A stretch of DNA of 64,000 bases from Brevibacterium sediminis (lineage in GTDB: Bacteria; Actinomycetota; Actinomycetes; Actinomycetales; Brevibacteriaceae), in NCBI RefSeq assembly GCF_013623905.1, contig NZ_JABKDD010000011.1, forward strand, positions 1 through 64,000. The letters are read 5' to 3'. Below are positions 1-64,000 of this stretch, piece by piece (within the stretch, counting starts at the first letter, position 1; each line of letters opens with the position of its first letter). The position numbers were made by a program, and so were the translations under genes. The notes beneath the pieces are model-generated. The model searched no databases. It worked only from the letters and a program-made list of their open reading frames with translations, and was not told the DNA's origin.

Positions 1-144
1 AGACGGGTGAGAAGCCGCGCTGATCTGATGGCGGCCTATCGGGCTATAGGGGGAAGTTGCTGTGCTTCTTCCATCGGCCTTGCCGGCGTTCGAATGCGAA
101 CCGTTCCGCCCGCAACCGCCTGCCGACGATGATGCCCGCCTGTG

Positions 145-1692
145 TCAGCGTGCCTCGGTGCTCGGGGTGAACATGCGCACGATCTCGCGTTTGAGGATCT
201 TGCCGCTGGGTCCTTTGGGCAGCTCGTCGAGGAATTCGATGATCCGCGGGATCTTATAGGCGGCGAGATTCTCCCGACAGAACCGCTCGACCTCATCTGC
301 GCCGAGGTCGGAACCTGGAGTGCGGGCGATGACAGCGGTCACCTGCTGACCATACTTCTCATCCGGAGTGCCCACGACGCTGACCTGATCGACCTCCGGG
401 ATCTCATAGATGACCTCCTCGATCTCGCGCGGGTAGACGTTGTATCCGCCGTGGATGATGAGGTCCTTGATACGGTCGACGATGAAGAGATACCCGTCCT
501 CATCCACCCGGCCGAGGTCGCCCGTGCGGAACCACCCCTCGGCGTCGAGCACCTCGGCGGTGGCTTCGGGTTTCTTCCAGTAGCCGGCCATGACTGCGGG
601 CCCACGCAGCAGCACCTCACCCACCTCATCGGCAGGCAGCTCTTCGCCGCTGGCGGGGTCGACGGTCTTGACCTCGAATCCGGGGACGGCCGGACCGACG
701 CTCGTGGGCTTCCTCGTCCCGTGCAGCGGGTTGAACGTGCCCAGTCCGGACGTCTCAGTGAGCCCGTAGCCCTCCGCCAGCGGTGCCGTGAAGCGATCTT
801 CGACCCGACGGACCACCTCGGCGGCGATCGAAGCGCCACCCGAGCTGATGATGCGCAGGTCCGGTGCTTCGCCCTCGGGGGCCTTCGCCAGTACGGACAT
901 CCACATCGTCGGTACGCCGGAGACGATGGTCGTCTCATCCTCGGCGAGTGAGGCGATGAATGCCTGCGGGTCCCAGCGGGGGAAGAGCGTCACCGGTGCG
1001 CCGGCACTCATCGCCGGCAGGGTGACGGCTGCCAGGCCGAACACATGGAAGAGCGGCAGGCCGGTCGCGGACCGGTCCGACGGGTTGGCCTCGATCATCT
1101 CCCGGACGATGTCGGTCGCCGAAATGAAATTGCCCAAGGTCAGCATCGTCCCCTTCGGCTTGCCCGTCGTGCCCGAGGTGTAGAGGAGTGCGGCGATATC
1201 GTCCCAGGCGAAATCGGCACGGTCGACGGTGACATCGGACTCGGCACCCACCTCGGCGCGGGGGCCCTCATTGCCGACGATGGCCAGGGTGCGGAACTCG
1301 ACGTCATGCTGTGCGGCCGCAGCCTTCCCCGCCTCGGCCGAGGCTGGATGAGCCACGAGTACGCGGGCTTCGGAATCGGTGAGGATGTAGTCGAGCTCCC
1401 TGACTGTCGAGAGCGGATTGACGGCGACGACCACCAGCCCGGCAGCGTGCGCACCGAAGAACTCGATGAGGAACTCCGGACAGCTGGGCGCAATGAGCAC
1501 GATCCGATCGCCGGGGCGGACATCCGCAGTGAGGTACCGGTCACGGGCGGCACCGATTTCGCCGAGGAGGCGCACCTTCGACAGCGTCACCCGATCTGGT
1601 CCCGGCGGCGTGGCCGCTGCGACAGACTCCGGGTCCTTCTCCGCCCAAGGGGTGAGCAGATCAATGATCGATGTGCGCGACTTCGTGGTCAT
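145..1692 (-). CDS. Acyl-CoA ligase (class I adenylate-forming enzyme)
   Basis: This enzyme activates a carboxylic acid to its acyl-CoA through an acyl-AMP intermediate in the cytoplasm. The 515-residue protein has the whole family signature in order: the P-loop LLYTSGTTGKPKGT, the substrate motif EGYGLTETSG, the hinge GWFRTGDLG, the DRIKDLIIHGGYNVYP motif, and the C-terminal catalytic lysine in PSGKILKREI. I chose the ATG at 1692 because AAGGAG lies just upstream. The longer open frame to 1785 has a Cys/Arg-rich start with no homologous look. The gene is divergent from an SDR gene and sits in a cluster with acyl-CoA dehydrogenase and MaoC genes. The substrate is unknown; a medium-chain or hydroxylated acid is an inference from the neighbours. 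Confidence 0.93.
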   Translation of the reverse strand: MTTKSRTSIIDLLTPWAEKDPESVAAATPPGPDRVTLSKVRLLGEIGAARDRYLTADVRPGDRIVLIAPSCPEFLIEFFGAHAAGLVVVAVNPLSTVRELDYILTDSEARVLVAHPASAEAGKAAAAQHDVEFRTLAIVGNEGPRAEVGAESDVTVDRADFAWDDIAALLYTSGTTGKPKGTMLTLGNFISATDIVREMIEANPSDRSATGLPLFHVFGLAAVTLPAMSAGAPVTLFPRWDPQAFIASLAEDETTIVSGVPTMWMSVLAKAPEGEAPDLRIISSGGASIAAEVVRRVEDRFTAPLAEGYGLTETSGLGTFNPLHGTRKPTSVGPAVPGFEVKTVDPASGEELPADEVGEVLLRGPAVMAGYWKKPEATAEVLDAEGWFRTGDLGRVDEDGYLFIVDRIKDLIIHGGYNVYPREIEEVIYEIPEVDQVSVVGTPDEKYGQQVTAVIARTPGSDLGADEVERFCRENLAAYKIPRIIEFLDELPKGPSGKILKREIVRMFTPSTEAR

Positions 1693-1765
1693 GAAACTCC
1701 TTCGGATCACGACGTGGACGGGCCCGCGCGGGGCTCGACAGCAATATGTGGATGCTGAAATACTT

Positions 1766-1783
1766 GAAACTGAGTACAGGTTC
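1766..1783. promoter_or_regulatory. Candidate operator between ligase and SDR genes
   Basis: The arms GAAACTG and CAGGTTC form an inverted repeat with one mismatch and a 4-base spacer, in the divergent promoter region. The same half-site, GAANCTGA, recurs in the divergent promoter at 5179-5214. A shared regulator is therefore possible, for example the TetR protein at 10.0 kb. No promoter boxes are certain. Confidence 0.35.
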
Positions 1784-1839
1784 AACTATAGGTCGGCCGC
1801 GTTTCGGACACAACGGGTGCGCCGGAGAGGAAGAGGACT

Positions 1840-2646
1840 ATGGAGATCGAGGGACGCACTGCCGTCGTCACCGGGGCCGCATCAGGAATCGGGGCGGCAC
1901 TGGCCAGGGCACTGCATGAGCGTGGAGCCCGGGTGCTGCTTGCCGACCTCGCCGAGGCGGTCACGGACACCGCGGCACAACTGGGCCAGCCGCACTGGAC
2001 CGGGGACGTCTCCACGGCAACAGGCGTCGACGATCTGCTGGCCGCCGCCGACCGCGAACTCGGCGACGTCGATCTCTACTTCGCTAATGCCGGGATTGCC
2101 GGAGCCCCCGGCATCGGCGGCGAACACGACTGGGACCGCATCCTCGACATCAACTTGCGGGCGCACATCCGCGCCGCAGAACGGCTCGTACCCCGGTGGC
2201 AGACTCGCGGGGAAGGATACTTCGTGGCCACCGCCTCGGCGGCGGGACTGCTCACGCAGATCGGGCAGGCCGGCTACTCGGTGACCAAGCACGCCGCGCT
2301 CGCCTTCGCCGAATGGCTGTCGGTGACCTACGGCGACGAGGGAGTGGGTGTCTCCGTGCTCGCCCCGATGGGAGTGAACACGAAGATCCTGTGGGGAGAG
2401 GACCCCGACTCTCTGAGTGCAGAGGAACTCGCCGCCCAACGGGCCGTGTCCGAAGCCGGCAACGTCCTCGAACCGGCAGAGGTCGCCGAGGCGGTCATGG
2501 CCGCCGTCGAATCCGAGACCTTCCTCATCCTGCCCCACCCCGAAGTCCTCGATATGTACCGGATGAAGGGCTCGGATTATGACCGCTGGATCCGCGGGAT
2601 GCGCCGCTACCAGGCAAAGCTGCGTGGCAGCGGCGCTGCGGACTGA
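1840..2646 (+). CDS. SDR family oxidoreductase
   Basis: A classical short-chain dehydrogenase of 268 residues. It has the nucleotide-binding motif [12 protein letters not shown] near residue 11, the structural ANAG motif, a catalytic serine in TASAAG, and the YSVTK active-site tyrosine and lysine. It probably oxidises or reduces a hydroxyl/keto group with NAD(P)H. The ATG has a purine-rich site (GAGAGGAAGAGGA) just upstream. It is divergent from the acyl-CoA ligase and convergent with the MHS transporter. In the proposed 4-hydroxyacid or lactone route it could be a hydroxyacyl-CoA or alcohol dehydrogenase, but the substrate cannot be read from sequence. Confidence 0.9.
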
Positions 2647-2669
2647 GCCGACTACGCAGACTGGGCCGA

Positions 2670-4055
2670 TTAAGCAGGCTGGGCCGCGACGGTCTCCGTG
2701 CGCAGGTGCTCACCTGGCACGGCCGTCGGGGACTGCCTGACGGATTTCGGGTTCGTCTCCTTCAAGGCCAACGTCGACACGACGGTGATCAGCGCCATCG
2801 CACACACGAACAGCGTGATCCCCAGCGTCGACCCGTCCATCTTCGCGATCAGCCACGTCATGACGATGGGCGTCGAGCCCGACACGACGATCGCGCTGAG
2901 CTGATAGGCCAGAGAGACCGCGGAGAAGCGGATCTGCGGGGCGAACAGCTCACCGAAGTACGCAGCGATCGGGGCGTAGATGAGTGACTGGAACACGCTG
3001 GCCACACTGATCGAGACCGCGAAGAGGACGATGCTCGTCGTGTTGATCAGGGCGAAATAGGGGAAAGCCCACACCAGCAGGCCGACGCCGCCGATGATGA
3101 TGACCGGACGGCGACCGATCTTATCGGCGAGCCTGCCGCCGATGAGGATGGTGGCGATGCCGACCACACACGAGAACATGGCGGCGATGAGCATCTGTCC
3201 GTAGTCCATGCCCAGATAACTCGTGCCGTAGGACAGGGCACCGGCGATCGTGATGTAGAAGACGCAGTTCGTTCCCGACAGTGTGCCCGCTGCCAGCAGG
3301 ATCGTCTTCCAATGAGACTTGATCGCCTGCCACAGCGGTGCCTGCACGACCTTCGGCTTGGCCGCGGACACATCGTTCTCGAGCTTCCTGAACTCGGGGG
3401 AGTCCTCGACTTTGAGCTGGATGTACATGACGATCGGCACGAGCAGTGCCGTGGCCCAGAACGGGATTCGCCAGCCCCAGGAGACGAATGCCGCCTCATT
3501 GACCGTGGACGAGACGATGACGAAGGCCAGATTGCCCAGCAGGGCGCCGGTGGGTACGCCGACCTGCATGAACGACCCGGAGAAGGCCCGATGCTTGGGC
3601 CCGGCGGACTCGCTGAGCAGCAGTGCCAGTCCGCCCCACTGTGCGCCGCAGGCGATGCCCTGGACGAATCGGCACGTGACGAGCAGGACCGGGGCCATGA
3701 TGCCGATGCTCCCCGCCGATGGCAGGCAGCCGATGAGGAAGGTGAAGACGGCCATGCCCAGCAGGGCGATGACGACCATGGGTTTGCGGCCGATCTTGTC
3801 GCCGAAGTTGCCGGCGACGAGTCCGCCGACCGGTCGTGCGATGAAGCCGGTGGCGAAGGTCGAGAACGACAGGAGTGTGCCGGTGACCCCGCTCGCATCA
3901 GGGAAGAAGACCTGAGGGAAGACCAGTGCGGCCGCTGTGCCGTAGAGGAAGAAGTCGTACCACTCGATTGAGGAGCCGACGAGACCGGCGGCTCGCAGCC
4001 CGGCATGCTTGGCCGGTGCCGCCTGCGGTGGGGTGGTTTGTGCGGTGGCTGACAT
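2670..4055 (-). CDS. MFS transporter, metabolite:H+ symporter (MHS) type
   Basis: A 461-residue integral membrane protein with about 12 hydrophobic segments. It opens with the MHS-family signature GSSIEWYDFFLYGTAAAL and has cytoplasmic loop motifs GDKIGRKP and LADKIGRRP, which are typical of shikimate-, citrate- and alpha-ketoglutarate-type symporters. It should import an organic acid with protons. It lies downstream of the phosphotriesterase-like gene on the same strand, with a 69-base gap, so the two are probably cotranscribed. The acid imported is most likely the cluster's own substrate, by inference. Confidence 0.9.
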   Translation of the reverse strand: MSATAQTTPPQAAPAKHAGLRAAGLVGSSIEWYDFFLYGTAAALVFPQVFFPDASGVTGTLLSFSTFATGFIARPVGGLVAGNFGDKIGRKPMVVIALLGMAVFTFLIGCLPSAGSIGIMAPVLLVTCRFVQGIACGAQWGGLALLLSESAGPKHRAFSGSFMQVGVPTGALLGNLAFVIVSSTVNEAAFVSWGWRIPFWATALLVPIVMYIQLKVEDSPEFRKLENDVSAAKPKVVQAPLWQAIKSHWKTILLAAGTLSGTNCVFYITIAGALSYGTSYLGMDYGQMLIAAMFSCVVGIATILIGGRLADKIGRRPVIIIGGVGLLVWAFPYFALINTTSIVLFAVSISVASVFQSLIYAPIAAYFGELFAPQIRFSAVSLAYQLSAIVVSGSTPIVMTWLIAKMDGSTLGITLFVCAMALITVVSTLALKETNPKSVRQSPTAVPGEHLRTETVAAQPA

Positions 4056-4124
4056 GGGAGATTTCCTTCATCGTTGAAAATGGTCTCTCAGTGCATGTGG
4101 TCAGTGCATGTGGTCGGTGGGGTG

Positions 4125-5084
4125 TCACTCGAAGTAGCGGCGCGGATTCTTCACAAGCATCGTGTCGATATTGTCCTCGGACACGCCCTTGTCCAGCAGC
4201 ATCGGAATGACGTCGTCGCTGATGTGGCGGAAGTGCCAGTTGGGTTGGATCTGCGCCTTTTCTTCCTGAGTGAAATAGTCGATGTAGCACGCCGCATCGT
4301 GGGCCAGGGTGATGCGTTCGGCATAGCCGCGACGGACGAGTTCGACGATGGTGTCCACGCGTGGTTCGGTCGGCAAGTAGGCGTCGATCCCGAACCGGTC
4401 CATGCCCAGGAAGGATCCCGCCTCGGCGATCTGGGACAGGTAGTCAAGGTCCGTCGAGTCGCCCGAGTGGCCGATGATGACCTTCTCCAAATCTGCGCCC
4501 TCTTCCTTGAGCACGCGTTGCGTGACTAGGCCGGAACCAGTGGCTGGATTGGTGTGGACGGTGATGGGAGCTCCGGTCTGGGCGCTCGCCTGCCCGACTG
4601 CCCGCATCGTGCGCTCGACTCCCTCGGTGAGTCCGGGGGATTCGATGGCGCATTTGAGGAATGCGGCTTTGACGCCGGTGTCGGCGATGCCCTCCGTGAG
4701 GTCGCGGACGAACAGCCCCACGAGTGGTTCCGGTTCGTCGATGAGGAGGCCGGGGCCGCGATGTTCGAACTGGTGGGGGAGATCGGTGAAAGTGTAGAGG
4801 CCGGTGGCCACGATGATGTTGAGATCGGTCTGCTCGGCCACCTTCTGCACTCGGGGGATGTAGCGTCCGAGGCCCACGACCGTGGGATCGAAGATCGTGT
4901 CGATGCCTGCGGCCTTGAGGTCATTGAGCTTGGTCACGGCGTCGGAGATTCTCTCCTCGTCGTCCCATGTCGTGTCATAGTTCTGCCGCATCTCCTCGCT
5001 GAGGACGAAGATGTGCTCGTGGACGAGGGTCCTGCCGAGTTCGCTGCTGTCGATGGTGCCGGTGACGGCCTGGACTTCTGTCAT
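4125..5084 (-). CDS. Phosphotriesterase-family hydrolase (likely lactonase)
   Basis: An amidohydrolase-superfamily TIM barrel of 319 residues. The binuclear metal site is complete by eye: the HEH pair at residues 22-24, a bridging lysine in AAFLKCAIES, histidines in ITVHTNP and IIGHSGDS, and the last aspartate in LAHDAAC. Family members hydrolyse phosphotriesters promiscuously, and many are lactonases physiologically. I set the start at 5084 because AAGGAG precedes it at good spacing and the protein then begins directly before the first strand. It is divergent from the MaoC gene and followed by the transporter. Next to CoA ligase, kinase and ACAD genes, opening of a lactone to a hydroxyacid is the most economical role. 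Confidence 0.85.
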   Translation of the reverse strand: MTEVQAVTGTIDSSELGRTLVHEHIFVLSEEMRQNYDTTWDDEERISDAVTKLNDLKAAGIDTIFDPTVVGLGRYIPRVQKVAEQTDLNIIVATGLYTFTDLPHQFEHRGPGLLIDEPEPLVGLFVRDLTEGIADTGVKAAFLKCAIESPGLTEGVERTMRAVGQASAQTGAPITVHTNPATGSGLVTQRVLKEEGADLEKVIIGHSGDSTDLDYLSQIAEAGSFLGMDRFGIDAYLPTEPRVDTIVELVRRGYAERITLAHDAACYIDYFTQEEKAQIQPNWHFRHISDDVIPMLLDKGVSEDNIDTMLVKNPRRYFE

Positions 5085-5178
5085 GGGTGCCGCTCCTTTG
5101 CGTAGACGTCCCTGCCGTGTGGTGTGGTTCGGTTGCACCTTGAAGTGACCCGGCATACACGGCTAGTGTCAGACTAAT

Positions 5179-5214
5179 GAATCTGAACTCAATTTCAAGA
5201 GTGGTTTCAGATTC
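5179..5214. promoter_or_regulatory. Inverted repeat in phosphotriesterase/MaoC divergent promoter
   Basis: Perfect 9-base arms, GAATCTGAA (5179-5187) and TTCAGATTC (5206-5214), are separated by 18 bases. A further TCAGA half lies just upstream. The half-site resembles that at 1766-1783, which suggests common control of both divergent transcription units. Confidence 0.4.
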
Positions 5215-5264
5215 CGGATTCACCTGATCGATTCCGACTCGCTCCACTGATCGAAAGGCAGACA

Positions 5265-5744
5265 ATGACGACTCCCATCAGGCCCACGACGATCGCCGAG
5301 ATCGACGCGCTCGTCGGCAAAGAACTCGGTCCCACCGGCTGGCACACGCTCGTCCAGGACGACATCAACACCTTCGCCGACCTGACGAATGACCACCAGT
5401 GGATCCACGTCGATGAGGATCGTGCCGCTGAGGGTCCCTTCGGCGGCACGATCGGCCACGGTCTGTTCACCCTGTCTCTGGGACCGGCGTTCATGGAGGA
5501 GCTTATGGCCTTCGACGGGTTCGCCCACAGCCTCAACTACGGCTACGACAAGGTGCGCTTCCCGCAGCCTCGACCGGTGGGCTCAAAGGTGCGCATGCGG
5601 GCCACGATCTCCGCCGTCGACCCGCGCGGAACCGGTTCCGCACAGGTGACCACCACCCAGATCTTCGAAGCAGACGGCATCGAGAAGCCGATCTGCGTCG
5701 CCGAATCGATCGGCTACTTCACCGAACACGGCGCAGATATCTGA
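5265..5744 (+). CDS. MaoC-family (R)-enoyl-CoA hydratase/dehydratase
   Basis: A hot-dog-fold hydratase of 159 residues. The hydratase-2 motif is intact: Asp43 and His48 in DLTNDHQWIHVD, followed by the glycine-rich GGTIGHG turn. Members add water to enoyl-CoA to give (R)-3-hydroxyacyl-CoA. It starts an operon, with 14 bases to the following SDR gene. Both genes fit a beta-oxidation-like sequence fed by the ligase and ACAD in this cluster. The exact substrate is unknown. Confidence 0.9.
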   Translation: MTTPIRPTTIAEIDALVGKELGPTGWHTLVQDDINTFADLTNDHQWIHVDEDRAAEGPFGGTIGHGLFTLSLGPAFMEELMAFDGFAHSLNYGYDKVRFPQPRPVGSKVRMRATISAVDPRGTGSAQVTTTQIFEADGIEKPICVAESIGYFTEHGADI

Positions 5745-5758
5745 ACAAGGGAGTTTCC

Positions 5759-6541
5759 ATGGACATGTCGACACTGTTTGCACTGAAGGGGCGCAGCGCG
5801 CTGATCACCGGCGGCTCGCGCGGGATCGGCAGGATGATCGCCGAGGGGTTGGTGCAGTCGGGCGTGCGCGTCTATATCACCGCCCGTAAGGCCGAGGCCT
5901 GTGACGCGACCGCGGCCGAGCTGTCCGAACAGGGAACCTGTGTGTCCCTGCCCGGCGACATTTCGACGAAGGAGGGACTCGCCTCGGTGGTGGCTCGACT
6001 CCGGGAGCACGAGACGAATCTGGACATTCTCGTCAACAACGCCGGTGCCGCCTGGGGAGCGCCGTTCGACGAGTTCCCGGAGGACGGGTGGGACAAGGTC
6101 ATGGACCTCAACCTCAAGGCGATGTTCTTCCTCACGCAGGCACTCGCGCCGGACCTGCGGGCCGCCGCGGCCTCGGGGAGCCACCTCGCCAAGGTCATCA
6201 ACGTCGCCTCCATCGACGGTATCCGACCCAATCCGCTTGAGACCTACAGCTACCACGCGTCCAAGGCCGGGGTGATCCACCTGACCAAACGCTTGGCCTC
6301 CCGACTGGCCCCGGACGGAGTGATCGTCAGCGGCATCGCCCCCGGAGCCTTCGGGACGAAGATGAACAAGGACGCCCGCGACCACGGCGACGAGGTGAAG
6401 ACGCAGATCCCGGCAGGACGGATCGGCACCGGTGAGGACATGGCCGGCGTCGCCGCCTACCTCGCTTCTCGGGCCGGGGACTACGTCGTGGGGGAGACGA
6501 TCGTCGTCGACGGCGGTGTCGTCGCCTCCTCCCGTCTCTGA
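5759..6541 (+). CDS. SDR family oxidoreductase (RhlG/FabG-like)
   Basis: A 260-residue short-chain dehydrogenase with the motif TGGSRGIGRM, an NNAG motif, and the YHASK active-site tyrosine and lysine. The sequence resembles 3-oxoacyl reductases of the RhlG type. It follows the MaoC gene by 14 bases and would take the (R)-3-hydroxyacyl-CoA that MaoC makes, or its reverse. A short hairpin follows, so the two-gene unit may end here. Confidence 0.9.
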   Translation: MDMSTLFALKGRSALITGGSRGIGRMIAEGLVQSGVRVYITARKAEACDATAAELSEQGTCVSLPGDISTKEGLASVVARLREHETNLDILVNNAGAAWGAPFDEFPEDGWDKVMDLNLKAMFFLTQALAPDLRAAAASGSHLAKVINVASIDGIRPNPLETYSYHASKAGVIHLTKRLASRLAPDGVIVSGIAPGAFGTKMNKDARDHGDEVKTQIPAGRIGTGEDMAGVAAYLASRAGDYVVGETIVVDGGVVASSRL

Positions 6542-6582
6542 CCACCCCGCCGCTCAGGCACACTCCCGTTCATCCGCACTGA

Positions 6583-6601
6583 GCCCATCGCATTGATGGG
6601 C
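6583..6601 (+). terminator. Short hairpin after SDR gene
   Basis: GCCCATC and GATGGGC form a perfect 7-bp stem with a 5-base loop, 41 bases after the SDR stop codon. There is no U-tract, so termination is only plausible. Confidence 0.4.
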
Positions 6602-6619
6602 GAGCACATTCCATACGTG

Positions 6620-6644
6620 CGCGAACTCGTCACAAACGTTCGCG
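6620..6644. promoter_or_regulatory. Inverted repeat upstream of quinone oxidoreductase
   Basis: CGCGAAC (6620-6626) and GTTCGCG (6638-6644) are perfect inverted arms 11 bases apart, ending 28 bases before the next start codon. This is the right position for a repressor site. It differs from the GAANCTGA element at the other two promoters of the cluster. Confidence 0.4.
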
Positions 6645-6672
6645 AACCCCGACGAAAGGACACCCGACCATC

Positions 6673-7680
6673 ATGAGAGCAATGCAGCTGAGTGCCACCG
6701 ACGGCCCCGGCTCCCTCGAACTGCGCGACATCGAGACGCCCTCGCCAGGACCCGGCGAGGTCCTCATCGACGTCGCTTATGCCGGCGTGACCTTCCCCGA
6801 ACTGCTCCAATCTCGCGGGCAGTACCAGATGCAGCCGCCGCTGCCCTACACAGTGGGGTCGGAAGTCTCCGGAGCCGTGCGTGAGCTGGGCGAAGGCGTG
6901 ACCGGCCTCAGCGTCGGCGACCGTGTCGTCGGGGCGGCGAACATAGGTGCCTACGCGGAGTCCATCGTCGTCCCGGCCGCCAGCGTCCTCCCGCTTCCGG
7001 AGGCTGTCTCGCTGAGCGCTGGAGCCGGAATGCCGATGAACCTCCTGACCGCGGACTTCGCGCTGCGCGTGCGCGGGAGACTCGAACCGGGTCAGACGGT
7101 CCTCGTCCACGGCGCCGCAGGCGGACTCGGCAGCGCCCTCGTCCAGGTCGCCCGCGCCTACGGCGGAGAAGTCGTGGGCGTGGTCTCGACCGAGGAGAAG
7201 GCGGATACGGTGCGCAGCCTCGGCGCTTCTCATGTGGTCTTGGCCGAACGGTTCAAAGACACGGTCAAGGACCTGCTCCCTGGCGGTGTCGACCTCGTCG
7301 CCGACCCGGTCGGCGGTGATCGGTTCACCGATTCCCTGCGCACACTGAAGACCTTCGGCACTCTTCTGGTCCTCGGATTCACCGCAGGATCCATCCCCGA
7401 AGTCAAGGTCAACCGTCTGCTGTTGAACAACATCTCCGTGGCCGGAGTGGGGTGGGGCGCGGCACTGGCCGGACGACCGGAGATGGTCGCCACCCAGTGG
7501 GACACGCTGTGGCCGCATCTGAGTTCAGGGGCACTCGATCCCGTCATTCACAGCGTGCTCCCGTTGGAAAGGGCGCAGGAGGCCCTCGAGCTCATCGACT
7601 CCCGATCCGTGCGCGGCAAGGTCGTCCTCGAAGTCAGAGGAGAGACCGGCGGCGCCGGTGCCCATGATCAACAGACCTGA
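6673..7680 (+). CDS. NADPH:quinone oxidoreductase-like MDR protein
   Basis: A zinc-free medium-chain dehydrogenase/reductase of 335 residues. An N-terminal GroES-like domain is followed by a Rossmann domain with HGAAGGLGSALVQVA and a basic residue pattern that favours NADPH. It likely reduces an enone, enoyl or quinone substrate. It lies 36 bases before the acyl-CoA dehydrogenase gene on the same strand. Members often sit in fatty-acid or CoA catabolic operons, where they may reduce unsaturated intermediates. An alternative start is the ATG 9 bases downstream. Confidence 0.85.
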   Translation: MRAMQLSATDGPGSLELRDIETPSPGPGEVLIDVAYAGVTFPELLQSRGQYQMQPPLPYTVGSEVSGAVRELGEGVTGLSVGDRVVGAANIGAYAESIVVPAASVLPLPEAVSLSAGAGMPMNLLTADFALRVRGRLEPGQTVLVHGAAGGLGSALVQVARAYGGEVVGVVSTEEKADTVRSLGASHVVLAERFKDTVKDLLPGGVDLVADPVGGDRFTDSLRTLKTFGTLLVLGFTAGSIPEVKVNRLLLNNISVAGVGWGAALAGRPEMVATQWDTLWPHLSSGALDPVIHSVLPLERAQEALELIDSRSVRGKVVLEVRGETGGAGAHDQQT

Positions 7681-7716
7681 CACCGCATACACCCCCTCAC
7701 CGAGAAAGCAGGAACT

Positions 7717-8936
<1,220 letters not shown>

Positions 8937-8940
<4 letters not shown>

Positions 8941-9959
8941 GCGTCGAACTCGACCTGCCGAGCCTGGCGAGATGGATACGGGACGCCGGCGAGCCGGTGA
9001 CCGGTTCGCTCCGCGGGACCCGTGTGGGGCAGGGGCAGTCGAACCTCACCTACCGCATCGACGACGAGGCGGGGCGGTCGTGGATCGCCCGTCGTCCCCC
9101 GCTGGGGCACCTCCTCGCGTCGGCCCATGACGTGGCCCGGGAGCATCGGATCATCTCCGCACTCCAAGCAACCGGAGTGCCGGTTCCAGCCACCCTCGGT
9201 GTCTGTGAGGATTCCGCAGTCGCCGATGTCCCCGTGGTCATCATGGAACACGTCGAGGGAACCGTCATCGACGACGAGAAGGCCGCCCGAAATCTCGGCC
9301 CCGAGGCGCGCAGACGTCTCGGCCTCGAACTCGCTCGGACCCTGGCGAAGATCCACGCCGTCGACATCGACGCTGTCGGCTTGGGCGACCTGGCGTCTCG
9401 GAAGCCCTATGCGCCGAGGCAGCTGAAGAGGTGGAGCCGCCAACTCGAGGAGAGCCGGACCCAAGACCGCCCCGATCTCGACGCTCTCACGACGGTGCTG
9501 ACCGAGCACCTGCCCGAGCCTGGCGAGATCACTCTGGTCCATGGTGACTTCCACATCCGCAACGTCATCATCGACAGCGCCACCGGTGACATCCGAGCAG
9601 TGCTCGATTGGGAACTGGCGACACTGGGTGACCCGCTGGCCGATGTGGGCAGCTCCTTGGCGTATTGGACGCAGGCCGGCGAGGTGCCCGACGGCGCCCC
9701 GACTGCAGTTGACGGATTCCCGACCCGCGCCGAGATCTCTGCCGAATACCTGGCTGTCTCGGGTCGCAACAAGCGAACGCTCGGCTTCTGGCACACACTG
9801 GGGCTGTGGAAGATCGCGATCATCGCCGAAGGCGTCCGTCGCCGCGTCGCGGACAACCCTGCGAACGCCGCTGCCCACGGCGTGCCCACGGCCCGCGACG
9901 TCCAGGCGATCATCGATCAGGGATGGGCTGTTGCGCGGGAGAGCGGGCTGACCTCATGA
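8937..9959 (+). CDS. APH-family phosphotransferase (ACAD10/11 kinase-domain-like)
   Basis: A 340-residue aminoglycoside-phosphotransferase-fold kinase. The catalytic loop is HGDFHIRN and the metal-binding aspartate is in LDWELATLGDP. The N-terminal nucleotide-binding lobe begins around residue 20. It overlaps the ACAD gene by 4 bases. The kinase domain of ACAD10/11 and the LvaA kinase of the Pseudomonas levulinate pathway belong to this fold and phosphorylate the 4-hydroxyl of acyl-CoAs. Antibiotic resistance is an unlikely role given the coupling to a dehydrogenase. Confidence 0.9.
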
Positions 9960-10007
9960 GCTTGCACTCTGCCCGTGCCCGAGAAATGGATTGTAGGATT
10001 GGCTGTC

Positions 10008-10694
10008 ATGTCGACGACCGAAGGCTCAGCTGAGGATCTCCCCACGCTCGTGGATACCGCGCTCCTGCGCGATCTCCCGACGACCACGAGGGGAACCCGC
10101 ACCCGAGCGGCCTTGGTCGCCGCCGCTCGAGTCGTGTTCGAACGTGATGGCTTCATCGATTCTCGGCTGACCGACATCACCAAAGAGGCCAAGTGCTCCA
10201 CGGGCACGTTCTACACCTACTTCGACAGCAAGGAGCAGGCTTTCGCTGCTGTGCTCAGCGAAGCCCAGGAGGACATGCTCCACCCGGGCCCGCCGCACAG
10301 CGGCGACGAAGAGCGCACCGTCATCGAGCAGCTGCGAGCCGGACACCGTGCATACATCGAGTCGTATAAGCGCAACGCGAAGCTGATGCTCCTGCTCGAA
10401 CAGGTCGCCGCGATCGACGCGAACTTCCGTCGACTGCGCCTCGACCGGGCGCGGGCCTTCTCCAGACGCAACTGCCGGTGGATCCGAAAGCTTCAGGACG
10501 AAGGGTATGTCGACCCGAGTCTCGACCCCCTCATGTCCGCCCGGGCGCTGTCAGCGATGGTCGGGCGGATGGCGTACTTCAAATATGCGGTCGAGGAACC
10601 GGACTGGGGCAGTGACGAACTGCTCGTGGAGACTGCGACGAAACTGTGGATCAACGCACTGGGCATTCCCACCGACGGCTCACGTCGCAAATAG
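10008..10694 (+). CDS. TetR-family transcriptional regulator
   Basis: This 228-residue protein has an N-terminal helix-turn-helix (ALVAAARVVFERDGFIDSRL, then TDITKEAKCSTGTFYTYFDSK) and a long helical ligand domain. I chose the ATG at 10008; a GTG at 9975 would add 11 residues. It closes the catabolic operon, 48 bases after the kinase gene, and is followed by a strong hairpin. It is the obvious candidate repressor of the cluster, probably released by an acyl-CoA or lactone ligand. Confidence 0.88.
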   Translation: MSTTEGSAEDLPTLVDTALLRDLPTTTRGTRTRAALVAAARVVFERDGFIDSRLTDITKEAKCSTGTFYTYFDSKEQAFAAVLSEAQEDMLHPGPPHSGDEERTVIEQLRAGHRAYIESYKRNAKLMLLLEQVAAIDANFRRLRLDRARAFSRRNCRWIRKLQDEGYVDPSLDPLMSARALSAMVGRMAYFKYAVEEPDWGSDELLVETATKLWINALGIPTDGSRRK

Positions 10695-10731
10695 CAGTCA
10701 CCGGGCCGTCGGGTGCCCAGCATCGGCCGAG

Positions 10732-10765
10732 GGCCCAGCGGCCGGTGGCGGGTGGCCGCTGGGCC
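10732..10765 (+). terminator. Strong hairpin after TetR gene
   Basis: GGCCCAGCGGCC and GGCCGCTGGGCC make a perfect 12-bp GC stem with a 10-base loop, 38 bases after the TetR stop and before the hydrolase gene. No U-tract is present, as is common in high-GC actinobacteria. Confidence 0.6.
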
Positions 10766-10803
10766 GAGAACCCATGCACCTTGATCAACGAGGAGACTGA
10801 CCC

Positions 10804-11760
10804 ATGACAATATCGACGACGTCCCAGCCCTACAGCGGTGCCCCTTTCGACAACGCATCGGTAGCCGCGCGCTTGGCGGAGCTGCCGACGACCGCCGACG
10901 CCGAGGCGCTGACGGTGTCCACCGACCAGGGAGAGTTCACTGCTTTCCGGGCGACACCTGCGCATCCGGATCCCGACCTCGGCGACGCGATCCTTCTGCA
11001 CGGGTGGCCGGAATACGCGTCGTGCTGGGAGAAGACCGCAGCGCTGCTCCTCGAGCAGGGAATGGGTGTGTTCGCCTACGACCAACGAGGATATTCGCCG
11101 GGAATACGGCCGGATTCAGTCGGGGAGTATACGATCGCGCGCCTGGTCGCCGACCTCGACGAAGTCTCCCGCGCGGCGGGACTCGAACGCTTCCACCTCG
11201 TCGGTCATGATTGGGGCGGACTGGTCGCGTGGCCCTTTGCCGCGAACCACCCGCAGCGTCTGCACACCTGCACCGTCGTGTCGACGCCGCACCCCAGAGC
11301 GCTGGGCAAACAGCTGAAGACGGACGACGATCAGTATGAACGCATGGGCTATATGCGGTCGATCCAAGACCACCCGGAGGGAGTGGCCCGAACATTGCTG
11401 CGCGATGACGGAAAGAAGCTGGTCGATCTCTACGGCGGCGCCGTCCCCGAAGATCTCGCAGCCTCCTATGTTGCGCGATTCAGTGAACCGGGGGCTTTTC
11501 TGTCCGTGCTCAAGTACTACCAGGCGATGGATGGCCGCGATCGGACGCCGAGCACTCCCGTCACGGTACCCACCAGTCTTGTGTGGGGCAGCGAGGATAT
11601 TGCCTTTTCCCGCGCAACCGCAGAGCTCAGCGCTCGCTACGTCGAGGGTCCTTATCGTTTCGTCCCGCTCGAAGGCGCGTCTCATTGGCTTCCCGAATCA
11701 CACCCGAACGACATCGCTACCACGGTGATCAGCCAGGCACGGGAGCACGCGGCGAATTAG
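10804..11760 (+). CDS. Alpha/beta hydrolase, epoxide-hydrolase-like
   Basis: A 318-residue alpha/beta hydrolase. The oxyanion motif HGWPEYASCW and the nucleophile elbow GHDWGG are diagnostic of the epoxide hydrolase/haloalkane dehalogenase branch, where the nucleophile is aspartate rather than serine. A C-terminal histidine lies in GASHWLPE. It likely opens an epoxide to a diol, though some relatives act on esters. An AGGAG site precedes the ATG. The hairpin upstream suggests that it has its own promoter. Confidence 0.85.
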   Translation: MTISTTSQPYSGAPFDNASVAARLAELPTTADAEALTVSTDQGEFTAFRATPAHPDPDLGDAILLHGWPEYASCWEKTAALLLEQGMGVFAYDQRGYSPGIRPDSVGEYTIARLVADLDEVSRAAGLERFHLVGHDWGGLVAWPFAANHPQRLHTCTVVSTPHPRALGKQLKTDDDQYERMGYMRSIQDHPEGVARTLLRDDGKKLVDLYGGAVPEDLAASYVARFSEPGAFLSVLKYYQAMDGRDRTPSTPVTVPTSLVWGSEDIAFSRATAELSARYVEGPYRFVPLEGASHWLPESHPNDIATTVISQAREHAAN

Positions 11761-11943
11761 CGGCGTTCGATTCGATTCTCTATTTCGAATTTGATGTAGG
11801 GCGCACGATCGGGGTTGTCATCGGCTCGAGCGGTCAGGATGGGCCGCCTCGGTGAAAGGAAGCGCGAGATCTTTGATGCTGGCGACAGCGGCAGTACTTC
11901 ACATTCGTGGTATTGGGAGCGTTTGTTCCGTATCGTCGTGTAC

Positions 11944-12444
11944 ATGGGCAGGCCACGATCTGACTACACGGAGCCTCTATCGGCAGGCGAGCGTGCCTTC
12001 TTGCTTGAGGCCACTGATCTCACAGAAGAGGATCTGACTCCGCAGGCGTATGAAGCTGCGCGCATCCAGATCGCTGAGGACCGGGCGCTCGCGGAGAAAG
12101 AGGCGCGTGACTCTGCTCTGACGACTGGCGAGGTGTGCGAACTGCTGGGACGGCAAGGTGCCAGTATTCGTCGCTTGAAGTCGGCAGGTGACTTGTACGT
12201 CCTGCCGACGAGTAATGGGCGCGCCACACTGTTTCCAGCTTGGCAGTTCGTGGGCGAACAGGTGGTTCCGGGGCTGCGGACGATCATCCCAAACTTCCCG
12301 GAGCATGCGCATCCACTGACTATTCAGCAGTTTATGACAGAGGCGAACGATGAGCTGGACGGCAGATCACCCGTCGAGTGGCTGAACGCCAGACGTGCCA
12401 TCGAAACAGTGGCTTCGCTGGTTGCTGAGCTGGCGTACGAATGA
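11944..12444 (+). CDS. Orphan MbcA/Xre-like antitoxin-type DNA-binding protein
   Basis: A 166-residue protein that I recognise only by architecture. Residues 65-110 look like a MerR/Xre-type helix-turn-helix (TTGEVCELLGRQGASIRRLK). The C-terminus holds a DGRSPVEWL motif followed by a helix, like the C-terminal region of antitoxins paired with RES-domain toxins. The longer frame to 11815 has no ribosome-binding site, and the ATG at 11944 lacks a clear one as well, so the mRNA may be leaderless. No RES toxin gene adjoins it: the next gene is a DUF3500 gene on the other strand. It could be a stand-alone regulator. Confidence 0.6.
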   Translation: MGRPRSDYTEPLSAGERAFLLEATDLTEEDLTPQAYEAARIQIAEDRALAEKEARDSALTTGEVCELLGRQGASIRRLKSAGDLYVLPTSNGRATLFPAWQFVGEQVVPGLRTIIPNFPEHAHPLTIQQFMTEANDELDGRSPVEWLNARRAIETVASLVAELAYE

Positions 12445-12542
12445 GTCGGCACCCGTGGGGTTGTGATTCGGATGTGCCTATCTGCTCGTCGCGCGGATAC
12501 TGCTGTTGACCCACGTCGCCGCTCAATGCGCAGTCGACATGT

Positions 12543-13790
12543 TCACTGTTGCCATTGGCGGACCCAGGCTCGACCGTAGTCGTTGCCGTTGGGGACACGC
12601 ATGAGTGTGTGAACATGGAAGCGCTGAGGGGTGTCATAGTCGAGAAACACTCCACAATGGTGGTCGAGCTCGACGATGAGCACCGGTGATTGGAACCGGT
12701 AGTAGAACACGTCGCCCGGTTCGGTTCCGCCGATCCAACAGAAATATGACTCGTTCAGGTGCTCTTCGACCTCGCGCAGCTTCGCGCGACGCGGCCCCTC
12801 AGGCAGGATGTTGAGAAAGGTGTTGACAAGGTCGACAACAGCCTTCTTGGCCGGAGCATCCAGTGTTCCGACCTGTATCCCTTCGTAGGGGATGACACGA
12901 TTATCCTGAAACGCCCCGGCCAGATGCCGCTCGTCACCAGGATGAATGCGGCCCTCTGGCATTTCAGGATCGATAATCTCGTCGTATATGACCGCCTCGG
13001 CGCGCTGGTCCTGACTCAGCAGAGTCATGAGGGTGGTGCCTGCATCGACACGGTCATCGAAGGAACGCAGACCGGCGTGTGGTCCATCGTCGATTTCGTT
13101 GGGCTCTGCCCCGTGGAACACTGGTGATATCGTCATTCGGCCTTCAATGACAAGACAGTTCACGGCACAGTGATGACCGTAGAGTTGCCAACCCCAAGGG
13201 GCCCTGGCGTCAGGGTCGCCATAGACGGCGAAGTTGTATGAGTATCGTCCGAGGATGTTTTCCAGACCAACGACTTCGCCGAGGAATTCGTTGATGAGCA
13301 TCATCGCGTGGGTGAGCTCGAAGCCCTCGCGACTCAAGCTCGCACGGACGAGGTTCAGAGCAGCCTGCCGAACGGGCTCTGCAGCGAATTCGAGCCGTAG
13401 ACCGGTGTCGAACTGCATGAACTCAGGATTGGCCCAGGTCTGCCATTCGACTGCATCAACCGGGTAACGCAGCTTAGCCCTCTCGTCCGGAGAACACACA
13501 GCGAACAATTCCTCCACGGCGCGAAGCATTTCTGCGATGGGAGCTTCTTCGCCGGGTTCGGCCGGGGTCAGAGGGTAGAGGCCTTCGGCGATCTGCCCAT
13601 CCGCAGTGATCCCTCTGAACTCATTGAGATAGAGGGGCTCCCACCCTGCAATGAGGCCGCCGGTGAATGTGCCCGGAGACTTAGCAACCTCACGGTACTC
13701 GTAGGCGTCGAGTTCCTTGAGGTCGTCGATACGCGGATGGCCAGGCGGATACAAGAACTGTCGGAACGGTGTCGACTTCTCTGCAGACAT
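12543..13790 (-). CDS. DUF3500-family protein
   Basis: A 415-residue protein with hallmarks of DUF3500: GWQLYGHHCAVN, LDHHCGVFLDYDTPQRFHVHT and the terminal MRVPNGNDYG. The several conserved histidines suggest a metal site, but no reaction is established for the family. There is no signal peptide. It is the second gene of a unit that begins with the GntR regulator 20 bases upstream, so it is probably under the same control as the divergent flavonoid-type operon. A role in degrading an aromatic or phenolic substrate is possible but unproven. Confidence 0.75.
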   Translation of the reverse strand: MSAEKSTPFRQFLYPPGHPRIDDLKELDAYEYREVAKSPGTFTGGLIAGWEPLYLNEFRGITADGQIAEGLYPLTPAEPGEEAPIAEMLRAVEELFAVCSPDERAKLRYPVDAVEWQTWANPEFMQFDTGLRLEFAAEPVRQAALNLVRASLSREGFELTHAMMLINEFLGEVVGLENILGRYSYNFAVYGDPDARAPWGWQLYGHHCAVNCLVIEGRMTISPVFHGAEPNEIDDGPHAGLRSFDDRVDAGTTLMTLLSQDQRAEAVIYDEIIDPEMPEGRIHPGDERHLAGAFQDNRVIPYEGIQVGTLDAPAKKAVVDLVNTFLNILPEGPRRAKLREVEEHLNESYFCWIGGTEPGDVFYYRFQSPVLIVELDHHCGVFLDYDTPQRFHVHTLMRVPNGNDYGRAWVRQWQQ

Positions 13791-13810
13791 CTAATTCTTT
13801 CCTTCGGCAG

Positions 13811-14542
13811 TCAGATGCGTGATGAAGCATGGGAGGCGACGGCTCGGCGGACGGCTTCGAGGTCACCTGACGTGATTGCGTCGACGAGGTCCTCGTGGAC
13901 TCGCAGGCGCTCGCCCCAATAGCTCGAATCGACTTCGCCGTCCTGCTCTGCATGGGCACCGGACAGGAATCCCAAGGTGCTTTCGTAGACGGGGCGGGCC
14001 ATTGAGTTCGGGCAGATCGCTGCGATTGCCGCGTGGAGCTTCCAGTTGCTTTGCATGAATTGATCCCAGGACTCGGCTCCTCGCATTTCGTCGAGGACAG
14101 AGTCGAGCACACGGCAGTCGGCTGCAGAGCGGTGGATCGCTGCCTTGACGGCAATGAGCTCCTCGAGTGACTCGCGCAGTTCAATGGCATCCGCGGCCGA
14201 CGCGGGATCGCCGTCGACGCGCATGAGCGTGTGGCGGAGCCGGACGATCGGAGTTGTCTTCGCTACGAAAAGTCCTCCGCCCCTGCCCGGTTTGACGACG
14301 AGGACTCCGCGGTCCCGGAGCAGCTTGACTGCTTCGCTGACGGTGGTCCGAGCCAGGCCGGTCTCCTCACGGATGGTCTCGAGGGTGCCGAAGAAGTCGC
14401 CGGCACTCAGCTTGCGCTCGTGGATGGATTCGCGGATCGACTCGGCAAGGTGCTCCCCACGTGAGAGTGGGCGGGAATGACCGTCTGCTGTCGGGAAGAG
14501 TCCCCGGGAGAGGTTCTGGACATCGTCAGTGATCTGTGCCAT
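13811..14542 (-). CDS. GntR-family regulator (FCD/FadR type)
   Basis: A 243-residue regulator with an N-terminal winged helix (LETIREETGLARTTVSEAVK) and a C-terminal all-helical FCD domain with metal/ligand residues in ELRESLEEL and NWKLHAAIA. FCD regulators sense small organic acids. It is divergent from the catabolic operon that starts at 14605. The 62-base gap contains a perfect palindrome, so it probably represses both its own gene and the operon. A purine/AT-rich TTAAAT box lies 6 bases before the ATG, compatible with a leaderless mRNA. Confidence 0.9.
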   Translation of the reverse strand: MAQITDDVQNLSRGLFPTADGHSRPLSRGEHLAESIRESIHERKLSAGDFFGTLETIREETGLARTTVSEAVKLLRDRGVLVVKPGRGGGLFVAKTTPIVRLRHTLMRVDGDPASAADAIELRESLEELIAVKAAIHRSAADCRVLDSVLDEMRGAESWDQFMQSNWKLHAAIAAICPNSMARPVYESTLGFLSGAHAEQDGEVDSSYWGERLRVHEDLVDAITSGDLEAVRRAVASHASSRI

Positions 14543-14561
14543 ATTTCTATTTAACCATACA

Positions 14562-14577
14562 AAACATACATATGTTT
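14562..14577. promoter_or_regulatory. GntR operator palindrome
   Basis: AAACATA and TATGTTT are perfect 7-base inverted arms around CA. The site lies in the middle of the 62-base divergent region between the GntR gene and the FAH gene, which is the expected place for autoregulation and operon repression. The surroundings are unusually AT-rich for this genome. Confidence 0.65.
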
Positions 14578-14604
14578 AAGACCTTTAAATCTTGGGGAGA
14601 TGCA

Positions 14605-15459
14605 ATGAAGCTCATCGGGCTGGAAGCTCCGGACCGCACCATCGTCGTGGCCAACAGGTTGTCTGCGACCGAAGCGCGGGTCATCGCGGAACTCCGAGAG
14701 TTCTGGACCGATGCTGCCGCTTACATCGTGAGTGCCGGTGATTCTGACAGCAGCGCTGACGGCGATGTCGTCGCCATTGCTGACTACCGTGTCGTTCCTC
14801 CGGTTCTTCCCGAAGCTCGGGTCATCTGCATCGGACTGAACTATCGTGCTCACCACGCCGAAGGCAGCTTCAAGGAAGAGGCGTTTCCAGAGCATCCGAC
14901 GCTCTTCGCCCGCTGGACTCGCAGTCTCAGTGTCGACGGTGCCGAGATTCCTGTGCCGGCCAACGAGCGAGGGCTCGATTGGGAGGGCGAGATCATGGCG
15001 TACCTCGGGGCCTCTCTCACTGATGCCAACGAGGACGAAGCTCAGGCCGCGATCGTCGGATACTCGACCTTCAACGATGTCACTTCGCGGATCGCGCAGA
15101 AACTCACTTCTCAGTGGACACTCGGGAAGAACGGTGACGGCTCGGGCCCACTTGGTCCCATCGTCCCGGCTACTGAAGTCGGCAGCCTCGCCGAAGGATT
15201 GCGCGTCCAGACCCGCGTCAACGGTGAGACCGTGCAAGACGGCAACACGGCCGACATCGTCTACTCCCCGGCATCGACTCTGGCCCTCATCTCTCGTACC
15301 TTCACCTTGCGGCCTGGTGACCTCCTGGCTACCGGCACCCCCGACGGTGTCGGTTACACGCGCGAGCCCGAATGGCTGCTCCAGCCTGGCGACACCGTCG
15401 AAGTCGAGGTCGATCGGCTCGGCACCCTGAAAAATCGCATCACCGCGCGCTCAAACTGA
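14605..15459 (+). CDS. Fumarylacetoacetate hydrolase-family protein
   Basis: A 284-residue FAH-family enzyme. It has the metal-binding glutamates in DWEGEIM, then GYSTFNDVTSR, and the PLGP turn and GTPDGVGYT near the C-terminus. Family members hydrolyse C-C bonds of acylpyruvates or decarboxylate/hydrate ring-fission products of aromatic pathways. I chose the ATG at 14605, which has GGGGAG upstream. The longer frame to 14536 runs through the operator. It is the first gene of an operon with aromatic-type transporter and monooxygenase genes, so a late step in ring-cleavage catabolism is likely. Confidence 0.88.
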   Translation: MKLIGLEAPDRTIVVANRLSATEARVIAELREFWTDAAAYIVSAGDSDSSADGDVVAIADYRVVPPVLPEARVICIGLNYRAHHAEGSFKEEAFPEHPTLFARWTRSLSVDGAEIPVPANERGLDWEGEIMAYLGASLTDANEDEAQAAIVGYSTFNDVTSRIAQKLTSQWTLGKNGDGSGPLGPIVPATEVGSLAEGLRVQTRVNGETVQDGNTADIVYSPASTLALISRTFTLRPGDLLATGTPDGVGYTREPEWLLQPGDTVEVEVDRLGTLKNRITARSN

Positions 15460-15495
15460 GTGACGCGCCACCCTCCACTTCAAAGGCGAAGACAA

Positions 15496-16746
15496 ATGAC
15501 AAAGCTGCGACCGCCCACTTGGGCCATCCTCCTCATCTGCTGGGTTGCGCTCCTCTGCGACGGATACGACCTCTACGTCTACGGCGCCACTCTGCCCGGA
15601 TTCCTCGGTGACCCGAGCTGGGGCGTGACGAAGAGCCTCGCGGGGACCGTCGGCAGCATCGCTCTCGTCGGGATGCTGCTCGGTTCTCTGGCCGCAGGCA
15701 CTCTCACTGACAGGCTTGGGCGGAGAAAGCTGCTCATGACCTCGCTCGGGATCTTCAGCATCGGCATGATCCTGTGCGCTGTCGCGCCGAACTTCACGGT
15801 CTTCGCAATCTTCCGCTTCATCACCTGCATCGGGGTCGGCGGGGTCCTGCCCACTGCAGTGGCCATCGCGAACGAGTCGGCGCCGAAGGGCAAGGTCTCC
15901 CTCGCCGTCGGTGCCGTGCTCACTGGACCGCCGGTCGGCTCACTGGTGGGTGCGTTGACAGCCACGGCTCTTGTCGTCGACCACGGTGTACGGCCCGTCT
16001 ACGCTCTCGGCGGACTCTCAATCATCCTGCTGATAGTCGTGTGGCGGTGGATGCCGGAGTCCGAAGTCTTCCTCGCAGCAAAGGAAGCACCGGTGTCTGG
16101 TGGGCACAGGGGTGCCTCAGTCTCACGACTCTTCACCGCCCGTCAGCTGGTGCCTACGCTGCTGTTCTGGATTGTCTGCGCAATCAGCATGCTGACGATG
16201 TTCGGAATCACGACCTGGCTTCCAGTCATCATGCAGGGCGCCGGATTCGCCGCACAGTCCTCGATCGCGTTCCTCTCGATCTACTCAGTGGGATGCATCA
16301 TCGGAACAGTGGTCATCGCATGGATAGCGCAGCAGTCGGCACCGAAGTATATGGTCATCCTCGGGTTCTCGATCGCTGCAATGTCGCTGCTGGCTGTGTC
16401 GATGACACAGAATCATCTCCTGCTCTTCGTGGCGATCTTCTTCGCCGGAGTCGGCGGGATGGGAACACAGAATATGATCAATGATCACATCGCCCAGTAC
16501 TATCCGGCCCAGGTCCGTGCCACCGGGCTCGGTTGGGCTCTCGCAGCCGGGCGCCTCGGCGCCATCGCCGGTCCAACCTATGGTGCGGTCGCCGCTACCG
16601 TCGGCGGTTCACCGGGAGCCGCGGCGATGTGGTTCGCAATCCCCGCGGTGCTCGGTGCAGTCGCCGCCGTCGCCATGCCGCTCCGAGACAAGACCGCATC
16701 GACACCTACACCAAAGAACACCACCGCTGAAGGAGTCTCTTCGTGA
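15496..16746 (+). CDS. MFS transporter, aromatic acid:H+ symporter type
   Basis: A 416-residue membrane protein with 12 predicted hydrophobic segments. The first helix carries CDGYDLYVYGATLP, matching the D-G-x-D motif of the aromatic-acid (AAHS) family (PcaK, BenK, MhpT). The loop motif GTLTDRLGRRK is present. It should import a phenolic or aromatic acid. The start at 15496 has an AAAGGCGAAG site; a GTG at 15460 overlaps the previous stop. The stop overlaps the next GTG by 4 bases, so it is coupled to the monooxygenase gene. Confidence 0.9.
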   Translation: MTKLRPPTWAILLICWVALLCDGYDLYVYGATLPGFLGDPSWGVTKSLAGTVGSIALVGMLLGSLAAGTLTDRLGRRKLLMTSLGIFSIGMILCAVAPNFTVFAIFRFITCIGVGGVLPTAVAIANESAPKGKVSLAVGAVLTGPPVGSLVGALTATALVVDHGVRPVYALGGLSIILLIVVWRWMPESEVFLAAKEAPVSGGHRGASVSRLFTARQLVPTLLFWIVCAISMLTMFGITTWLPVIMQGAGFAAQSSIAFLSIYSVGCIIGTVVIAWIAQQSAPKYMVILGFSIAAMSLLAVSMTQNHLLLFVAIFFAGVGGMGTQNMINDHIAQYYPAQVRATGLGWALAAGRLGAIAGPTYGAVAATVGGSPGAAAMWFAIPAVLGAVAAVAMPLRDKTASTPTPKNTTAEGVSS

Positions 16747-18491
16747 CCATCGTCCACGGGCTCGACCAGGTTCCCGTTTGCACTACTGTCGCCATCGCCG
16801 GCGGTGGTCCGAGCGGAACCTATCTGGCTCTTCGCCTGGCCGCAGCGGGCATCGACTCAGTCGTTCTCGAACCGCGAGCCGAGATCGATCACCTGCGGCC
16901 GCGTGCCAAGACTACGAACGCTCGGACCATGTCACTGTTGGCGGGCATCGGACTGGCGGAAGCGATCCGCGAGAAGGCATCTTTGCCTGTGTCCTATTCC
17001 CAGGACGTCATCTTCTGCACGAGCTTGAAGGGGCATGAACTGAGGCGCTTCCATCAGGCGTTCCAACTCGTCGACGGCGACTACGAGCTCTCTCCGGAAG
17101 TCGGCCAGCAGATCCCGCAGCCGCAAGTCGAAGAAGTGCTGCGCGAGGCAGCGGCGCACAGCGAACACATCACCTATGTCACTGGAGTGCGAGCGCAGGA
17201 AGCTGATCCGTCGGCCTCGGCTGTTCGCGTCGTCGCTGCTGATGACAGCCAGGATGCCGGCGTCGACTTGGAGGCGGAATGGATCATCGGCGCCGATGGT
17301 GGGGCATCGCGAGTCCGCAAGGCGCTGGGCATCGACTTCAGAGGAACGAGTGCTCCACGCCCGAATTTCAACGTGGTCTTCACTTCGGCGAAGCTTCGTG
17401 AACAAGTGAGCATCGACCCGGCCGTGCAATGGTGGATCGTCAATGAGGCCATTTCGGGCATGATCGGAGAGCTCGACCGTGACGGCACGTGGTGGGCCAT
17501 TCTGCAGGGATGCGATCCCATCGAGGACCCCGCCGAGGTGGCCGCAGCGATTCGGGCAATGGCCGGGGTCGGTCCCGACGTTGACATCGAGGTGCTCGCT
17601 ACCGATTCGTGGACTGCGCGGATGCTGCTCGCCGACTCCTACGGCGGCAAGGAAAGCGACAGACGGGTCTTCCTCATCGGCGATGCGGCCCACCTCAATC
17701 CGCCGTGGGGCGGACATGGCTTCAACACCTGTATCTCTGACGCGGAGAATCTCGCGTGGAAGCTCATTGCCGTCCACGACGGGTGGGCGGATCCGGGCCT
17801 CCTCGACAGCTACGAAGAAGAACGACGTCCCGTTGCCGCTCGAATGATCGCGGATGCCGCGGCAAACGGCAAAGCCCTCGCCTATGACTTCATCGACCCG
17901 CTGCTTGATGCGGACAACGCTCGGGGCGAATCCGTACGTGCGCGGGTCCACGAGGCGCTGGCGGTCAAGACCAGTGAGTTCCACTCCGAGGGGCTGGTCC
18001 TCGGATACGAGTACGCCGGGACTTCGCGCGTCGCGGCTGGTCCTAAACCCTTCGTCGATTCGGTCGAATACCGCCCTCAGGCTCTGCCAGGGTGCCTGCT
18101 GCCGCATTTTCGACTCACGAACGGTGCGAGCGTATATCCCGATGCACACGGATTCACCTTGTTCGTCACCGACGGCCCTGCAGTTCACCTCGCCACAGAG
18201 TCACTTGAGCGAACGGCTCGAGAGCACGCGATCCCACTCCAGATCGTCCACTTGACAGGGGCAGACGCCGACGCGGCGCGTGTGCGCTGGGGCGAGGATA
18301 CGGTGCTCGTGAGGCCGGACCTTCACATCGCGGCTACTGCCTCGACAGGCACCGGCGGGACGACCCCGGACAAGGCCTTGTCGTCGGCGCTCCTCAAAGC
18401 CGTCAAGAGACCGACGGGCAGTTCGACGGCGAACAGCCATTCGAGCACTCAATCGCCGCACGCCACAACTCACCACAGGGAGGCATCATGA
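16743..18491 (+). CDS. FAD-dependent aromatic hydroxylase (MhpA/PheA-like)
   Basis: A 582-residue class A flavoprotein monooxygenase. The FAD-binding GGGPSGTYLALRLA lies at residues 20-33, the DG motif in IIGADGGASRVRK, and the GD motif in VFLIGDAAHLNPPWGGHGFN. The C-terminal thioredoxin-like domain, typical of phenol hydroxylase and 3-(3-hydroxyphenyl)propionate hydroxylase, is present. It hydroxylates a phenolic ring using NAD(P)H and oxygen. It starts with GTG overlapping the transporter stop, and its own stop overlaps the esterase start. In the proposed pathway it would hydroxylate a phloroglucinol- or hydroxybenzoate-type fragment. Confidence 0.9.
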   Translation: MTIVHGLDQVPVCTTVAIAGGGPSGTYLALRLAAAGIDSVVLEPRAEIDHLRPRAKTTNARTMSLLAGIGLAEAIREKASLPVSYSQDVIFCTSLKGHELRRFHQAFQLVDGDYELSPEVGQQIPQPQVEEVLREAAAHSEHITYVTGVRAQEADPSASAVRVVAADDSQDAGVDLEAEWIIGADGGASRVRKALGIDFRGTSAPRPNFNVVFTSAKLREQVSIDPAVQWWIVNEAISGMIGELDRDGTWWAILQGCDPIEDPAEVAAAIRAMAGVGPDVDIEVLATDSWTARMLLADSYGGKESDRRVFLIGDAAHLNPPWGGHGFNTCISDAENLAWKLIAVHDGWADPGLLDSYEEERRPVAARMIADAAANGKALAYDFIDPLLDADNARGESVRARVHEALAVKTSEFHSEGLVLGYEYAGTSRVAAGPKPFVDSVEYRPQALPGCLLPHFRLTNGASVYPDAHGFTLFVTDGPAVHLATESLERTAREHAIPLQIVHLTGADADAARVRWGEDTVLVRPDLHIAATASTGTGGTTPDKALSSALLKAVKRPTGSSTANSHSSTQSPHATTHHREAS

Positions 18492-19465
18492 CACGCACCG
18501 CCTCATTCGATCCGGTTCATCCTGAGCTGCTCCTTGACCTTGAGGCTCCCACCGGACAGCCGCCGAAGACCGGATGGCCCGTGATCGTCTGGATCCACGG
18601 AGGCGGCTGGAGGCTGCAGGACCGCACAGCACGACCCGACTTCTCTCGCCACTTCTGTGAGTCCGGCTTCGCGATGGTCTCCATCGACTACCGCCTTGCA
18701 CCCGAGCACCCGCATCCGGCTCAAGTCCTCGACCTGCGTCAAGCACTCCGCTGGCTGCGCAGACATGCGAACGCGTACAGTCTCGACAGCGAGTCGATCG
18801 GCCTGTGGGGCTCCTCGGCAGGTTCTCATATCGCCGCCTTCACGGCGTTGAGCGCCCATATCCCGCGTTTGCCCGGAGAGACGATTCCCGCTGATGACGA
18901 CAAACTGAGCACCGAGGTGGCCTGTGTCGTCGACGGCTACGGACCCACCGACATCACCGCCCTGCTGCCAGGGTTGACGGAGTCAACATCCGGACGAGAG
19001 TCACGACAAGGGCCGGGGGATCGGCGCACTGCCACTCCAGAGGAGGACCTCCTCGGCGGACTTCCTGCCACCGCGACCGCATACGAGACTCTGCGGAGCA
19101 GGGCCCGTGAAGCGAGTCCGACGTTCCTCGACATCAACATTCCGCCGCCCTTCTTCATCCTCCACGGAACCGCGGACACCGCAGTCCCTGTCGATCAGTC
19201 ACGGAAGCTCCACGAGCATCTGAGTGCGAACGGCGGCGAGTCGCTTCTCTACCTCATCGAAGGCTTCGGACACGGCTTCTTCAACCCCGGAGAAGTTCTC
19301 GAACTCGGACCTGGCGTCCGACTCGACAACGGCCGCCTGGAAGCCGAACCCGAAACTCCCTTCACTGCCGACAACCGCGGGGGCTTTGACCCGGGAGGGA
19401 GATACCCGTCGTTTGCACTCGTCCGAGACTTCTTCGCCTATCACCTCGGTGCGCCCAAGCACTGA
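18488..19465 (+). CDS. Alpha/beta hydrolase esterase (HSL-like)
   Basis: A 325-residue hydrolase of the hormone-sensitive-lipase branch. HGGGW forms the oxyanion hole, GSSAGS holds the nucleophilic serine, HGTADTAVPV holds the acid and GFGHGFF the histidine. It overlaps the monooxygenase gene by 4 bases and precedes the cupin gene by 48 bases. Cleavage of quercetin by quercetin 2,3-dioxygenase gives a depside, an aromatic ester. An intracellular esterase beside the cupin is a natural candidate for splitting it, which is an inference. Confidence 0.88.
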   Translation: MTRTASFDPVHPELLLDLEAPTGQPPKTGWPVIVWIHGGGWRLQDRTARPDFSRHFCESGFAMVSIDYRLAPEHPHPAQVLDLRQALRWLRRHANAYSLDSESIGLWGSSAGSHIAAFTALSAHIPRLPGETIPADDDKLSTEVACVVDGYGPTDITALLPGLTESTSGRESRQGPGDRRTATPEEDLLGGLPATATAYETLRSRAREASPTFLDINIPPPFFILHGTADTAVPVDQSRKLHEHLSANGGESLLYLIEGFGHGFFNPGEVLELGPGVRLDNGRLEAEPETPFTADNRGGFDPGGRYPSFALVRDFFAYHLGAPKH

Positions 19466-19513
19466 TCCGCTGCTGCACCGAGCACACCATTCGCCACCGA
19501 CGAAAGGCCCACA

Positions 19514-20578
19514 ATGACCACTGCATTCGACTGGGAGAGCGTCCAGAAGACTTCTCTGCTGCGAGACTCGCTTCCCGGGGAGCTCGCCCCGTACACACTG
19601 TCCTCGGGTGAGGGCCAGCGCCACCACCTCGGCGATTGGCACGTGACGACGATGGCCCGGCACACGGACACCGGTGGCGAGTTCTCGCTGTACCGGATCG
19701 CTGCTCCCGGCGGGTCGGGTTCCCCACACCTGTCGGTTCCGGGGCACTCGTTCGTCCACGTCGTCGAGGGTGAGGTGACTCTGACCTTTGGAGGGCGTCC
19801 GCATCGCCTCATCGGCGGGGACTCAGCGTCAATCCCTGCCGGGGTGGCGTTCTCACTCGCTGGCAGGGCCACGAACAACTCGCTCTTCTTCTACTCCACT
19901 GAGGAGTGGCTGCACCGCCTGGTCAGTGAGGTCGGGGAATCGACGGGATCGCACATCTTCCCCAGGAATCCCACCTCGGCGGCCTCCGAACTGCTTCGCA
20001 GCGAGCTCGTCGATGGGTACGGGGTCACGATCCACGACGGCGGCGAATCCATGGGCGGAGGGATCGATGCGGACCGCCTTGGCAATCACCTGCCCGACGG
20101 CGAGGTGCCGTTCGTGAACGCGGCCGGACACGGCGACCGGTTTGAGACCTTTGAACAGATGAATGCCTACCCGGTTCGGGCCCGCAACACCGGCGGCAGG
20201 TTCTTCGCTATGGATACGAGGGGTGCCAAAGCCCCCTATATTCCGCTGCACTTTCACAAGGAGCATTCGGAGAACTTCCTCTGCCTCGGCGGCCGGGTCC
20301 GACTCCATGCGAACGGCGAAGAGGTGGTCCTCACTCCCGGCGACTTCCTTCATGCGCCAGCCGGCACGATTCACAGCTTCTCCCTCGCTGCGAACAATAC
20401 GCACATGCTCGGTCTGCTCACGCCTCCGGTATTCGAACCGTTCTTCGAGTACATGAACGATCCCACCGAGGAGTACGTCCACGTTGAGGGCGGAGAACCG
20501 CACTTCCCGGCAGAAGGATTCGCGAAAGCACAGGCAGAACTTGACCTCGTCGTCGTTGGGCCGCCGCCTCAGTCCTGA
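19514..20578 (+). CDS. Bicupin protein, quercetin 2,3-dioxygenase-like
   Basis: A 354-residue bicupin, close in length to the Bacillus quercetinase YxaG/QdoI. The C-terminal cupin has a full metal motif, HFHKEHSE at about residues 242-249, with the later histidine in APAGTIHSF. It ends with MLGLLTPPVFEPFFEY, similar to known quercetinases. The N-terminal cupin keeps the fold (PGHSFVHVVEGEV) but its HxH pair reads HLS, so its metal site looks degraded. Quercetinase opens the flavonol C-ring with oxygen and releases CO and a depside. Rhamnosidase, glucosidase and esterase neighbours support this reading. Another cupin dioxygenase activity remains possible. Confidence 0.75.
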   Translation: MTTAFDWESVQKTSLLRDSLPGELAPYTLSSGEGQRHHLGDWHVTTMARHTDTGGEFSLYRIAAPGGSGSPHLSVPGHSFVHVVEGEVTLTFGGRPHRLIGGDSASIPAGVAFSLAGRATNNSLFFYSTEEWLHRLVSEVGESTGSHIFPRNPTSAASELLRSELVDGYGVTIHDGGESMGGGIDADRLGNHLPDGEVPFVNAAGHGDRFETFEQMNAYPVRARNTGGRFFAMDTRGAKAPYIPLHFHKEHSENFLCLGGRVRLHANGEEVVLTPGDFLHAPAGTIHSFSLAANNTHMLGLLTPPVFEPFFEYMNDPTEEYVHVEGGEPHFPAEGFAKAQAELDLVVVGPPPQS

Positions 20579-20624
20579 AGCACGCGCCATCGCAAGAACC
20601 CCACCCTGCAGGAGACGACTGCGA

Positions 20625-23366
20625 ATGACCAAGAGGAGACCACCACCCATGAGCGGAAGCCAATGCCGAGATCTCCAGGTCGAACACCACTCTGCCCCGA
20701 ACGCCATCGGGACACGGCGGCCCAGATTCAGTTGGATCGCAGAGCACGCCCAAGAACACTATCGAATCCAGGTATCCACCGGTGATCAGCAAGTGTGGGA
20801 CTCAGGGCTCGTCACATCCGCCGAGACCACCTACATTGAGTACGATGGCTCGACTCTACGCTCGAACACGGACTACCACTGGTCAGTGCTCAGCCGGGGG
20901 AAAGCTGGAGAGAAATCAGCGGAATCCACCTTTTCGACAGCCTTGCTCGATCCCTGCGACTGGCAGGCAGTATGGGTCGAACCCGAACAGGAACCGACCG
21001 CTGTGGAACGGTGGAGCCTCTTCGACTGGATCTCCGGCGCAATTCCGGAGATCGAACCCGAGGGCAGGCTGCAACCGGTGCAGCTGGTGCGGCAGACATT
21101 CCAACTGGCAGAACGGCCTGTAAGAGCTCGGCTGTACTCCAGCGCCCGAGGTGTCTACACAGCCACGGTCAACGGTCGCGAGAGTGACGACCAGGTACTG
21201 GCGCCCGGCTACGACAGCTACGACCATCGCATCAGCGTCCAGTGCGCAGATGTCACAACATTTCTTCGTCCCGGTGACAACGTCATCGGACTGTGCCTTG
21301 CCGACGGCTGGTGGGCAGGCAGATTCGGCATCACGGGCTCAAGTGCGCAGTTCGGTGACCGAACCTCAGCAACGTGGCAGCTTCATATCGAGTTCGCAGA
21401 TGGAGAACAGCTGATTGTCGTCTCGGGCGCAGATGCCGTGTCCTGTGCGGGACCGTGGCATTACGCGGATCTGTCGATCGGAGAATGCTTCGACGCTCGT
21501 GCTCTTCCGCGAGGGTGGGACCAAGTTGGATTCGACGCAGAGGACTGGGCTCCGGTCCGTACCGAGCCCGTCGACGCGGAACTCCTGGTCCCTTTCATCG
21601 GCGAGCCAATCCGTCGTGTGGCTCTGCTCGAACCAGTTGAACTCAAGCGACGACGACCATCGTGGATCGTCGACTTCGGTCAGAACTTCGCGGGCCGAAT
21701 CAGGCTGCGGATGCGAGGGCTGTCAGCAGGGAGTCGGGTGACGATCGAACACACGGAGATCCTCGGAGCCGACGGTGAATGGTTCCAGAACATCGTGGGT
21801 GCGAACAAAGACCAGACGGATGTTTTTATCAGCGCAGGAGACGAAACAGAAGAGTACGAACCCAGCTTCACCTTCCACGGTTTTCGGTATGCCCGAATCA
21901 CCGGGATCGAAGATCTGAACAGCGACGATGTGGTCGGCGTCGCACTTTCAAGCGACCTTGAGCAGTCTGGAACATTCGTCTGTTCCGACGCTCGTCTCAC
22001 GAAGCTGCACGAGAATGTCGTATGGAGCCAACGGTCCAACTTCCTATCAGTTCCGACGGACTGTCCGCAACGGGAGAAAGTCGGCTGGACCGGTGATATC
22101 CAGGTGTTCGCGCCCGCTGCGTCGAACAACGCGAACACTGTAGCTTTCCTCCGCCGGTGGCTGGCGAATCTGCGCGCTGACCAACTGCCGACCGGTGAAG
22201 TGCCGATCACTTCTCCGCGTTCAAGCTTCGACATCGAAGCCGCCGAGGCAGGCCAGGGCCTGTCCGCAATAGTCTCCTCCGCCGGGTGGAGCGATGCCAT
22301 TGCGTTCGTCCCCTGGGCGGTTTACGAGCGCAGCGGGGACAGACGGATCCTGGAAGAAAACTATGAGGCGATGATCCGCTGGATCGAATTCCAGAAGCGA
22401 ACAGCCGCTTCCGAACTGCCTGTGAATCTCGCCGACCGTCAGATCTCTGCAGATCGTCGTGCCCGCCAATCGCTGCTGTTCAACACTGGTGACCAATTCG
22501 GCGACTGGCTTGCCCCCAGCACCTTGCGCACCGGGCCGCTGCATGAGGCGATTCTGGTTGCTCCTCGGTTGACTTCCGAGATCGTTGCACCGATGTTCCA
22601 AGCTCAGACACTGACCCTCGCGGCAAAAGCTGCGGCGGTGCTCGAACGCAGTGAAGACGAAAGACGGCTGCGCAGACGAGCATCCGAAGTACGTAAGGCG
22701 TTTGCTGCTGAGTATCTCGATTCCAGGGGTCGACTACCACATAACCTGCAGGGCCTCTACGTGCTTGCGCTCGCTTTCGACATGGTGCCGACCGGGATGC
22801 GTTCACAGACAGCGGCTCATCTTGCCGACCTCATCAAAGACAATCGTTACTGTCTCGACACCGGTTTCCTTTCCGTCCCGTACCTGCTTGAAGTGCTGTG
22901 GAACGCCGGATACCCGGAGGTCGCACGGCGCCTGCTCAACCAATCGGAAAGTCCCTCATGGCTCTACCAAGTCGATCAGGGGGCAACGACGATCTGGGAA
23001 TCCTGGGACGCCGTTTCACCGGACGGGACTCCGAACGAGAAATCGCTCAATCACTATGCCTTCGGTTGCGTCGACGACTGGCTCTACCGGTACGTGGCCG
23101 GAATCCGCGCCACGGCGCCTGGATTCCGCACGGCGCTGATCGCCCCCGACTTTGAGAGCGGCGTCGACTGGGTACGCGCACACGTCGGCACCCCTTGGGG
23201 GCACCTTCGCGTCGACTGGAAGAAGGACGGTGCCACGGCGCATGTTTCAGTCACTGCGCCGCACGGCACCGAGGTGGTTCTTGCCACGGCTCAAGGCAAC
23301 ATCACCGTGCAGCCGGGGACGTCCCACCACACAATTTCAATTCCCACCGCCACACCCACTCGCTGA
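20625..23366 (+). CDS. Alpha-L-rhamnosidase (GH78)
   Basis: A 913-residue GH78 enzyme. The N-terminal domain contains PRFSWIAEH, followed by beta-sandwich domains and an (alpha/alpha)6 barrel. The barrel has the general-acid motif DCPQREKVGWTGD and the catalytic base in TIWESWDAVSPDG. It removes terminal alpha-L-rhamnose from glycosides such as rutin or naringin. No signal peptide is seen, so it acts inside the cell on imported glycosides. The ATG at 20625 has AGGAGA upstream; the ATG at 20649 has an equally good site. It begins 46 bases after the cupin gene. Confidence 0.93.
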   Translation: MTKRRPPPMSGSQCRDLQVEHHSAPNAIGTRRPRFSWIAEHAQEHYRIQVSTGDQQVWDSGLVTSAETTYIEYDGSTLRSNTDYHWSVLSRGKAGEKSAESTFSTALLDPCDWQAVWVEPEQEPTAVERWSLFDWISGAIPEIEPEGRLQPVQLVRQTFQLAERPVRARLYSSARGVYTATVNGRESDDQVLAPGYDSYDHRISVQCADVTTFLRPGDNVIGLCLADGWWAGRFGITGSSAQFGDRTSATWQLHIEFADGEQLIVVSGADAVSCAGPWHYADLSIGECFDARALPRGWDQVGFDAEDWAPVRTEPVDAELLVPFIGEPIRRVALLEPVELKRRRPSWIVDFGQNFAGRIRLRMRGLSAGSRVTIEHTEILGADGEWFQNIVGANKDQTDVFISAGDETEEYEPSFTFHGFRYARITGIEDLNSDDVVGVALSSDLEQSGTFVCSDARLTKLHENVVWSQRSNFLSVPTDCPQREKVGWTGDIQVFAPAASNNANTVAFLRRWLANLRADQLPTGEVPITSPRSSFDIEAAEAGQGLSAIVSSAGWSDAIAFVPWAVYERSGDRRILEENYEAMIRWIEFQKRTAASELPVNLADRQISADRRARQSLLFNTGDQFGDWLAPSTLRTGPLHEAILVAPRLTSEIVAPMFQAQTLTLAAKAAAVLERSEDERRLRRRASEVRKAFAAEYLDSRGRLPHNLQGLYVLALAFDMVPTGMRSQTAAHLADLIKDNRYCLDTGFLSVPYLLEVLWNAGYPEVARRLLNQSESPSWLYQVDQGATTIWESWDAVSPDGTPNEKSLNHYAFGCVDDWLYRYVAGIRATAPGFRTALIAPDFESGVDWVRAHVGTPWGHLRVDWKKDGATAHVSVTAPHGTEVVLATAQGNITVQPGTSHHTISIPTATPTR

Positions 23367-23399
23367 GACCACCTCAGCATTGAGACCGAAGGAGTTCTC

Positions 23400-24692
23400 A
23401 TGACTGCCCAACAACCGATTGCCGAATCCGCCGAGCACTACGAACAACCGGGAGTTGCCTGGCCTCGTCTGCCTAGGGGCTTCCTCCCACTTCTCGGTGC
23501 TGCCGTGGCCACCGCCTACGGTGCACTGCTGTCGCAGGCGGTACTCACGCTCTCGTTGAAATCGAACGAGCTCGACGCCGACAGTGCCACGACTGTCCTC
23601 TCAATCGTCGTCGCTGTCGGGAGCATCGCTGCCATCGTCGGTAACCCGCTTCTCGGGCGACTCAGCGATCGGACTCTGTCGCGGATCGGCCGTAGACGAC
23701 CGTATCTGCTGTTCGGGGCGGGTGCCAGCGTTCTGGGCGCATTTCTCGCGACGGTTGCGCCCACCACTGCACTCCTGGCAATCTCCTACTTCATAACGAC
23801 CGTCGGCATGGTTGCGATCACCGTCGCCTGTGCTGCGATCGTCCCCGACCAAGTGCCACCCGAAAAGCGTGGAACACCATCGGCGATGATCGGGCTCGGA
23901 GCCCCGGTCGGTGCTGTCATCGGACTCTTCCTCGCGCAGCTTGTCCAACCTAACCTGACAGCGATGTTCATGCTGCCGGCCGGTGTCTCTGCGCTGACAG
24001 CGGTGACGCTGGCGGTGATGATCAAGGATCGCAGACTCGACCGCAGCGAACGGCCTGGATTCTCTTTCCGAGAGCTGCTCATGACCTTCTGGGTGGACCC
24101 GCGAAGAAGCCCGAGCTTCGCGTGGGCCTGGCTCAGCCGCCTGATGATCTTCTTCGGAGTCGCCACCGTCAACGCATACCAGGCCTTCTACCTGATCATG
24201 GTCCACCACATTGATCCTGCAACTGTGGGTACGTCAATCCTCATCGCCACAGCGATACTTTCCGGAGTGTCTGTCATCCTTGCGCCCGCGGTCGCCAAGA
24301 TCTCCGATCGTGTGGGACGACGCAAACCTTTCGTCATCGTCGCGGCCATAGTTTTCGGCCTCGGCCTCGGACTCGTTGCTATCGCTCCCAGTTACCCGAT
24401 GTTCCTCGTCGCTGTCGCAGTGATGGGCGCGGGCCAGGGTGTGTACTTCGCAGTTGATTTCGCCCTTGTCACTGAAGTGCTGCCAGACCCGGAGAATCCG
24501 GCAAAAGATCTTGGACTGATGAACCTCGCGCAATCTCTGCCCTCGACACTCGTACCCACCGTCGCTCCAGCGCTCCTCGCCCTCGGAGCTTCGGTATCCA
24601 ACCCGCAGAACTTCACCGCGCTGTTTGTCGCGGGGGTGATTGCCGCGATCCTCGGTGCAATCTTCATCTTGCCGATCCGCCAGGTGCGTTGA
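23400..24692 (+). CDS. MFS transporter (glycoside or sugar uptake candidate)
   Basis: A 430-residue, 12-segment major-facilitator protein with loop motifs GRLSDRTLSRIGRRRPY and KISDRVGRRKPF, resembling sugar/glycoside MFS carriers. It sits between the rhamnosidase and the beta-glycosidase genes. Since both glycosidases lack export signals, this carrier is the best candidate for uptake of the intact glycoside. GAAGGAG precedes its ATG. The substrate is inferred from context only. Confidence 0.82.
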   Translation: MTAQQPIAESAEHYEQPGVAWPRLPRGFLPLLGAAVATAYGALLSQAVLTLSLKSNELDADSATTVLSIVVAVGSIAAIVGNPLLGRLSDRTLSRIGRRRPYLLFGAGASVLGAFLATVAPTTALLAISYFITTVGMVAITVACAAIVPDQVPPEKRGTPSAMIGLGAPVGAVIGLFLAQLVQPNLTAMFMLPAGVSALTAVTLAVMIKDRRLDRSERPGFSFRELLMTFWVDPRRSPSFAWAWLSRLMIFFGVATVNAYQAFYLIMVHHIDPATVGTSILIATAILSGVSVILAPAVAKISDRVGRRKPFVIVAAIVFGLGLGLVAIAPSYPMFLVAVAVMGAGQGVYFAVDFALVTEVLPDPENPAKDLGLMNLAQSLPSTLVPTVAPALLALGASVSNPQNFTALFVAGVIAAILGAIFILPIRQVR

Positions 24693-24778
24693 CGCATCGA
24701 CGCCCAAGAGGCGCCGCGCCCAACAGCCATACCGAGTCGGCCCCTGTACTTACCACCGAACCGCTGAGGAAGAGAGTT

Positions 24779-26032
24779 ATGGTCAGAAGTGAAATTGAGG
24801 AGCAATTCCTGTGGGGTGTCGCTACCGCCGGACATCAAAGCGAAGGAGGAAACAGTGCCAGTGATATTTGGGCACTCGAACATACGGTTCCGACGCTATT
24901 CTCTGAACCGAGTGGGGCCGCCAACGACAGTTGGAACCGGTGGCCCGAAGATCTCGACATAGCAGCACGCCTCGGGTTGAATGCGTTTCGATTCTCAGTG
25001 GAATGGTCACGTATCGAACCGATACGGGGTGAGATCAGAACGGAAGCGCTCGACCATTACGGGCGTGTTGTGGACGGGTGCCTTGAACGGGGGCTCGCCC
25101 CGATCGTCACCTTCAACCATTTCGCATCACCGAATTGGTTTGCCGCCGCAGGATCGTGGCTGGCTCCGGATGCGCCCGATCTCTTCGCCGCCTACTGCGA
25201 GCGGATTGCGTCCCGGTTCGGTGATCGGATCGCGGCCGTAATCACGATCAATGAGCCCAATCTCGAACAGCTGCTCCAATCCGGAGAGAAGTTGCCGCCG
25301 GCAGCCGAACGTCTCAAGGTGCAGATGCTTGCTTCTGCAGCTGACGATGCTGGAACGGCAAGCTACTTTGCAACCAACGTGATTCCAGCAGACAAACAAG
25401 AGGAATTTCAGGAGGCGATGACAGTAGGGCATCGGGCAGCCCGTGCAGCGATCAAGGCCCAGCACAGCGATCTGCAGATCGGAGTGTCCATCGCAATCTG
25501 TGACGAAACAGCTGTCGAGGGCGGTGAGGAGCGGCGAGACCGCAAGCGAGCTGCCGTCTATGACCATTGGCTTCGTGAGGCCAGCGAGGATGACTTCATC
25601 GGGGTTCAGAACTATGAGCGGATCGTGCACGGGCCGGAAGGCCAAGTGATCGGTCACGGGCCACGCAACGGTATGGGAACTGTCGTTGAACCGGCATCAC
25701 TTGCTGGAGCGGTCAGATACGCTAATCAAGTGTCCGGCGTCCCTGTATTGGTCACAGAACACGGCATTCAGACTGACGACGATGCAGTGCGCCAAGGGTT
25801 CATTACGGACTCGCTCGATCTGCTTGCGGCGGAGATGGAAGTTGGTGTGCCTGTTCTCGGATACTGCCATTGGACGTTGATGGACAATTTCGAATGGATC
25901 TTCGGATACAAGCCTAAGTTGGGCCTCTTCGAAGTTGATCGGGCCAGCCTTGAGCGTCAACCGAAGCCCAGCGCAAAGGTCTATGCCGAGACGATTGCTC
26001 GTCTGCGGGAGGCCAATCCGAGAATGCGCTGA
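24779..26032 (+). CDS. GH1 family beta-glycosidase
   Basis: A 417-residue retaining beta-glycosidase. The acid/base glutamate is Glu159 in TINEPN, the nucleophile Glu327 in VLVTEHGI, and the conserved C-terminal HWTLMDNFEW lies near the end. The start at 24779 has GAGGAAGAG upstream; the longer frame to 24689 is poorly supported. It lacks a signal peptide. Together with the rhamnosidase it could strip a rutinose-type disaccharide: first rhamnose, then glucose. It is the last gene before a very strong hairpin. Confidence 0.92.
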   Translation: MVRSEIEEQFLWGVATAGHQSEGGNSASDIWALEHTVPTLFSEPSGAANDSWNRWPEDLDIAARLGLNAFRFSVEWSRIEPIRGEIRTEALDHYGRVVDGCLERGLAPIVTFNHFASPNWFAAAGSWLAPDAPDLFAAYCERIASRFGDRIAAVITINEPNLEQLLQSGEKLPPAAERLKVQMLASAADDAGTASYFATNVIPADKQEEFQEAMTVGHRAARAAIKAQHSDLQIGVSIAICDETAVEGGEERRDRKRAAVYDHWLREASEDDFIGVQNYERIVHGPEGQVIGHGPRNGMGTVVEPASLAGAVRYANQVSGVPVLVTEHGIQTDDDAVRQGFITDSLDLLAAEMEVGVPVLGYCHWTLMDNFEWIFGYKPKLGLFEVDRASLERQPKPSAKVYAETIARLREANPRMR

Positions 26033-26100
26033 TTTCAGCGGTCCTGGGCGCCTAGCCTGTGAGGAGCGACTGAGCCCCGCCTCGGCGAGGGGAGACGAAA

Positions 26101-26149
26101 CACCACGGGTGCCGGCATCCTCATGATGAGGACGACGGCACCCGTGGTG
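26101..26149. terminator. Bidirectional terminator hairpin
   Basis: CACCACGGGTGCCG (26101-26114) and CGGCACCCGTGGTG (26136-26149) pair perfectly over 14 bp. The loop contains its own TCCTCAT/ATGAGGA stem. It lies between the convergent GH1 gene and the dicarboxylate symporter gene, so it can stop transcription from both sides. Confidence 0.8.
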
Positions 26150-26174
26150 GTGTGACTCGGGATGGCTCGAAAGG

Positions 26175-27605
26175 TCAGTTCCCGATCGTGGCCTTCGCCT
26201 GGTTGTCGGCGGCCACGGTGGTCTGCGGTTCGGGCAGGGCCGCGTCCGCCTCGGGGGCATTCGTCGGCGCACCATGGACATCGGGCTCGAGTGAGAGCTC
26301 GTCGAACGGGTTGCCACCCGACAGGGTGGCGCGGGCGACGTCGAGGTCGATCTCGTTCGTCCACTTGCCGATGAGCAGGGTGGCCACGGCGTTGCCGGTG
26401 AAGTTCGTCAGCGCACGGCACTCGGACATGAACTTATCGATGCCGACGATGACGCCCATGCCGTCGAGCAGCTCGGGACGGTGCGACTGCAGACCGGCGG
26501 CCAGAGTGGCCAGGCCCGCACCGGTGACTCCCGCAGCACCCTTGGACGCGATGATCATGAACACGAGCAGCGAGATCTGCTCGGGGATCGACATCGGCAT
26601 GCCCATGGCCGAGGACACGAACAGCGAGGCCATGGTCAGGTAGATGGCGGTGCCGTCGAGGTTGAACGAGTAGCCGGTGGGCACGGTGATGCCGACGACC
26701 GGCTTCGAGACTCCGGCGTGCTCCATCTTCGCGATGAGGCGCGGCAGGGCCGACTCGGACGACGAGGTGGAGAAGATGAGCAGGAACTCACGGGCCAGGT
26801 ACTTCAGCAGCAGGAAGATGTTCAGGCCGGTGACGATCTTGAGCAGACCGCCGAGGACGATGACGATGAACAGCGCGCAGGTGAGGTAGAAGGCGCCCAT
26901 GAGGGTCGCCATGGCACCGATCGCGGCCCAGCCGGTCTTGCCGACGACCGCGGCGATCGCACCGAAGGCGCCGACGGGAGCGGCCCACATGATCATCATC
27001 ATGAGCTTGAAGACGACGGCCTGGATGTGCTTGATTCCGGTGAGCACGGGCTCGCCGGCCTTGCCCATCGACTGCAGGGCGAAGCCGACGAGGAGTGCGA
27101 GCACGAGGGTCGGCAGCACCGGGATGTCACCGGGGATGAGGCTCATGAGGAAGGCGACCATGCCGCCTTCCTCGCCGCCGGATGCCTCCTCGTACGGCTG
27201 GAGGTGGAGTCCGTCGCCGGGGTGGATGAAGTTGCCGACGACGAGGCCGATGACCAGGGCAAAGGTCGCCATGACCAGGAAGTAGACGAGCGCGAGTCCG
27301 CCGACCTTGCCGACGGTGGCTGCCTTCGCCACGGAGCCGACGCCGAGGACGATGGTGCAGAAGATGACCGGGGCGATGATCATCTTGATGAGTGCGACGA
27401 ACGCCTTGCCGAGCGGCTCGAGGGCGATTCCTGCCTCGGGGGCGATGAGGCCGATGGCGGCACCGGCGAACACGGCGACGATGACCATGATGTAGAGCCA
27501 GTGAGTGCGATCCTTCTTCCGCTGCGGGGCGCCCTGATCGGTGGCAGCTGCGGTGGCGTTGCCCGTATTCGCGGGCCCGCCTTCTTGCTGTGGCGACATT
27601 GCCAT
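26175..27605 (-). CDS. dctA: Dicarboxylate/cation symporter (DAACS family)
   Basis: A 476-residue symporter of the DctA/GltP family. It has about eight membrane helices, the serine-rich hairpin SSSESALPRLIAKME, the VTGYSFNLDGTAIYL-type motif (here VPTGYSFNLDGTAIYL), and the re-entrant region GAAGVTGAG. It imports C4-dicarboxylates or acidic amino acids with protons or sodium. I chose the ATG at 27605 after GGAGG; the ATG at 27599 has longer spacing and is also possible. A CitA/DcuS-type two-component system lies 3.8 kb away and could control it. Confidence 0.88.
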   Translation of the reverse strand: MAMSPQQEGGPANTGNATAAATDQGAPQRKKDRTHWLYIMVIVAVFAGAAIGLIAPEAGIALEPLGKAFVALIKMIIAPVIFCTIVLGVGSVAKAATVGKVGGLALVYFLVMATFALVIGLVVGNFIHPGDGLHLQPYEEASGGEEGGMVAFLMSLIPGDIPVLPTLVLALLVGFALQSMGKAGEPVLTGIKHIQAVVFKLMMMIMWAAPVGAFGAIAAVVGKTGWAAIGAMATLMGAFYLTCALFIVIVLGGLLKIVTGLNIFLLLKYLAREFLLIFSTSSSESALPRLIAKMEHAGVSKPVVGITVPTGYSFNLDGTAIYLTMASLFVSSAMGMPMSIPEQISLLVFMIIASKGAAGVTGAGLATLAAGLQSHRPELLDGMGVIVGIDKFMSECRALTNFTGNAVATLLIGKWTNEIDLDVARATLSGGNPFDELSLEPDVHGAPTNAPEADAALPEPQTTVAADNQAKATIGN

Positions 27606-27799
27606 GATTCCTCCAAATGATTTCCGCGAACTCACCCGTCGGTGGGTGCGAACGCGCGCGACGACTGGCCGCGGTGGTGATGTACCCGACAACTGTGCCA
27701 GCCGATGTGACGGGTGTCTCGGTTGCGTTCATAGTGTTCACAGGAGGAGTGAGACGCGCCGGGGCAGGAGTATGGCCAGGGAAGACAGGCCGGCGAGGG

Positions 27800-28105
27800 T
27801 CAGGCCCGCGGCTCCTCCGCATGCCGGTGACCGGCGTCGGCACGCGGTTCCCGCTGTTCGAGGGCCTTGAGGCCGATGGGGCAGGTGATGGTGAGCTTGA
27901 GGCGTCGGCTCTTGGCGTCTTCGACGGCCCGCCACATGAGCTCCCAGCGGTGCTGATCTGCCTGAATGGACTCGATAGCTTCGCAGTAGATGAACATGAC
28001 TTCATTGGCGTCGGGCTCGAGTTTGTAATGGAGCGCGGCCACGATCCTGCCGGGAAGGTAGAGGTCGTACTTCGAGGATTCCTGGTTGTTGAGCATCGTG
28101 TACAC
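27800..28105 (-). CDS. Degenerate GNAT-like small protein (NATD1-like)
   Basis: A 101-residue protein. The pattern KYDLYLPGRIVAALHYKLE, later AVEDAKSRRLKLTITCPIG, follows the layout of the short NATD1-like acetyltransferases (strands, a helix, then R-G-L-x-V-x-P-x-C-P). The segment that should hold the acetyl-CoA pyrophosphate loop (R/Q-x-x-G-x-G) instead reads ESIQADQHRWELMW. Catalysis is therefore doubtful. I chose the GTG at 28105 because AGGAG lies 6 bases upstream; an ATG 9 bases later is possible. It follows otsA on the same strand. The function is unknown. Confidence 0.55.
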   Translation of the reverse strand: MYTMLNNQESSKYDLYLPGRIVAALHYKLEPDANEVMFIYCEAIESIQADQHRWELMWRAVEDAKSRRLKLTITCPIGLKALEQREPRADAGHRHAEEPRA

Positions 28106-28143
28106 AGTGGTCTCCTGGGGTGGGCCGGTCAGAATGGTCGGTG

Positions 28144-29535
28144 TCACCAGTCGCTGGGCGTCAGAGCCGCCGCAGATGCTGGGTTTCGCAGGTCGTGGAG
28201 GAAAGCTTGCGCCCAGCGGCGGACGTCGAAGGCGTCGACGGTGTCGGCCATCGCATCCATGCGCCTCCGAGCCTCGTCTTCACTGAGCGTGGCCGCGTGA
28301 TGGATGGCCGCCTTCAGGCCGGCCCTGTCATGGGGATTGACGATGATGGCCTGGTCGAGTTCTTCGGCGGCTCCGGCGAATTCGGAGAGGACGAGTGCAC
28401 CGCCCCTGCCTCGGCGGGCAGTGGCGAATTCCTTGGCCACGAGGTTCATCCCGTCCCGCAGGGAGGTGACGAGCAGGATGTCGGCGGCCAGGTACAGAGC
28501 GACGGCTTCCTCTGTCGAATGTGAGTGGTGGGAGTAGTGGATGACATCGCCGCCGAGAGTGGAGAACCTCCCATTGATGCGCCCGACCGTATGTTCGACC
28601 TCATCGCGCAGGTCCTGGTAGGCGCGCACGCCTTCACGCGAGGGGACTGCGATCTGTGCGAGACAGGTTCCCTGCGCATCGAGGATTCCGTCGTCGATCA
28701 GCTCCTCGAAGGCCCACAGCCGGTGCAGGATTCCCTTCGAATAGTCGAGGCGATCCACCCCGATCATGAGGGTGGCGGGATCGCCCAGGTCACGGCGAAA
28801 GCATCGGGCCATCTCTTGTACCGCCGGGGATTCGGCCGCGGCCCGGATCTCATCGACGTCGATCGAGATCGGGTACGAGCCGACGCGGCCGCGAAGTTCC
28901 TCGGGATCCATACCCAGCAGCTTCTGCATAGCCTGGCGGGCCTTAGCGGCATCGGCCTCTCGCTGGAGACCGATAACATCGGCCCCGAGCAGGCCGCGGA
29001 GGATTTCGTCACGCCAGGGCAGCTGGGCCATCTGCTCGACGGGAGGGAACGGAATATGGCAGAAGTATCCGATCCGGATGTCCGGTCGTTGAGCGCGGAT
29101 CATCGCCGGTACGAGCTGGAGGTGGTAATCGTGTACCCAGACTGTCGCCCCAGTCTCGGCGGCCTCGACCGCGGCCTGTGCGAATCGCGCGTTGACTTCC
29201 CGATAGGCCCGCCACCATGAGCGGTGGTACTGCGGTGCGACGATGAGGTCGTGGTGCAGCGGCCATAGGGTAGCGTTGCAGAATCCCTCATAGTACTGCT
29301 GATGTTCGTCATGGCTGAGCGAGACGGGGACGAGGCTCATCCCGTCGAAGTCGAAGGGCTCGAGGCTGTCGTCATGTGTGTTCGCCCAGCCGACCCAGGC
29401 TCCGGCTTGCTCGCGCACCACGGGAGCCACGGCTGAGACCAGCCCGCCGGGCGAGGCTTCCCACGCCCCGTCGATGCGGTCGACGGGGAGGCGATTGGCC
29501 ACCACGACGAAAGCATGGCGGTCAGTTCCCATCAT
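28144..29535 (-). CDS. otsA: Trehalose-6-phosphate synthase
   Basis: A GT20 glycosyltransferase of 463 residues that makes trehalose-6-phosphate from UDP-glucose (or another NDP-glucose) and glucose-6-phosphate. It has the N-terminal VVVANRLPVDR, WVHDYHLQLVPAMIRA, the donor-site region GVDRLDYSKGI, and SLRDGMNLVAKEF. It is cytosolic and serves osmotic and stress protection and mycolate-type envelope sugars in some actinobacteria. No otsB phosphatase gene is adjacent. The start at 29535 is a tandem ATG-ATG after a weak purine-rich AGAAGAGAAG site. Confidence 0.94.
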   Translation of the reverse strand: MMGTDRHAFVVVANRLPVDRIDGAWEASPGGLVSAVAPVVREQAGAWVGWANTHDDSLEPFDFDGMSLVPVSLSHDEHQQYYEGFCNATLWPLHHDLIVAPQYHRSWWRAYREVNARFAQAAVEAAETGATVWVHDYHLQLVPAMIRAQRPDIRIGYFCHIPFPPVEQMAQLPWRDEILRGLLGADVIGLQREADAAKARQAMQKLLGMDPEELRGRVGSYPISIDVDEIRAAAESPAVQEMARCFRRDLGDPATLMIGVDRLDYSKGILHRLWAFEELIDDGILDAQGTCLAQIAVPSREGVRAYQDLRDEVEHTVGRINGRFSTLGGDVIHYSHHSHSTEEAVALYLAADILLVTSLRDGMNLVAKEFATARRGRGGALVLSEFAGAAEELDQAIIVNPHDRAGLKAAIHHAATLSEDEARRRMDAMADTVDAFDVRRWAQAFLHDLRNPASAAALTPSDW

Positions 29536-29616
29536 CTTCTCTTCTTCTCGTGCCGCCGGGACGGATCGTACCGGCACGCTGACTTCTGGGGCATGAGATC
29601 TGAAAGCATTGCCGAA

Positions 29617-29643
29617 GGGCGGAGGCGGACAGTGCCTCCGCCC
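29617..29643 (-). terminator. Terminator of CsbD-like gene
   Basis: GGGCGGAGGC and GCCTCCGCCC form a perfect 10-bp stem with a 7-base loop, 15 bases after the CsbD-like stop codon and before otsA on the minus strand. It separates the two genes. Confidence 0.65.
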
Positions 29644-29657
29644 TCCAGCCGCGTCCC

Positions 29658-29873
29658 TCAGTCCTCCGGTGAGTCCTTGAGTGAGTCCTTGACGCCCTTC
29701 AGCGAGTCCTTGGTGTCGTCGCCGACCTGCTTGATCTTGCCCTTGGCCGCGTCCGTCCTGCCTTCGACTTCGAGGCCTTTGTCGTCGGTGACCTTGCCTG
29801 CAGCGGTCTTCGCTTTGCCCTTGAGCTCTTCAGCCTTGTCAGAGACTTTGTCGGTCTTGTCGTCGGAATCCAT
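29658..29873 (-). CDS. CsbD-like stress protein
   Basis: A 71-residue, lysine- and aspartate-rich protein of the CsbD type, with repeated K-G-K-x-K-x-A-A-G-K segments (DKAEELKGKAKTAAGKVTDD). CsbD proteins are small, helical, general-stress-induced proteins of unknown molecular role. I chose the ATG at 29873 with AAAGGACG upstream; the longer frame to 29930 extends into the promoter. A TetR-type palindrome at 29930-29945 lies just upstream and matches the site in front of the neighbouring TetR gene. Confidence 0.85.
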   Translation of the reverse strand: MDSDDKTDKVSDKAEELKGKAKTAAGKVTDDKGLEVEGRTDAAKGKIKQVGDDTKDSLKGVKDSLKDSPED

Positions 29874-29929
29874 GATTCGTCCTTTCGCAGAGATCGGGGT
29901 GGACGTACTGCTCTGTCGAGCGCTATTCA

Positions 29930-29945
29930 TGTTTACGGTGTAATC
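29930..29945. promoter_or_regulatory. TetR operator in front of CsbD-like gene
   Basis: TTACGGTGTAA is an imperfect 5-1-5 palindrome within TGTTTACGGTGTAATC. The 16-base sequence is identical to the one at 30096-30111 except for one A/G change. It lies 57 bases before the CsbD-like start. Confidence 0.6.
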
Positions 29946-30095
29946 AACCTAGCAGATCGGGTTTTCGCTGCGCAATAGATCAGGCGAGCCGGGCGCATCG
30001 GAGCTCAGCGATGCGGCTTCGGCAGGACGGGACGGTTGGCGAATGGCCCTTGCGCGAGGGATCTGTGGAGAGTGAAAACTTAGTCATCCATGAGG

Positions 30096-30118
30096 TGTTT
30101 ACAGTGTAATCGTATTAT
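30096..30118 (+). promoter_or_regulatory. TetR operator and -10 box of TetR gene
   Basis: The perfect palindrome TTACAGTGTAA (5-1-5) sits in TGTTTACAGTGTAATC, directly before a TATTAT -10 box at 30113-30118. A repressor bound here would cover the promoter of the TetR gene at 30206, giving autoregulation. Confidence 0.6.
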
Positions 30119-30205
30119 GAGGGGATCTCTCGACGTGTCGGAACAAGCGAGTAGACTGGCGGTGAAAGCCGCCCGGTCTGCGACATCTCCGACGAGGAAA
30201 GGGGA

Positions 30206-30868
30206 GTGCGCGTGGTTCAGCAGCGACTCGACCGTACCCAGGTCGTCGAGTCGGCGATCGCCTTCGTCGATGCCTGCGGTCTCAGCGAACTCACGATGCG
30301 TCGCCTCGGAACGGCCTTGGACGTAGAGGCGATGGCACTGTATCGGCACGTCTCCGGGCGCGCGGACCTTCTCGAGGCCATGGTTGATGAGCTCATCGAC
30401 GGTCTCTTCGATGACGATCTCATGACCGAGGACTCCCATTCGTGGGAGGAATACCTGCAGCGTGTCGCCAATGCCACGCGCAATCTGGCTATCGAGCATC
30501 CGCGGATCTTCCCGCTCATCGCCACGCAGCCGCCTCAGGCCCCCTGGCTGCGTCCACCGTTGCGCAGTGTGCGCTGGGTCGAGGACTTCCTGTCCTCGTT
30601 GCAGCGCTTCGGATTCGCCGACGCCGAGGCGGTGGCCGCATACAAGGCCTTCACGAGTTTCCTCGTCGGCGCGCTTCTGCTCCAGGCGGCCTCCCTGAAC
30701 CCGGAGGTCATCGGAGACGAGGAGGACTCCTCCGTTGGCGGCGACCTCGGCGAGTATCCTACGGTGCGGCGATTGCAGGGCCTGCTGATGGAAGACCATG
30801 CTCAGCGCGAGTTCGACGATGCCCTCGACGATCTCATCGAGCGGATCCGCACCAGCACACAGGCCTGA
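30206..30868 (+). CDS. TetR-family regulator (TetR_C_1 type)
   Basis: A 220-residue repressor with helix-turn-helix LTMRRLGTALDVEAMALYRHV near residues 30-50 and a tetracycline-repressor-like C-terminal domain (IFPLIATQPPQAPWLRPP). Start codons at 30206 (GTG) and 30212 (GTG) both have purine-rich sites. Two matching palindromes, one in its own promoter and one before the CsbD-like gene, define a likely two-target regulon. The inducer is unknown. It is transcribed in the same direction as the DoxX-like gene but 102 bases apart. Confidence 0.9.
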   Translation: MRVVQQRLDRTQVVESAIAFVDACGLSELTMRRLGTALDVEAMALYRHVSGRADLLEAMVDELIDGLFDDDLMTEDSHSWEEYLQRVANATRNLAIEHPRIFPLIATQPPQAPWLRPPLRSVRWVEDFLSSLQRFGFADAEAVAAYKAFTSFLVGALLLQAASLNPEVIGDEEDSSVGGDLGEYPTVRRLQGLLMEDHAQREFDDALDDLIERIRTSTQA

Positions 30869-30970
30869 GAACCACTGCCACCGGAGTTGACAGCATCTGT
30901 TGCTGTGGCGTGCCTGCGCACTCACGGATAGTCTTGGCTCAGTGACGATCCGATAACAAAGGAGCAGGAT

Positions 30971-31399
30971 ATGAAACTCAGCACCGCACTTCTGCGCGCA
31001 GTCCCCGGCGCTTTCATTCTCAACTCGGGCATCGGCAAGCTCGGCCTCGACGAAGAATCCGCCGCCGGACTCCAGCAGATGGCCGCCAACGGTGTGCCCA
31101 TGGTCGAGAACATGACCCCTGCCCAGTTCGGGAAGTTCCTCTCCTACGGTGAGATCGCCGTCGGCTCCGCCCTGCTGCTGCCGTTCGTGCCAACCCGCAT
31201 CGCCGGTGCCGCGCTGACGACCTTCGCCGCCGGCCTCGTCGCGAACTACTTCTCCATCGATGCGATGACCAAGGACGACGGCATCCGCCCCTCCGAGGAC
31301 GGCACCGCCGTGGCCAAGGACACTTGGCTGGCCGCAATCGGTCTGGCCCTCCTCATCTCCGGCGGCAGCAAGAAGCAAAAGAAGAGCGTTAAGAAGTAA
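30971..31399 (+). CDS. DoxX-like membrane protein
   Basis: A 142-residue protein with about four hydrophobic segments, beginning TALLRAVPGAFILNSGIGKLGL, resembling small DoxX-family membrane proteins of actinobacteria. It ends with a very basic tail (KKQKKSVKK). The role is unknown; DoxX proteins are linked to redox/thiol stress in mycobacteria. AAAGGAG precedes the ATG. The stop TAA overlaps the ATG of the histidine kinase by one base, so the two may be cotranscribed. Confidence 0.7.
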   Translation: MKLSTALLRAVPGAFILNSGIGKLGLDEESAAGLQQMAANGVPMVENMTPAQFGKFLSYGEIAVGSALLLPFVPTRIAGAALTTFAAGLVANYFSIDAMTKDDGIRPSEDGTAVAKDTWLAAIGLALLISGGSKKQKKSVKK

Positions 31400-33132
31400 T
31401 GACGTCCCTCCCGGCCCCACCACGGCGGGGCCGGGAGCGATTCCGGGTTCGCCGAGGCGGAACCCTGGCGAGGCGCCTCTTCCTCGTCCAGCTCGTCCTC
31501 ATCGTCCTCGTCTGCACCGCGCTGTCGGTGACGAGCTACGTGACGACGCTGAACAACATCCGGCACGCCACCGGCGAGCGGGTCCTGTCCATCGCCGAGA
31601 CGCTGGCCCACGATCCCTTCGTCACCGAGGCTGTGACCGGGGACGATCCCTCCGCCCGGCTGCAGCCCTACGCACTGACCGTCATCGATTTCGCCGAGGT
31701 GGATTTCGTGACGATCATGGACCGCGACGGCACGCGCTACACCCACCCCGATCCCGAACAGCTGGGCAAGACCTACCTCGGCAGCAGGGCCAAAGCCCTC
31801 TCAGGGCAGACCGAGACCGAGGAATACGTGGGCACGCTCGGCCCGTCGGTGCGCGCGATCGTGCCGATCACAGACGCCGATGGCGAGGTCACCGCCATGG
31901 TCGCCGTGGGCGTGACGCTCGAGACCCTGTCGGTGGCGCAGGCGGCCTCCCTGCCGCAGATCATCCTCGTCGGCCTCGCCGCGCTCGCCCTCGGCGGACT
32001 CGGCTCCTGGCTACTCGCCCGCTACCTGCGCCGTGTCACCCTCGGCTATGGTCCGGAGGAGCTGCGCCGTCTGTTCGCGTTCTACGATTCGGCCCTGCAT
32101 TCCCTGCGCGAGGGCCTCATCCTCGCCGACGATTCCGGTCGGCTCGTCCTCTACAACGACGAGGCCGCGTCCCTGCTCGGCCTGCCCAAGGTGGAGGAAT
32201 CGACGCCGATCTCCCTCGCCGAGGTGGCCCTGCCAGAATCTGTCCGCGACCTTCTGACGACCGGTCGGGTCGCCGTCGACGAAATCCACTTCACCGAGGA
32301 CCGAGTCCTCGTCATCAGTCAGAAACAGGCCCGGCAGCCGCGCGGCGGGCGCGATGAAGGCGGAACGGTCGCGACCCTGCGCGATCGCACGGACATCCAG
32401 GAGCTCACCGGTGAGCTGGCAACGATGACGACTCTGTCCGAGGCTCTGCGTGCGCAGACTCATGAACATGCCAACCGTTTGCACACGGTCTCCACTCTTA
32501 TCGAACTCGGCCGGGTGCAGGAGGCGCTGGACTTCGCGGTCAAGGACGAGCAGGAATCGCAGCGGCTGACGGATTCCTTCGTCGCCTCACTCGACGAGCC
32601 ATTCATCACCGCGCTCATGATCGGCAAGGCCGCGCAGGCCAATGAGCGCGGCATCGAACTCACCGTCACCGCCACCGGCGAACTCCCTCCCGAACGACTC
32701 GATGCTCGCGACCTCGTCACCGTTGCCGGCAATCTTCTCGACAATGCTTTCGACGCGGTCGCGGACTCGGATGAGAAGCACGTGTGGGCGGACTTCGTCG
32801 CCGCTGACGGGGAGCTCATCATCACCATCGCCGATTCCGGTGCCGGAGTTGCGGGGGAGGACATCGATGCGCTCTTCCACCTCGGCGCCTCGGCGAAACC
32901 CGAGGTCGGGGGAGTGGGACGGCACGGATTCGGGCTCGTCTTGGTTCGGCAGGCGGTGAGCCGCCTCGGCGGACATATCGATGTCGATTCCGATGGCGGT
33001 GCGATCTTCACGGTGACGCTTCCACTGGGGGACATCGACGCGGCCGGCGATTACGATTCTTCGGAGAGCCACACCACGGATGGTGAGGATTCGAGTCAGG
33101 ATCGGGCGGAAGGAGACTCACGTGAGCGATGA
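31399..33132 (+). CDS. CitA/DcuS-type sensor histidine kinase
   Basis: A 577-residue membrane kinase. A helix near residues 28-50 and a second near 190-212 flank an extracytoplasmic sensor domain of about 140 residues of the citrate/malate type. A PAS domain (225-320), the phosphoacceptor LRAQTHEHANRLHTVSTLI, and an HATPase with GNLLDNAFDAV, ADSGAGV and GRHGFGLVLV follow. It likely senses an external di- or tricarboxylate. The response-regulator GTG lies inside its last codons (11-base overlap). The nearby dctA-like gene is a likely target. Confidence 0.93.
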   Translation: MTSLPAPPRRGRERFRVRRGGTLARRLFLVQLVLIVLVCTALSVTSYVTTLNNIRHATGERVLSIAETLAHDPFVTEAVTGDDPSARLQPYALTVIDFAEVDFVTIMDRDGTRYTHPDPEQLGKTYLGSRAKALSGQTETEEYVGTLGPSVRAIVPITDADGEVTAMVAVGVTLETLSVAQAASLPQIILVGLAALALGGLGSWLLARYLRRVTLGYGPEELRRLFAFYDSALHSLREGLILADDSGRLVLYNDEAASLLGLPKVEESTPISLAEVALPESVRDLLTTGRVAVDEIHFTEDRVLVISQKQARQPRGGRDEGGTVATLRDRTDIQELTGELATMTTLSEALRAQTHEHANRLHTVSTLIELGRVQEALDFAVKDEQESQRLTDSFVASLDEPFITALMIGKAAQANERGIELTVTATGELPPERLDARDLVTVAGNLLDNAFDAVADSDEKHVWADFVAADGELIITIADSGAGVAGEDIDALFHLGASAKPEVGGVGRHGFGLVLVRQAVSRLGGHIDVDSDGGAIFTVTLPLGDIDAAGDYDSSESHTTDGEDSSQDRAEGDSRER

Positions 33133-33823
33133 TGCCGCGCTGCGGGTGCTCATCGTCGAAGACGATCCGATGACGGCGCAGGCGCACGCGGACTTCGTGG
33201 CCCGGGTGCCCGGGTTCGAGGTCGTCGGAACGTGCCTGGGCGGGCACGAGGCGATCGAACGCTTCGACGAACTCGCCGCGGCCGGGACGCCAGTCGATAT
33301 CGTCCTCCTCGACATGAACCTCACGGATTCGCACGGCCTCGAGGTCGCCGGGCGGCTGAACTCGCGCGGTCAGGACGTCGATATCATCGCGATCACCGCG
33401 GTGCGGCACCTGCAGGTCATCCGTTCGGCGATCTCGTCGGGCATCACCCAGTACCTCATCAAGCCGTTCACCTTCGCGGCGTTCAAGGAGAAGTTGGAGA
33501 ACCAGCGCGAGTTTCGGCGCGGACTCAGCGGATCGGGGTCGTTGGCGACTCAGGCCTCGGTGGACAATGCGCTCTCGGCCCTGCGGTCGGTATCGTCGAC
33601 GACTCTGCCGAAGGGGCTCATCGCCGAGACCTTGGAGGCCGTGTCCGCCTTCGTTCGTGATTCCACGGTTCCGGTCTCCGCCACCGAGGTGGGGCGGCGG
33701 CTTGATCTGTCCAGGGTCACCGTGCGCCGGTACTTGGAGCACCTTGTCTCGACGAAGCAGGCGATCAAGCAGCCTCGGCACGGGACTCCGGGGCGACCGG
33801 AGTACGAGTACCGGTGGGTGTGA
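33116..33823 (+). repeat. Long direct repeat, copy 1
   Basis: This 708-base unit matches 49472-50179 in the same orientation. The match starts at ACTCACGTG, 6 bases before the start codon, and stops at the stop codon. The encoded proteins differ at 8 of 233 positions. Offset is 16,356 bp. Confidence 0.9.
33122..33823 (+). CDS. CitB/DpiA-type response regulator, copy 1
   Basis: A 233-residue response regulator. The receiver domain has acidic VEDDP, a phosphorylated aspartate in IVLLDMNLTDSHG, and the TYLIKPF-type lysine motif (here QYLIKPF). The C-terminal half has a helix-turn-helix (VSATEVGRRLDLSRVTVRRYLEH), as in the CitB/DctR class. The GTG start has GGAGG-like AAGGAGACTCAC in front and overlaps the kinase gene. 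It should be phosphorylated by the kinase at 31399 and activate transport or catabolism of organic acids. A near-identical copy lies at 49478. Confidence 0.94.
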   Translation: MSDDAALRVLIVEDDPMTAQAHADFVARVPGFEVVGTCLGGHEAIERFDELAAAGTPVDIVLLDMNLTDSHGLEVAGRLNSRGQDVDIIAITAVRHLQVIRSAISSGITQYLIKPFTFAAFKEKLENQREFRRGLSGSGSLATQASVDNALSALRSVSSTTLPKGLIAETLEAVSAFVRDSTVPVSATEVGRRLDLSRVTVRRYLEHLVSTKQAIKQPRHGTPGRPEYEYRWV

Positions 33824-34259
33824 GGGCACTTCAAGCTGTCGCTGACTGACCCGTCGGTGAGTTCACAGAACTTAACGGAGCTGACGGATTTCTCCACGAA
33901 GTCATAAAGCGCAATATTGCATTTCTGTCATCAGTGGACTTGTCATGAAATTTCAATGAATAAGTGGATGCCTGACCGAACTCTATTCAAGAGCTCGGTG
34001 ACTGCCTACATATAGCCCCAGATCAGGGGGCAGTGTGTGCTCTGGTTCCCGTCTGCATCAAACATATTTCCTTGTGGCATCTGTCCGCATCGTGAGTATG
34101 ACGATTTTGCAATATAACGGAACGATAACGTTGTGAATGACGGAATGATTACTCATAGATGATTCCGTATCGTTGTGTGCGATCTGCCAGGAAACTGCAT
34201 GTTTCCGTCCAGGCTGCTGTCTGCGATTGATCAGGAACGATGAACCGATATGGAGGACT
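33824..34259 (+). other. 436-base AT-richer gap before surface protein A
   Basis: No gene is visible. The stretch is AT-richer than its surroundings and holds an inverted repeat, ACGGAATGAT (34140-34149) and ATGATTCCGT (34159-34168) with one mismatch. It also holds the element TGTGGC-NN-CTGTC-NN-CAT at 34073-34090, which recurs before the VWA adhesin. It probably carries a regulated promoter and a long leader for the surface protein. Confidence 0.6.
34073..34090 (+). promoter_or_regulatory. Element shared with VWA adhesin promoter region
   Basis: TGTGGC, two bases, CTGTC, two bases, CAT. All 14 fixed positions recur at 54731-54748, also in an intergenic region upstream of an LPRTG surface protein on the same strand. 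The function is unproven. Confidence 0.35.
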
Positions 34260-36746
34260 ATGAAGATGCTCGGAGGTCGACCCTCGACCGGCCGCAAGAT
34301 CGCTGTGGGCGCGGTGGCTGCCACGACCGCAGTGGGGCTGACCCTGTTGACGACGTCACCAGGTGCAGCCGATGAAAAGAACCCGAAGGAGGATTCAGAG
34401 GCTCTCGGGCAGCTGATCGATGCGGACCTGCTGTCCGAAGATGCCGTCGATGCGCTCTCGGCCTACAGCAGTTCTCCTTCCAGTGAAGCGGAAGACAGCA
34501 CACCGCTGAACCTGGAAGTGCTGCAGTCCCTCGGGCTCGAACTTCCGGGAATCGACCTCCCGCTCATCAGCAGTGAGGGTGGCGACGGTCTTCTCGAACT
34601 CGGCGAGGCCGGTGCGCTCAACTCCTACGGACGCGCTGCTTCCGGCAACGCGGCCAAGGCCAGTGCCGGAGCCGTGGGCGAGGACGGTGCACTCAACCTC
34701 GATGACGTCAACAACGGCGATTTCGGCAATGCCAAAGTCGATCTGACATCGCTCCTGGGGCAGCTGAACCTCGACGGTGTCACTGACCAGATCGTCGACG
34801 AGCTCAGCCTCGAACTGGGTGCGGTCGGGTCGACCGCCGAGAGCGATGGCAAGACCACCGACTCCGAGTATGTCGTCGCCGACGGAACGCTCACCGTCTC
34901 CAGCCCTGCTGTGGGCGGCCTTTCCGATGAACTCACCAAAGCCGTCGACGGAGTCGGCGGTTCCCTCGACGACGCGATCGGCGAAGAGGGACTCGTGGAC
35001 GAGCTGTCCGGACTCGGACTCGACGTCGATGCGGGGCTCGCCTCTGTCAAGATCGGCGGAGAAGACACGAAGGTCTCCGTCGACACCGGCGATGCGCTCA
35101 ACAGCGTCGTCGAGAACGTCGTCAACAAGAAGCTCGAGGACGAATCGGGCATCGTCTCGATCGACTTGGCCAACGGCGACATCAAGATCGACCTCGCCAA
35201 GGTCGTGAAGGGTGCCGACGGTGAGGACCTCAACGGTCTGGATCCGAACACTCAGGTGCTGACCAGCGATACGATCTCGAAGATCACCGACGCCGTCGCA
35301 GACGCCCTCGGTGCACTGTCGGGTCGGGTCAATGAGACTCTGACCGATGCACTCAACGATGTGCATCTCAACATCGCGTTGCCCGCGAACATCACAGCTG
35401 CGGGTATCCCTGCGGCTGACGGCAAGGTCACCGTGGATGCCACGCTGGGTCAGCTGGCTGGCACGGACGATTCCGAGCCTGTCGTCGACACCGACCTCTC
35501 GCTGGCCGGCGTTCCTGTCGGCACTGTGGTCAACGCCATCACCGGACCGGTGGTCCAGGCGGTCCTCGGAGTCACGAAGCCGATCATCGGGGGAGTCCTC
35601 GACTCGACGACCGAAGAGACAACCGATGCTGTCACCGGCATCGTCGACCCTGTCCTGGACGGACTCGAACCTGTCCTCAGCGGTCTTAACGAGGTTGTCG
35701 ACCTCACGATCAATGAGCAGTCGCCCAACCCCTCGAGCGAAGGAGCCTCTGCTCAGTCCTCGTTGGAGTCGAGCCGAGTCGATGGCAACAACGGCCCCGG
35801 GTTCACCGTCAACGCTGTGAGCCTGGAACTGCTTCCCGAATCCGATGCGATCGATGTCAACCTCGCTTCGTCCTCGGTCCGTGCGACCGCTGACGATGCC
35901 CCAGGCGACGACGATGCAGACGCGGACGACAGCGCTGCCGCCGATCAGGACGATTCGGCCGATGCCGATTCTTCATCTGATCCCGACGCAGCTGCTGACC
36001 CGGACGCCTCGGCTGCTGATGATGCCGACTCGAACGTCAACGTGAACGCTGCGGCTTCGGCCTCGGCTTCCGCTGACGCCGACGACGATTCGAACCCTGC
36101 CGCACAGGCAGCGTCAGAGGCAGCCGCCGATGACGATGCCAACGACTCAGCATCGGCGGAGGCCGACGCGAGCGCGGAAGCGGCTGCCGAATCGGCTGCC
36201 ACCGAGGATGCGTCATCGAACACCTCAGCTGATTCGACCTCTGATCCGAACGCCTCGTCGCAGCAGGCATCGAACGCCGCTGCAAACGCGGACAACTCGG
36301 ATTCGACGAACGCTGATTCCTCGGCTGCCGCCGATGCCGATCCGGCTGCAGCAGCATCGGTGGCATCGACTGCCGATTCGTCCAACGAGGCTTCGGTTGA
36401 GGCCGCGGCCAATGCCGACGATTCGGCTGAGGCAGACTCGACCGACGAGGCAGACGCTTCCGCATCGTCCGATGACAACGCAGATGGTGCAGAGACCAGC
36501 GCGTCGGCTGACGGCGACGAATCAGACACCTCGTCCGATGAGAACGCCTCTGCCGCTGCAAGCGCTTCGGCTGACGTCGAAGCCGGCGCAGATGCGGACG
36601 CTTCGGGCAGCAGCGACGGCGGAGACCTGCCGAGGACAGGTGCCGAAGGCACTATGGCCATGGCCGGACTCGCGGCGCTGTTGATCGCCGGTGGCGCGGC
36701 AGCGGTCTACGCGGCTCGCCGTCACCGCAACCGCGGCGGCCTCTGA
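34260..36746 (+). CDS. LPRTG-anchored acidic surface protein A
   Basis: An 828-residue exported protein. It has a signal peptide (residues 1 to about 37, ending near SPGAADEKN), a 500-residue domain of repeated L-D-V and A-V-D motifs that resembles choice-of-anchor-G-type surface proteins, then an Ala/Ser/Asp-rich low-complexity stalk (about 545-785). The sorting signal is LPRTG at residue 790, followed by a hydrophobic helix and RRHRN tail. GGAGG precedes the ATG. The stalk resembles Sdr-like adhesin stalks. It is related to surface protein B. No sortase gene is in the window. Confidence 0.85.
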   Translation: MKMLGGRPSTGRKIAVGAVAATTAVGLTLLTTSPGAADEKNPKEDSEALGQLIDADLLSEDAVDALSAYSSSPSSEAEDSTPLNLEVLQSLGLELPGIDLPLISSEGGDGLLELGEAGALNSYGRAASGNAAKASAGAVGEDGALNLDDVNNGDFGNAKVDLTSLLGQLNLDGVTDQIVDELSLELGAVGSTAESDGKTTDSEYVVADGTLTVSSPAVGGLSDELTKAVDGVGGSLDDAIGEEGLVDELSGLGLDVDAGLASVKIGGEDTKVSVDTGDALNSVVENVVNKKLEDESGIVSIDLANGDIKIDLAKVVKGADGEDLNGLDPNTQVLTSDTISKITDAVADALGALSGRVNETLTDALNDVHLNIALPANITAAGIPAADGKVTVDATLGQLAGTDDSEPVVDTDLSLAGVPVGTVVNAITGPVVQAVLGVTKPIIGGVLDSTTEETTDAVTGIVDPVLDGLEPVLSGLNEVVDLTINEQSPNPSSEGASAQSSLESSRVDGNNGPGFTVNAVSLELLPESDAIDVNLASSSVRATADDAPGDDDADADDSAAADQDDSADADSSSDPDAAADPDASAADDADSNVNVNAAASASASADADDDSNPAAQAASEAAADDDANDSASAEADASAEAAAESAATEDASSNTSADSTSDPNASSQQASNAAANADNSDSTNADSSAAADADPAAAASVASTADSSNEASVEAAANADDSAEADSTDEADASASSDDNADGAETSASADGDESDTSSDENASAAASASADVEAGADADASGSSDGGDLPRTGAEGTMAMAGLAALLIAGGAAAVYAARRHRNRGGL

Positions 36747-36775
36747 AATAGATTGAGCCGCTGATCGCACCGGTC

Positions 36776-36815
36776 AGGTGGTGGGGTCGAAGTCGTCACT
36801 TCGCACCCGCCGCCT
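36776..36815 (+). terminator. Terminator after surface protein A
   Basis: Arms at 36776-36793 and 36798-36815 pair over 18 positions, with three non-Watson-Crick positions, around a CGTC loop. The hairpin begins 30 bases after the stop codon. Confidence 0.6.
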
Positions 36816-36887
36816 GGCCTCGTGCGTGAGACCCCCGGACGCGCCGGGGAAGACAGACGAAATGCCCGAGCAGAATCCGGATTCGTG

Positions 36888-37676
36888 ATGGAAGATAATG
36901 CGACTGAGGTCGTGCCCCGACCTCGTCCGACGATCAAGCGAACACTAGTGATCGTCGCGATGGCGATTACGGGATTCCACCTGTTCGCGACTCTGCTGTG
37001 GATCGCACCATCGTCCGCCCCGCGCGAGGCGGTTCCGGGGGAACTGCTCTCCAAGTACATGATTCCGCTGTGGGGTCAGTCGTGGAGTGTGTTTGCGCCG
37101 GAACCGATCAACGGGGACTACTACTTCGATGTGCGTGCGGTGGTCAAGACCAGCCGCGGGGAAGAAATCACCGAGTGGGTGCGGGCAACCGATGTCGAGC
37201 TGGACCATTCGACCTACAGACCCTTCCCGCCGCGATCAGCGGGGTTGGGCATCGGCCTGGCCTCGGACCTGAAAGGATCTTGGGACGAGTTGCCGGCGGA
37301 TCAGAAAGCGATAGTGAAGCTTGACTACTTCAGGGGCGGCGACTCCGTGGAACGTCTGTCGACGAAACTCCGCGAATATGAGGATCCCGACGGTGCGGTC
37401 GGTGGCTACCTCGACAGCGAGCATATGGCCACGGCGTATGCGACTCAGGTCGCGAGAGCCGTGTGGGGTGACGACGTGGAGCGAGTGCAGTATCAGGTTG
37501 CCCGGCAGAATGTCGTCCCGTTCGCCGAGCGCAATGACGAAAGTGCCACGCTCCCGAAGCTTCAACCGGTGCCGGTCGGGTGGCGAGCCTCAGTGGTCGA
37601 GGACGCTCAGTCTGATGAGGAGTTCGCCAAGTACTTCTGTGCCTCCGACGTCGTGAGGTGCGCCGATGAAAACTGA
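36888..37676 (+). CDS. DUF5819-family membrane protein
   Basis: A 262-residue protein with one N-terminal membrane segment (about residues 17-40, LVIVAMAITGFHLFATLLW). The following soluble part has WGQSWSVFAPEPINGDYYFDV, a hallmark of DUF5819. The remainder is probably extracytoplasmic. The start is uncertain: ATG at 36888 or GTG at 36822, neither with a strong ribosome-binding site. It overlaps the HTTM gene by 11 bases. Such pairs occur together in actinobacteria; their reaction is unknown. A partner role with the gamma-carboxylase-like protein is plausible. Confidence 0.75.
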   Translation: MEDNATEVVPRPRPTIKRTLVIVAMAITGFHLFATLLWIAPSSAPREAVPGELLSKYMIPLWGQSWSVFAPEPINGDYYFDVRAVVKTSRGEEITEWVRATDVELDHSTYRPFPPRSAGLGIGLASDLKGSWDELPADQKAIVKLDYFRGGDSVERLSTKLREYEDPDGAVGGYLDSEHMATAYATQVARAVWGDDVERVQYQVARQNVVPFAERNDESATLPKLQPVPVGWRASVVEDAQSDEEFAKYFCASDVVRCADEN

Positions 37677-38913
37677 GATCAGAACGGACGAAGCGGATGC
37701 AGCCTCGGTGAAGACCGATTCGGCGAAGATCGATTCGACGGATCCGGAAGACGCAAGCACCACCTCGGCGCCGATCGGTCCGACGAACACGGAGTTTGTG
37801 CCGCTGTCGGCCCAGGTGTGCACGGCAATCGCACGAGGTTGGGATCGGCTCGAGGCTCTGCTCACCGGACGCTACCACGCGACCTATGGCTTGGCCGTGA
37901 CGCGGATCCTCATCGGGTTGACCGGTCTCGGCCTCATCCTCACGAATTTCAATGCCCGTCATTACGCCTTCGGCGTCGGAAACGCCTGGAGCGGGGAGAT
38001 CGCGGATCCGAAGAGCGACTTCCCGAATATCTGGCTGTTCTCCCTGTTCCATCAGGTAGTGACTGTTCCTCCGCTGTTCACGGCAATGATGATCGGTCTG
38101 GCGGTCCTCGCCATCGTCATCACTCTGGGCTGGCACACGCGGATTGTTCTGCCGTTCTATCTGATCCTGTGGGTCAGTTTCATCGAACTCAACGACGGCG
38201 CCGGTGATCAGGGCGACAACGCCTACCGGATGTTCATGATCGCCCTGCTCTTCGCCGACACCACTCGCCGGTGGTCGTTAGACGCGCGTCGCCGGACTCG
38301 CCGATCTCGCCGGGCCCACGTCGTGGATCATGCGGCAATTGATGGAGTCGGCACCGATTCCGATTCACGTGGCACGCCTGTCGGAAGTCAGTGGCGGTGG
38401 GTGTTGATCACAGCCAACAATCTCGCCATCGTAGTGCTCGCCTTTCAGGTGTGTGCGATCTACATGTCCGGCGGTCTGTACAAGGCCGGTGGTGCTGCCT
38501 GGCAGCACGGTTTCGCTGTCTACAACCCGCTGCAGACCCAGCAGTTCGGGACATGGCCGGTGCTCTCGGATCTCGTCACGGCGTGGGGTCCGATGGTGGT
38601 GGTGATCTCCTGGGCCTCGGTGCTGTTCCAGTGCGCGTTCCCATTCATGCTCTTCAATCGATGGACGAGGACCGCAGGCCTTCTGGGCATTCTGTCGTTT
38701 CACCTGGGGATCGCATTGCTGATGGGGCTCCCGTGGTTTTCGCTGACGATGATCGCTGTCGACGCGATCTTCATCCGTGACCGCAGCTTCGCCGCCCTCA
38801 GTGTTTGCCTGCGCGGGTGGTGGCGTTCGACCGCGCCGCGGCCGGTACCTTCGACCAGAGAAGCCGACTTGCTCGAAAGAGCCGAAATTCTGGCACAGTC
38901 CGGTACCACTTGA
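37666..38913 (+). CDS. HTTM (vitamin-K gamma-carboxylase-like) membrane protein
   Basis: A 415-residue protein with several membrane helices. The first hydrophobic unit follows GRYHATYGLAVTRILIGLTG, the typical HTTM opening, and later segments hold FHQVVTVPPLF and MSGGLYKAGGAAWQHG. The HTTM fold is shared with vitamin K-dependent gamma-carboxylase, but bacterial members are mostly uncharacterised. It starts within the DUF5819 gene. Located between two acidic LPRTG proteins, it could act on the envelope, but no substrate is evident. Confidence 0.8.
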   Translation: MKTEIRTDEADAASVKTDSAKIDSTDPEDASTTSAPIGPTNTEFVPLSAQVCTAIARGWDRLEALLTGRYHATYGLAVTRILIGLTGLGLILTNFNARHYAFGVGNAWSGEIADPKSDFPNIWLFSLFHQVVTVPPLFTAMMIGLAVLAIVITLGWHTRIVLPFYLILWVSFIELNDGAGDQGDNAYRMFMIALLFADTTRRWSLDARRRTRRSRRAHVVDHAAIDGVGTDSDSRGTPVGSQWRWVLITANNLAIVVLAFQVCAIYMSGGLYKAGGAAWQHGFAVYNPLQTQQFGTWPVLSDLVTAWGPMVVVISWASVLFQCAFPFMLFNRWTRTAGLLGILSFHLGIALLMGLPWFSLTMIAVDAIFIRDRSFAALSVCLRGWWRSTAPRPVPSTREADLLERAEILAQSGTT

Positions 38914-39355
38914 TTTCTGAATACGCGGCAAACTAGCGTGATTATTTGGAAACTCTTGTGGACTTCTATGGGTAAATCTTTCGCGAGGTTATATTACTCA
39001 ACATGGCTTGTGCGATAACTTCTGCCTTGGCAAATTCGATCACGTATCGCTATGCGGACAATGCTCAGGAAATTTTGCGGCAGATCCATGAGATTCGGGG
39101 TCTTCAGTGGAAGCCCGTGGAGCGTCTTCATAGGCGACTATTCACTGTGTTCTAGGGGATCTGAAGCAGTTTGGGCGAGAGGGCGCGGCCGTGCCGAAGT
39201 GCGATGGCCCTGTGCGTAAGCTTCATCCGGGATTGAAAAACTCTAGACACTAACTGGATGTTTCGACAGAATGGATTGTGGGTCACGTTCGTTGGATCAA
39301 AATCCGACATCTGAGGGAGCGGAGCCTTTCAAATGCGTAAATTTGGAGGTTAAAC
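38914..39355 (+). other. 442-base AT-richer gap before surface protein B
   Basis: No gene or convincing hairpin. It is AT-rich compared with neighbouring genes and contains TATATT at 38990-38995 as a possible -10 box. A long leader up to the GTG at 39356, which has GGAGG in front, is likely. Confidence 0.5.
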
Positions 39356-42300
39356 GTGTCTCAACACGTCCATTCACGCCGTTTCGATTCTGCGAAGAGG
39401 AGTCGGCGAAGAAGAATTCCACGATGGGCACTTTCAGGACTGGCTCTCGGCGTTGTCGGAGCGATGGTCGGCACGACCAGCGCCTCGGCGCTGGGGCTCG
39501 ACAACTATCCGGATGATCCTACAGAAGCCGAGGCGAGCGTCGCAGGGATGAGCCTCGATTCGAAGGATCTGGTTGCGGCGGCACAGTCGAAAGCCGGATC
39601 GAAATCGGATCCCGGTCCTAACCGTGAGGCATTCAACGGTGCGCTCGGCGGGGACGAAGTCATCGATTTCGGTGCGGGGTACCAGATCCCAGTCGACGAC
39701 TTCATCGACTTCGGCCAGGCCGGAGCCATTGAGAGCGAATCGACGGCGTCTGATGCCAAGAACGGCAAGGCCGTCTCCGGCATCGTCGGTGCCGATGGCG
39801 GGCTCAGCCTTGATGGCAAAGACAGCGATTTCGGAACTGCGCAGGTCGACCTGCTCTCCATCGTGGCGGCGAGCGGGTCATCCGATGTCACCGATGGCCT
39901 GATCGACCAGGCAGATCTGAATCTCGGTCTCGGCGGCGCCTGGGTCGAGGCGATCGACGGCGAATTCCAAGATCCCGATTCTGTCGGGAAGTACGGGCAG
40001 TACAGAGTCGGCGATGCCAAGCTGCAGCTGCACTCTCCGGCGATCGACGATGCCGGCGACGGCGTCTCGGACGCTGCCGGCGAGATGGAGGGCGAAGTCA
40101 ATGATGCGCTCAATGAAGCACTCGGGCTGACCGACCTCCTTCCGGGCATGACTGTGGACGCCAGTGTCGAGAGCAGCATCAAAGACGACGTTCTTGATGC
40201 GATTCTGCTCGAGCCGATCACCACTGATGACGGTCTCGCGACGATCGACCTCGGGGAAGGGTCGATCGAAGTCGACGTCGGACGGATCGGCGGCAACGAC
40301 GACGGGGTGATCGATCGGCCGGTTGGGATGAACAACCAGGATCCGAACACTGAGCTGATCGATGATGAGACCTACCCGTTCATCGCCAGCAGCGTCCACG
40401 ATGTCATCGAGAAAGTCATTGATGTCGCAGTCGACACGGCCATCGAGTCGCTGCGCAGCGCGACTGTGAACGTGGACATCACGGCCCCGGACGGCACGAA
40501 AGCCGGATGGGATATGGACCTGACGGGCAAGGTCAGCAACGACTTCTGCGACGCGGCGGGCGCCACCGGAACAGTCACCTGCGGGACGATCAACACCGTC
40601 ATGAAGTCCATGGATACGGTGATGGGCCCGGTCTACGACGAGCTGTCCGATCCTTCGGGACTGTTGTACAAAGCGTTCACCACTATCAAGACGGACATGA
40701 TGACAGTGCCTATCCGTGCGGCACTTGACCCATTCCTCAAGCTGATAGCCGATAACCTCGTCTCGCTGCAGATCAACCATCAAGAGACGACGGAATGCAC
40801 CGCGGCCGACGGTTCGACTACGGTCAATGGTGTGGAAGTCTCTGCACTGAGCCTCGGCGTCGGCGATGGCACGGCACGTCTGGGCATCGGCAACGCGGGC
40901 GTTCGCACCGACTCATGCGATGAATCCGCTGACGGACCGTCGATCGACACCTCGTCGCCTGCACCTGCAGGTGGAGAGACGACGCTGGACTCCACAGGTT
41001 GGGCACCGGATACGGATGTCACTGTCGAGCTCAACGGTCCCGACGGCGAGCCGGTCGGCGACCCCATCACGGTGACGACCGATGGAGACGGAAACTTTCC
41101 GAAGGGAACGGTTCTTCCGATTCCCGCCGATGTCACTCCCGGTGACTTCACCATCGTCGGTACTGACCCGGACGGCAACACCGGGGAGGGCGATGTGACG
41201 GTCTACGCACCCGATCTGACGGTTGCGGGCCCTGTTTACCCGGGCGATTGCGCTGTAATCAAGTCGGGCGGATGGGCTCCTGATTCCGAGATCACGGTCC
41301 AGCTGAACGATGCAGAGGGCAAGCCTGTCGGTGACCCGGTCACGGCCACTGCTGACAAGAACGGCGATCTGCCCGACGACACCTGCGTGACCGTTCCCGA
41401 CGGCACCGAGCCGGGTGACTTCACCGTCGTCGGCAGTGATGACAACGGAGCGAGCATCGATTCGCCTCTCACCGTCGCCGAGGCAGGAACCCCGATCGTA
41501 TCGGTCACCACTCCGGCCCCGGCAGGCACTGACATCGACGTGACTTCGCGGGGATGGTCCGCGGATGCCGATGTGACGTTCGAACTGACAGACCCCGATG
41601 GGAAGTCTGTGGGTGACAATGTCACGGTCACAGCCGACGGGGAAGGCAATGTGCCGGAGGGAACGACTCTTCCGATTCCCGACGACGCAGCTGCTGGTGA
41701 TTACACACTGACGGCGACCGATCCTGACGACAATTCCGCGAAGGCGACAGTGTCCGTCTACGCCCCGACGATCGAGACGACGTCCCCGGTGGTTCCCGGC
41801 CAGGACGCGGCAGTGAAGAGCACCGGTTGGCTTCCTTCGAGCGAGATCAAGCTGCAGCTTGTCGACGCCGACGGAAAAGACGCTGGTGACGCCGTGAATG
41901 TGACCACTGACGGCAACGGAAACGTACCTGACGATCCGGTCCTCACGATTCCCGAAGATGCCGAACCAGGCGATTTCACGGTGCGTGCGAGTGATGACAA
42001 TGAAGCTGAGGTCGAAGCATCTGTAACAGTTGCAGAACCCTCGATCGACGTTTCATCGCCGGTTCCAGCTGGTGGAGAGGCGTCGCTGAAGAGCGCGGGC
42101 TGGAAGGCCAACACCTCGGTCGAACTTACGCTTGCAAACGCTGATGGAGATGTCGTCGGAAGCCCTGTGATCGCAACTGCGGATGGGGAGGGTGCTCTGC
42201 CCGATGGCACGAAGATTCAGGTGCCGGAAGACACCAAGGCCGGAGACCTCACGGTGACTGGCACAGCGTCGAATGAGACGACAGCCAAAGGTACTTTCGA

Positions 42301-42997
42301 GGTCTATGCTCCCTCGATCGAGGCGTCGTCTCCGGTTCCGGCCGGTGACGAGACCACGTTGACGAGCAGCGGCTGGCTGCCTGAAACCGAGGTCAGCATT
42401 CGTCTGGCACTGCCGTCGGCGAAGCCCGACGACTCTTCCGATGACCTCGGCAAGGCTATCACTGTAACGACCGATGAAGAGGGCGCAGTGCCAGAGGACA
42501 CGAAGCTGCCCGTTCCCGCCGAGACCGCCGGCGGAGACTTCGCCGTAGTTGGCACCGATGACAATGGCGCCGAAGCCGCGGCGACCATCGAGGTGACTTC
42601 CGCTGGGTCCGACGACGACGCAAATGCCTCGTCGAACGCTGGTGGTGACGATGCGAATGCTTCGTCGAACGCTGGTGGTGACGATGCGAATGCTTCGTCG
42701 AACGCTGGTGGTGACGATGCGAATGCTTCGTCCAATGCTGGTGGTGACGATGCGAATGCTTCGTCGAACGCTGGTGGTGACGATGCGAATGCTTCGTCCA
42801 ATGCTGGTGGTGACGATGCGAACGCTTCGTCGAACGCTGGCAGCGGCGACGTGAACGCAGGAGCTGGCGACGAAGGTGTAAGCAGCGATCTGCCACGAAC
42901 CGGTGGCGAGATCGTGCCGATCTTCCTGGCTGCCGCCGCGCTTATCGCTGTCGGTGCTGCCGCACGGTACACGTTCAGAAACAAGACTCACGTGTGA
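39356..42997 (+). CDS. LPRTG-anchored multidomain surface protein B
   Basis: A 1213-residue exported protein. It has a basic N-terminus and signal helix (residues 24-46), a large domain related to that of surface protein A (about 50-525), then six Ig-like repeats of about 92 residues (528-1081), each with a PAPAG/PVPAG start and a GW-x-P-D/E-x-x-V strand. Tandem 11-residue GGDDANASSNA units follow (1086-1161), then LPRTG at 1179, a hydrophobic helix and a basic tail. The GTG start has TTTGGAGG upstream. It is probably a cell-wall adhesin or receptor. Its own terminator follows. Confidence 0.88.
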   Translation: MSQHVHSRRFDSAKRSRRRRIPRWALSGLALGVVGAMVGTTSASALGLDNYPDDPTEAEASVAGMSLDSKDLVAAAQSKAGSKSDPGPNREAFNGALGGDEVIDFGAGYQIPVDDFIDFGQAGAIESESTASDAKNGKAVSGIVGADGGLSLDGKDSDFGTAQVDLLSIVAASGSSDVTDGLIDQADLNLGLGGAWVEAIDGEFQDPDSVGKYGQYRVGDAKLQLHSPAIDDAGDGVSDAAGEMEGEVNDALNEALGLTDLLPGMTVDASVESSIKDDVLDAILLEPITTDDGLATIDLGEGSIEVDVGRIGGNDDGVIDRPVGMNNQDPNTELIDDETYPFIASSVHDVIEKVIDVAVDTAIESLRSATVNVDITAPDGTKAGWDMDLTGKVSNDFCDAAGATGTVTCGTINTVMKSMDTVMGPVYDELSDPSGLLYKAFTTIKTDMMTVPIRAALDPFLKLIADNLVSLQINHQETTECTAADGSTTVNGVEVSALSLGVGDGTARLGIGNAGVRTDSCDESADGPSIDTSSPAPAGGETTLDSTGWAPDTDVTVELNGPDGEPVGDPITVTTDGDGNFPKGTVLPIPADVTPGDFTIVGTDPDGNTGEGDVTVYAPDLTVAGPVYPGDCAVIKSGGWAPDSEITVQLNDAEGKPVGDPVTATADKNGDLPDDTCVTVPDGTEPGDFTVVGSDDNGASIDSPLTVAEAGTPIVSVTTPAPAGTDIDVTSRGWSADADVTFELTDPDGKSVGDNVTVTADGEGNVPEGTTLPIPDDAAAGDYTLTATDPDDNSAKATVSVYAPTIETTSPVVPGQDAAVKSTGWLPSSEIKLQLVDADGKDAGDAVNVTTDGNGNVPDDPVLTIPEDAEPGDFTVRASDDNEAEVEASVTVAEPSIDVSSPVPAGGEASLKSAGWKANTSVELTLANADGDVVGSPVIATADGEGALPDGTKIQVPEDTKAGDLTVTGTASNETTAKGTFEVYAPSIEASSPVPAGDETTLTSSGWLPETEVSIRLALPSAKPDDSSDDLGKAITVTTDEEGAVPEDTKLPVPAETAGGDFAVVGTDDNGAEAAATIEVTSAGSDDDANASSNAGGDDANASSNAGGDDANASSNAGGDDANASSNAGGDDANASSNAGGDDANASSNAGGDDANASSNAGSGDVNAGAGDEGVSSDLPRTGGEIVPIFLAAAALIAVGAAARYTFRNKTHV
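42611..42838 (+). repeat. Tandem 33-base repeats
   Basis: One 30-base unit plus six 33-base units encode DDANASSNA blocks joined by GG. Copies differ at only a few silent sites (TCGTCGAAC against TCGTCCAAT), so the array is young and prone to length change. It forms the wall-spanning stalk of surface protein B. Confidence 0.9.
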
Positions 42998-43024
42998 CCC
43001 TCATCTTCGAGATGAGATGAGATC

Positions 43025-43062
43025 GGGTGTGGTGATCATGCGCTCACATGATCACCACACCC
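43025..43062 (+). terminator. Perfect 16-bp terminator hairpin
   Basis: GGGTGTGGTGATCATG and CATGATCACCACACCC pair completely with a CGCTCA loop, 27 bases after surface protein B. The right arm contains an ATG that opens the next reading frame, so that ATG is not a real start. Confidence 0.75.
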
Positions 43063-43122
43063 ATCCACTATTTTCGACTTCCCGCCCGTGTGGGGCGGCT
43101 TCTTCTGGGGATCGATACCGAA

Positions 43123-44472
43123 GTGAAAAGACGACTGACTCAGATCGCTGCCGGAGCTTTGTCTCTCTTGATCATCGTGACTGCCTGCACCCAGGGCGAC
43201 AGTTCGCACTCTGGACGGCAGGGCGATAATGAGCAGGCCGTTGCCGACGTCTCCTGCAAGAGTCCCAAGCAGAAGGTCTCAAAGTCGCTGTCCAGCGGGG
43301 CCACATGGACGATGTGCTGGGGCGTTCATCCGGACTTCGGACTGACACTCTCAGACATTTACATCACTCCACCAGGTGAAGACCCGATCCGGGTGATCGA
43401 CACAATGTCGACTTCTCAGCTTGAGGTTCCCTATGACACCGGAGAGCGACTCACCTCTGATATCACTGAGTCCGGATTCGGCGGACGAAAAATGAAGACA
43501 CTCACTGACGACGCATGCAGGGGAGACATTCAGGCGGCAAGCATCCCGAAGATCGGCGACGGTTCATACGGCAAATCGGAGACGAGGAAGGTTCTGTGCT
43601 CCGAAGTCGTTGATGAAGGACTTGCCTACCACTCCAGCGATCTTGTGGCTCCAGCAAACGCCCGCAAGAACGGATGGCAGCTGTCGACAGTCTCTCGAGT
43701 CGGCTGGTACGAATACGTCTCGCAATACACATTCGGTGCCGACGGCTCCATCAACGTTCAGCTCGGAGCAACGGGAGACCTGTCTCCGGTCGATTACACG
43801 GATGAAGAGCATGGGTGGGATGTCGGTGACCACGAGCACGCGGCCAGCCACTCACATAACGCCGTCTGGAGAATACGGTGGGGCCTCGGTGGTACTGGAG
43901 GCATGAGCGCACAGCAGTTCGACGCCGATGAGACAGGCGAGAAAGGCGCGGAGTCCCCCAAGCTTACGGGTAAGCTGACGGACCTCGATCATCCCACGAC
44001 GGCCCGTTGGCAAAATCGCCGGTGGTGGCGAGTCCTCAACCCAAATCTCCTCAACGATGATGGCCATCCCATCTCCTATCAGATCGATGTCGGCAAAACT
44101 GACTCCTTCGAGTTCGTCGACGACGCTGAGCATTCCCATACGCACGGTGATGACATCGGCTACGACGTAGGATTCACGAATCACAACGACTGTGAACTCT
44201 ATGCAACGAAGAATAGGGGCGACTGCGGAAGGGGAGTGCCGGAGTTCGTCGAAGACGGAAAGGACCAGACGCTCGATGATGTCGTGTCATGGGTTGCGGT
44301 CGGATTCCACCATGTGCCTAGGGACGAGGAGCAGTCGCCCATGGAGATGCATTGGCAAGGCTTCACCTTGCTGCCCAGAGATCTCACTGCGCAGAGGTTC
44401 GATCTGCCGAAGGGCCACGAAGGAGTCAACGGGGTACCCGACTCCGAGTGGAACCAAGAGTCCATCAACTGA
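43123..44472 (+). CDS. Copper-amine-oxidase-like lipoprotein
   Basis: A 449-residue lipoprotein with the lipobox VTAC (Cys22). The rest follows the copper amine oxidase catalytic domain: a WGVHPDFGLTLSDI segment, VPYD, the cofactor-site region VGWYEYVSQYTFGADGSI with Tyr196, HSH at 243-245 as the first two copper histidines, and VGFHHVPRDEEQSP with His397 as the third. The asparagine of the usual Asn-Tyr-Asp/Glu motif is tryptophan. The catalytic-base segment (114-120, ITESGFG) lacks an obvious aspartate. The protein is shorter than typical enzymes (about 640). GTG 43123 was chosen because it gives a proper signal peptide. Activity is doubtful. Confidence 0.75.
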   Translation: MKRRLTQIAAGALSLLIIVTACTQGDSSHSGRQGDNEQAVADVSCKSPKQKVSKSLSSGATWTMCWGVHPDFGLTLSDIYITPPGEDPIRVIDTMSTSQLEVPYDTGERLTSDITESGFGGRKMKTLTDDACRGDIQAASIPKIGDGSYGKSETRKVLCSEVVDEGLAYHSSDLVAPANARKNGWQLSTVSRVGWYEYVSQYTFGADGSINVQLGATGDLSPVDYTDEEHGWDVGDHEHAASHSHNAVWRIRWGLGGTGGMSAQQFDADETGEKGAESPKLTGKLTDLDHPTTARWQNRRWWRVLNPNLLNDDGHPISYQIDVGKTDSFEFVDDAEHSHTHGDDIGYDVGFTNHNDCELYATKNRGDCGRGVPEFVEDGKDQTLDDVVSWVAVGFHHVPRDEEQSPMEMHWQGFTLLPRDLTAQRFDLPKGHEGVNGVPDSEWNQESIN

Positions 44473-44995
44473 GGACCGAACACGCTCCGATCTTAGGGTC
44501 ATGAAGCAGTCATGCAAGAGTCATTAACCACCCCAACCCAATTTGTCTTGTTTTATGAGATGACCTTTGAATGATTCATTGAGGCAAGTTATTCTGTCTT
44601 TGTCGGTAAATCTCATGAGTACATCGGCGCTTGCGTGGCGGCATCCTCAGTGCAGTCACGTGTCCCCTCCTGGGCGTGTTGAGCGCGCGTCCGGGAGGGT
44701 CTCCATTCAATTTATGCGATTCGCTCTTGAATTGATCGCCATTGGCCGCCACTACTTCCGATCGGTATTCAGTAACTTTCTCCCGTTGCTCAACTCATCG
44801 CCTTTAAGGAACCAGAGAATATTCACGAAATAGTCATTGTGGCGGCAGGAAAAGGTCATGCATGTGCAAAGGAGCTTGCAAACATGCGATAAACTGCCGG
44901 GATAAGAGCACGCTGCCAAGCGGAGGCTCTGGCGTTGCTGGGCAGCGCGGCTCCTTCCACCTACTTCTGTCGAGACCGATGAGGACCGGATAGAC
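44473..44995 (+). other. 523-base gap before sigma/TM gene
   Basis: No gene. A hairpin with arms CCCTCCTGGGCG (44665-44676) and CGTCCGGGAGGG (44688-44699) has two imperfect pairs. An inverted repeat GCATGTGCAA (44860-44869) with TTGC and ACATGC (44876-44887) overlaps a possible -35 box, TTGCAA. The rest is AT-rich. Confidence 0.5.
44860..44887. promoter_or_regulatory. Inverted repeat over candidate promoter of sigma/TM gene
   Basis: GCATGT pairs with ACATGC, and the inner GCAA with TTGC, around AGGAGC. The right part contains TTGCAA at 44876-44881, a possible -35 box, with GATAAG at 44901-44906 as a weak -10. Confidence 0.35.
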
Positions 44996-46618
44996 GTGAA
45001 CGAACATCAGCCTGACGAGAATCTTGCCGATTTCACGAATGATGAGATCCTCAAGCTCATCGGCTCCGGAACTGTCGGTGCCTTCTCCGAAATCTATCGC
45101 CGCCATATCGACGATTCCATGAACGGGAAGGCGGGCCCCCGCGCGGTCCACGACGCTGCGCTGTTAGCGGTCCTCAAACAGGTTCTCGACTCCCCGCCTG
45201 AGACGTCAGAAGAACTTGAGACACTCATCGAGCGTGCTGTTGACGAGCAAGCAGCCCATCACGACATGACGGAGGAGACGAGGATCGTCTCTGAAGCCTG
45301 GGCTCGACACAGCAATGTGGCACACGTGTTTTCGAGTCTTCCCGACAACTGGCAGCGAATTCTGTGGCTGCGGGAAGTCGAGGGCCTCGAGGCGGCATCT
45401 GTGGCGCAGCGACTGAATGTCACCGCGCACACTGCGGCCCGTCTGGCGTCGCGTGCTCGTCAGGAGCTGCAGCGGCGGTGGCGGCAGGAGCAGGGCGGGC
45501 GGGCCCTGAACGCGACGGATCTGTGCTCTGCGCTGATTCCTGCTCTGCTGACGTCGCCAACATTGATCGAGCGATTCGCTGACACGCTCAATAATCGATC
45601 ACACACAGCCCCGACATCATCGGCCTCCTTGGCCGCGACGGAAACCAACTCCGAGTCGGCGTCGGCGGCGGAATGGGAAAGTGCCTTACCGCCCACGGAG
45701 TCGGGTGGGGAAGCTGCCCTCGCGCGTTCCACGGAGGCGGCGCAGGTTGCGCAAGACATAGAGCCGTCGATAGAGGCCGAAGAGGAAACTGCCCTTGTGC
45801 CGTCACTGGAGGCGGAAGGGGAGACTGCCTCAGCCGCATCAACGGAGGCGGCGCAGTCTGTAGAAGATTCAGATCCATCCACGGGGGCGATGCAGGCTGT
45901 CGTGGAAGACTCAGAGGTCGAGAAAGACGACTCAGCCTTCCACCTCCCGAAGCCCGTCCTCATTCCAGTGGCGGCGGCGTGTGTCGGACTTCTTGGTTCA
46001 CTGGTCGGACTCTCGATCTCGCCGATATCCAGCGAGACCTCGGGGTATCGTACGGATGTCGGGTCATCGTCCGCTTCCACCGGGAAAGAACTGGGAAGCC
46101 GGGCTGGCCGTACCGGGGAGCGCAGCGCATCGTCCGGGAACTCATCCTCCGACGGACGCGGCTCATCGTCATCCAGCGTGAATGATCCACACGATTCCGA
46201 GGCTTCAGAAGTTGTGGGCCGGGATGGAACAGAGCCACCTGCCTCGCACGGTGATGATCGCACCGCTGGAAAGTCCTCGAGCGGCAAGAAGCCGGGTGGG
46301 CCCGGCAATCCGGACCCGACGAAGCCTGACTCGCCCACACCGTCGGAGCCCGACGAACCCGATGCGCCCTTGCCGTCAAAACCGGACGTGCCGAGTGACC
46401 CGCCACCGTCGGAACCTGACCAACCGAGCGATCCCGCTCCATCGGAGCCTGACGAACCGGATACGCCTTCACCGTCAGAACCGGATGAACCGGGCGACCC
46501 CGCTCCATCGGAGTCCGACGAACCAGACAGCCCCAATCCATCGGAGTCCGACCAATCGAGTGACGCGACATCGACGTCCGCCCCGTCGGAGACCGAAGGG
46601 GCAGAGGGGGTGAACTAA
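44996..46618 (+). CDS. Sigma-like factor fused to membrane anchor and acidic proline repeats
   Basis: A 540-residue protein. Residues 1-90 resemble a shortened ECF region 2 (NDEILKLIGSGTVGAFSEIYRRH). Residues 106-165 form region 4 with its helix-turn-helix (SLPDNWQRILWLREVEGLEAASVAQRL). An acidic linker leads to one membrane helix (about 319-341, VLIPVAAACVGLLGSLVGLSI). The C-terminal 200 residues are outside the cell and end in repeats of S-E-P-D-E/Q-P (about 435-525). No zinc-finger anti-sigma motif is seen. GTG start. This suggests a membrane-tethered sigma-like regulator. Whether it binds RNA polymerase is unclear, because region 2 looks shortened. Confidence 0.7.
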   Translation: MNEHQPDENLADFTNDEILKLIGSGTVGAFSEIYRRHIDDSMNGKAGPRAVHDAALLAVLKQVLDSPPETSEELETLIERAVDEQAAHHDMTEETRIVSEAWARHSNVAHVFSSLPDNWQRILWLREVEGLEAASVAQRLNVTAHTAARLASRARQELQRRWRQEQGGRALNATDLCSALIPALLTSPTLIERFADTLNNRSHTAPTSSASLAATETNSESASAAEWESALPPTESGGEAALARSTEAAQVAQDIEPSIEAEEETALVPSLEAEGETASAASTEAAQSVEDSDPSTGAMQAVVEDSEVEKDDSAFHLPKPVLIPVAAACVGLLGSLVGLSISPISSETSGYRTDVGSSSASTGKELGSRAGRTGERSASSGNSSSDGRGSSSSSVNDPHDSEASEVVGRDGTEPPASHGDDRTAGKSSSGKKPGGPGNPDPTKPDSPTPSEPDEPDAPLPSKPDVPSDPPPSEPDQPSDPAPSEPDEPDTPSPSEPDEPGDPAPSESDEPDSPNPSESDQSSDATSTSAPSETEGAEGVN

Positions 46619-46832
46619 GACGCCGATAGGCTGTCGAAAAACGGACAACCGTGGCCCCAGTCGCTGATCGACGCAATTGGGCCCAACTGAGCTGACAGCA
46701 GTTCGCCGGTCGCCTAGCGGCGCCGGCAGCTTCCCGGAGCAGGACCGACATACGGTGAGGAACGGTCTGCCGAGATATCATCTCGACAGACCGGTAAGCT
46801 CGCTGTGCTATACATGTTTATGTAGCAACGCA

Positions 46833-46864
46833 CATTTCCCCTCACCTTGGCAGGCCCCACTGCC
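46833..46864 (+). promoter_or_regulatory. Upstream element shared by the two LuxR genes, copy 1
   Basis: CATTTCCCCTC, CCTTG, GGCA and CCCACTG occur in this order 40-70 bases before the LuxR start. The same blocks occur in the same order at 50288-50321 before the paralog. Conservation outside the coding region suggests a binding site. Confidence 0.5.
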
Positions 46865-46901
46865 ACGGCTCCCCGCCGACAGCACAGAGAAGATTCCAGC
46901 A

Positions 46902-49235
46902 TTGCCAATCAGAGAGCCCAGCCGAGACAACAGCGAAGAATCATCCCCTCCTCGCCGAGAGAGCGCTTTCGACGCTTATTTCGGCCCCGTGATCTCAGAC
47001 CAACGTTCCTTCGCGGAAGCGCTTACCCTCCGAGATGATCTCGACGCTGCCGGAATCGAAAACCTCTTTCGCTGCAGCGCCGGCCGAATCGACATTGCGC
47101 AGTCTCTCATCGAATCCGCACATCGTGCTGGATTCCGGGTATCTGACATCGACCAGCCCCAGATCGACGCACTGCTCCTGCCCTCGCTGACTCCTCGCCT
47201 CTCGGTCGGAGGAGCAAAGGCGCAATCTGTGTTTCTGCTGGCCCTCTTTTCGTGGCTTCCGAAGATCACTGCGCCGACGATCGGTCTCGTTCACGAAGCC
47301 TATGATCTGGCCGAGTCCAAGACGACTGTTCCCACAACGTCCACGGAGTTGGTTTCCGAGCTTGTCGCCGAGGGTCTGCTGGTCGTCGAATCCAGAGAAG
47401 ACGGAACGCTGACCGTTCCGGGTCTCATTCGCTCATTGATGCGTCGAATCACCGGCCCCTGGACAGCCGAGTTCCATAGAAGTCCTCACGAAGCATTCAG
47501 CATGGCCATCGACAACAGTTATGCGAGGGCGAAGGCGAGCGATGTGCCGGGATACGACGAGATCCTCGACCTCGTCGTCGAAATCGAAGGCTGGGAACTC
47601 CTCGAGCAGATGTGGACGCGACGGTCCATCAATGTCTTCGACGACGTGGTCAACGCGGTCGACGCTTTTCTCTCAGTTCCCGCCTCCGTCATCAGTGAAA
47701 GGCCGATTCTCGCATTGGCCAGGAGCGCCGCACGAAGGATCGATTCGACGCGTAGTCGTTTCGGAACCGAGGACCGCACGCGCTTGGTGCCGGTGACAGA
47801 TTTCGACAGCATTGTCGTACCGAGCCTCCACGGCATCCTGTCATCAGGTCATGAGACAGAACTAAGTGTGGATGAGATCGCTGCGCTCACCGCTGCAGAG
47901 GCACGCCTTCACCGTTCGAACGGTGACTACGGGACGGCGCTGCAGACGATCGATTCGGGACGTGAATTGCTGCGCCGGCGCCATGACGAGGGGTCCGGCC
48001 CGACAGCCATGATGCAAGCTGGGCTCAATCTTGAGCATGGCAAGAATTTGGTCTCAGCAGGTCGTTTCGCTGAGGCGTTGCGGGTCCTTCAGAGAGTGAT
48101 TCAGTTCTCCGAAACCTATGCGCCGAACTCATGGCACCCGATGCTCGCTGGCTATTTGGAGACCGCGTTGGCCAATCTCGGCCACGGTCACGGCAAAGAG
48201 ATGGGCTGGAATCTCACCCTTACTCGGGACAAGGCGCAGATGTTCGGCATGGAGACCGTGCCAGGTGAACATAAATGGCAATGCCTCGATGCGATGAGGA
48301 GCCTGGACCGACTCGACCTGCTTGCGGCTGGCACAGCTCTTGAGAAACTGAAGAAGCTGGGGACTGCGAAAGGGCTCGGATCGCTGCCCACGATCGCCGA
48401 GAGTCTCTATCGTGTCTACCGTGGCCGAGCCTCGATCGCAGCCAAAGAGCTCATCGACAATGTCGACACTCGGGATTCGCCGATGACGAGTTCGTCGAAT
48501 TCCAGATTCTCCGGGATCGTGAATATCGCGAGCTTTGTGTTCCTGGCTGCGGGAGAGACGAAGCCGATCCAGGATCTGGTGGTTCAGATGACTCCGACTG
48601 ACCCCTCGTATTCATTGGTCAAAGCGCGCCAGAGTTTCGTCTTCGGACAGCGCGAGCAGCTGTGGTCGCACACTGCTCGTGTCCTCAACAGCGTCGATGG
48701 CCCCCGGCTCAAGGGCTGTGCTGCGGCACTTCGTGCCGCTTTCCTGCATCACGAAAGTCAGGAAAGTGCGGCCGTGGACAGTTTCGGCCACGTTCTCGAC
48801 TACTGCATCATCGGGTCGACATTGATGCCGATTGCGCAGATGTCGAAGTCTTCGAGGTCGGCGCTCATCGCGGTCACGGCCTCACACTCGGCCTGGTCTG
48901 ATCTGGCTGAGACATTCGATGAGGCGGACAGTTCGGGCGCGGATCTACAGCAACGACTTCTGGATCTTCCGGAAACTCTGCGCGTGTCCGTCGACCGTGA
49001 TGTCGAACTGTCTTCTGCAGAGCTTTCGCTGCTTTTCGCCATCGATTCCCAGAAGCCGGTCCCGCAGATCGCCCGCGAGTTCGGGGTCGTCGCCGGGACG
49101 TTGAAGAATCGACTGTCTGCGCTGTATAAGAAGTTCGGTGTGCGCAGTCGTGCCGAAATGATCGAACACGCGAAGCGCAACGGGTACCTCTCATCGACTG
49201 AAGTGCCCGGAGGAGGGTCTGCAACTTCGAACTGA
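46902..49235 (+). CDS. Large LuxR-type regulator, paralog 1
   Basis: A 777-residue protein with a C-terminal LuxR helix-turn-helix (IAREFGVVAGTLKNRLSAL, then YKKFGVRSRAEM) and a long helical, TPR-like body (for example LNLEHGKNLVSAGRFAEALR). No Walker A motif is visible, unlike MalT/LAL regulators. I chose the TTG at 46902 because AGAGAAGA precedes it at the same spacing as before the GTG of the paralog at 50359. Upstream starts give low-complexity sequence. It lies 283 bases after the sigma/TM gene and before response-regulator copy 2. It probably controls the envelope genes. Confidence 0.8.
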   Translation: MPIREPSRDNSEESSPPRRESAFDAYFGPVISDQRSFAEALTLRDDLDAAGIENLFRCSAGRIDIAQSLIESAHRAGFRVSDIDQPQIDALLLPSLTPRLSVGGAKAQSVFLLALFSWLPKITAPTIGLVHEAYDLAESKTTVPTTSTELVSELVAEGLLVVESREDGTLTVPGLIRSLMRRITGPWTAEFHRSPHEAFSMAIDNSYARAKASDVPGYDEILDLVVEIEGWELLEQMWTRRSINVFDDVVNAVDAFLSVPASVISERPILALARSAARRIDSTRSRFGTEDRTRLVPVTDFDSIVVPSLHGILSSGHETELSVDEIAALTAAEARLHRSNGDYGTALQTIDSGRELLRRRHDEGSGPTAMMQAGLNLEHGKNLVSAGRFAEALRVLQRVIQFSETYAPNSWHPMLAGYLETALANLGHGHGKEMGWNLTLTRDKAQMFGMETVPGEHKWQCLDAMRSLDRLDLLAAGTALEKLKKLGTAKGLGSLPTIAESLYRVYRGRASIAAKELIDNVDTRDSPMTSSSNSRFSGIVNIASFVFLAAGETKPIQDLVVQMTPTDPSYSLVKARQSFVFGQREQLWSHTARVLNSVDGPRLKGCAAALRAAFLHHESQESAAVDSFGHVLDYCIIGSTLMPIAQMSKSSRSALIAVTASHSAWSDLAETFDEADSSGADLQQRLLDLPETLRVSVDRDVELSSAELSLLFAIDSQKPVPQIAREFGVVAGTLKNRLSALYKKFGVRSRAEMIEHAKRNGYLSSTEVPGGGSATSN

Positions 49236-49471
49236 GGAACATCGTGTGCGATGGAGATTTCGTCGAAAGTGAGGGGCGAGATCGCTGGATGACCCACAAT
49301 ACGCCGGGCAGGCTGGACTGGTCGTCGGGGGCCGGTGCTTTCGGGCTCCGTCGCGTGCTGGTCCGGTGTGGTGGTGTCAGCAGAGGACTCGGTGGCGGAG
49401 GGGTTGGTGGGATCGAAGTCGATGTCTTCGATGTCAAGTCCCCTAAGACGGCATCACTTCACGGCTTGGGC

Positions 49472-50179
49472 ACTCACGTGAGCGATGATGCCGCGCTGCG
49501 GGTGCTCATCGTCGAAGACGATCCGATGACGGCACAGGCGCACGCGGACTTCGTGGACCGCGTGCCGGGATTTGAGGTGGCCGGAACCTGCCTGGGCGGA
49601 CATGAGGCGATCGAACGCTTCGACGAACTCGCTGCTGCAGGCAGCCCCGTCGATATCGTTCTGCTCGATATGAACCTCACGGATTCGCACGGCCTCGAGG
49701 TCGCCGGGCGGCTGAACTCCCGCGGTCAGGACGTCGACATCATCGCGATCACCGCGGTGCGGCACCTGCAGGTCATCCGTTCGGCGATCTCGTCGGGCAT
49801 CACCCAGTACCTCATCAAGCCGTTCACCTTCGCGGCGTTCAAGGAGAAGTTGGAGAACCAGCGCGAGTTCAGGCGCGGGCTCACGGGCTCGGGGTCGTTG
49901 GCGACTCAGGCGTCGGTGGACAATGCGCTCTCAGCGCTGCGGTCGGTCTCGTCGACGACCCTGCCGAAGGGCCTCATCGCCGAGACCTTGGACGCAGTGT
50001 CCGCGTTCGTCCGCGATTCCGCAGTCCCGGTCTCGGCCACCGAGGTGGGGCAGGGCCTCGACCTGTCCCGCGTCACCGTCCGCCGGTACCTCGAACATCT
50101 CGTCTCGACGAAGCAGGCGATCAAGCAGCCCCGGCACGGAACGCCCGGGCGGCCGGAATACGAGTATCGGTGGGTGTGA
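49472..50179 (+). repeat. Long direct repeat, copy 2
   Basis: This copy matches 33116-33823 from ACTCACGTG to the stop codon. The homology does not extend into the flanks: the Shine-Dalgarno of copy 1 is missing here. Confidence 0.9.
49478..50179 (+). CDS. CitB/DpiA-type response regulator, copy 2 (orphan)
   Basis: This is 233 residues long, with 225 identical to copy 1. The receiver aspartate and helix-turn-helix are intact. Two of the eight changes lie in the recognition region (GRRLDLS becomes GQGLDLS), so target specificity could differ. There is no kinase gene beside it. The strong AAGGAG of copy 1 is replaced by TTGGGC, so translation may be weak or start elsewhere; an in-frame start as far as 49244 is open but looks non-coding. 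It sits between the two LuxR paralogs. Confidence 0.85.
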   Translation: MSDDAALRVLIVEDDPMTAQAHADFVDRVPGFEVAGTCLGGHEAIERFDELAAAGSPVDIVLLDMNLTDSHGLEVAGRLNSRGQDVDIIAITAVRHLQVIRSAISSGITQYLIKPFTFAAFKEKLENQREFRRGLTGSGSLATQASVDNALSALRSVSSTTLPKGLIAETLDAVSAFVRDSAVPVSATEVGQGLDLSRVTVRRYLEHLVSTKQAIKQPRHGTPGRPEYEYRWV

Positions 50180-50287
50180 CGGGCCTGCTGTGCAAACGAT
50201 GAGATTTGCCGCAGGCAAGCCGTGAAATGCTCTCGGTTCACCAGCGGTACTAAGGCCATGCGGTACTCTGGCAACTGCCCAACGCCG

Positions 50288-50321
50288 CATTTCCCCTCCT
50301 TGTGGCATTTCCCCACTGTCC
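50288..50321 (+). promoter_or_regulatory. Upstream element shared by the two LuxR genes, copy 2
   Basis: CATTTCCCCTC, CCTTG, TGGCA and CCCACTG lie in the same order as at 46833-46864, 38-71 bases before the GTG of the second LuxR gene. Confidence 0.5.
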
Positions 50322-50358
50322 GTCGGCAACCGCCGCACTAGCAGAGAAGAACCGTGCC

Positions 50359-52650
50359 GTGACCAGTACCTCCCCTGTAGACCCCAAAAGCAATGACGAG
50401 GCGACTCCCCTCAAGGACTCCGGATTCGATTCCCGGTTCGGTCCTCGCGCATCGTCCATCGAAAAATTCGCCGAGGCGGTCGGCCACAGCGATGAGCTGT
50501 CGCCGACCGCTCTCGAACAGCTCTTCAGCTGCAGCGGTGGCCGCCCCCGCATAGCCGACGCGCTCGTACGAGCACGTGTCAAAGCCGGCATACCGCTGAC
50601 CGATAATGACCCCGACCGCATCGATGCAATGCTTTCACCAGCGTTGACGCCGAAGATCGAGGGCGCCAAGCGCGAATCCGGAGCGCTCTACCTGCTGACC
50701 CTCTTCGCGTGGGCCCCGCGGATCACCTCGGCCATGGTCGATCTGGTCCACTCTGCCTTCGCCGCCGCAGAGTTGGCAGCATCGGCGGGCTCCTCGCCTG
50801 AAGGACTCACTTCGCTCCTCCTCGATGAGGGACTCCTGACAGTCCCGACCGACGGCGATGAGGTGTTCACGGTCCCGCCCATGATTCGAATGCTCATGCG
50901 TCGAATAGTCACGTGCGATTCCGACTCCGCCGCCAGAAGCCCGCGTGAGGCTCTCGGAGCTGCGATCTCCGATTCCATCGGCCGACAGCGTTCGGGCAGA
51001 CGCGAAGGTCTGACCGAGGTCGTCGATCTCGTCCTCGAGCTACGTGATTGGCACGTGCTTGAACGCACATGGGCACGCCGTTCGGTCAATGTCTTCATCG
51101 ATGCGCCCAGCGCCGTCGAGGCCTACCTCAGGGTCCCAGAGGATGTGCTGGCTCAAAATCCGATCCTCATCCTGGCTCGCAGTGCCGCCCGTCGCATCGA
51201 CTCGACCCGTACGCGACTGGGCACCGACGATATGCCGACACTGCTCTCAGCCACCGACTTCTCCAGCATCGTGCTGCCGGAGATGCGCGGACTCCTGGCG
51301 GCCGAGTCCGAACGTCGACTCACCGCCGATGAGATGTCCGTGGTGACCATGCTCGAAGCGAGGATGCACCGGCTCAACCGGGAGAACGAAGCCGCATTGA
51401 ACGTCATCGAGGTGGGACGGGAACGTCTGCGCCACCTCGGCGCGGGTGAGCCCGGGCCCACGCTGATGTTGCAGGCTGAGCTCAACCTCGAGCACGGGCG
51501 GAATCTGATCGTGGCTGGTCGCTTCCCTGAAGCGATGTGCGTGCTCCAGCGGGTCGTCCACTTCGCCGAGATCTATGCCCCGAACTCGCCGCACCCGCTG
51601 CTCGCGGGGCTCGTCGAGGCCGCCCTGGCTGGAATGGGGCACGGGCACGGATCTGACATGGACCGCAACCTGGAACGGGCACGTGAGGACGCTCGCAGAT
51701 TCGGAATGGCCGCGCTGCCGGACGAATACACAGCCCTGTGCATCGAATTGATGCGCAGCCTGGACCGGCTCGATCTCGATGCAGCCCGACTGATCATCAT
51801 CGCACTTGACCAGGCGAAGCCCACCCAATTCCTGGGGCCCATTCCGCACGTGCTGAGAAGTCTGTGCTTTGTGTATGAAGGGCGAGCTTCGGCCGCGGCG
51901 AAGCTGCTGGTGGAGAGTCTGCAGGTTCAGCTTCTGCCGACGACAGGCGTACTTAGCGCACGGTTCTCGGCCATCGTCAACATCGTCAGCTTCGTGCTGG
52001 CCGCTGCGGGCGAGGGGAAGGCCCTGCAGGGCTTGGCCGAGCGGATGAGTCCACCGAGTCCGGGGTACTCGGTCGTCAAAGCGCGTCAGGCCTTCGTCTT
52101 CGGGCAGCATGATCCGCTGTGGACCGCCACAGGGCAGTTGTTGGCCGGCGATGAGGGGCCCAGGCTCAAGAACTCAGCCATGGCTCTGCGCGCCGACATG
52201 CTCCACCACGAGGGCCGTTCTGCTGAGGCGCTGGAGGCCTTCGTCGACATGCTCGACTACTGCGCGATCACCGCATCGGTGCTTGCCGTCACTCAGTTGT
52301 CGAAGTCTGCTCGAGAGGCGCTCATTCCCGTTTCGGCCGATTGTTCCGAGTGGGAGGCCGTGGCGCGGTCGTTCAATTCTGCAGAGCTCACGGCGGCCGT
52401 GTTGCAGAAGCGTCTGCTCGAACTGCCAGAGACTTCTCCGGTGTCCCCGGATTTCCAGACCGATCTCACCCCGGCCGAACAGTCGCTGCTGTTCGCGATC
52501 GACTCATCGAAGTCGATCGCGCAGATCGCCCGCGAATTCGGAGTGGTGTCGGGAACGCTGAAGAACCGCCTGTCCGCGCTCTACCGCAAGCTCGGCGTGC
52601 GCAGCCGTGCCGAGGCTGTGGCCCACGTCCACCGCGGTCAGCAGAGCTGA
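50359..52650 (+). CDS. Large LuxR-type regulator, paralog 2
   Basis: A 763-residue paralog of the protein at 46902, similar over its whole length. Examples are VARSFNSAEL-type helices and the C-terminal IAREFGVVSGTLKNRLSAL with YRKLGVRSRAEA. The GTG start is aligned with the TTG of paralog 1 by the shared AGAGAAGA site. No ATP-binding motif is seen. It is convergent with the sigma/anti-sigma fusion gene. The body may bind a small ligand or protein through TPR-like repeats. No known named regulator matches by eye. Confidence 0.8.
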   Translation: MTSTSPVDPKSNDEATPLKDSGFDSRFGPRASSIEKFAEAVGHSDELSPTALEQLFSCSGGRPRIADALVRARVKAGIPLTDNDPDRIDAMLSPALTPKIEGAKRESGALYLLTLFAWAPRITSAMVDLVHSAFAAAELAASAGSSPEGLTSLLLDEGLLTVPTDGDEVFTVPPMIRMLMRRIVTCDSDSAARSPREALGAAISDSIGRQRSGRREGLTEVVDLVLELRDWHVLERTWARRSVNVFIDAPSAVEAYLRVPEDVLAQNPILILARSAARRIDSTRTRLGTDDMPTLLSATDFSSIVLPEMRGLLAAESERRLTADEMSVVTMLEARMHRLNRENEAALNVIEVGRERLRHLGAGEPGPTLMLQAELNLEHGRNLIVAGRFPEAMCVLQRVVHFAEIYAPNSPHPLLAGLVEAALAGMGHGHGSDMDRNLERAREDARRFGMAALPDEYTALCIELMRSLDRLDLDAARLIIIALDQAKPTQFLGPIPHVLRSLCFVYEGRASAAAKLLVESLQVQLLPTTGVLSARFSAIVNIVSFVLAAAGEGKALQGLAERMSPPSPGYSVVKARQAFVFGQHDPLWTATGQLLAGDEGPRLKNSAMALRADMLHHEGRSAEALEAFVDMLDYCAITASVLAVTQLSKSAREALIPVSADCSEWEAVARSFNSAELTAAVLQKRLLELPETSPVSPDFQTDLTPAEQSLLFAIDSSKSIAQIAREFGVVSGTLKNRLSALYRKLGVRSRAEAVAHVHRGQQS

Positions 52651-52761
52651 CTGCGTGGCAATCGTCCGCGGAGAGGCGGCCTACTCGCCGGCCAGTTGCC
52701 AGCAGTGCTGGAGCGATCGATCCACCACGAGCAGTCCGATCTCTCAGCCTTCGGCGGTGGA

Positions 52762-54507
52762 TCAGTGGCAGAACTCCCACCAGCCGACGACATGACAGTG
52801 GGGGCCTTCGTTAGGGTCCTCTCCATCGGCATCTGAGACGCCAGAAGCGTCTGCGTCTGAGGCTGAGTTGACCCCCGCATCCGGTTCGCTGGACGCGGTC
52901 GAGGTCCCCGTGTCGCTGTTCGCAGCCGCATCGTCAGTGTCTTCCGACGATTCCGATGAGGAATCGGAACTCGGTTCTGGTGGAGCCGAAGGAGTACTAC
53001 TCGGCTCGAGGCTGGGCTCGCTCGAGTCCGTCGGCTCCTCGGCCGGTGTGGGTGCGGCGGTCTCCGGGGCCGCTTCGGATGAGGGCTCATCCGGTTCCAC
53101 AGGCGGAACCTCAGCGGGATCGTTCCTCGGCTGCTGCCGGTCGGACGAAGAAGGGGTCGACGCCTCCTTCTCCGGGTGCGGCGCCTGAGCGTTCTTCCGG
53201 GAGTCCCGCGACCGCTCTTCCTCGCGTGAAGCGGAGCGCTCAGTGGCGTTTTGCTCGTGCCCGTCCGAGCCCTCAGCACTCTCATCGCCACCGTCCGGCT
53301 CAGCCGTGCGCGGTGGAGACGGTGAGGAAGGCGTTGTTTTTGGTGGATCAAATGGCGCCGAAGAGGTCTCTTCCGCAGCAGCAGACTGTGGGGCAGGATC
53401 GCGCTGAAGATTCACAAGTGTGGCGGCACCGGCGGCAATGGCGGCGCTGGCAGCGATGCCTGCGATTACAATTTTGACCACCGACGCTCCGGCCGCAATT
53501 CCGGCAGTGCTGCCTCCAGAGCTGCCCGCTGCCGCAGTGCTCGTGCTGCTCTTTGATACTGCGGCTGCCGCACTTGAGTGCGGCTCGGCGACGACCGAAC
53601 CCGACTGCTCACTCGGCCCGACGCTCGCCGTCCCCGCGCCCGTCAGCAGCATAGCTTCTTCCGGGAAATGGCCCCATTCGATGAGCGCGGCAGCGAGAGC
53701 TGCCGGCGTGATCCATACCTGGAACTTCGCATTGATGCTGCGGAGCTCAAAGGACTGACGGCGGCAATGACTGCAGTGACTGAGATGAGCCTTGATCGCT
53801 TCAGCGCGTTTCGGGCCCAGCTGTTGCCGCACGAACCGCGCAAGCGCAGAGGAGTACTTCGCGCATTCGGGGGCGCTGGGTTCGACGTGTTCCTGCAGAT
53901 AGGCGGCCCGCAGCCCCTCTCGTGCGCGACGCAGGAGCGAACTGATGGAATTCGACGACAGCCCCAGCATCGCGGCCGCATCAGCGGTCGATATCCCTTC
54001 AATATCGATGAGTGTGAGCGCGCTCTGCCAGGCGTCGGGGAGAGTTTTGAAGGCGCGGCCCAGCTGATCTCGCTCTGCCACCTCGGCGGCGAGATCGCTC
54101 GGTTCGCTGTCGGCAAGAAACGTCAGCACATCGGGTTCGACGATCGTCGTCGCACGAACCATCGCCGTGCGCCGGTACGATTCGGAGCGAACAGCGGCCA
54201 TGAGATACGCCTTGAAGGACTCATCCGGCCCTTTTCCTCGCCCCCACGCGCGCCAGATCTTGGCGAAAGCCTCGGCGACGGCATCTTCCGCTTGCGCACG
54301 ATTTCGGCTGAGGCGCAGTGCGACATGCAATGCAGGGAGCCGATGTCGGGCATAGAGCTCACCGTAGGCGGCCCGTGCAGCTGCAGATTCGGGCCGGTGA
54401 TCACGGATGCAGGCACAGAGGTCGGAGTCGCTGAGTTCACTGCTCGGGTGTGGCAGTCCGAAAGGGGAGCGGGAACTATCGGCCGACGATGACCACTCTT
54501 CGGTCAT
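52762..54507 (-). CDS. ECF sigma factor fused to zinc-finger anti-sigma, TM helix and extracytoplasmic tail
   Basis: A 581-residue protein. ECF region 2 lies at about 30-115 (YGELYARHRLPALHVALRL, AEDAVAEAFAKIWRAW) and region 4 at 145-205 (TLPDAWQSALTLIDIEGIS, LLRRAREGLR). A zinc-binding anti-sigma motif follows (Cys215 and the His241-x3-Cys245-x2-Cys248 triad). A membrane helix lies near 340-364, then a Ser/Pro/Glu-rich outer domain ends in HCHVVGWWEFCH. Sigma and anti-sigma are thus one chain. I chose the ATG at 54507; a TTG at 54570 is possible. It is divergent from the VWA adhesin, a likely target. Confidence 0.85.
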   Translation of the reverse strand: MTEEWSSSADSSRSPFGLPHPSSELSDSDLCACIRDHRPESAAARAAYGELYARHRLPALHVALRLSRNRAQAEDAVAEAFAKIWRAWGRGKGPDESFKAYLMAAVRSESYRRTAMVRATTIVEPDVLTFLADSEPSDLAAEVAERDQLGRAFKTLPDAWQSALTLIDIEGISTADAAAMLGLSSNSISSLLRRAREGLRAAYLQEHVEPSAPECAKYSSALARFVRQQLGPKRAEAIKAHLSHCSHCRRQSFELRSINAKFQVWITPAALAAALIEWGHFPEEAMLLTGAGTASVGPSEQSGSVVAEPHSSAAAAVSKSSTSTAAAGSSGGSTAGIAAGASVVKIVIAGIAASAAIAAGAATLVNLQRDPAPQSAAAEETSSAPFDPPKTTPSSPSPPRTAEPDGGDESAEGSDGHEQNATERSASREEERSRDSRKNAQAPHPEKEASTPSSSDRQQPRNDPAEVPPVEPDEPSSEAAPETAAPTPAEEPTDSSEPSLEPSSTPSAPPEPSSDSSSESSEDTDDAAANSDTGTSTASSEPDAGVNSASDADASGVSDADGEDPNEGPHCHVVGWWEFCH

Positions 54508-54730
54508 CGGCTCATCGTCTCGAAAGTAAGGTGCGGATTCAGACGGGGAAATTGCATGAGGGGACCTCAACTGTGAGTTCGGGGCATTTCAGAGGGGAGT
54601 AAAAATTCTACAGGAGCAGAACCCAGCTTCCCAATCACCCAGGGTTGGGAACAAGGCGACCAATCCTCGGCCGCGTGAGCAGGGATACCCACGCGCGGCT
54701 GAGCCATTTCGTTTCGGGTGGAAACGCGGC

Positions 54731-54748
54731 TGTGGCCCCTGTCGTCAT
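54731..54748 (+). promoter_or_regulatory. Element shared with surface protein A promoter region
   Basis: TGTGGC-CC-CTGTC-GT-CAT matches TGTGGC-AT-CTGTC-CG-CAT at 34073-34090 at all fixed positions. It lies about 270 bases before the adhesin start. Confidence 0.35.
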
Positions 54749-54899
54749 GCATTGGAGAGAAACTTCTGAAACTCGCGAACGAAATCGATTGCGCAGAGGT
54801 CTCAGCCTATGGGGAGGTCAAGATCCACGATCGCTCCGAGCCTGAGCCGGCAGTTAGTCAACAGCCGGTTCGGGACCCCTCCGAGTCCCGGACTCGTCC

Positions 54900-54939
54900 G
54901 AGGCGGTCCTGCTGAACCACGTGGCTGCAGGGCCGCCTC
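54900..54939 (+). other. Stable hairpin in likely leader of VWA adhesin
   Basis: GAGGCGGTCCTGC (54900-54912) and GCAGGGCCGCCTC (54927-54939) pair with one mismatch around a loop that holds the palindrome CCACGTGG. It begins 120 bases before the start codon, which suggests attenuation or a mRNA stabiliser. Confidence 0.45.
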
Positions 54940-55019
54940 ACAACCCCATAGACAGTGCATCCGATCATCTGGCATTCGTCGAATGCGCAGGTGACGGCCT
55001 CTTCTGAAGGAGAAGACCC

Positions 55020-57173
55020 TTGTCCCTGAAGCGACCTCCTATGACGAGGCACGGAGCGGCGATCCTCGCATCGTCTGTTCTTGCTTCGTTCGCATTCCTC
55101 GGTGCATCCGTCGCGCCGGCACAGGCCGCGGCAGAACCCCTGCCGAACCCCTCACTGGCCGATAAATGCGGCCTCGATATCGGAGTCGTCCTCGACCTCT
55201 CGAATTCCCTGTCCGATCGAGACGTCGACGATTCGAAGTCGGCGGTCAAATCTGTCGCCAGCGGCCTCTCGGGGACTCCCAGCAGAGTGTCTGTCAACTC
55301 GTTTGCAACGTTCGGACCCGACGGCACCAACGAGCCGATCAACAGCGCGTCTGTCGCAACCTCGGACTCAGTCGACGAACTCAATAAGCAGATCGACGCG
55401 CTTCGGCGGGTTCCGCAGAACTCAGGAGGCACGAACTGGGACCGCGGGTTGGGGCAGTTGGGCGGTACAAACCACGACTTGGTACTGTTCGTCACCGACG
55501 GCAAGCCCACGGCATACGGGGTGCCGGGGTCCGAACGGGGCAATACCGACCGCGGTACGCGAACCGATCAGATCGACATCGACAAAGCCATCGAATCGGC
55601 GAATGCTCTGAAATCTCAAGGTACCAAGGTGGTCGGTTTGGGAGTGGGCAGCGAGATCAACGAGGGCAACATCAAGCTGGTCTCGGGCCAGACCGCAGGC
55701 GACGACTACTATGTGGTCTCTGATTACTCCGAATTGGCCGAACAGCTCCGTGAGATCGCCACGAAGAGCTGCCGAGGAACTCTCAACGTCACCAAACTCA
55801 TCGACCCTGGGTCCGGCAAACACGCGAAGAACACCGCGAAACACCCGGGCGAGGGCTGGACGATCTCGTCCCCGGATTCGGTGGACGGAGTGGAGAAGAC
55901 CACCGATGCGGCCGGGACGGTGAGCTTCAAACTGCAGACCCCGGCCGAAGGCGTACAGGCTTCCGAGAAGCAGCAGGAAGGCTACCGACTGCAGCAGCAG
56001 TCCGGTTCAAACGCGCTCTGCACCGCAGACGGACGCAAGGTCGGCACCAGAAACATCGCAGACGGGTTCGAATTGACCGAATCTGTCGACACGGACGCGA
56101 TCATCACCTGTCGGCTCGTCAACGAACAGATCCCCGGAGGGCTGAGCTGGAAGAAGGTCGACGAAGACGGCGACGCGCTCGCCGGTGCTGAATTCACACT
56201 GACGGGTCCGGACGGCGAGGACTTCGTCGTGGCCGACAACGGCGAGCTCGACGCCGACGAGGCGGCCGGGCAGTTCGAAGTGACCGACTTAGCCTGGGGC
56301 GACTACACCATTACGGAGACCAACGCTCCGGACGGATATGTACTCACGGACGAGACGCAGACCGTGACGATCACCGGTGAGAAGCGGGACATGGAGTTCT
56401 CAGACATCGTCAACAAGAAAGATGTCGAAGGCGGTGCCGATCCGGAGGGCGAAGCTTCTGCAGACCCGAGCTCAGACGCGGACGCTTCTACTGATCCTGA
56501 TGCAGACGCTGATCTGAACGCGTCGCCTGACGCGGATGCATCGTCAGACCCGGGCGCTTCTACTGATCCTGATGCAGACGCTGATCTGAACGCGTCGCCT
56601 GATGCGGATGCATCGACTGACCCGGACACATCATCCGACCCGGACACTTCGTCCGACGTGAACGCCGAGTCCGAAGCGTCGAAGGATTCAGATGCCGAGG
56701 CCTCGACCGATCCTGACGGTGGTGACGATGCTTCGACTGACCCGGACGGCAAGGACGAGGGGTCAATGGATATTGACGTAGACGCCGCAGCCGATTCGGA
56801 CGGCCAGGATACGGCAGCGACGGACGCCGATGCCAAGGCATCGACCGACCCAGGTGCTGACGCGGCAACTGATCCGAGTGCTGACGACTCGGCCGCAGCA
56901 GATCCAGAGGCTGATGACTCGGCTGCGACGAACTCGAACGCGGATAGCGCTGGGTCGAGCACGTCGAAGTCCGGGAGCACTTCAGCAGATGGATCCGCGA
57001 CCGACTCAGGAGGGAGCCCCAGTGGTGGGACCGACTCCGGCAGCGACGGCTCTCATCTGCCGAGGACTGGCGCCGCTGGAGCGATGACGTTCGGCCTCCT
57101 CGGCGTACTCCTCGTTGGGGGCGGAATAGCCGCTATCCTCGTATCGAGGCGACGGAAGACCGACATGCTGTGA
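55020..57173 (+). CDS. VWA/SpaA-type LPRTG adhesin or pilin
   Basis: A 717-residue exported protein. After a signal peptide (about 1-38), a von Willebrand A domain begins with the metal-ion site Asp59-x-Ser61-x-Ser63 (LDLSNSLSD) and TDGKPTA. A SpaA/prealbumin-like domain (about 372-450) has WKKVDEDGDALAGAEFTL and ITETNAPDGY. An acidic D-x-D-A-S-T-D-P repeat stalk leads to LPRTG at 680, a hydrophobic helix and RRRKTDML. The TTG start has AAGGAG 7 bases upstream; an ATG at 55041 is less likely. It probably binds a host or surface ligand. It is divergent from the sigma/anti-sigma fusion. Confidence 0.88.
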   Translation: MSLKRPPMTRHGAAILASSVLASFAFLGASVAPAQAAAEPLPNPSLADKCGLDIGVVLDLSNSLSDRDVDDSKSAVKSVASGLSGTPSRVSVNSFATFGPDGTNEPINSASVATSDSVDELNKQIDALRRVPQNSGGTNWDRGLGQLGGTNHDLVLFVTDGKPTAYGVPGSERGNTDRGTRTDQIDIDKAIESANALKSQGTKVVGLGVGSEINEGNIKLVSGQTAGDDYYVVSDYSELAEQLREIATKSCRGTLNVTKLIDPGSGKHAKNTAKHPGEGWTISSPDSVDGVEKTTDAAGTVSFKLQTPAEGVQASEKQQEGYRLQQQSGSNALCTADGRKVGTRNIADGFELTESVDTDAIITCRLVNEQIPGGLSWKKVDEDGDALAGAEFTLTGPDGEDFVVADNGELDADEAAGQFEVTDLAWGDYTITETNAPDGYVLTDETQTVTITGEKRDMEFSDIVNKKDVEGGADPEGEASADPSSDADASTDPDADADLNASPDADASSDPGASTDPDADADLNASPDADASTDPDTSSDPDTSSDVNAESEASKDSDAEASTDPDGGDDASTDPDGKDEGSMDIDVDAAADSDGQDTAATDADAKASTDPGADAATDPSADDSAAADPEADDSAATNSNADSAGSSTSKSGSTSADGSATDSGGSPSGGTDSGSDGSHLPRTGAAGAMTFGLLGVLLVGGGIAAILVSRRRKTDML

Positions 57174-57197
57174 TGCAGCCTCGTATCTGATCCGAGC

Positions 57198-57234
57198 AGA
57201 GGGCGGAGCCGAATCGATATCGGCTCCGCCCTCT
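57198..57234. terminator. Bidirectional terminator
   Basis: AGAGGGCGGAGCCGA and TCGGCTCCGCCCTCT form a perfect 15-bp stem with loop ATCGATA between the convergent adhesin and AraC genes. The right arm reaches the AraC stop codon. Confidence 0.8.
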
Positions 57235-58012
57235 ACCGTCTGGAGAATATGCCAGGTGTCGTTCCCAAGGTCGACCGGAAGTGGCGAGTGAGATGCGCCT
57301 GATCATGGAACCCTGACTCAACGGCCGCCTCGGCGGGAGAGCTCCCGGACAGCAGCAGCCTGCGGGCGCGGTCGACGCGGCGGCCGATGACGTACCGGTG
57401 GGGCGAGATTCCGAAGTTTCGAGTGAAGACCCGCACCAGATGGCTGCGGTGAGTGCCGAGCTCGGTGGCCGCCTCGGCGATGGTGAACGATTCGAGGAGA
57501 CGATCATCGAGCAGATCGCGCAGACGACGGGCGAGCGGCGCATCCGAGGTGGGCTCACCGACCGGGGTGAGTCGTGAGAGCGCGAACTCGCGGAGTGCGA
57601 GGACCCCGCACTCGGCGGCGAGGGCATCGGCCGGATCCGCCAGGGCGGCGTGGATGTCGGTGACCTCGGTGAGGGCATCCGTGCCGAGCAGGGTGGGCGA
57701 ATCCGCCGCGGCATCGACTGCGGACTCCGGCAGCCATTCGGGCTCGAGGTAGAGCACTCGTTTGCGGAAGCCTTTCTCCGGCGACGCCGAGCGGCCGTCG
57801 TGGGGCACCTGGGGCGGCAGCAGCGTCACCGCGGTCGGCGTGGCAAGGTGATCGTGGCAATCGAGATCATAGGTCACGGCGCCATCGTCGATGAGCAGGA
57901 CCGTCCACGAATCATGCGTGTGCGCGGGATAGGCATGATGGTCGAAGCGGGCGTGGAGCACCTCCTGGACCTGCGGAACCTGAGGATGCCAGGCGCGGAT
58001 GACGTCGACCAT
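57233..58012 (-). CDS. AraC-family regulator
   Basis: A 259-residue regulator with an N-terminal cupin-like sensing domain (HAYPAHTHDSWTVLLIDDG) and two C-terminal helix-turn-helices (IAEAATELGTHRSHLVRVFT; AAVESGFHDQAHLTRHFR). I chose the ATG at 58012; the frame to 58075 overlaps the promoter. It is divergent from the DUF2000 gene, with only 49 bases between the two start codons. AraC/DUF2000 divergent pairs are common, and the regulator probably controls the DUF2000 gene. Confidence 0.92.
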   Translation of the reverse strand: MVDVIRAWHPQVPQVQEVLHARFDHHAYPAHTHDSWTVLLIDDGAVTYDLDCHDHLATPTAVTLLPPQVPHDGRSASPEKGFRKRVLYLEPEWLPESAVDAAADSPTLLGTDALTEVTDIHAALADPADALAAECGVLALREFALSRLTPVGEPTSDAPLARRLRDLLDDRLLESFTIAEAATELGTHRSHLVRVFTRNFGISPHRYVIGRRVDRARRLLLSGSSPAEAAVESGFHDQAHLTRHFRSTLGTTPGIFSRR

Positions 58013-58061
58013 GCAACAAATGTACAAGACCGCGGTGTGCGGGGTCGGTGAAGCTGGGACC

Positions 58062-58613
58062 ATGCATGAGAACACAAATTCCCCAGATCAGACCGACACC
58101 ACAACGTCGACCGAGGCGGTTGCGAGCAATGCCGTCACCGAGGCGGTCGTGCCGTCAACGTCTGCCGATGGGAGCGCGCCGGCTGTCGAGCCGAGTGCGC
58201 CCGTCCGGTTCGATACGAAGGTCGTCGTCGTCCTCCGCGATGACCTGAAGGCATGGCAGGAACTCAACGTCACCGCCTTCCTCATGTCCGGAATCGCCAC
58301 GAGCGACGTGGGACTGGTCGGGGAGAACTACCGGGACGCCGACGGCAACGACTACCTGCCGATGCTGCGCCAGCCGGTGATGGTGATGACCGCGAATGCG
58401 GATAAACTGCGGTCGATCCGGACGAAGGCGATGGGACGCGGAATCCCGACAGCAATCTACACCGAAGAGCTGTTCTCCACCGGCCACGATGCAGCCAACC
58501 GGGCCGCCGTGGCCGGTGTCCCGGCCGAGGAACTCAACCTAGTCGGGGTGGCCCTGCGTGGGCCGAAGAATGGTGTTGATCGGGTGGTGAAAGGCGCGCG
58601 GATGCACGCGTGA
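58062..58613 (+). CDS. DUF2000-family protein
   Basis: A 183-residue protein. The first 55 residues are a low-complexity Thr/Ala-rich extension, then a DUF2000 domain (FDTKVVVVLRDDLKAWQELNVTAFL; YTEELFSTGHDAANRAAVAG). The fold is related to peptidyl-tRNA hydrolase 2, but no activity is established. The N-terminal extension is longer than usual. It is divergent from the AraC gene. A later in-frame start is possible but not marked by a good ribosome-binding site. Confidence 0.8.
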   Translation: MHENTNSPDQTDTTTSTEAVASNAVTEAVVPSTSADGSAPAVEPSAPVRFDTKVVVVLRDDLKAWQELNVTAFLMSGIATSDVGLVGENYRDADGNDYLPMLRQPVMVMTANADKLRSIRTKAMGRGIPTAIYTEELFSTGHDAANRAAVAGVPAEELNLVGVALRGPKNGVDRVVKGARMHA

Positions 58614-58647
58614 GGTGGGGCTAGCTCCCTGCTTTGCCGTTGTGCTC

Positions 58648-58998
58648 TCACTTCGTAGAGAGAAACGCTGATAAGCGGTTCAGTGTGTCCATCTCGAGCG
58701 AGTAGTACGACCAGACTCCGCGCTTCTCACGGTGAAGGACTCCGGCATCGACGAGGATCTTCAGGTGGTGGGAGACGGTCGGCTGGCCGAGACCGACGGG
58801 TTCGGTGAGATCGCAGACGCACGCTTCCTGCTGCTCGTGCGCGGCGACGAGGGAGACCAGGCGCAACCGAGTCGGATCGGCTACTGCCTTGAAGATGCGC
58901 GCGAAATCCTGAGCGTCATCGAGGCTCAACGGCGAGACGGTCAGCGACGGGCAGCAGTCGTCCGCTTGTGTCGGAGGGGGCGCGGGTTGTGTGGTCAC
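58648..58998 (-). CDS. arsR: ArsR arsenic-responsive repressor
   Basis: A 116-residue winged-helix repressor with the recognition helix LGQPTVSHHLKILVDAGVL. From the GTG at 58998, cysteines fall at 15, 16 and in CVC (60-62). This matches the actinobacterial type in which a vicinal pair near residues 15-16 plus a central cysteine bind arsenite. A CATAAT -10 box lies 6 bases before this GTG, so the mRNA may be leaderless. The GTG at 59025 would overlap the operator. It is divergent from acr3. Confidence 0.9.
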   Translation of the reverse strand: MTTQPAPPPTQADDCCPSLTVSPLSLDDAQDFARIFKAVADPTRLRLVSLVAAHEQQEACVCDLTEPVGLGQPTVSHHLKILVDAGVLHREKRGVWSYYSLEMDTLNRLSAFLSTK

Positions 58999-59013
58999 TC
59001 TTCCATTATGCCC

Positions 59014-59037
59014 ATACATTGACACTTGTCGATGTAT
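59014..59037. promoter_or_regulatory. ArsR operator palindrome
   Basis: ATACATTGACA (59014-59024) and TGTCGATGTAT (59027-59037) are inverted with one mismatch around CT. The site lies between arsR and acr3 and covers the TTGACA -35 box of the acr3 promoter and the -35 region of arsR. Confidence 0.75.
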
Positions 59038-59048
59038 TGTGGTCCTAT
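59019..59048 (+). promoter_or_regulatory. Promoter of acr3 operon
   Basis: A consensus -35 TTGACA (59019-59024) is followed after 18 bases by TCCTAT (59043-59048). The -35 box lies inside the ArsR palindrome, so bound ArsR would block polymerase. Confidence 0.55.
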
Positions 59049-59118
59049 CGTATCGATAAACTTCAATGCGTCAGCATGTGACCGCGGCGCCGAGTCGATC
59101 AGGACCTCGAGGGAGACA

Positions 59119-60216
59119 ATGCATTCCACTGCGCCAGCCGGCACCGATTCGCCTGTGGCGGCGAAGATGTCGACACTGGATCGATTTCTGCCGCTGTGGA
59201 TCATCGGCGCCATGGCCCTGGGCCTGGTGTTGGGCAGACTCGTGCCCGGCGTCGCCGAGACTCTGGACGCGGTCAAGGTCGCCGACGTGTCCCTGCCGAT
59301 CGCCATCGGCCTGCTGGTGATGATGTTTCCTGTGCTCGCCAAGGTTCGGTACAACGAGACCGGACACGTGCTGGCAGACAAGAAGCTCATGATCACCTCT
59401 TTGGCCATCAACTGGTTGGCCGCACCGGCGTTCATGTTCGTGCTCGCATGGCTCTTCCTTCCTGATCTGCCCGAATACCGGACCGGACTGATCATCGTCG
59501 GTCTGGCCAGGTGCATCGCCATGGTCCTCATCTGGAACGATCTGGCCTGCGGAGACCGTGAGGCTGCCGTCGTGCTCGTGGCCATCAACTCGGTTTTCCA
59601 GGTTCTCGCATTCGGGCTCCTCGGTTGGTTCTACCTCCAGTGGCTTCCGAGCCTGCTGGGTCTGCCGACGACGTCCAGCGAATTCTCCTTCTGGGCGATC
59701 ACCCTCAGCGTCCTCGTCTTCCTCGGAATCCCGCTTCTTGCCGGCTTCCTCACACGCACGGTGGGAGAGAAGACAAAGGGACGTCAGTGGTACGAAGATC
59801 GATTCCTCCCCAAAGTCGGGCCGTGGGCACTGTACGGACTGCTCTTCACCATCGTCGTGCTCTTCGCCTTCCAGGGTGACGAAATTACCTCTCACCCGGG
59901 CAACGTCGCCCGCATCGCCTTGCCGTTGCTCGTCTACTTTGTCGTCGTCTTCGCTGCCGGGATGGTCATCGGCAAGGCACTGAACCTGGGTTATGAGAAG
60001 ACGACGACCCTGGCATTCACCGCTGCCGGCAACAACTTCGAACTCGCCATCGCAGTGGCGATCGGAACCTATGGTGTCGCCTCGGGGCAGGCGCTCGCCG
60101 GAGTCGTCGGACCGCTCATCGAGGTGCCCATCCTCGTCGCCCTCGTCTACGTCGCGCTCTGGGTGCGACCCCGATTCTTCCCATCGGCCGCTGATCAAGG
60201 AGTGAACCGAGTATGA
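59119..60216 (+). CDS. acr3: ACR3 arsenite efflux permease
   Basis: A 365-residue membrane protein with about ten helices that expels arsenite. It has the conserved cysteine segment GLARCIAMVLIWNDLACGD and the helix AAGNNFELAIAVAI, both ACR3 signatures. I chose the ATG at 59119 with GAGGGAG upstream; the frame to 59026 runs into the promoter. It is the first gene of acr3-arsC-flavoprotein, with a 4-base overlap to arsC. Confidence 0.93.
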   Translation: MHSTAPAGTDSPVAAKMSTLDRFLPLWIIGAMALGLVLGRLVPGVAETLDAVKVADVSLPIAIGLLVMMFPVLAKVRYNETGHVLADKKLMITSLAINWLAAPAFMFVLAWLFLPDLPEYRTGLIIVGLARCIAMVLIWNDLACGDREAAVVLVAINSVFQVLAFGLLGWFYLQWLPSLLGLPTTSSEFSFWAITLSVLVFLGIPLLAGFLTRTVGEKTKGRQWYEDRFLPKVGPWALYGLLFTIVVLFAFQGDEITSHPGNVARIALPLLVYFVVVFAAGMVIGKALNLGYEKTTTLAFTAAGNNFELAIAVAIGTYGVASGQALAGVVGPLIEVPILVALVYVALWVRPRFFPSAADQGVNRV

Positions 60217-60695
60217 GTCCTGCACAGATGAGCAAGCCGAGTGTCCTCTTCGTCTGCGTGCACAACGCCGGCAGGTCCCAGATGGCGGCTGGATTCCTCC
60301 GCGAACTGGCCGGAGAGCGCATCGAGGTGCGGTCGGCCGGCAGCGCACCGGCCGAGACGATCAACCCAGTCGCAGTCGATGCGATGAGGGAACTCGACAT
60401 CGACATCACTCGAAACAGTCCCACGCTCCTCGACGCCGACACCGTGCTCGCGTCCGATGTCGTGATCACGATGGGCTGCGGCGATACCTGCCCGATCTTC
60501 CCCGGCAAACGTTACGAAGACTGGGTTCTGGATGATCCCGCAGGTCAGGGCCTGGAATCTGTGCGCCGAATCCGGGATGAGATCAGGACCAGAGTCGAAG
60601 CCCTCGTCGTCGATCTCGCCCCCGATGCAGGGACGAGATCCACACTGTCGACGACCACGTCGAACCCCATCGCCGAGGAGGCGCCCAATGACTGA
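60213..60695 (+). CDS. arsC: Arsenate reductase, low-MW phosphatase type
   Basis: A 160-residue enzyme of the low-molecular-weight tyrosine phosphatase fold that reduces arsenate to arsenite. The P-loop CVHNAGRSQ holds the nucleophilic Cys15, and ITMGCGDTCPIFPGKRYEDW holds the second cysteine region and the acid loop. In actinobacteria such enzymes use mycothiol or thioredoxin. It overlaps acr3 (ATGA) and overlaps the next gene by 8 bases, so the three are one translated unit. Confidence 0.92.
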   Translation: MSPAQMSKPSVLFVCVHNAGRSQMAAGFLRELAGERIEVRSAGSAPAETINPVAVDAMRELDIDITRNSPTLLDADTVLASDVVITMGCGDTCPIFPGKRYEDWVLDDPAGQGLESVRRIRDEIRTRVEALVVDLAPDAGTRSTLSTTTSNPIAEEAPND

Positions 60696-62127
60696 TTATG
60701 CGCTCGAACAGCTCCCGGTCGCCGTGATCGGTTCCGGTCCCGTCGGCCTCGCGGCCGCGGCCCAGCTCGTCCGACGCGGTGTTCGACCGCTCGTTCTCGA
60801 AGCGGGAACCACTGTCGCGGCGGCAGTGGCCGAGTGGGGTCATATCGGTTTGTTCTCTCCGTGGAAGTACAACATCGACGAGGCGGCGCGCAGCCTGCTG
60901 GCGCCCACGGACTGGCATGAGCCCGACGGGGACCGCCTGCCCACCGGTGCCGAGCTCATCCGTGACTACCTCAAGCCGCTTGCTGAGACAGCTGAACTCC
61001 GAGATTCCGTCCTCATCGATACCCGGGTTGTGGCAGTGAGCAGAGTCGGAATGGATCGGACGGGCACCGCGCAGCGCGAATCGACTCCTTTCCTTATCCG
61101 CACTCGGAGCTCAGATGGAACATCGGCGGATTTGCAGGTCAGGGCAGTTATTGACGCTTCGGGGACATGGGAGAGCCCGAACCCGCTCGGGCAGTCCGGT
61201 CTCGCAGCGACTGGCGAGGCCGAAGCCCGTCGCAGCGGGTTCGTCACATCGCCTCTGCCCGATGTGGTCGGCCGAGATCGAGAGCAGTTCGTCGGGCAGC
61301 GGACTCTTGTCGTTGGTGGAGGGCACTCGGCGGCCAACACGCTCCTGGCGCTGGCCGAACTGCGTGAGGAAGCCCCGGGCACGCGAATCGGCTGGGTGCT
61401 CAGGCGATCAGATCCCGCATCTGTCTACGGCGGAGAGGACCAGGACGGTCTGCCAGCACGCGGGGCCTTGGGAACGCGACTTCGCCACCTCGTCGAGACC
61501 GGAGTCATCGAAGTGCATGCCTCGACGACGATCACCGGATTCTCCACCGACGGTCGTGGCACCTTAGCTGCGGAGAGTGGCGGCGAGTCGGTGACGCTCC
61601 ATGCCGACAGGGTCGTCCCTGCCGCCGGCTTCCGGCCGGACCTGGGGTTCTTGCGTGAGATCCGACTCGACCTCGATCCGATTGTCGAAGCTCCGCGGCA
61701 GTTGGGCCCGCTCATCGATCCCGAATATCATAGTTGCGGAACTGTCGCTCCGCATGGTGCCCGGGTGCTCGGGCATCCGGAGCCGAATTTCTACATCGTG
61801 GGTATGAAGTCCTATGGGCGCGCCCCGACGTTCCTCATGTACACCGGCTATGAGCAAATCCGCTCCGTCGTCGCAGCGATCGCCGGGGACCAGGAGGCAG
61901 CCGACCGAGTCGAGCTCGTCTTGCCGGAGACCGGCGTGTGTTCGACCGACGCCGGATCTTCGTGTGTTGCGCCTACCGGCAAGTCGGGTTTTGTCGACTT
62001 GCCCGACACCGCTGCCGCATCGGACGCATCAGACGCAGCCGGATGCTGCGGACCTGCAGAACCGGTTGTGATCGGGATACCCACAGGGACAGAACACGGG
62101 CGATCGGGAGAGAGCGGGAACGGCTGA
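60688..62127 (+). CDS. Ars-operon FAD-dependent oxidoreductase (ArsO-like)
   Basis: A 479-residue flavoprotein with two Rossmann motifs (VIGSGPVGLAAAAQLVRRG and VVGGGHSAANTLL), in the flavin-monooxygenase/thioredoxin-reductase layout. The last 60 residues are unusual: VCSTDAGSSC and AGCCGP provide four or five cysteines that could bind arsenite or metal. Similar flavoproteins occur in arsenic operons of actinobacteria and are called ArsO; their reaction is not settled. The ATG at 60688 follows GAGGAGG and overlaps arsC. Confidence 0.8.
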   Translation: MTDYALEQLPVAVIGSGPVGLAAAAQLVRRGVRPLVLEAGTTVAAAVAEWGHIGLFSPWKYNIDEAARSLLAPTDWHEPDGDRLPTGAELIRDYLKPLAETAELRDSVLIDTRVVAVSRVGMDRTGTAQRESTPFLIRTRSSDGTSADLQVRAVIDASGTWESPNPLGQSGLAATGEAEARRSGFVTSPLPDVVGRDREQFVGQRTLVVGGGHSAANTLLALAELREEAPGTRIGWVLRRSDPASVYGGEDQDGLPARGALGTRLRHLVETGVIEVHASTTITGFSTDGRGTLAAESGGESVTLHADRVVPAAGFRPDLGFLREIRLDLDPIVEAPRQLGPLIDPEYHSCGTVAPHGARVLGHPEPNFYIVGMKSYGRAPTFLMYTGYEQIRSVVAAIAGDQEAADRVELVLPETGVCSTDAGSSCVAPTGKSGFVDLPDTAAASDASDAAGCCGPAEPVVIGIPTGTEHGRSGESGNG

Positions 62128-62201
62128 CTCGCGGGTCCGACCTTCGCCGCCTCGACCTTTGCCCCTCAGCGGGCTGATTCGCAGGTTCGGCTTACGTTGC
62201 C

Positions 62202-62855
62202 TCAGCGGTAGGTGGCGTTCTTCGGATCCTGGTGACCGTGGTCGTTGAACGAGATGAGGCTGGTGCCGCCTCGGCCGGTGATGATCTTCGTGATGCCGGT
62301 GTTGATGGTCACCCGGTTGAAGGCCATCCACTGATCGAAGCCGCCGCCGATCAGGCGGGCGGCGGTCCACGCGATGGCGCCGGCGCTCGAGACGACGATC
62401 GTTGATTGGCCTGACTCCATGGCCGCGACCGCATCATCGAGGGCACGTTCGACCCGTGACGTGAACTGCTTGTAGGTCTCCGTATAGTCCTCGTCGTGCT
62501 CGCCCGAGGCCCAGCGCGCGGCACCGCGTTCGAGCTCGCCCTGGAAGATCTTGGAATCATGCTGGGCGCGAGGATCGAGATCCGTGAGCACTCCGGTGAG
62601 TTCCCAAGCGGCATATTCGTTCCAGCCGGCGTCGACGTGGGCGTCCATGCTCAGGCCCATTCCATCGAGGAGGCCCTCGGCGGTCTGACACTGCCGCAGC
62701 ATCTCTCCGTGGACGAGCCGGTCTGGCTCGATGCCCTGGGAAGCGAAGAAGCGACCGGTGATGCGGCTCTGCTCTTTGCCGAGATCAGACAGCCTGTCAT
62801 AGTCATCCGTGCCGAACGACGCCTGCCCGTGCCGAACCAGATAGAGCACACTCAT
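62202..62855 (-). CDS. Histidine phosphatase family protein
   Basis: A 217-residue phosphoglycerate-mutase-like phosphatase. The catalytic LVRHGQASFG lies at residues 6-15, with a glutamate in the HGEMLRQCQTAEG region and a second histidine near SSAGAIAWTAA, where the usual H-x-G is replaced by a serine-rich SSAG. This variation makes the second catalytic histidine uncertain. It could act on a small phosphoester. It is independent of its neighbours. Confidence 0.85.
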   Translation of the reverse strand: MSVLYLVRHGQASFGTDDYDRLSDLGKEQSRITGRFFASQGIEPDRLVHGEMLRQCQTAEGLLDGMGLSMDAHVDAGWNEYAAWELTGVLTDLDPRAQHDSKIFQGELERGAARWASGEHDEDYTETYKQFTSRVERALDDAVAAMESGQSTIVVSSAGAIAWTAARLIGGGFDQWMAFNRVTINTGITKIITGRGGTSLISFNDHGHQDPKNATYR

Positions 62856-62918
62856 GAATCACACATCCTCGTCGTGAAGCCCACGCTGCTTTTCGAGTGA
62901 TCGTTTACTGATGTGAGT

Positions 62919-63818
62919 CTACGGGACATCGGTGGGGAACAGCTGCTCGGCCAGTCGAAGCACCTCAGCGAGGGCAGGACTGACGTCATCTCTGCGCCAT
63001 GCCATGAGCAGCGGGAACGGCCCCTTCGGGTCTTCGAGGGGGACGAAGGCGATACTGGGGAAGGAGGCGTTCTTCGGCACCGACGCCACTGTGACTGAAC
63101 AACCGATCTCCGCACCGACGAGCGAGAGTATCGTCCACGTGTCCGGAGCCACCTGGATGACGGTGGGGTTGAAACCTGCGGCCTGCGACAGCTCGTAGAG
63201 CCGTTCAATCGTCGTCGACCCCGGATTCGGCGGCACAGTGATGAACTCCTCTCCCTCGAGCTCGCTCATCGACACCGACTCGCGGCCTGCTAAGGCATGC
63301 TCTCTGTGCATGGCGACGACAAGCGACTCCTGGGCGACGACGCGAGTATCGACCGACTGTGGCACGAATGGCCAATAGCCGAAGACGAGGTCCACTGAGC
63401 CGTCGGCGACGCTGTCGATGGCCGGCATCCCGAAGGAGGCGCTCTGCAGACTGAGGTGGATTCCAGGATGAGTCCCGCGGACCAGTTTGAGCAGCCGTCC
63501 GATGAGTTTGTGGGTCGCGATGCCGGTGAATCCCAGGCGCAGATGCCCGACCTCGCCTTTCCCTGCTGCCTGCACTGCGGAGTCGGCGAGGCGATGACTC
63601 ATGAGGATATCGCGCGCAGGTTCGACGAGCGCCTGTCCTGCCGGAGTCAGACGCACGGACCGAGTGCTGCGTTCGAACAGCTGAGCCGACATGTCGGACT
63701 CCAGGCCCCGGATGAGTCGGCTGAGGGGCGGTTGGGTCATATGCAGTCGTTCGGCGGCTCTGCCGAAGTGAAGTTCCTCGGCGAGGACGAGGAATGCGCG
63801 GATGTGCTTTGTGTCCAT
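62919..63818 (-). CDS. LysR-family regulator
   Basis: A 299-residue LysR protein. The helix-turn-helix is HFGRAAERLHMTQPPLSRLI (residues 16-36), and the C-terminal periplasmic-binding-like effector domain starts near residue 90. LysR regulators usually activate a divergent gene, and here the neighbour at 63977 runs outward with a palindrome in between. The ligand is unknown; aromatic or dicarboxylic acids are common for the class. Confidence 0.92.
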   Translation of the reverse strand: MDTKHIRAFLVLAEELHFGRAAERLHMTQPPLSRLIRGLESDMSAQLFERSTRSVRLTPAGQALVEPARDILMSHRLADSAVQAAGKGEVGHLRLGFTGIATHKLIGRLLKLVRGTHPGIHLSLQSASFGMPAIDSVADGSVDLVFGYWPFVPQSVDTRVVAQESLVVAMHREHALAGRESVSMSELEGEEFITVPPNPGSTTIERLYELSQAAGFNPTVIQVAPDTWTILSLVGAEIGCSVTVASVPKNASFPSIAFVPLEDPKGPFPLLMAWRRDDVSPALAEVLRLAEQLFPTDVP

Positions 63819-63867
63819 GTCGGTGTCTCAATCGTGAAGGCGGCCGCCCAGTGAGGATCGGGCGATA

Positions 63868-63888
63868 TTAGTGCAGTGACTGCATTAA
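63868..63888. promoter_or_regulatory. LysR operator candidate
   Basis: TTAGTGCAG and CTGCATTAA form an inverted repeat with one mismatch and a TGA spacer, containing a T-N11-A core. It lies 50 bases upstream of the LysR start, in the divergent region. Confidence 0.6.
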
Positions 63889-63976
63889 TCGTCTCCATTA
63901 TAAGTATTGGACGGGTATCAATGATTTTGAAAGGATGACCCAGGTCACAGTCATCCGAGGTTCGAGGAGGAACGCG

Positions 63977-64000
63977 ATGGACAAGACGATGAGTCTTCCC
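63977..64000 (+). CDS. Start of a gene cut by the window edge
   Basis: ATG at 63977 follows a strong GAGGAGG site; the first residues are MDKTMSLP. Only eight codons are present, so the product cannot be identified. Its divergent position makes it the likely target of the LysR protein. Confidence 0.55.

Follow-up and report, generated by a model that had tools for sequence, protein, structure and literature searches.

The 24-kb block at positions 33116-57173 of the window (the 64,000-nucleotide stretch of Brevibacterium sediminis DNA analyzed here) is, judging by its gene order, made of two alternative surface-protein cassettes that directly adjoin at a constant site of the Brevibacterium chromosome. 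The earlier note had taken this block for a single cell-envelope island. All the genes that it named are present, with profile or open reading frame (ORF) evidence for each, and they do include three LPRTG proteins, two sigma-like proteins, two LuxR regulators and an extra response regulator (RR). The single island was, nevertheless, ruled out by synteny. The neighborhood comparison across 57 genomes of the genus Brevibacterium revealed that the block is not conserved as a unit, the slot holding elsewhere either cassette A or cassette B. Our search of the literature on Brevibacterium surface islands, Brevibacterium small RNAs and ECF factors beside pilus genes returned nothing on this locus.

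The left landmark of the conserved locus is a gene for a dctA-like C4-dicarboxylate transporter (26175-27692, minus strand; all other features are on the plus strand unless indicated), which was identified from its translation; an 87-97% identical gene occupies the corresponding position in 12 mapped loci. Further right are the genes for a CitA/DcuS-type sensor kinase (31399-33132; sCache_3_2, PAS and HATPase_c domains), 76-97% identical across 14 mapped loci, and for the response regulator RR1 (33080-33823, likely start at 33122), which combines Response_reg with a DpiA-like HTH_64. The kinase and RR1 form a two-component pair near the transporter gene, and the whole region looks like a carboxylate-uptake locus that is separate from the surface genes. 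DcuS/DcuR and DpiB/DpiA have the same domain make-up and are likewise found near a dicarboxylate-transporter-like gene. Unlike in those systems, the pair here anchors an insertion slot and stays outside the surface system, and RR1 scored far under the curated equivalog cut-offs (124 bits vs. 262 for DcuR and 93 vs. 264 for DpiA).

Behind these genes, other Brevibacterium genomes carried either cassette A (G003, G024 and G041) or cassette B (G027, G038 and G040). The order in cassette A is coaG1, DUF5819, HTTM, coaG2, amine-oxidase-like lipoprotein, SigA and LuxR-A, and in cassette B it is LuxR-B, SigB and a VWA/SpaA LPRTG protein. In most mapped loci, a LuxR-B orthologue directly followed the kinase-RR pair, with at most one small gene between them, and in five genomes LuxR-B was alone at the slot, without sigma or surface genes. 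Both cassettes were present in G024 (B. oceani), but unlinked, and the A-B tandem was found only in the present genome among those compared. Within Brevibacterium, surface proteins appear to be swapped at this fixed slot next to a housekeeping two-component system.

The two cassettes meet at a duplicated RR gene. The segment 33116-33827 is directly repeated at 49472-50184 (90.9% identity over 713 bp), the right copy, RR2, belonging to an ORF (49244-50179) with no adjacent kinase gene. The extra response regulator, which had been counted as an island component, duplicates the RR at 33080-33823, and for that reason the start coordinate given for the block coincides with the repeat edge. As a repeat at a putative recombination junction, it was discarded as a regulator of the island. 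RR1 DNA was closest to that of G027 (93.5%), and RR2 was 95% identical to the RR of G038, a cassette-B carrier, with 96% identity in the downstream intergenic region. On the left of RR2, positions 49317-49471 hold a remnant of the G041 gene lying behind cassette A (86% DNA identity), and this remnant stops exactly where the RR2 repeat begins. The likely downstream counterpart of the remnant gene in the B. sediminis genome had no Pfam match at 1e-5. Such a sharp junction between the right flank of A and the RR end of B, together with the RR repeat, suggests that the cassettes were stacked by recombination. Recombination involving the RR gene would have placed cassette A ahead of B, leaving the second RR between them. 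Since RR1 and RR2 are both mosaics of related alleles, the sequence does not fix which copy is the resident one. The case also calls for caution, as a seeming island can correspond to two separate modules joined via a duplicated gene.

In cassette A, coaG1 (34173-36746) encodes an LPRTG choice-of-anchor G surface protein (NF033766, E = 4e-70) with orthologues in G003, G024 and G041. It is followed by genes for a DUF5819 protein (36822-37676; PF19136, E = 6e-32), an SdpB-like HTTM membrane protein (37666-38913; PF05090, E = 5e-14), a second LPRTG protein with choice-of-anchor G and MG2-like repeats, coaG2 (39356-42997; choice-of-anchor G, E = 2e-31), and a copper-amine-oxidase (CAO)-like lipoprotein (43048-44472; PF01179, E = 5e-32). 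In an alignment of the lipoprotein with 3loy, read by eye, the tyrosine (GWYEY), the HxH pair, a third histidine and a candidate catalytic aspartate were all aligned, with the usual asparagine before the tyrosine being replaced by tryptophan. The lipoprotein would therefore have the TPQ tyrosine, the three copper histidines and the catalytic aspartate expected of a copper amine oxidase.

The two regulators of cassette A follow. SigA (44996-46618) is a sigma-like protein with one transmembrane (TM) helix (about residue 315) and a long C-terminal tail of proline, serine and acidic residues. Its region 4 is intact and was matched in 10/10 members of the SigA family, none of which matched region 2 (core binding and -10 recognition; PF04542) at E up to 0.01. 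The zinc-finger cysteines are absent from SigA, and its predicted fold, which is helical, matches ECF factors over the full length only weakly. No TM helix was predicted in the four other long sigma factors of the genome (399-425 aa). LuxR-A (46677-49235) is a large helical regulator with a C-terminal GerE HTH and a paralogue of LuxR-B (48% identical). We have also noted GTCAT repeats upstream of both coaG1 and sigA, which were considered as candidate LuxR-A sites and are commoner than expected, with seven spaced pairs in the window vs. 2.9 expected.

Cassette B starts with LuxR-B (50302-52650), a helical regulator with a GerE HTH whose middle part resembles MalT domain III, its best Foldseek match. 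As in MalT-type LuxR regulators, a TPR-like solenoid is combined with a C-terminal HTH; unlike in MalT, Pfam recognized no ATPase (STAND) domain in either LuxR-A or LuxR-B. LuxR-B probably acts as an activator of the MalT-like solenoid kind, devoid of the ATPase domain. At the other end, the adhesin-like VWA/SpaA LPRTG surface protein (55020-57173; PF00092, PF17802 and LPXTG) is encoded by a gene with a TTG start and AAGGAG ahead of it. Its close orthologues were all in genomes with sigB (10/10; Fisher 7e-9, a value that ignores genome relatedness). The two genes were divergently adjacent in nine of these and on different contigs in the other one.

SigB (52762-54507, minus strand; ORF to 54570) contains an ECF sigma domain with regions 2 (PF04542, E = 1e-10) and 4 (PF08281, E = 9e-9), a fused zinc-finger anti-sigma domain (PF13490, E = 3e-5) with an HxxxCxxC motif conserved in the alignment of orthologues, a single TM helix after the zinc finger (by hydropathy, near residue 346 of the 581-aa form) and a long tail. 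In the translation, the tail looks rich in proline, serine, aspartate, glutamate and alanine, with proline-rich repeats being clear only in G006, G035 and G042, and no C-terminal carbohydrate-binding domain was matched by Pfam at E up to 0.1. The protein ends in a conserved tip, CHVVGWWEFCH (codons and stop at 52762-52797, minus strand). An HCHxxGWxxxCH-like ending was present in 11/11 SigB orthologues whose C-terminus was read, and the tip DNA pattern occurred only in sigB among 396 genomes of the order.

The earlier note could not match the proposed system to a described one, but the architecture of SigB has already been published. By domain make-up as described, SigB resembles the membrane-fused sigma factors of Actinobacteria of the ECF52 type (SCO4117 of Streptomyces coelicolor, PMC5826349) and the related ECF48 and ECF53 (PMC8999054), which share with it the ECF sigma domain, the fused zinc anti-sigma domain, the TM helix and a long outer C-terminal extension. 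Proteolysis has been proposed as their activation mechanism (PMC5826349, PMC8999054). IutY-type ECF factors (ECF243) also carry a fused anti-sigma domain and act in the iron-starvation surface signaling of Pseudomonas putida (PMC8999054). Sigma and anti-sigma are there in one chain, as in SigB, and undergo regulated proteolysis on a surface signal, as we propose for SigB; the organism group and the signal input are different. SigB differs from ECF52 in having a short HCHxxGWxxxCH tip, with no carbohydrate-binding domain recognized, and in its pairing with a structured RNA-like element, to which most genomes add a cell-wall adhesin.

This element, R1 (54755-54944), is 190 nt long, lies between sigB and the adhesin gene and is read towards the latter. 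It was found full-length in 12 of the 57 Brevibacterium genomes, all with sigB, and always beside sigB, across three genomic contexts (Fisher 2e-11, again ignoring genome relatedness). Double-sided changes were seen in 17 pairs (mean of 8.4 after shuffling), the share of paired cells was 90.9% vs. at most 46.5% when slid, and alifold gave -51 for the plus strand vs. -37 for the reverse. A coding region was discarded, as no frame was open in 12/12 sequences and many indels were not multiples of three. So was a known riboswitch or small RNA family, because no Rfam covariance model reached its gathering score anywhere in the window or matched 54400-55200 at E up to 1. The search for R1 in other genera gave a single weak match in an even sample of 198 genomes of the order, at least 15 of which belong to the genus. 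No conserved ECF-type promoter for R1 was found across species; a GGAAAC-N16-TCGTCA candidate, seen by eye in the window, was rejected because the segment is not common to other species. The sole conserved promoter-like pattern noted is directed at sigB and has a sigma-70 type likeness. R1 ends in a hairpin without a T-run.

We consider it rather probable that, within the stacked cassettes, SigB, R1 and the VWA/SpaA adhesin form the unit of cassette B, with SigB being tethered and released by proteolysis. SigB would be held inactive at the membrane by its own fused zinc anti-sigma domain, with the tail outside and the Cys-His tip probably sensing a metal, the redox state or a bound partner. 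A signal at the tip would lead to proteolysis, and the freed sigma domain might then start divergent transcription across R1 and, for most genomes, into the adhesin gene. R1 could be a leader tuning adhesin expression or a separate small RNA of SigB. More tentatively, SigB and R1 might be a mobile regulatory pair of a new type that jointly sets surface-protein expression, with R1 representing a new class of RNA as the obligate partner. To our knowledge, neither signal nor target is known for the majority of membrane-fused ECF sigma factors. SigB offers a compact candidate sensor (about 12 residues), and the divergent adhesin is a strong candidate for its target. As candidate sensor, sigma factor, output and covarying RNA-like element all sit at one small locus, they are jointly testable.

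A somewhat improbable alternative is that R1 acts only as a 5' leader of the adhesin mRNA, attenuator or riboswitch-like, transcribed without SigB. Only 76 nt, with AAGGAG among them, separate the R1 end from the adhesin start, the structure is on the plus strand, and the CGAGUC segment has two possible partners, the 5' ACUCG and a GACUC further downstream, an arrangement like that of switches. These two alternative helices are, however, almost invariant and hence receive no covariation support, no Rfam family was matched, and R1 and SigB are kept in G006, G035 and G042, where the adhesin is absent and an aminotransferase gene adjoins. Because of these three genomes, the adhesin need not be the target of SigB. 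The locus could also be a neutral hotspot for surface genes, with which regulators travel without controlling them. The five genomes with LuxR-B and no surface genes at the slot, and a SigA without recognizable region 2, would fit this explanation, which we regard as unlikely given the strict linkage of the adhesin to SigB and R1 (10/10 genomes) and the conserved R1 pairing.

Very improbable, in our view, is the single signaling-to-surface system suggested earlier, where both sigma-like and both LuxR proteins would control all the surface genes of the block. The genes are indeed contiguous, GTCAT repeats precede both coaG1 and sigA, and the coaG1-to-LuxR-A order is kept in all four cassette-A genomes; but these are closely related at the genes in question, which makes the kept order weak evidence. 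Moreover, the cassettes are alternatives elsewhere and joined only here, SigA paralogues occur elsewhere without surface genes, and the coaG2-CAO lipoprotein pair is found at another locus without sigma or LuxR genes. This last observation, together with the lack of a recognizable region 2 and of zinc-finger cysteines in SigA, weakens the regulatory link in cassette A; along with the SigA paralogues, it also argues, although not decisively, against control by SigA and LuxR-A. The link is tighter in cassette B. The suggestion that a sigma protein is a one-chain surface sensor is supported for SigB, with its linkage to the adhesin gene.

Finally, about 21 LPXTG-anchor genes scored above the curated cut-off in the 4.17-Mb genome. 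Three of them in 24 kb exceed an even spread over the genome, and similar trios occur in the same genome on contigs C11 (323-332 kb) and C1 (88-101 kb).

We have mapped ~40 kb surrounding the LuxR genes in 14 related genomes (15 regions), with genes called by a simple procedure that finds every reference gene of the window, which corresponds to contig C2 of a 4.17-Mb genome. One backbone was common to 14 of the 15 regions. Its left side comprises a dctA-like transporter gene (26175-27692 in the window), a CitA/DcuS-type kinase gene (HK, 31399-33132) and its response regulator (RR) gene in these 14 regions, the dctA end being outside the mapped region or uncalled in two of the regions. Its right side holds, in most regions, some of the AraC, DUF2000, ArsB-like, FAD-oxidoreductase, PGM and LysR genes. 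The slot contained cassette A (coaG1 to LuxR-A, 34173-49235) in G041, G003 and G024, and cassette B (LuxR-B to a VWA/SpaA LPRTG adhesin, 50302-57173) in G027, G038 and G040. A looser cassette B, with other genes separating LuxR from sigB, was present in G032 and G045. LuxR-B without sigB was found in G018, G043, G019, G048, G029 and G053, the last of which also carries another LPRTG protein. The fifteenth region is a second locus in G024, away from the slot, with cassette B. Between the RR gene and the next cassette gene, the G041, G053, G018, G019, G029 and G040 slots had, on the reverse strand, a small gene for a protein of about 290-315 aa with two TM helices, which bears a repeated C-terminal motif, YSDMMHMSKQGIYDQLTSEYGGQF, in the first three.

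The earlier note had read 33116-57173 as one island, its surface genes controlled by two membrane-fused sigma-like proteins and two LuxR regulators. All the genes it named are present in the window, but a single signalling-to-surface system is not upheld, as cassettes A and B are alternatives at one slot in the mapped relatives and are stacked in the focal genome. Here, the order is HK, RR1 (33080-33823), cassette A, RR2 (49472-50184) and cassette B. A 713-bp direct repeat (33116-33827 vs. 49472-50184, 90.9% identical) spans the RR gene, and 33116, taken as the left edge of the island, is the edge of this repeat. The stretch 49317-49471 shares 86% DNA identity with the gene following cassette A in G041, and DNA comparison showed that this similarity ends at 49471, exactly where RR2 starts. 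RR2 is 95% identical in DNA to the RR gene of G038, and the DNA 3' of RR2 shares 96% identity with that genome's RR-LuxR-B spacer. HK and RR1 are nearest to G027 (93-98%), and the DNA downstream of RR1 resembles the cassette-A genomes. The simplest reading of these sequences is that recombination through the RR gene put cassette A ahead of cassette B. Because the RR alleles form mosaics over their length, either RR1 or RR2 may be the resident copy. Recombination through the RR gene would thus account for the duplicate without a role in the surface genes.

Relatives of sigB (52762-54507, reverse strand) were found in B. permense, B. oceani, B. renqingii, B. casei and other Brevibacterium. SigB contains sigma regions 2 and 4 together with a zinc anti-sigma motif and one TM helix, and then a tail of ~215 residues. 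A Cys-His tip of the form HCHxxGWxxxCH ends the chain in all 11 orthologues with the C-terminus read; it varies slightly, for example HCHDFGRWQYCH in G045 and NCHDVGWGWHCH in the B. casei genome. The DNA pattern for this motif matched sigB only among 396 genomes of the order. For SigB, the proposal of a one-chain surface sensor is supported; a membrane-fused sigma factor is, in kind, already known. ECF52 (SCO4117), for which release by proteolysis has been proposed (PMC5826349; PMC8999054), has the same architecture, with a carbohydrate-binding domain that is absent from SigB. The unusual features that remain are the SigB tip and the SigB-R1 pair. A SigB-related fused protein was also seen in G023 (L141, minus strand, reverse-strand positions 2945-11243), divergent from VWA/SpaA genes that are followed by a sortase gene. 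It is 26% identical to SigB, has a Cys pair at its end (CSWAPQLQC) and gave no Pfam match at 1e-5.

R1 (54755-54944) emerged as a conserved block when the spacers between sigB and the adhesin gene were aligned for eight genomes. Of 57 genomes searched with a covariance model, 12 carry it at full length, in each case adjoining sigB and read away from it, and G012 has the terminal hairpin alone, at a contig end. Across 198 genomes of the order, there were two strong matches, both in Brevibacterium, and one weak. In the 12 sequences, 17 of 53 pairs had double-sided changes (shuffled mean 8.4) and 90.9% of cells were paired, against at most 46.5% with the partners slid; the alignment was fitted to the structure of the model, so that these counts lean towards it. 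RNAalifold's own structure for the same alignment had 47 pairs, 14 with double-sided changes. Folding z-scores of the plus strand lay between -3.1 and -6.1; the alifold energy was -51 for this strand vs. -37 for the reverse. No reading frame is open throughout R1, and no Rfam match was obtained. The terminal hairpin alone matches elsewhere in the genus, often on both strands (G012 C109, G018 C1:1185669-1185737, G041 C7:20531-20576 and others), and may represent a widespread terminator or a palindromic element.

The adhesin (55020-57173) has 10 close orthologues in the genus (76% identity or more, the window's own included), all in sigB genomes (Fisher 7e-9). Nine are divergently adjacent to sigB; in G012 the two genes lie at the ends of different contigs. 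Less closely related VWA/SpaA genes are present in G010 and G020, with no sigma gene in their vicinity. R1 accompanies sigB in three settings, namely the HK-RR slot, the other locus in G024 and a locus in G006, G035 and G042, and is thus tied closer to SigB than to the adhesin. In the last three genomes, the neighbours of R1-sigB are two genes with no relation to surface proteins; the one that follows is a class I/II aminotransferase gene, and the spacer after R1, read by eye, suggests that it has its own start signals.

We propose that the fused zinc anti-sigma domain keeps SigB at the membrane until a signal at the Cys-His tip leads to proteolysis. Once released, the sigma domain would drive transcription of R1 and, in genomes that have it, of the adhesin gene, a control that we infer from gene order. 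R1 could act as a leader limiting adhesin expression or as a separate small RNA, the latter being favoured by how the genes are arranged in the B. casei group. The predicted structure of LuxR-B is nearly all helical and has an HTH at the C-terminus; MalT domain III is the solved structure nearest to this model.

SigA (44996-46618) retains region 4, and region 2 was matched in none of the 10 family members. The zinc-finger cysteines are kept in G050 and G051 but lost from cassette-A SigA. The predicted fold is helical throughout; its region 4 can be superposed on solved structures of sigma region 4, and the model as a whole resembles ECF factors only weakly. SigA may still be a sigma factor, one whose region 2 is unusual, or may be a sigma-like regulator no longer binding core polymerase.

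In cassette A, the regulators and the surface genes are weakly linked. Four genomes (G028, G044, G056 and G005) pair a coaG2-like gene with the CAO lipoprotein gene at a different conserved locus, where neither a sigma nor a LuxR gene lies close by, and the lipoprotein was also found in G046, G002 and G052. In G029, G027, G002 and G005, SigA paralogues (35-46% identical) lie at a locus that has no LPRTG genes; G050 and G051 have them in related settings. Ahead of both coaG1 and sigA lie GTCAT direct repeats (33927-33946, 44498-44524 and 44833-44859), which exceed chance expectation within the window and are candidate sites for LuxR-A or another regulator. A stretch at 44580-44660 is nearly invariant in the four cassette-A genomes, with diverged flanks, and includes TGTCTTTGTCGGTAAATCTCATGAGTACATCGGCG (44595-44629), ~350 nt upstream of sigA. 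The amine-oxidase-like lipoprotein (43048-44472) has none of the N-terminal domains seen in known copper amine oxidases and carries a Trp in place of the usual Asn preceding the active-site Tyr. This Tyr, the HxH, a third His and an Asp are retained, and the protein may be active as a surface oxidase. Tandem repeats occupy the coaG2 stalk (42614-42840; 33-bp unit, DDANASSNAGG) and the SigA tail (46404-46524), and SigA length differs among species.
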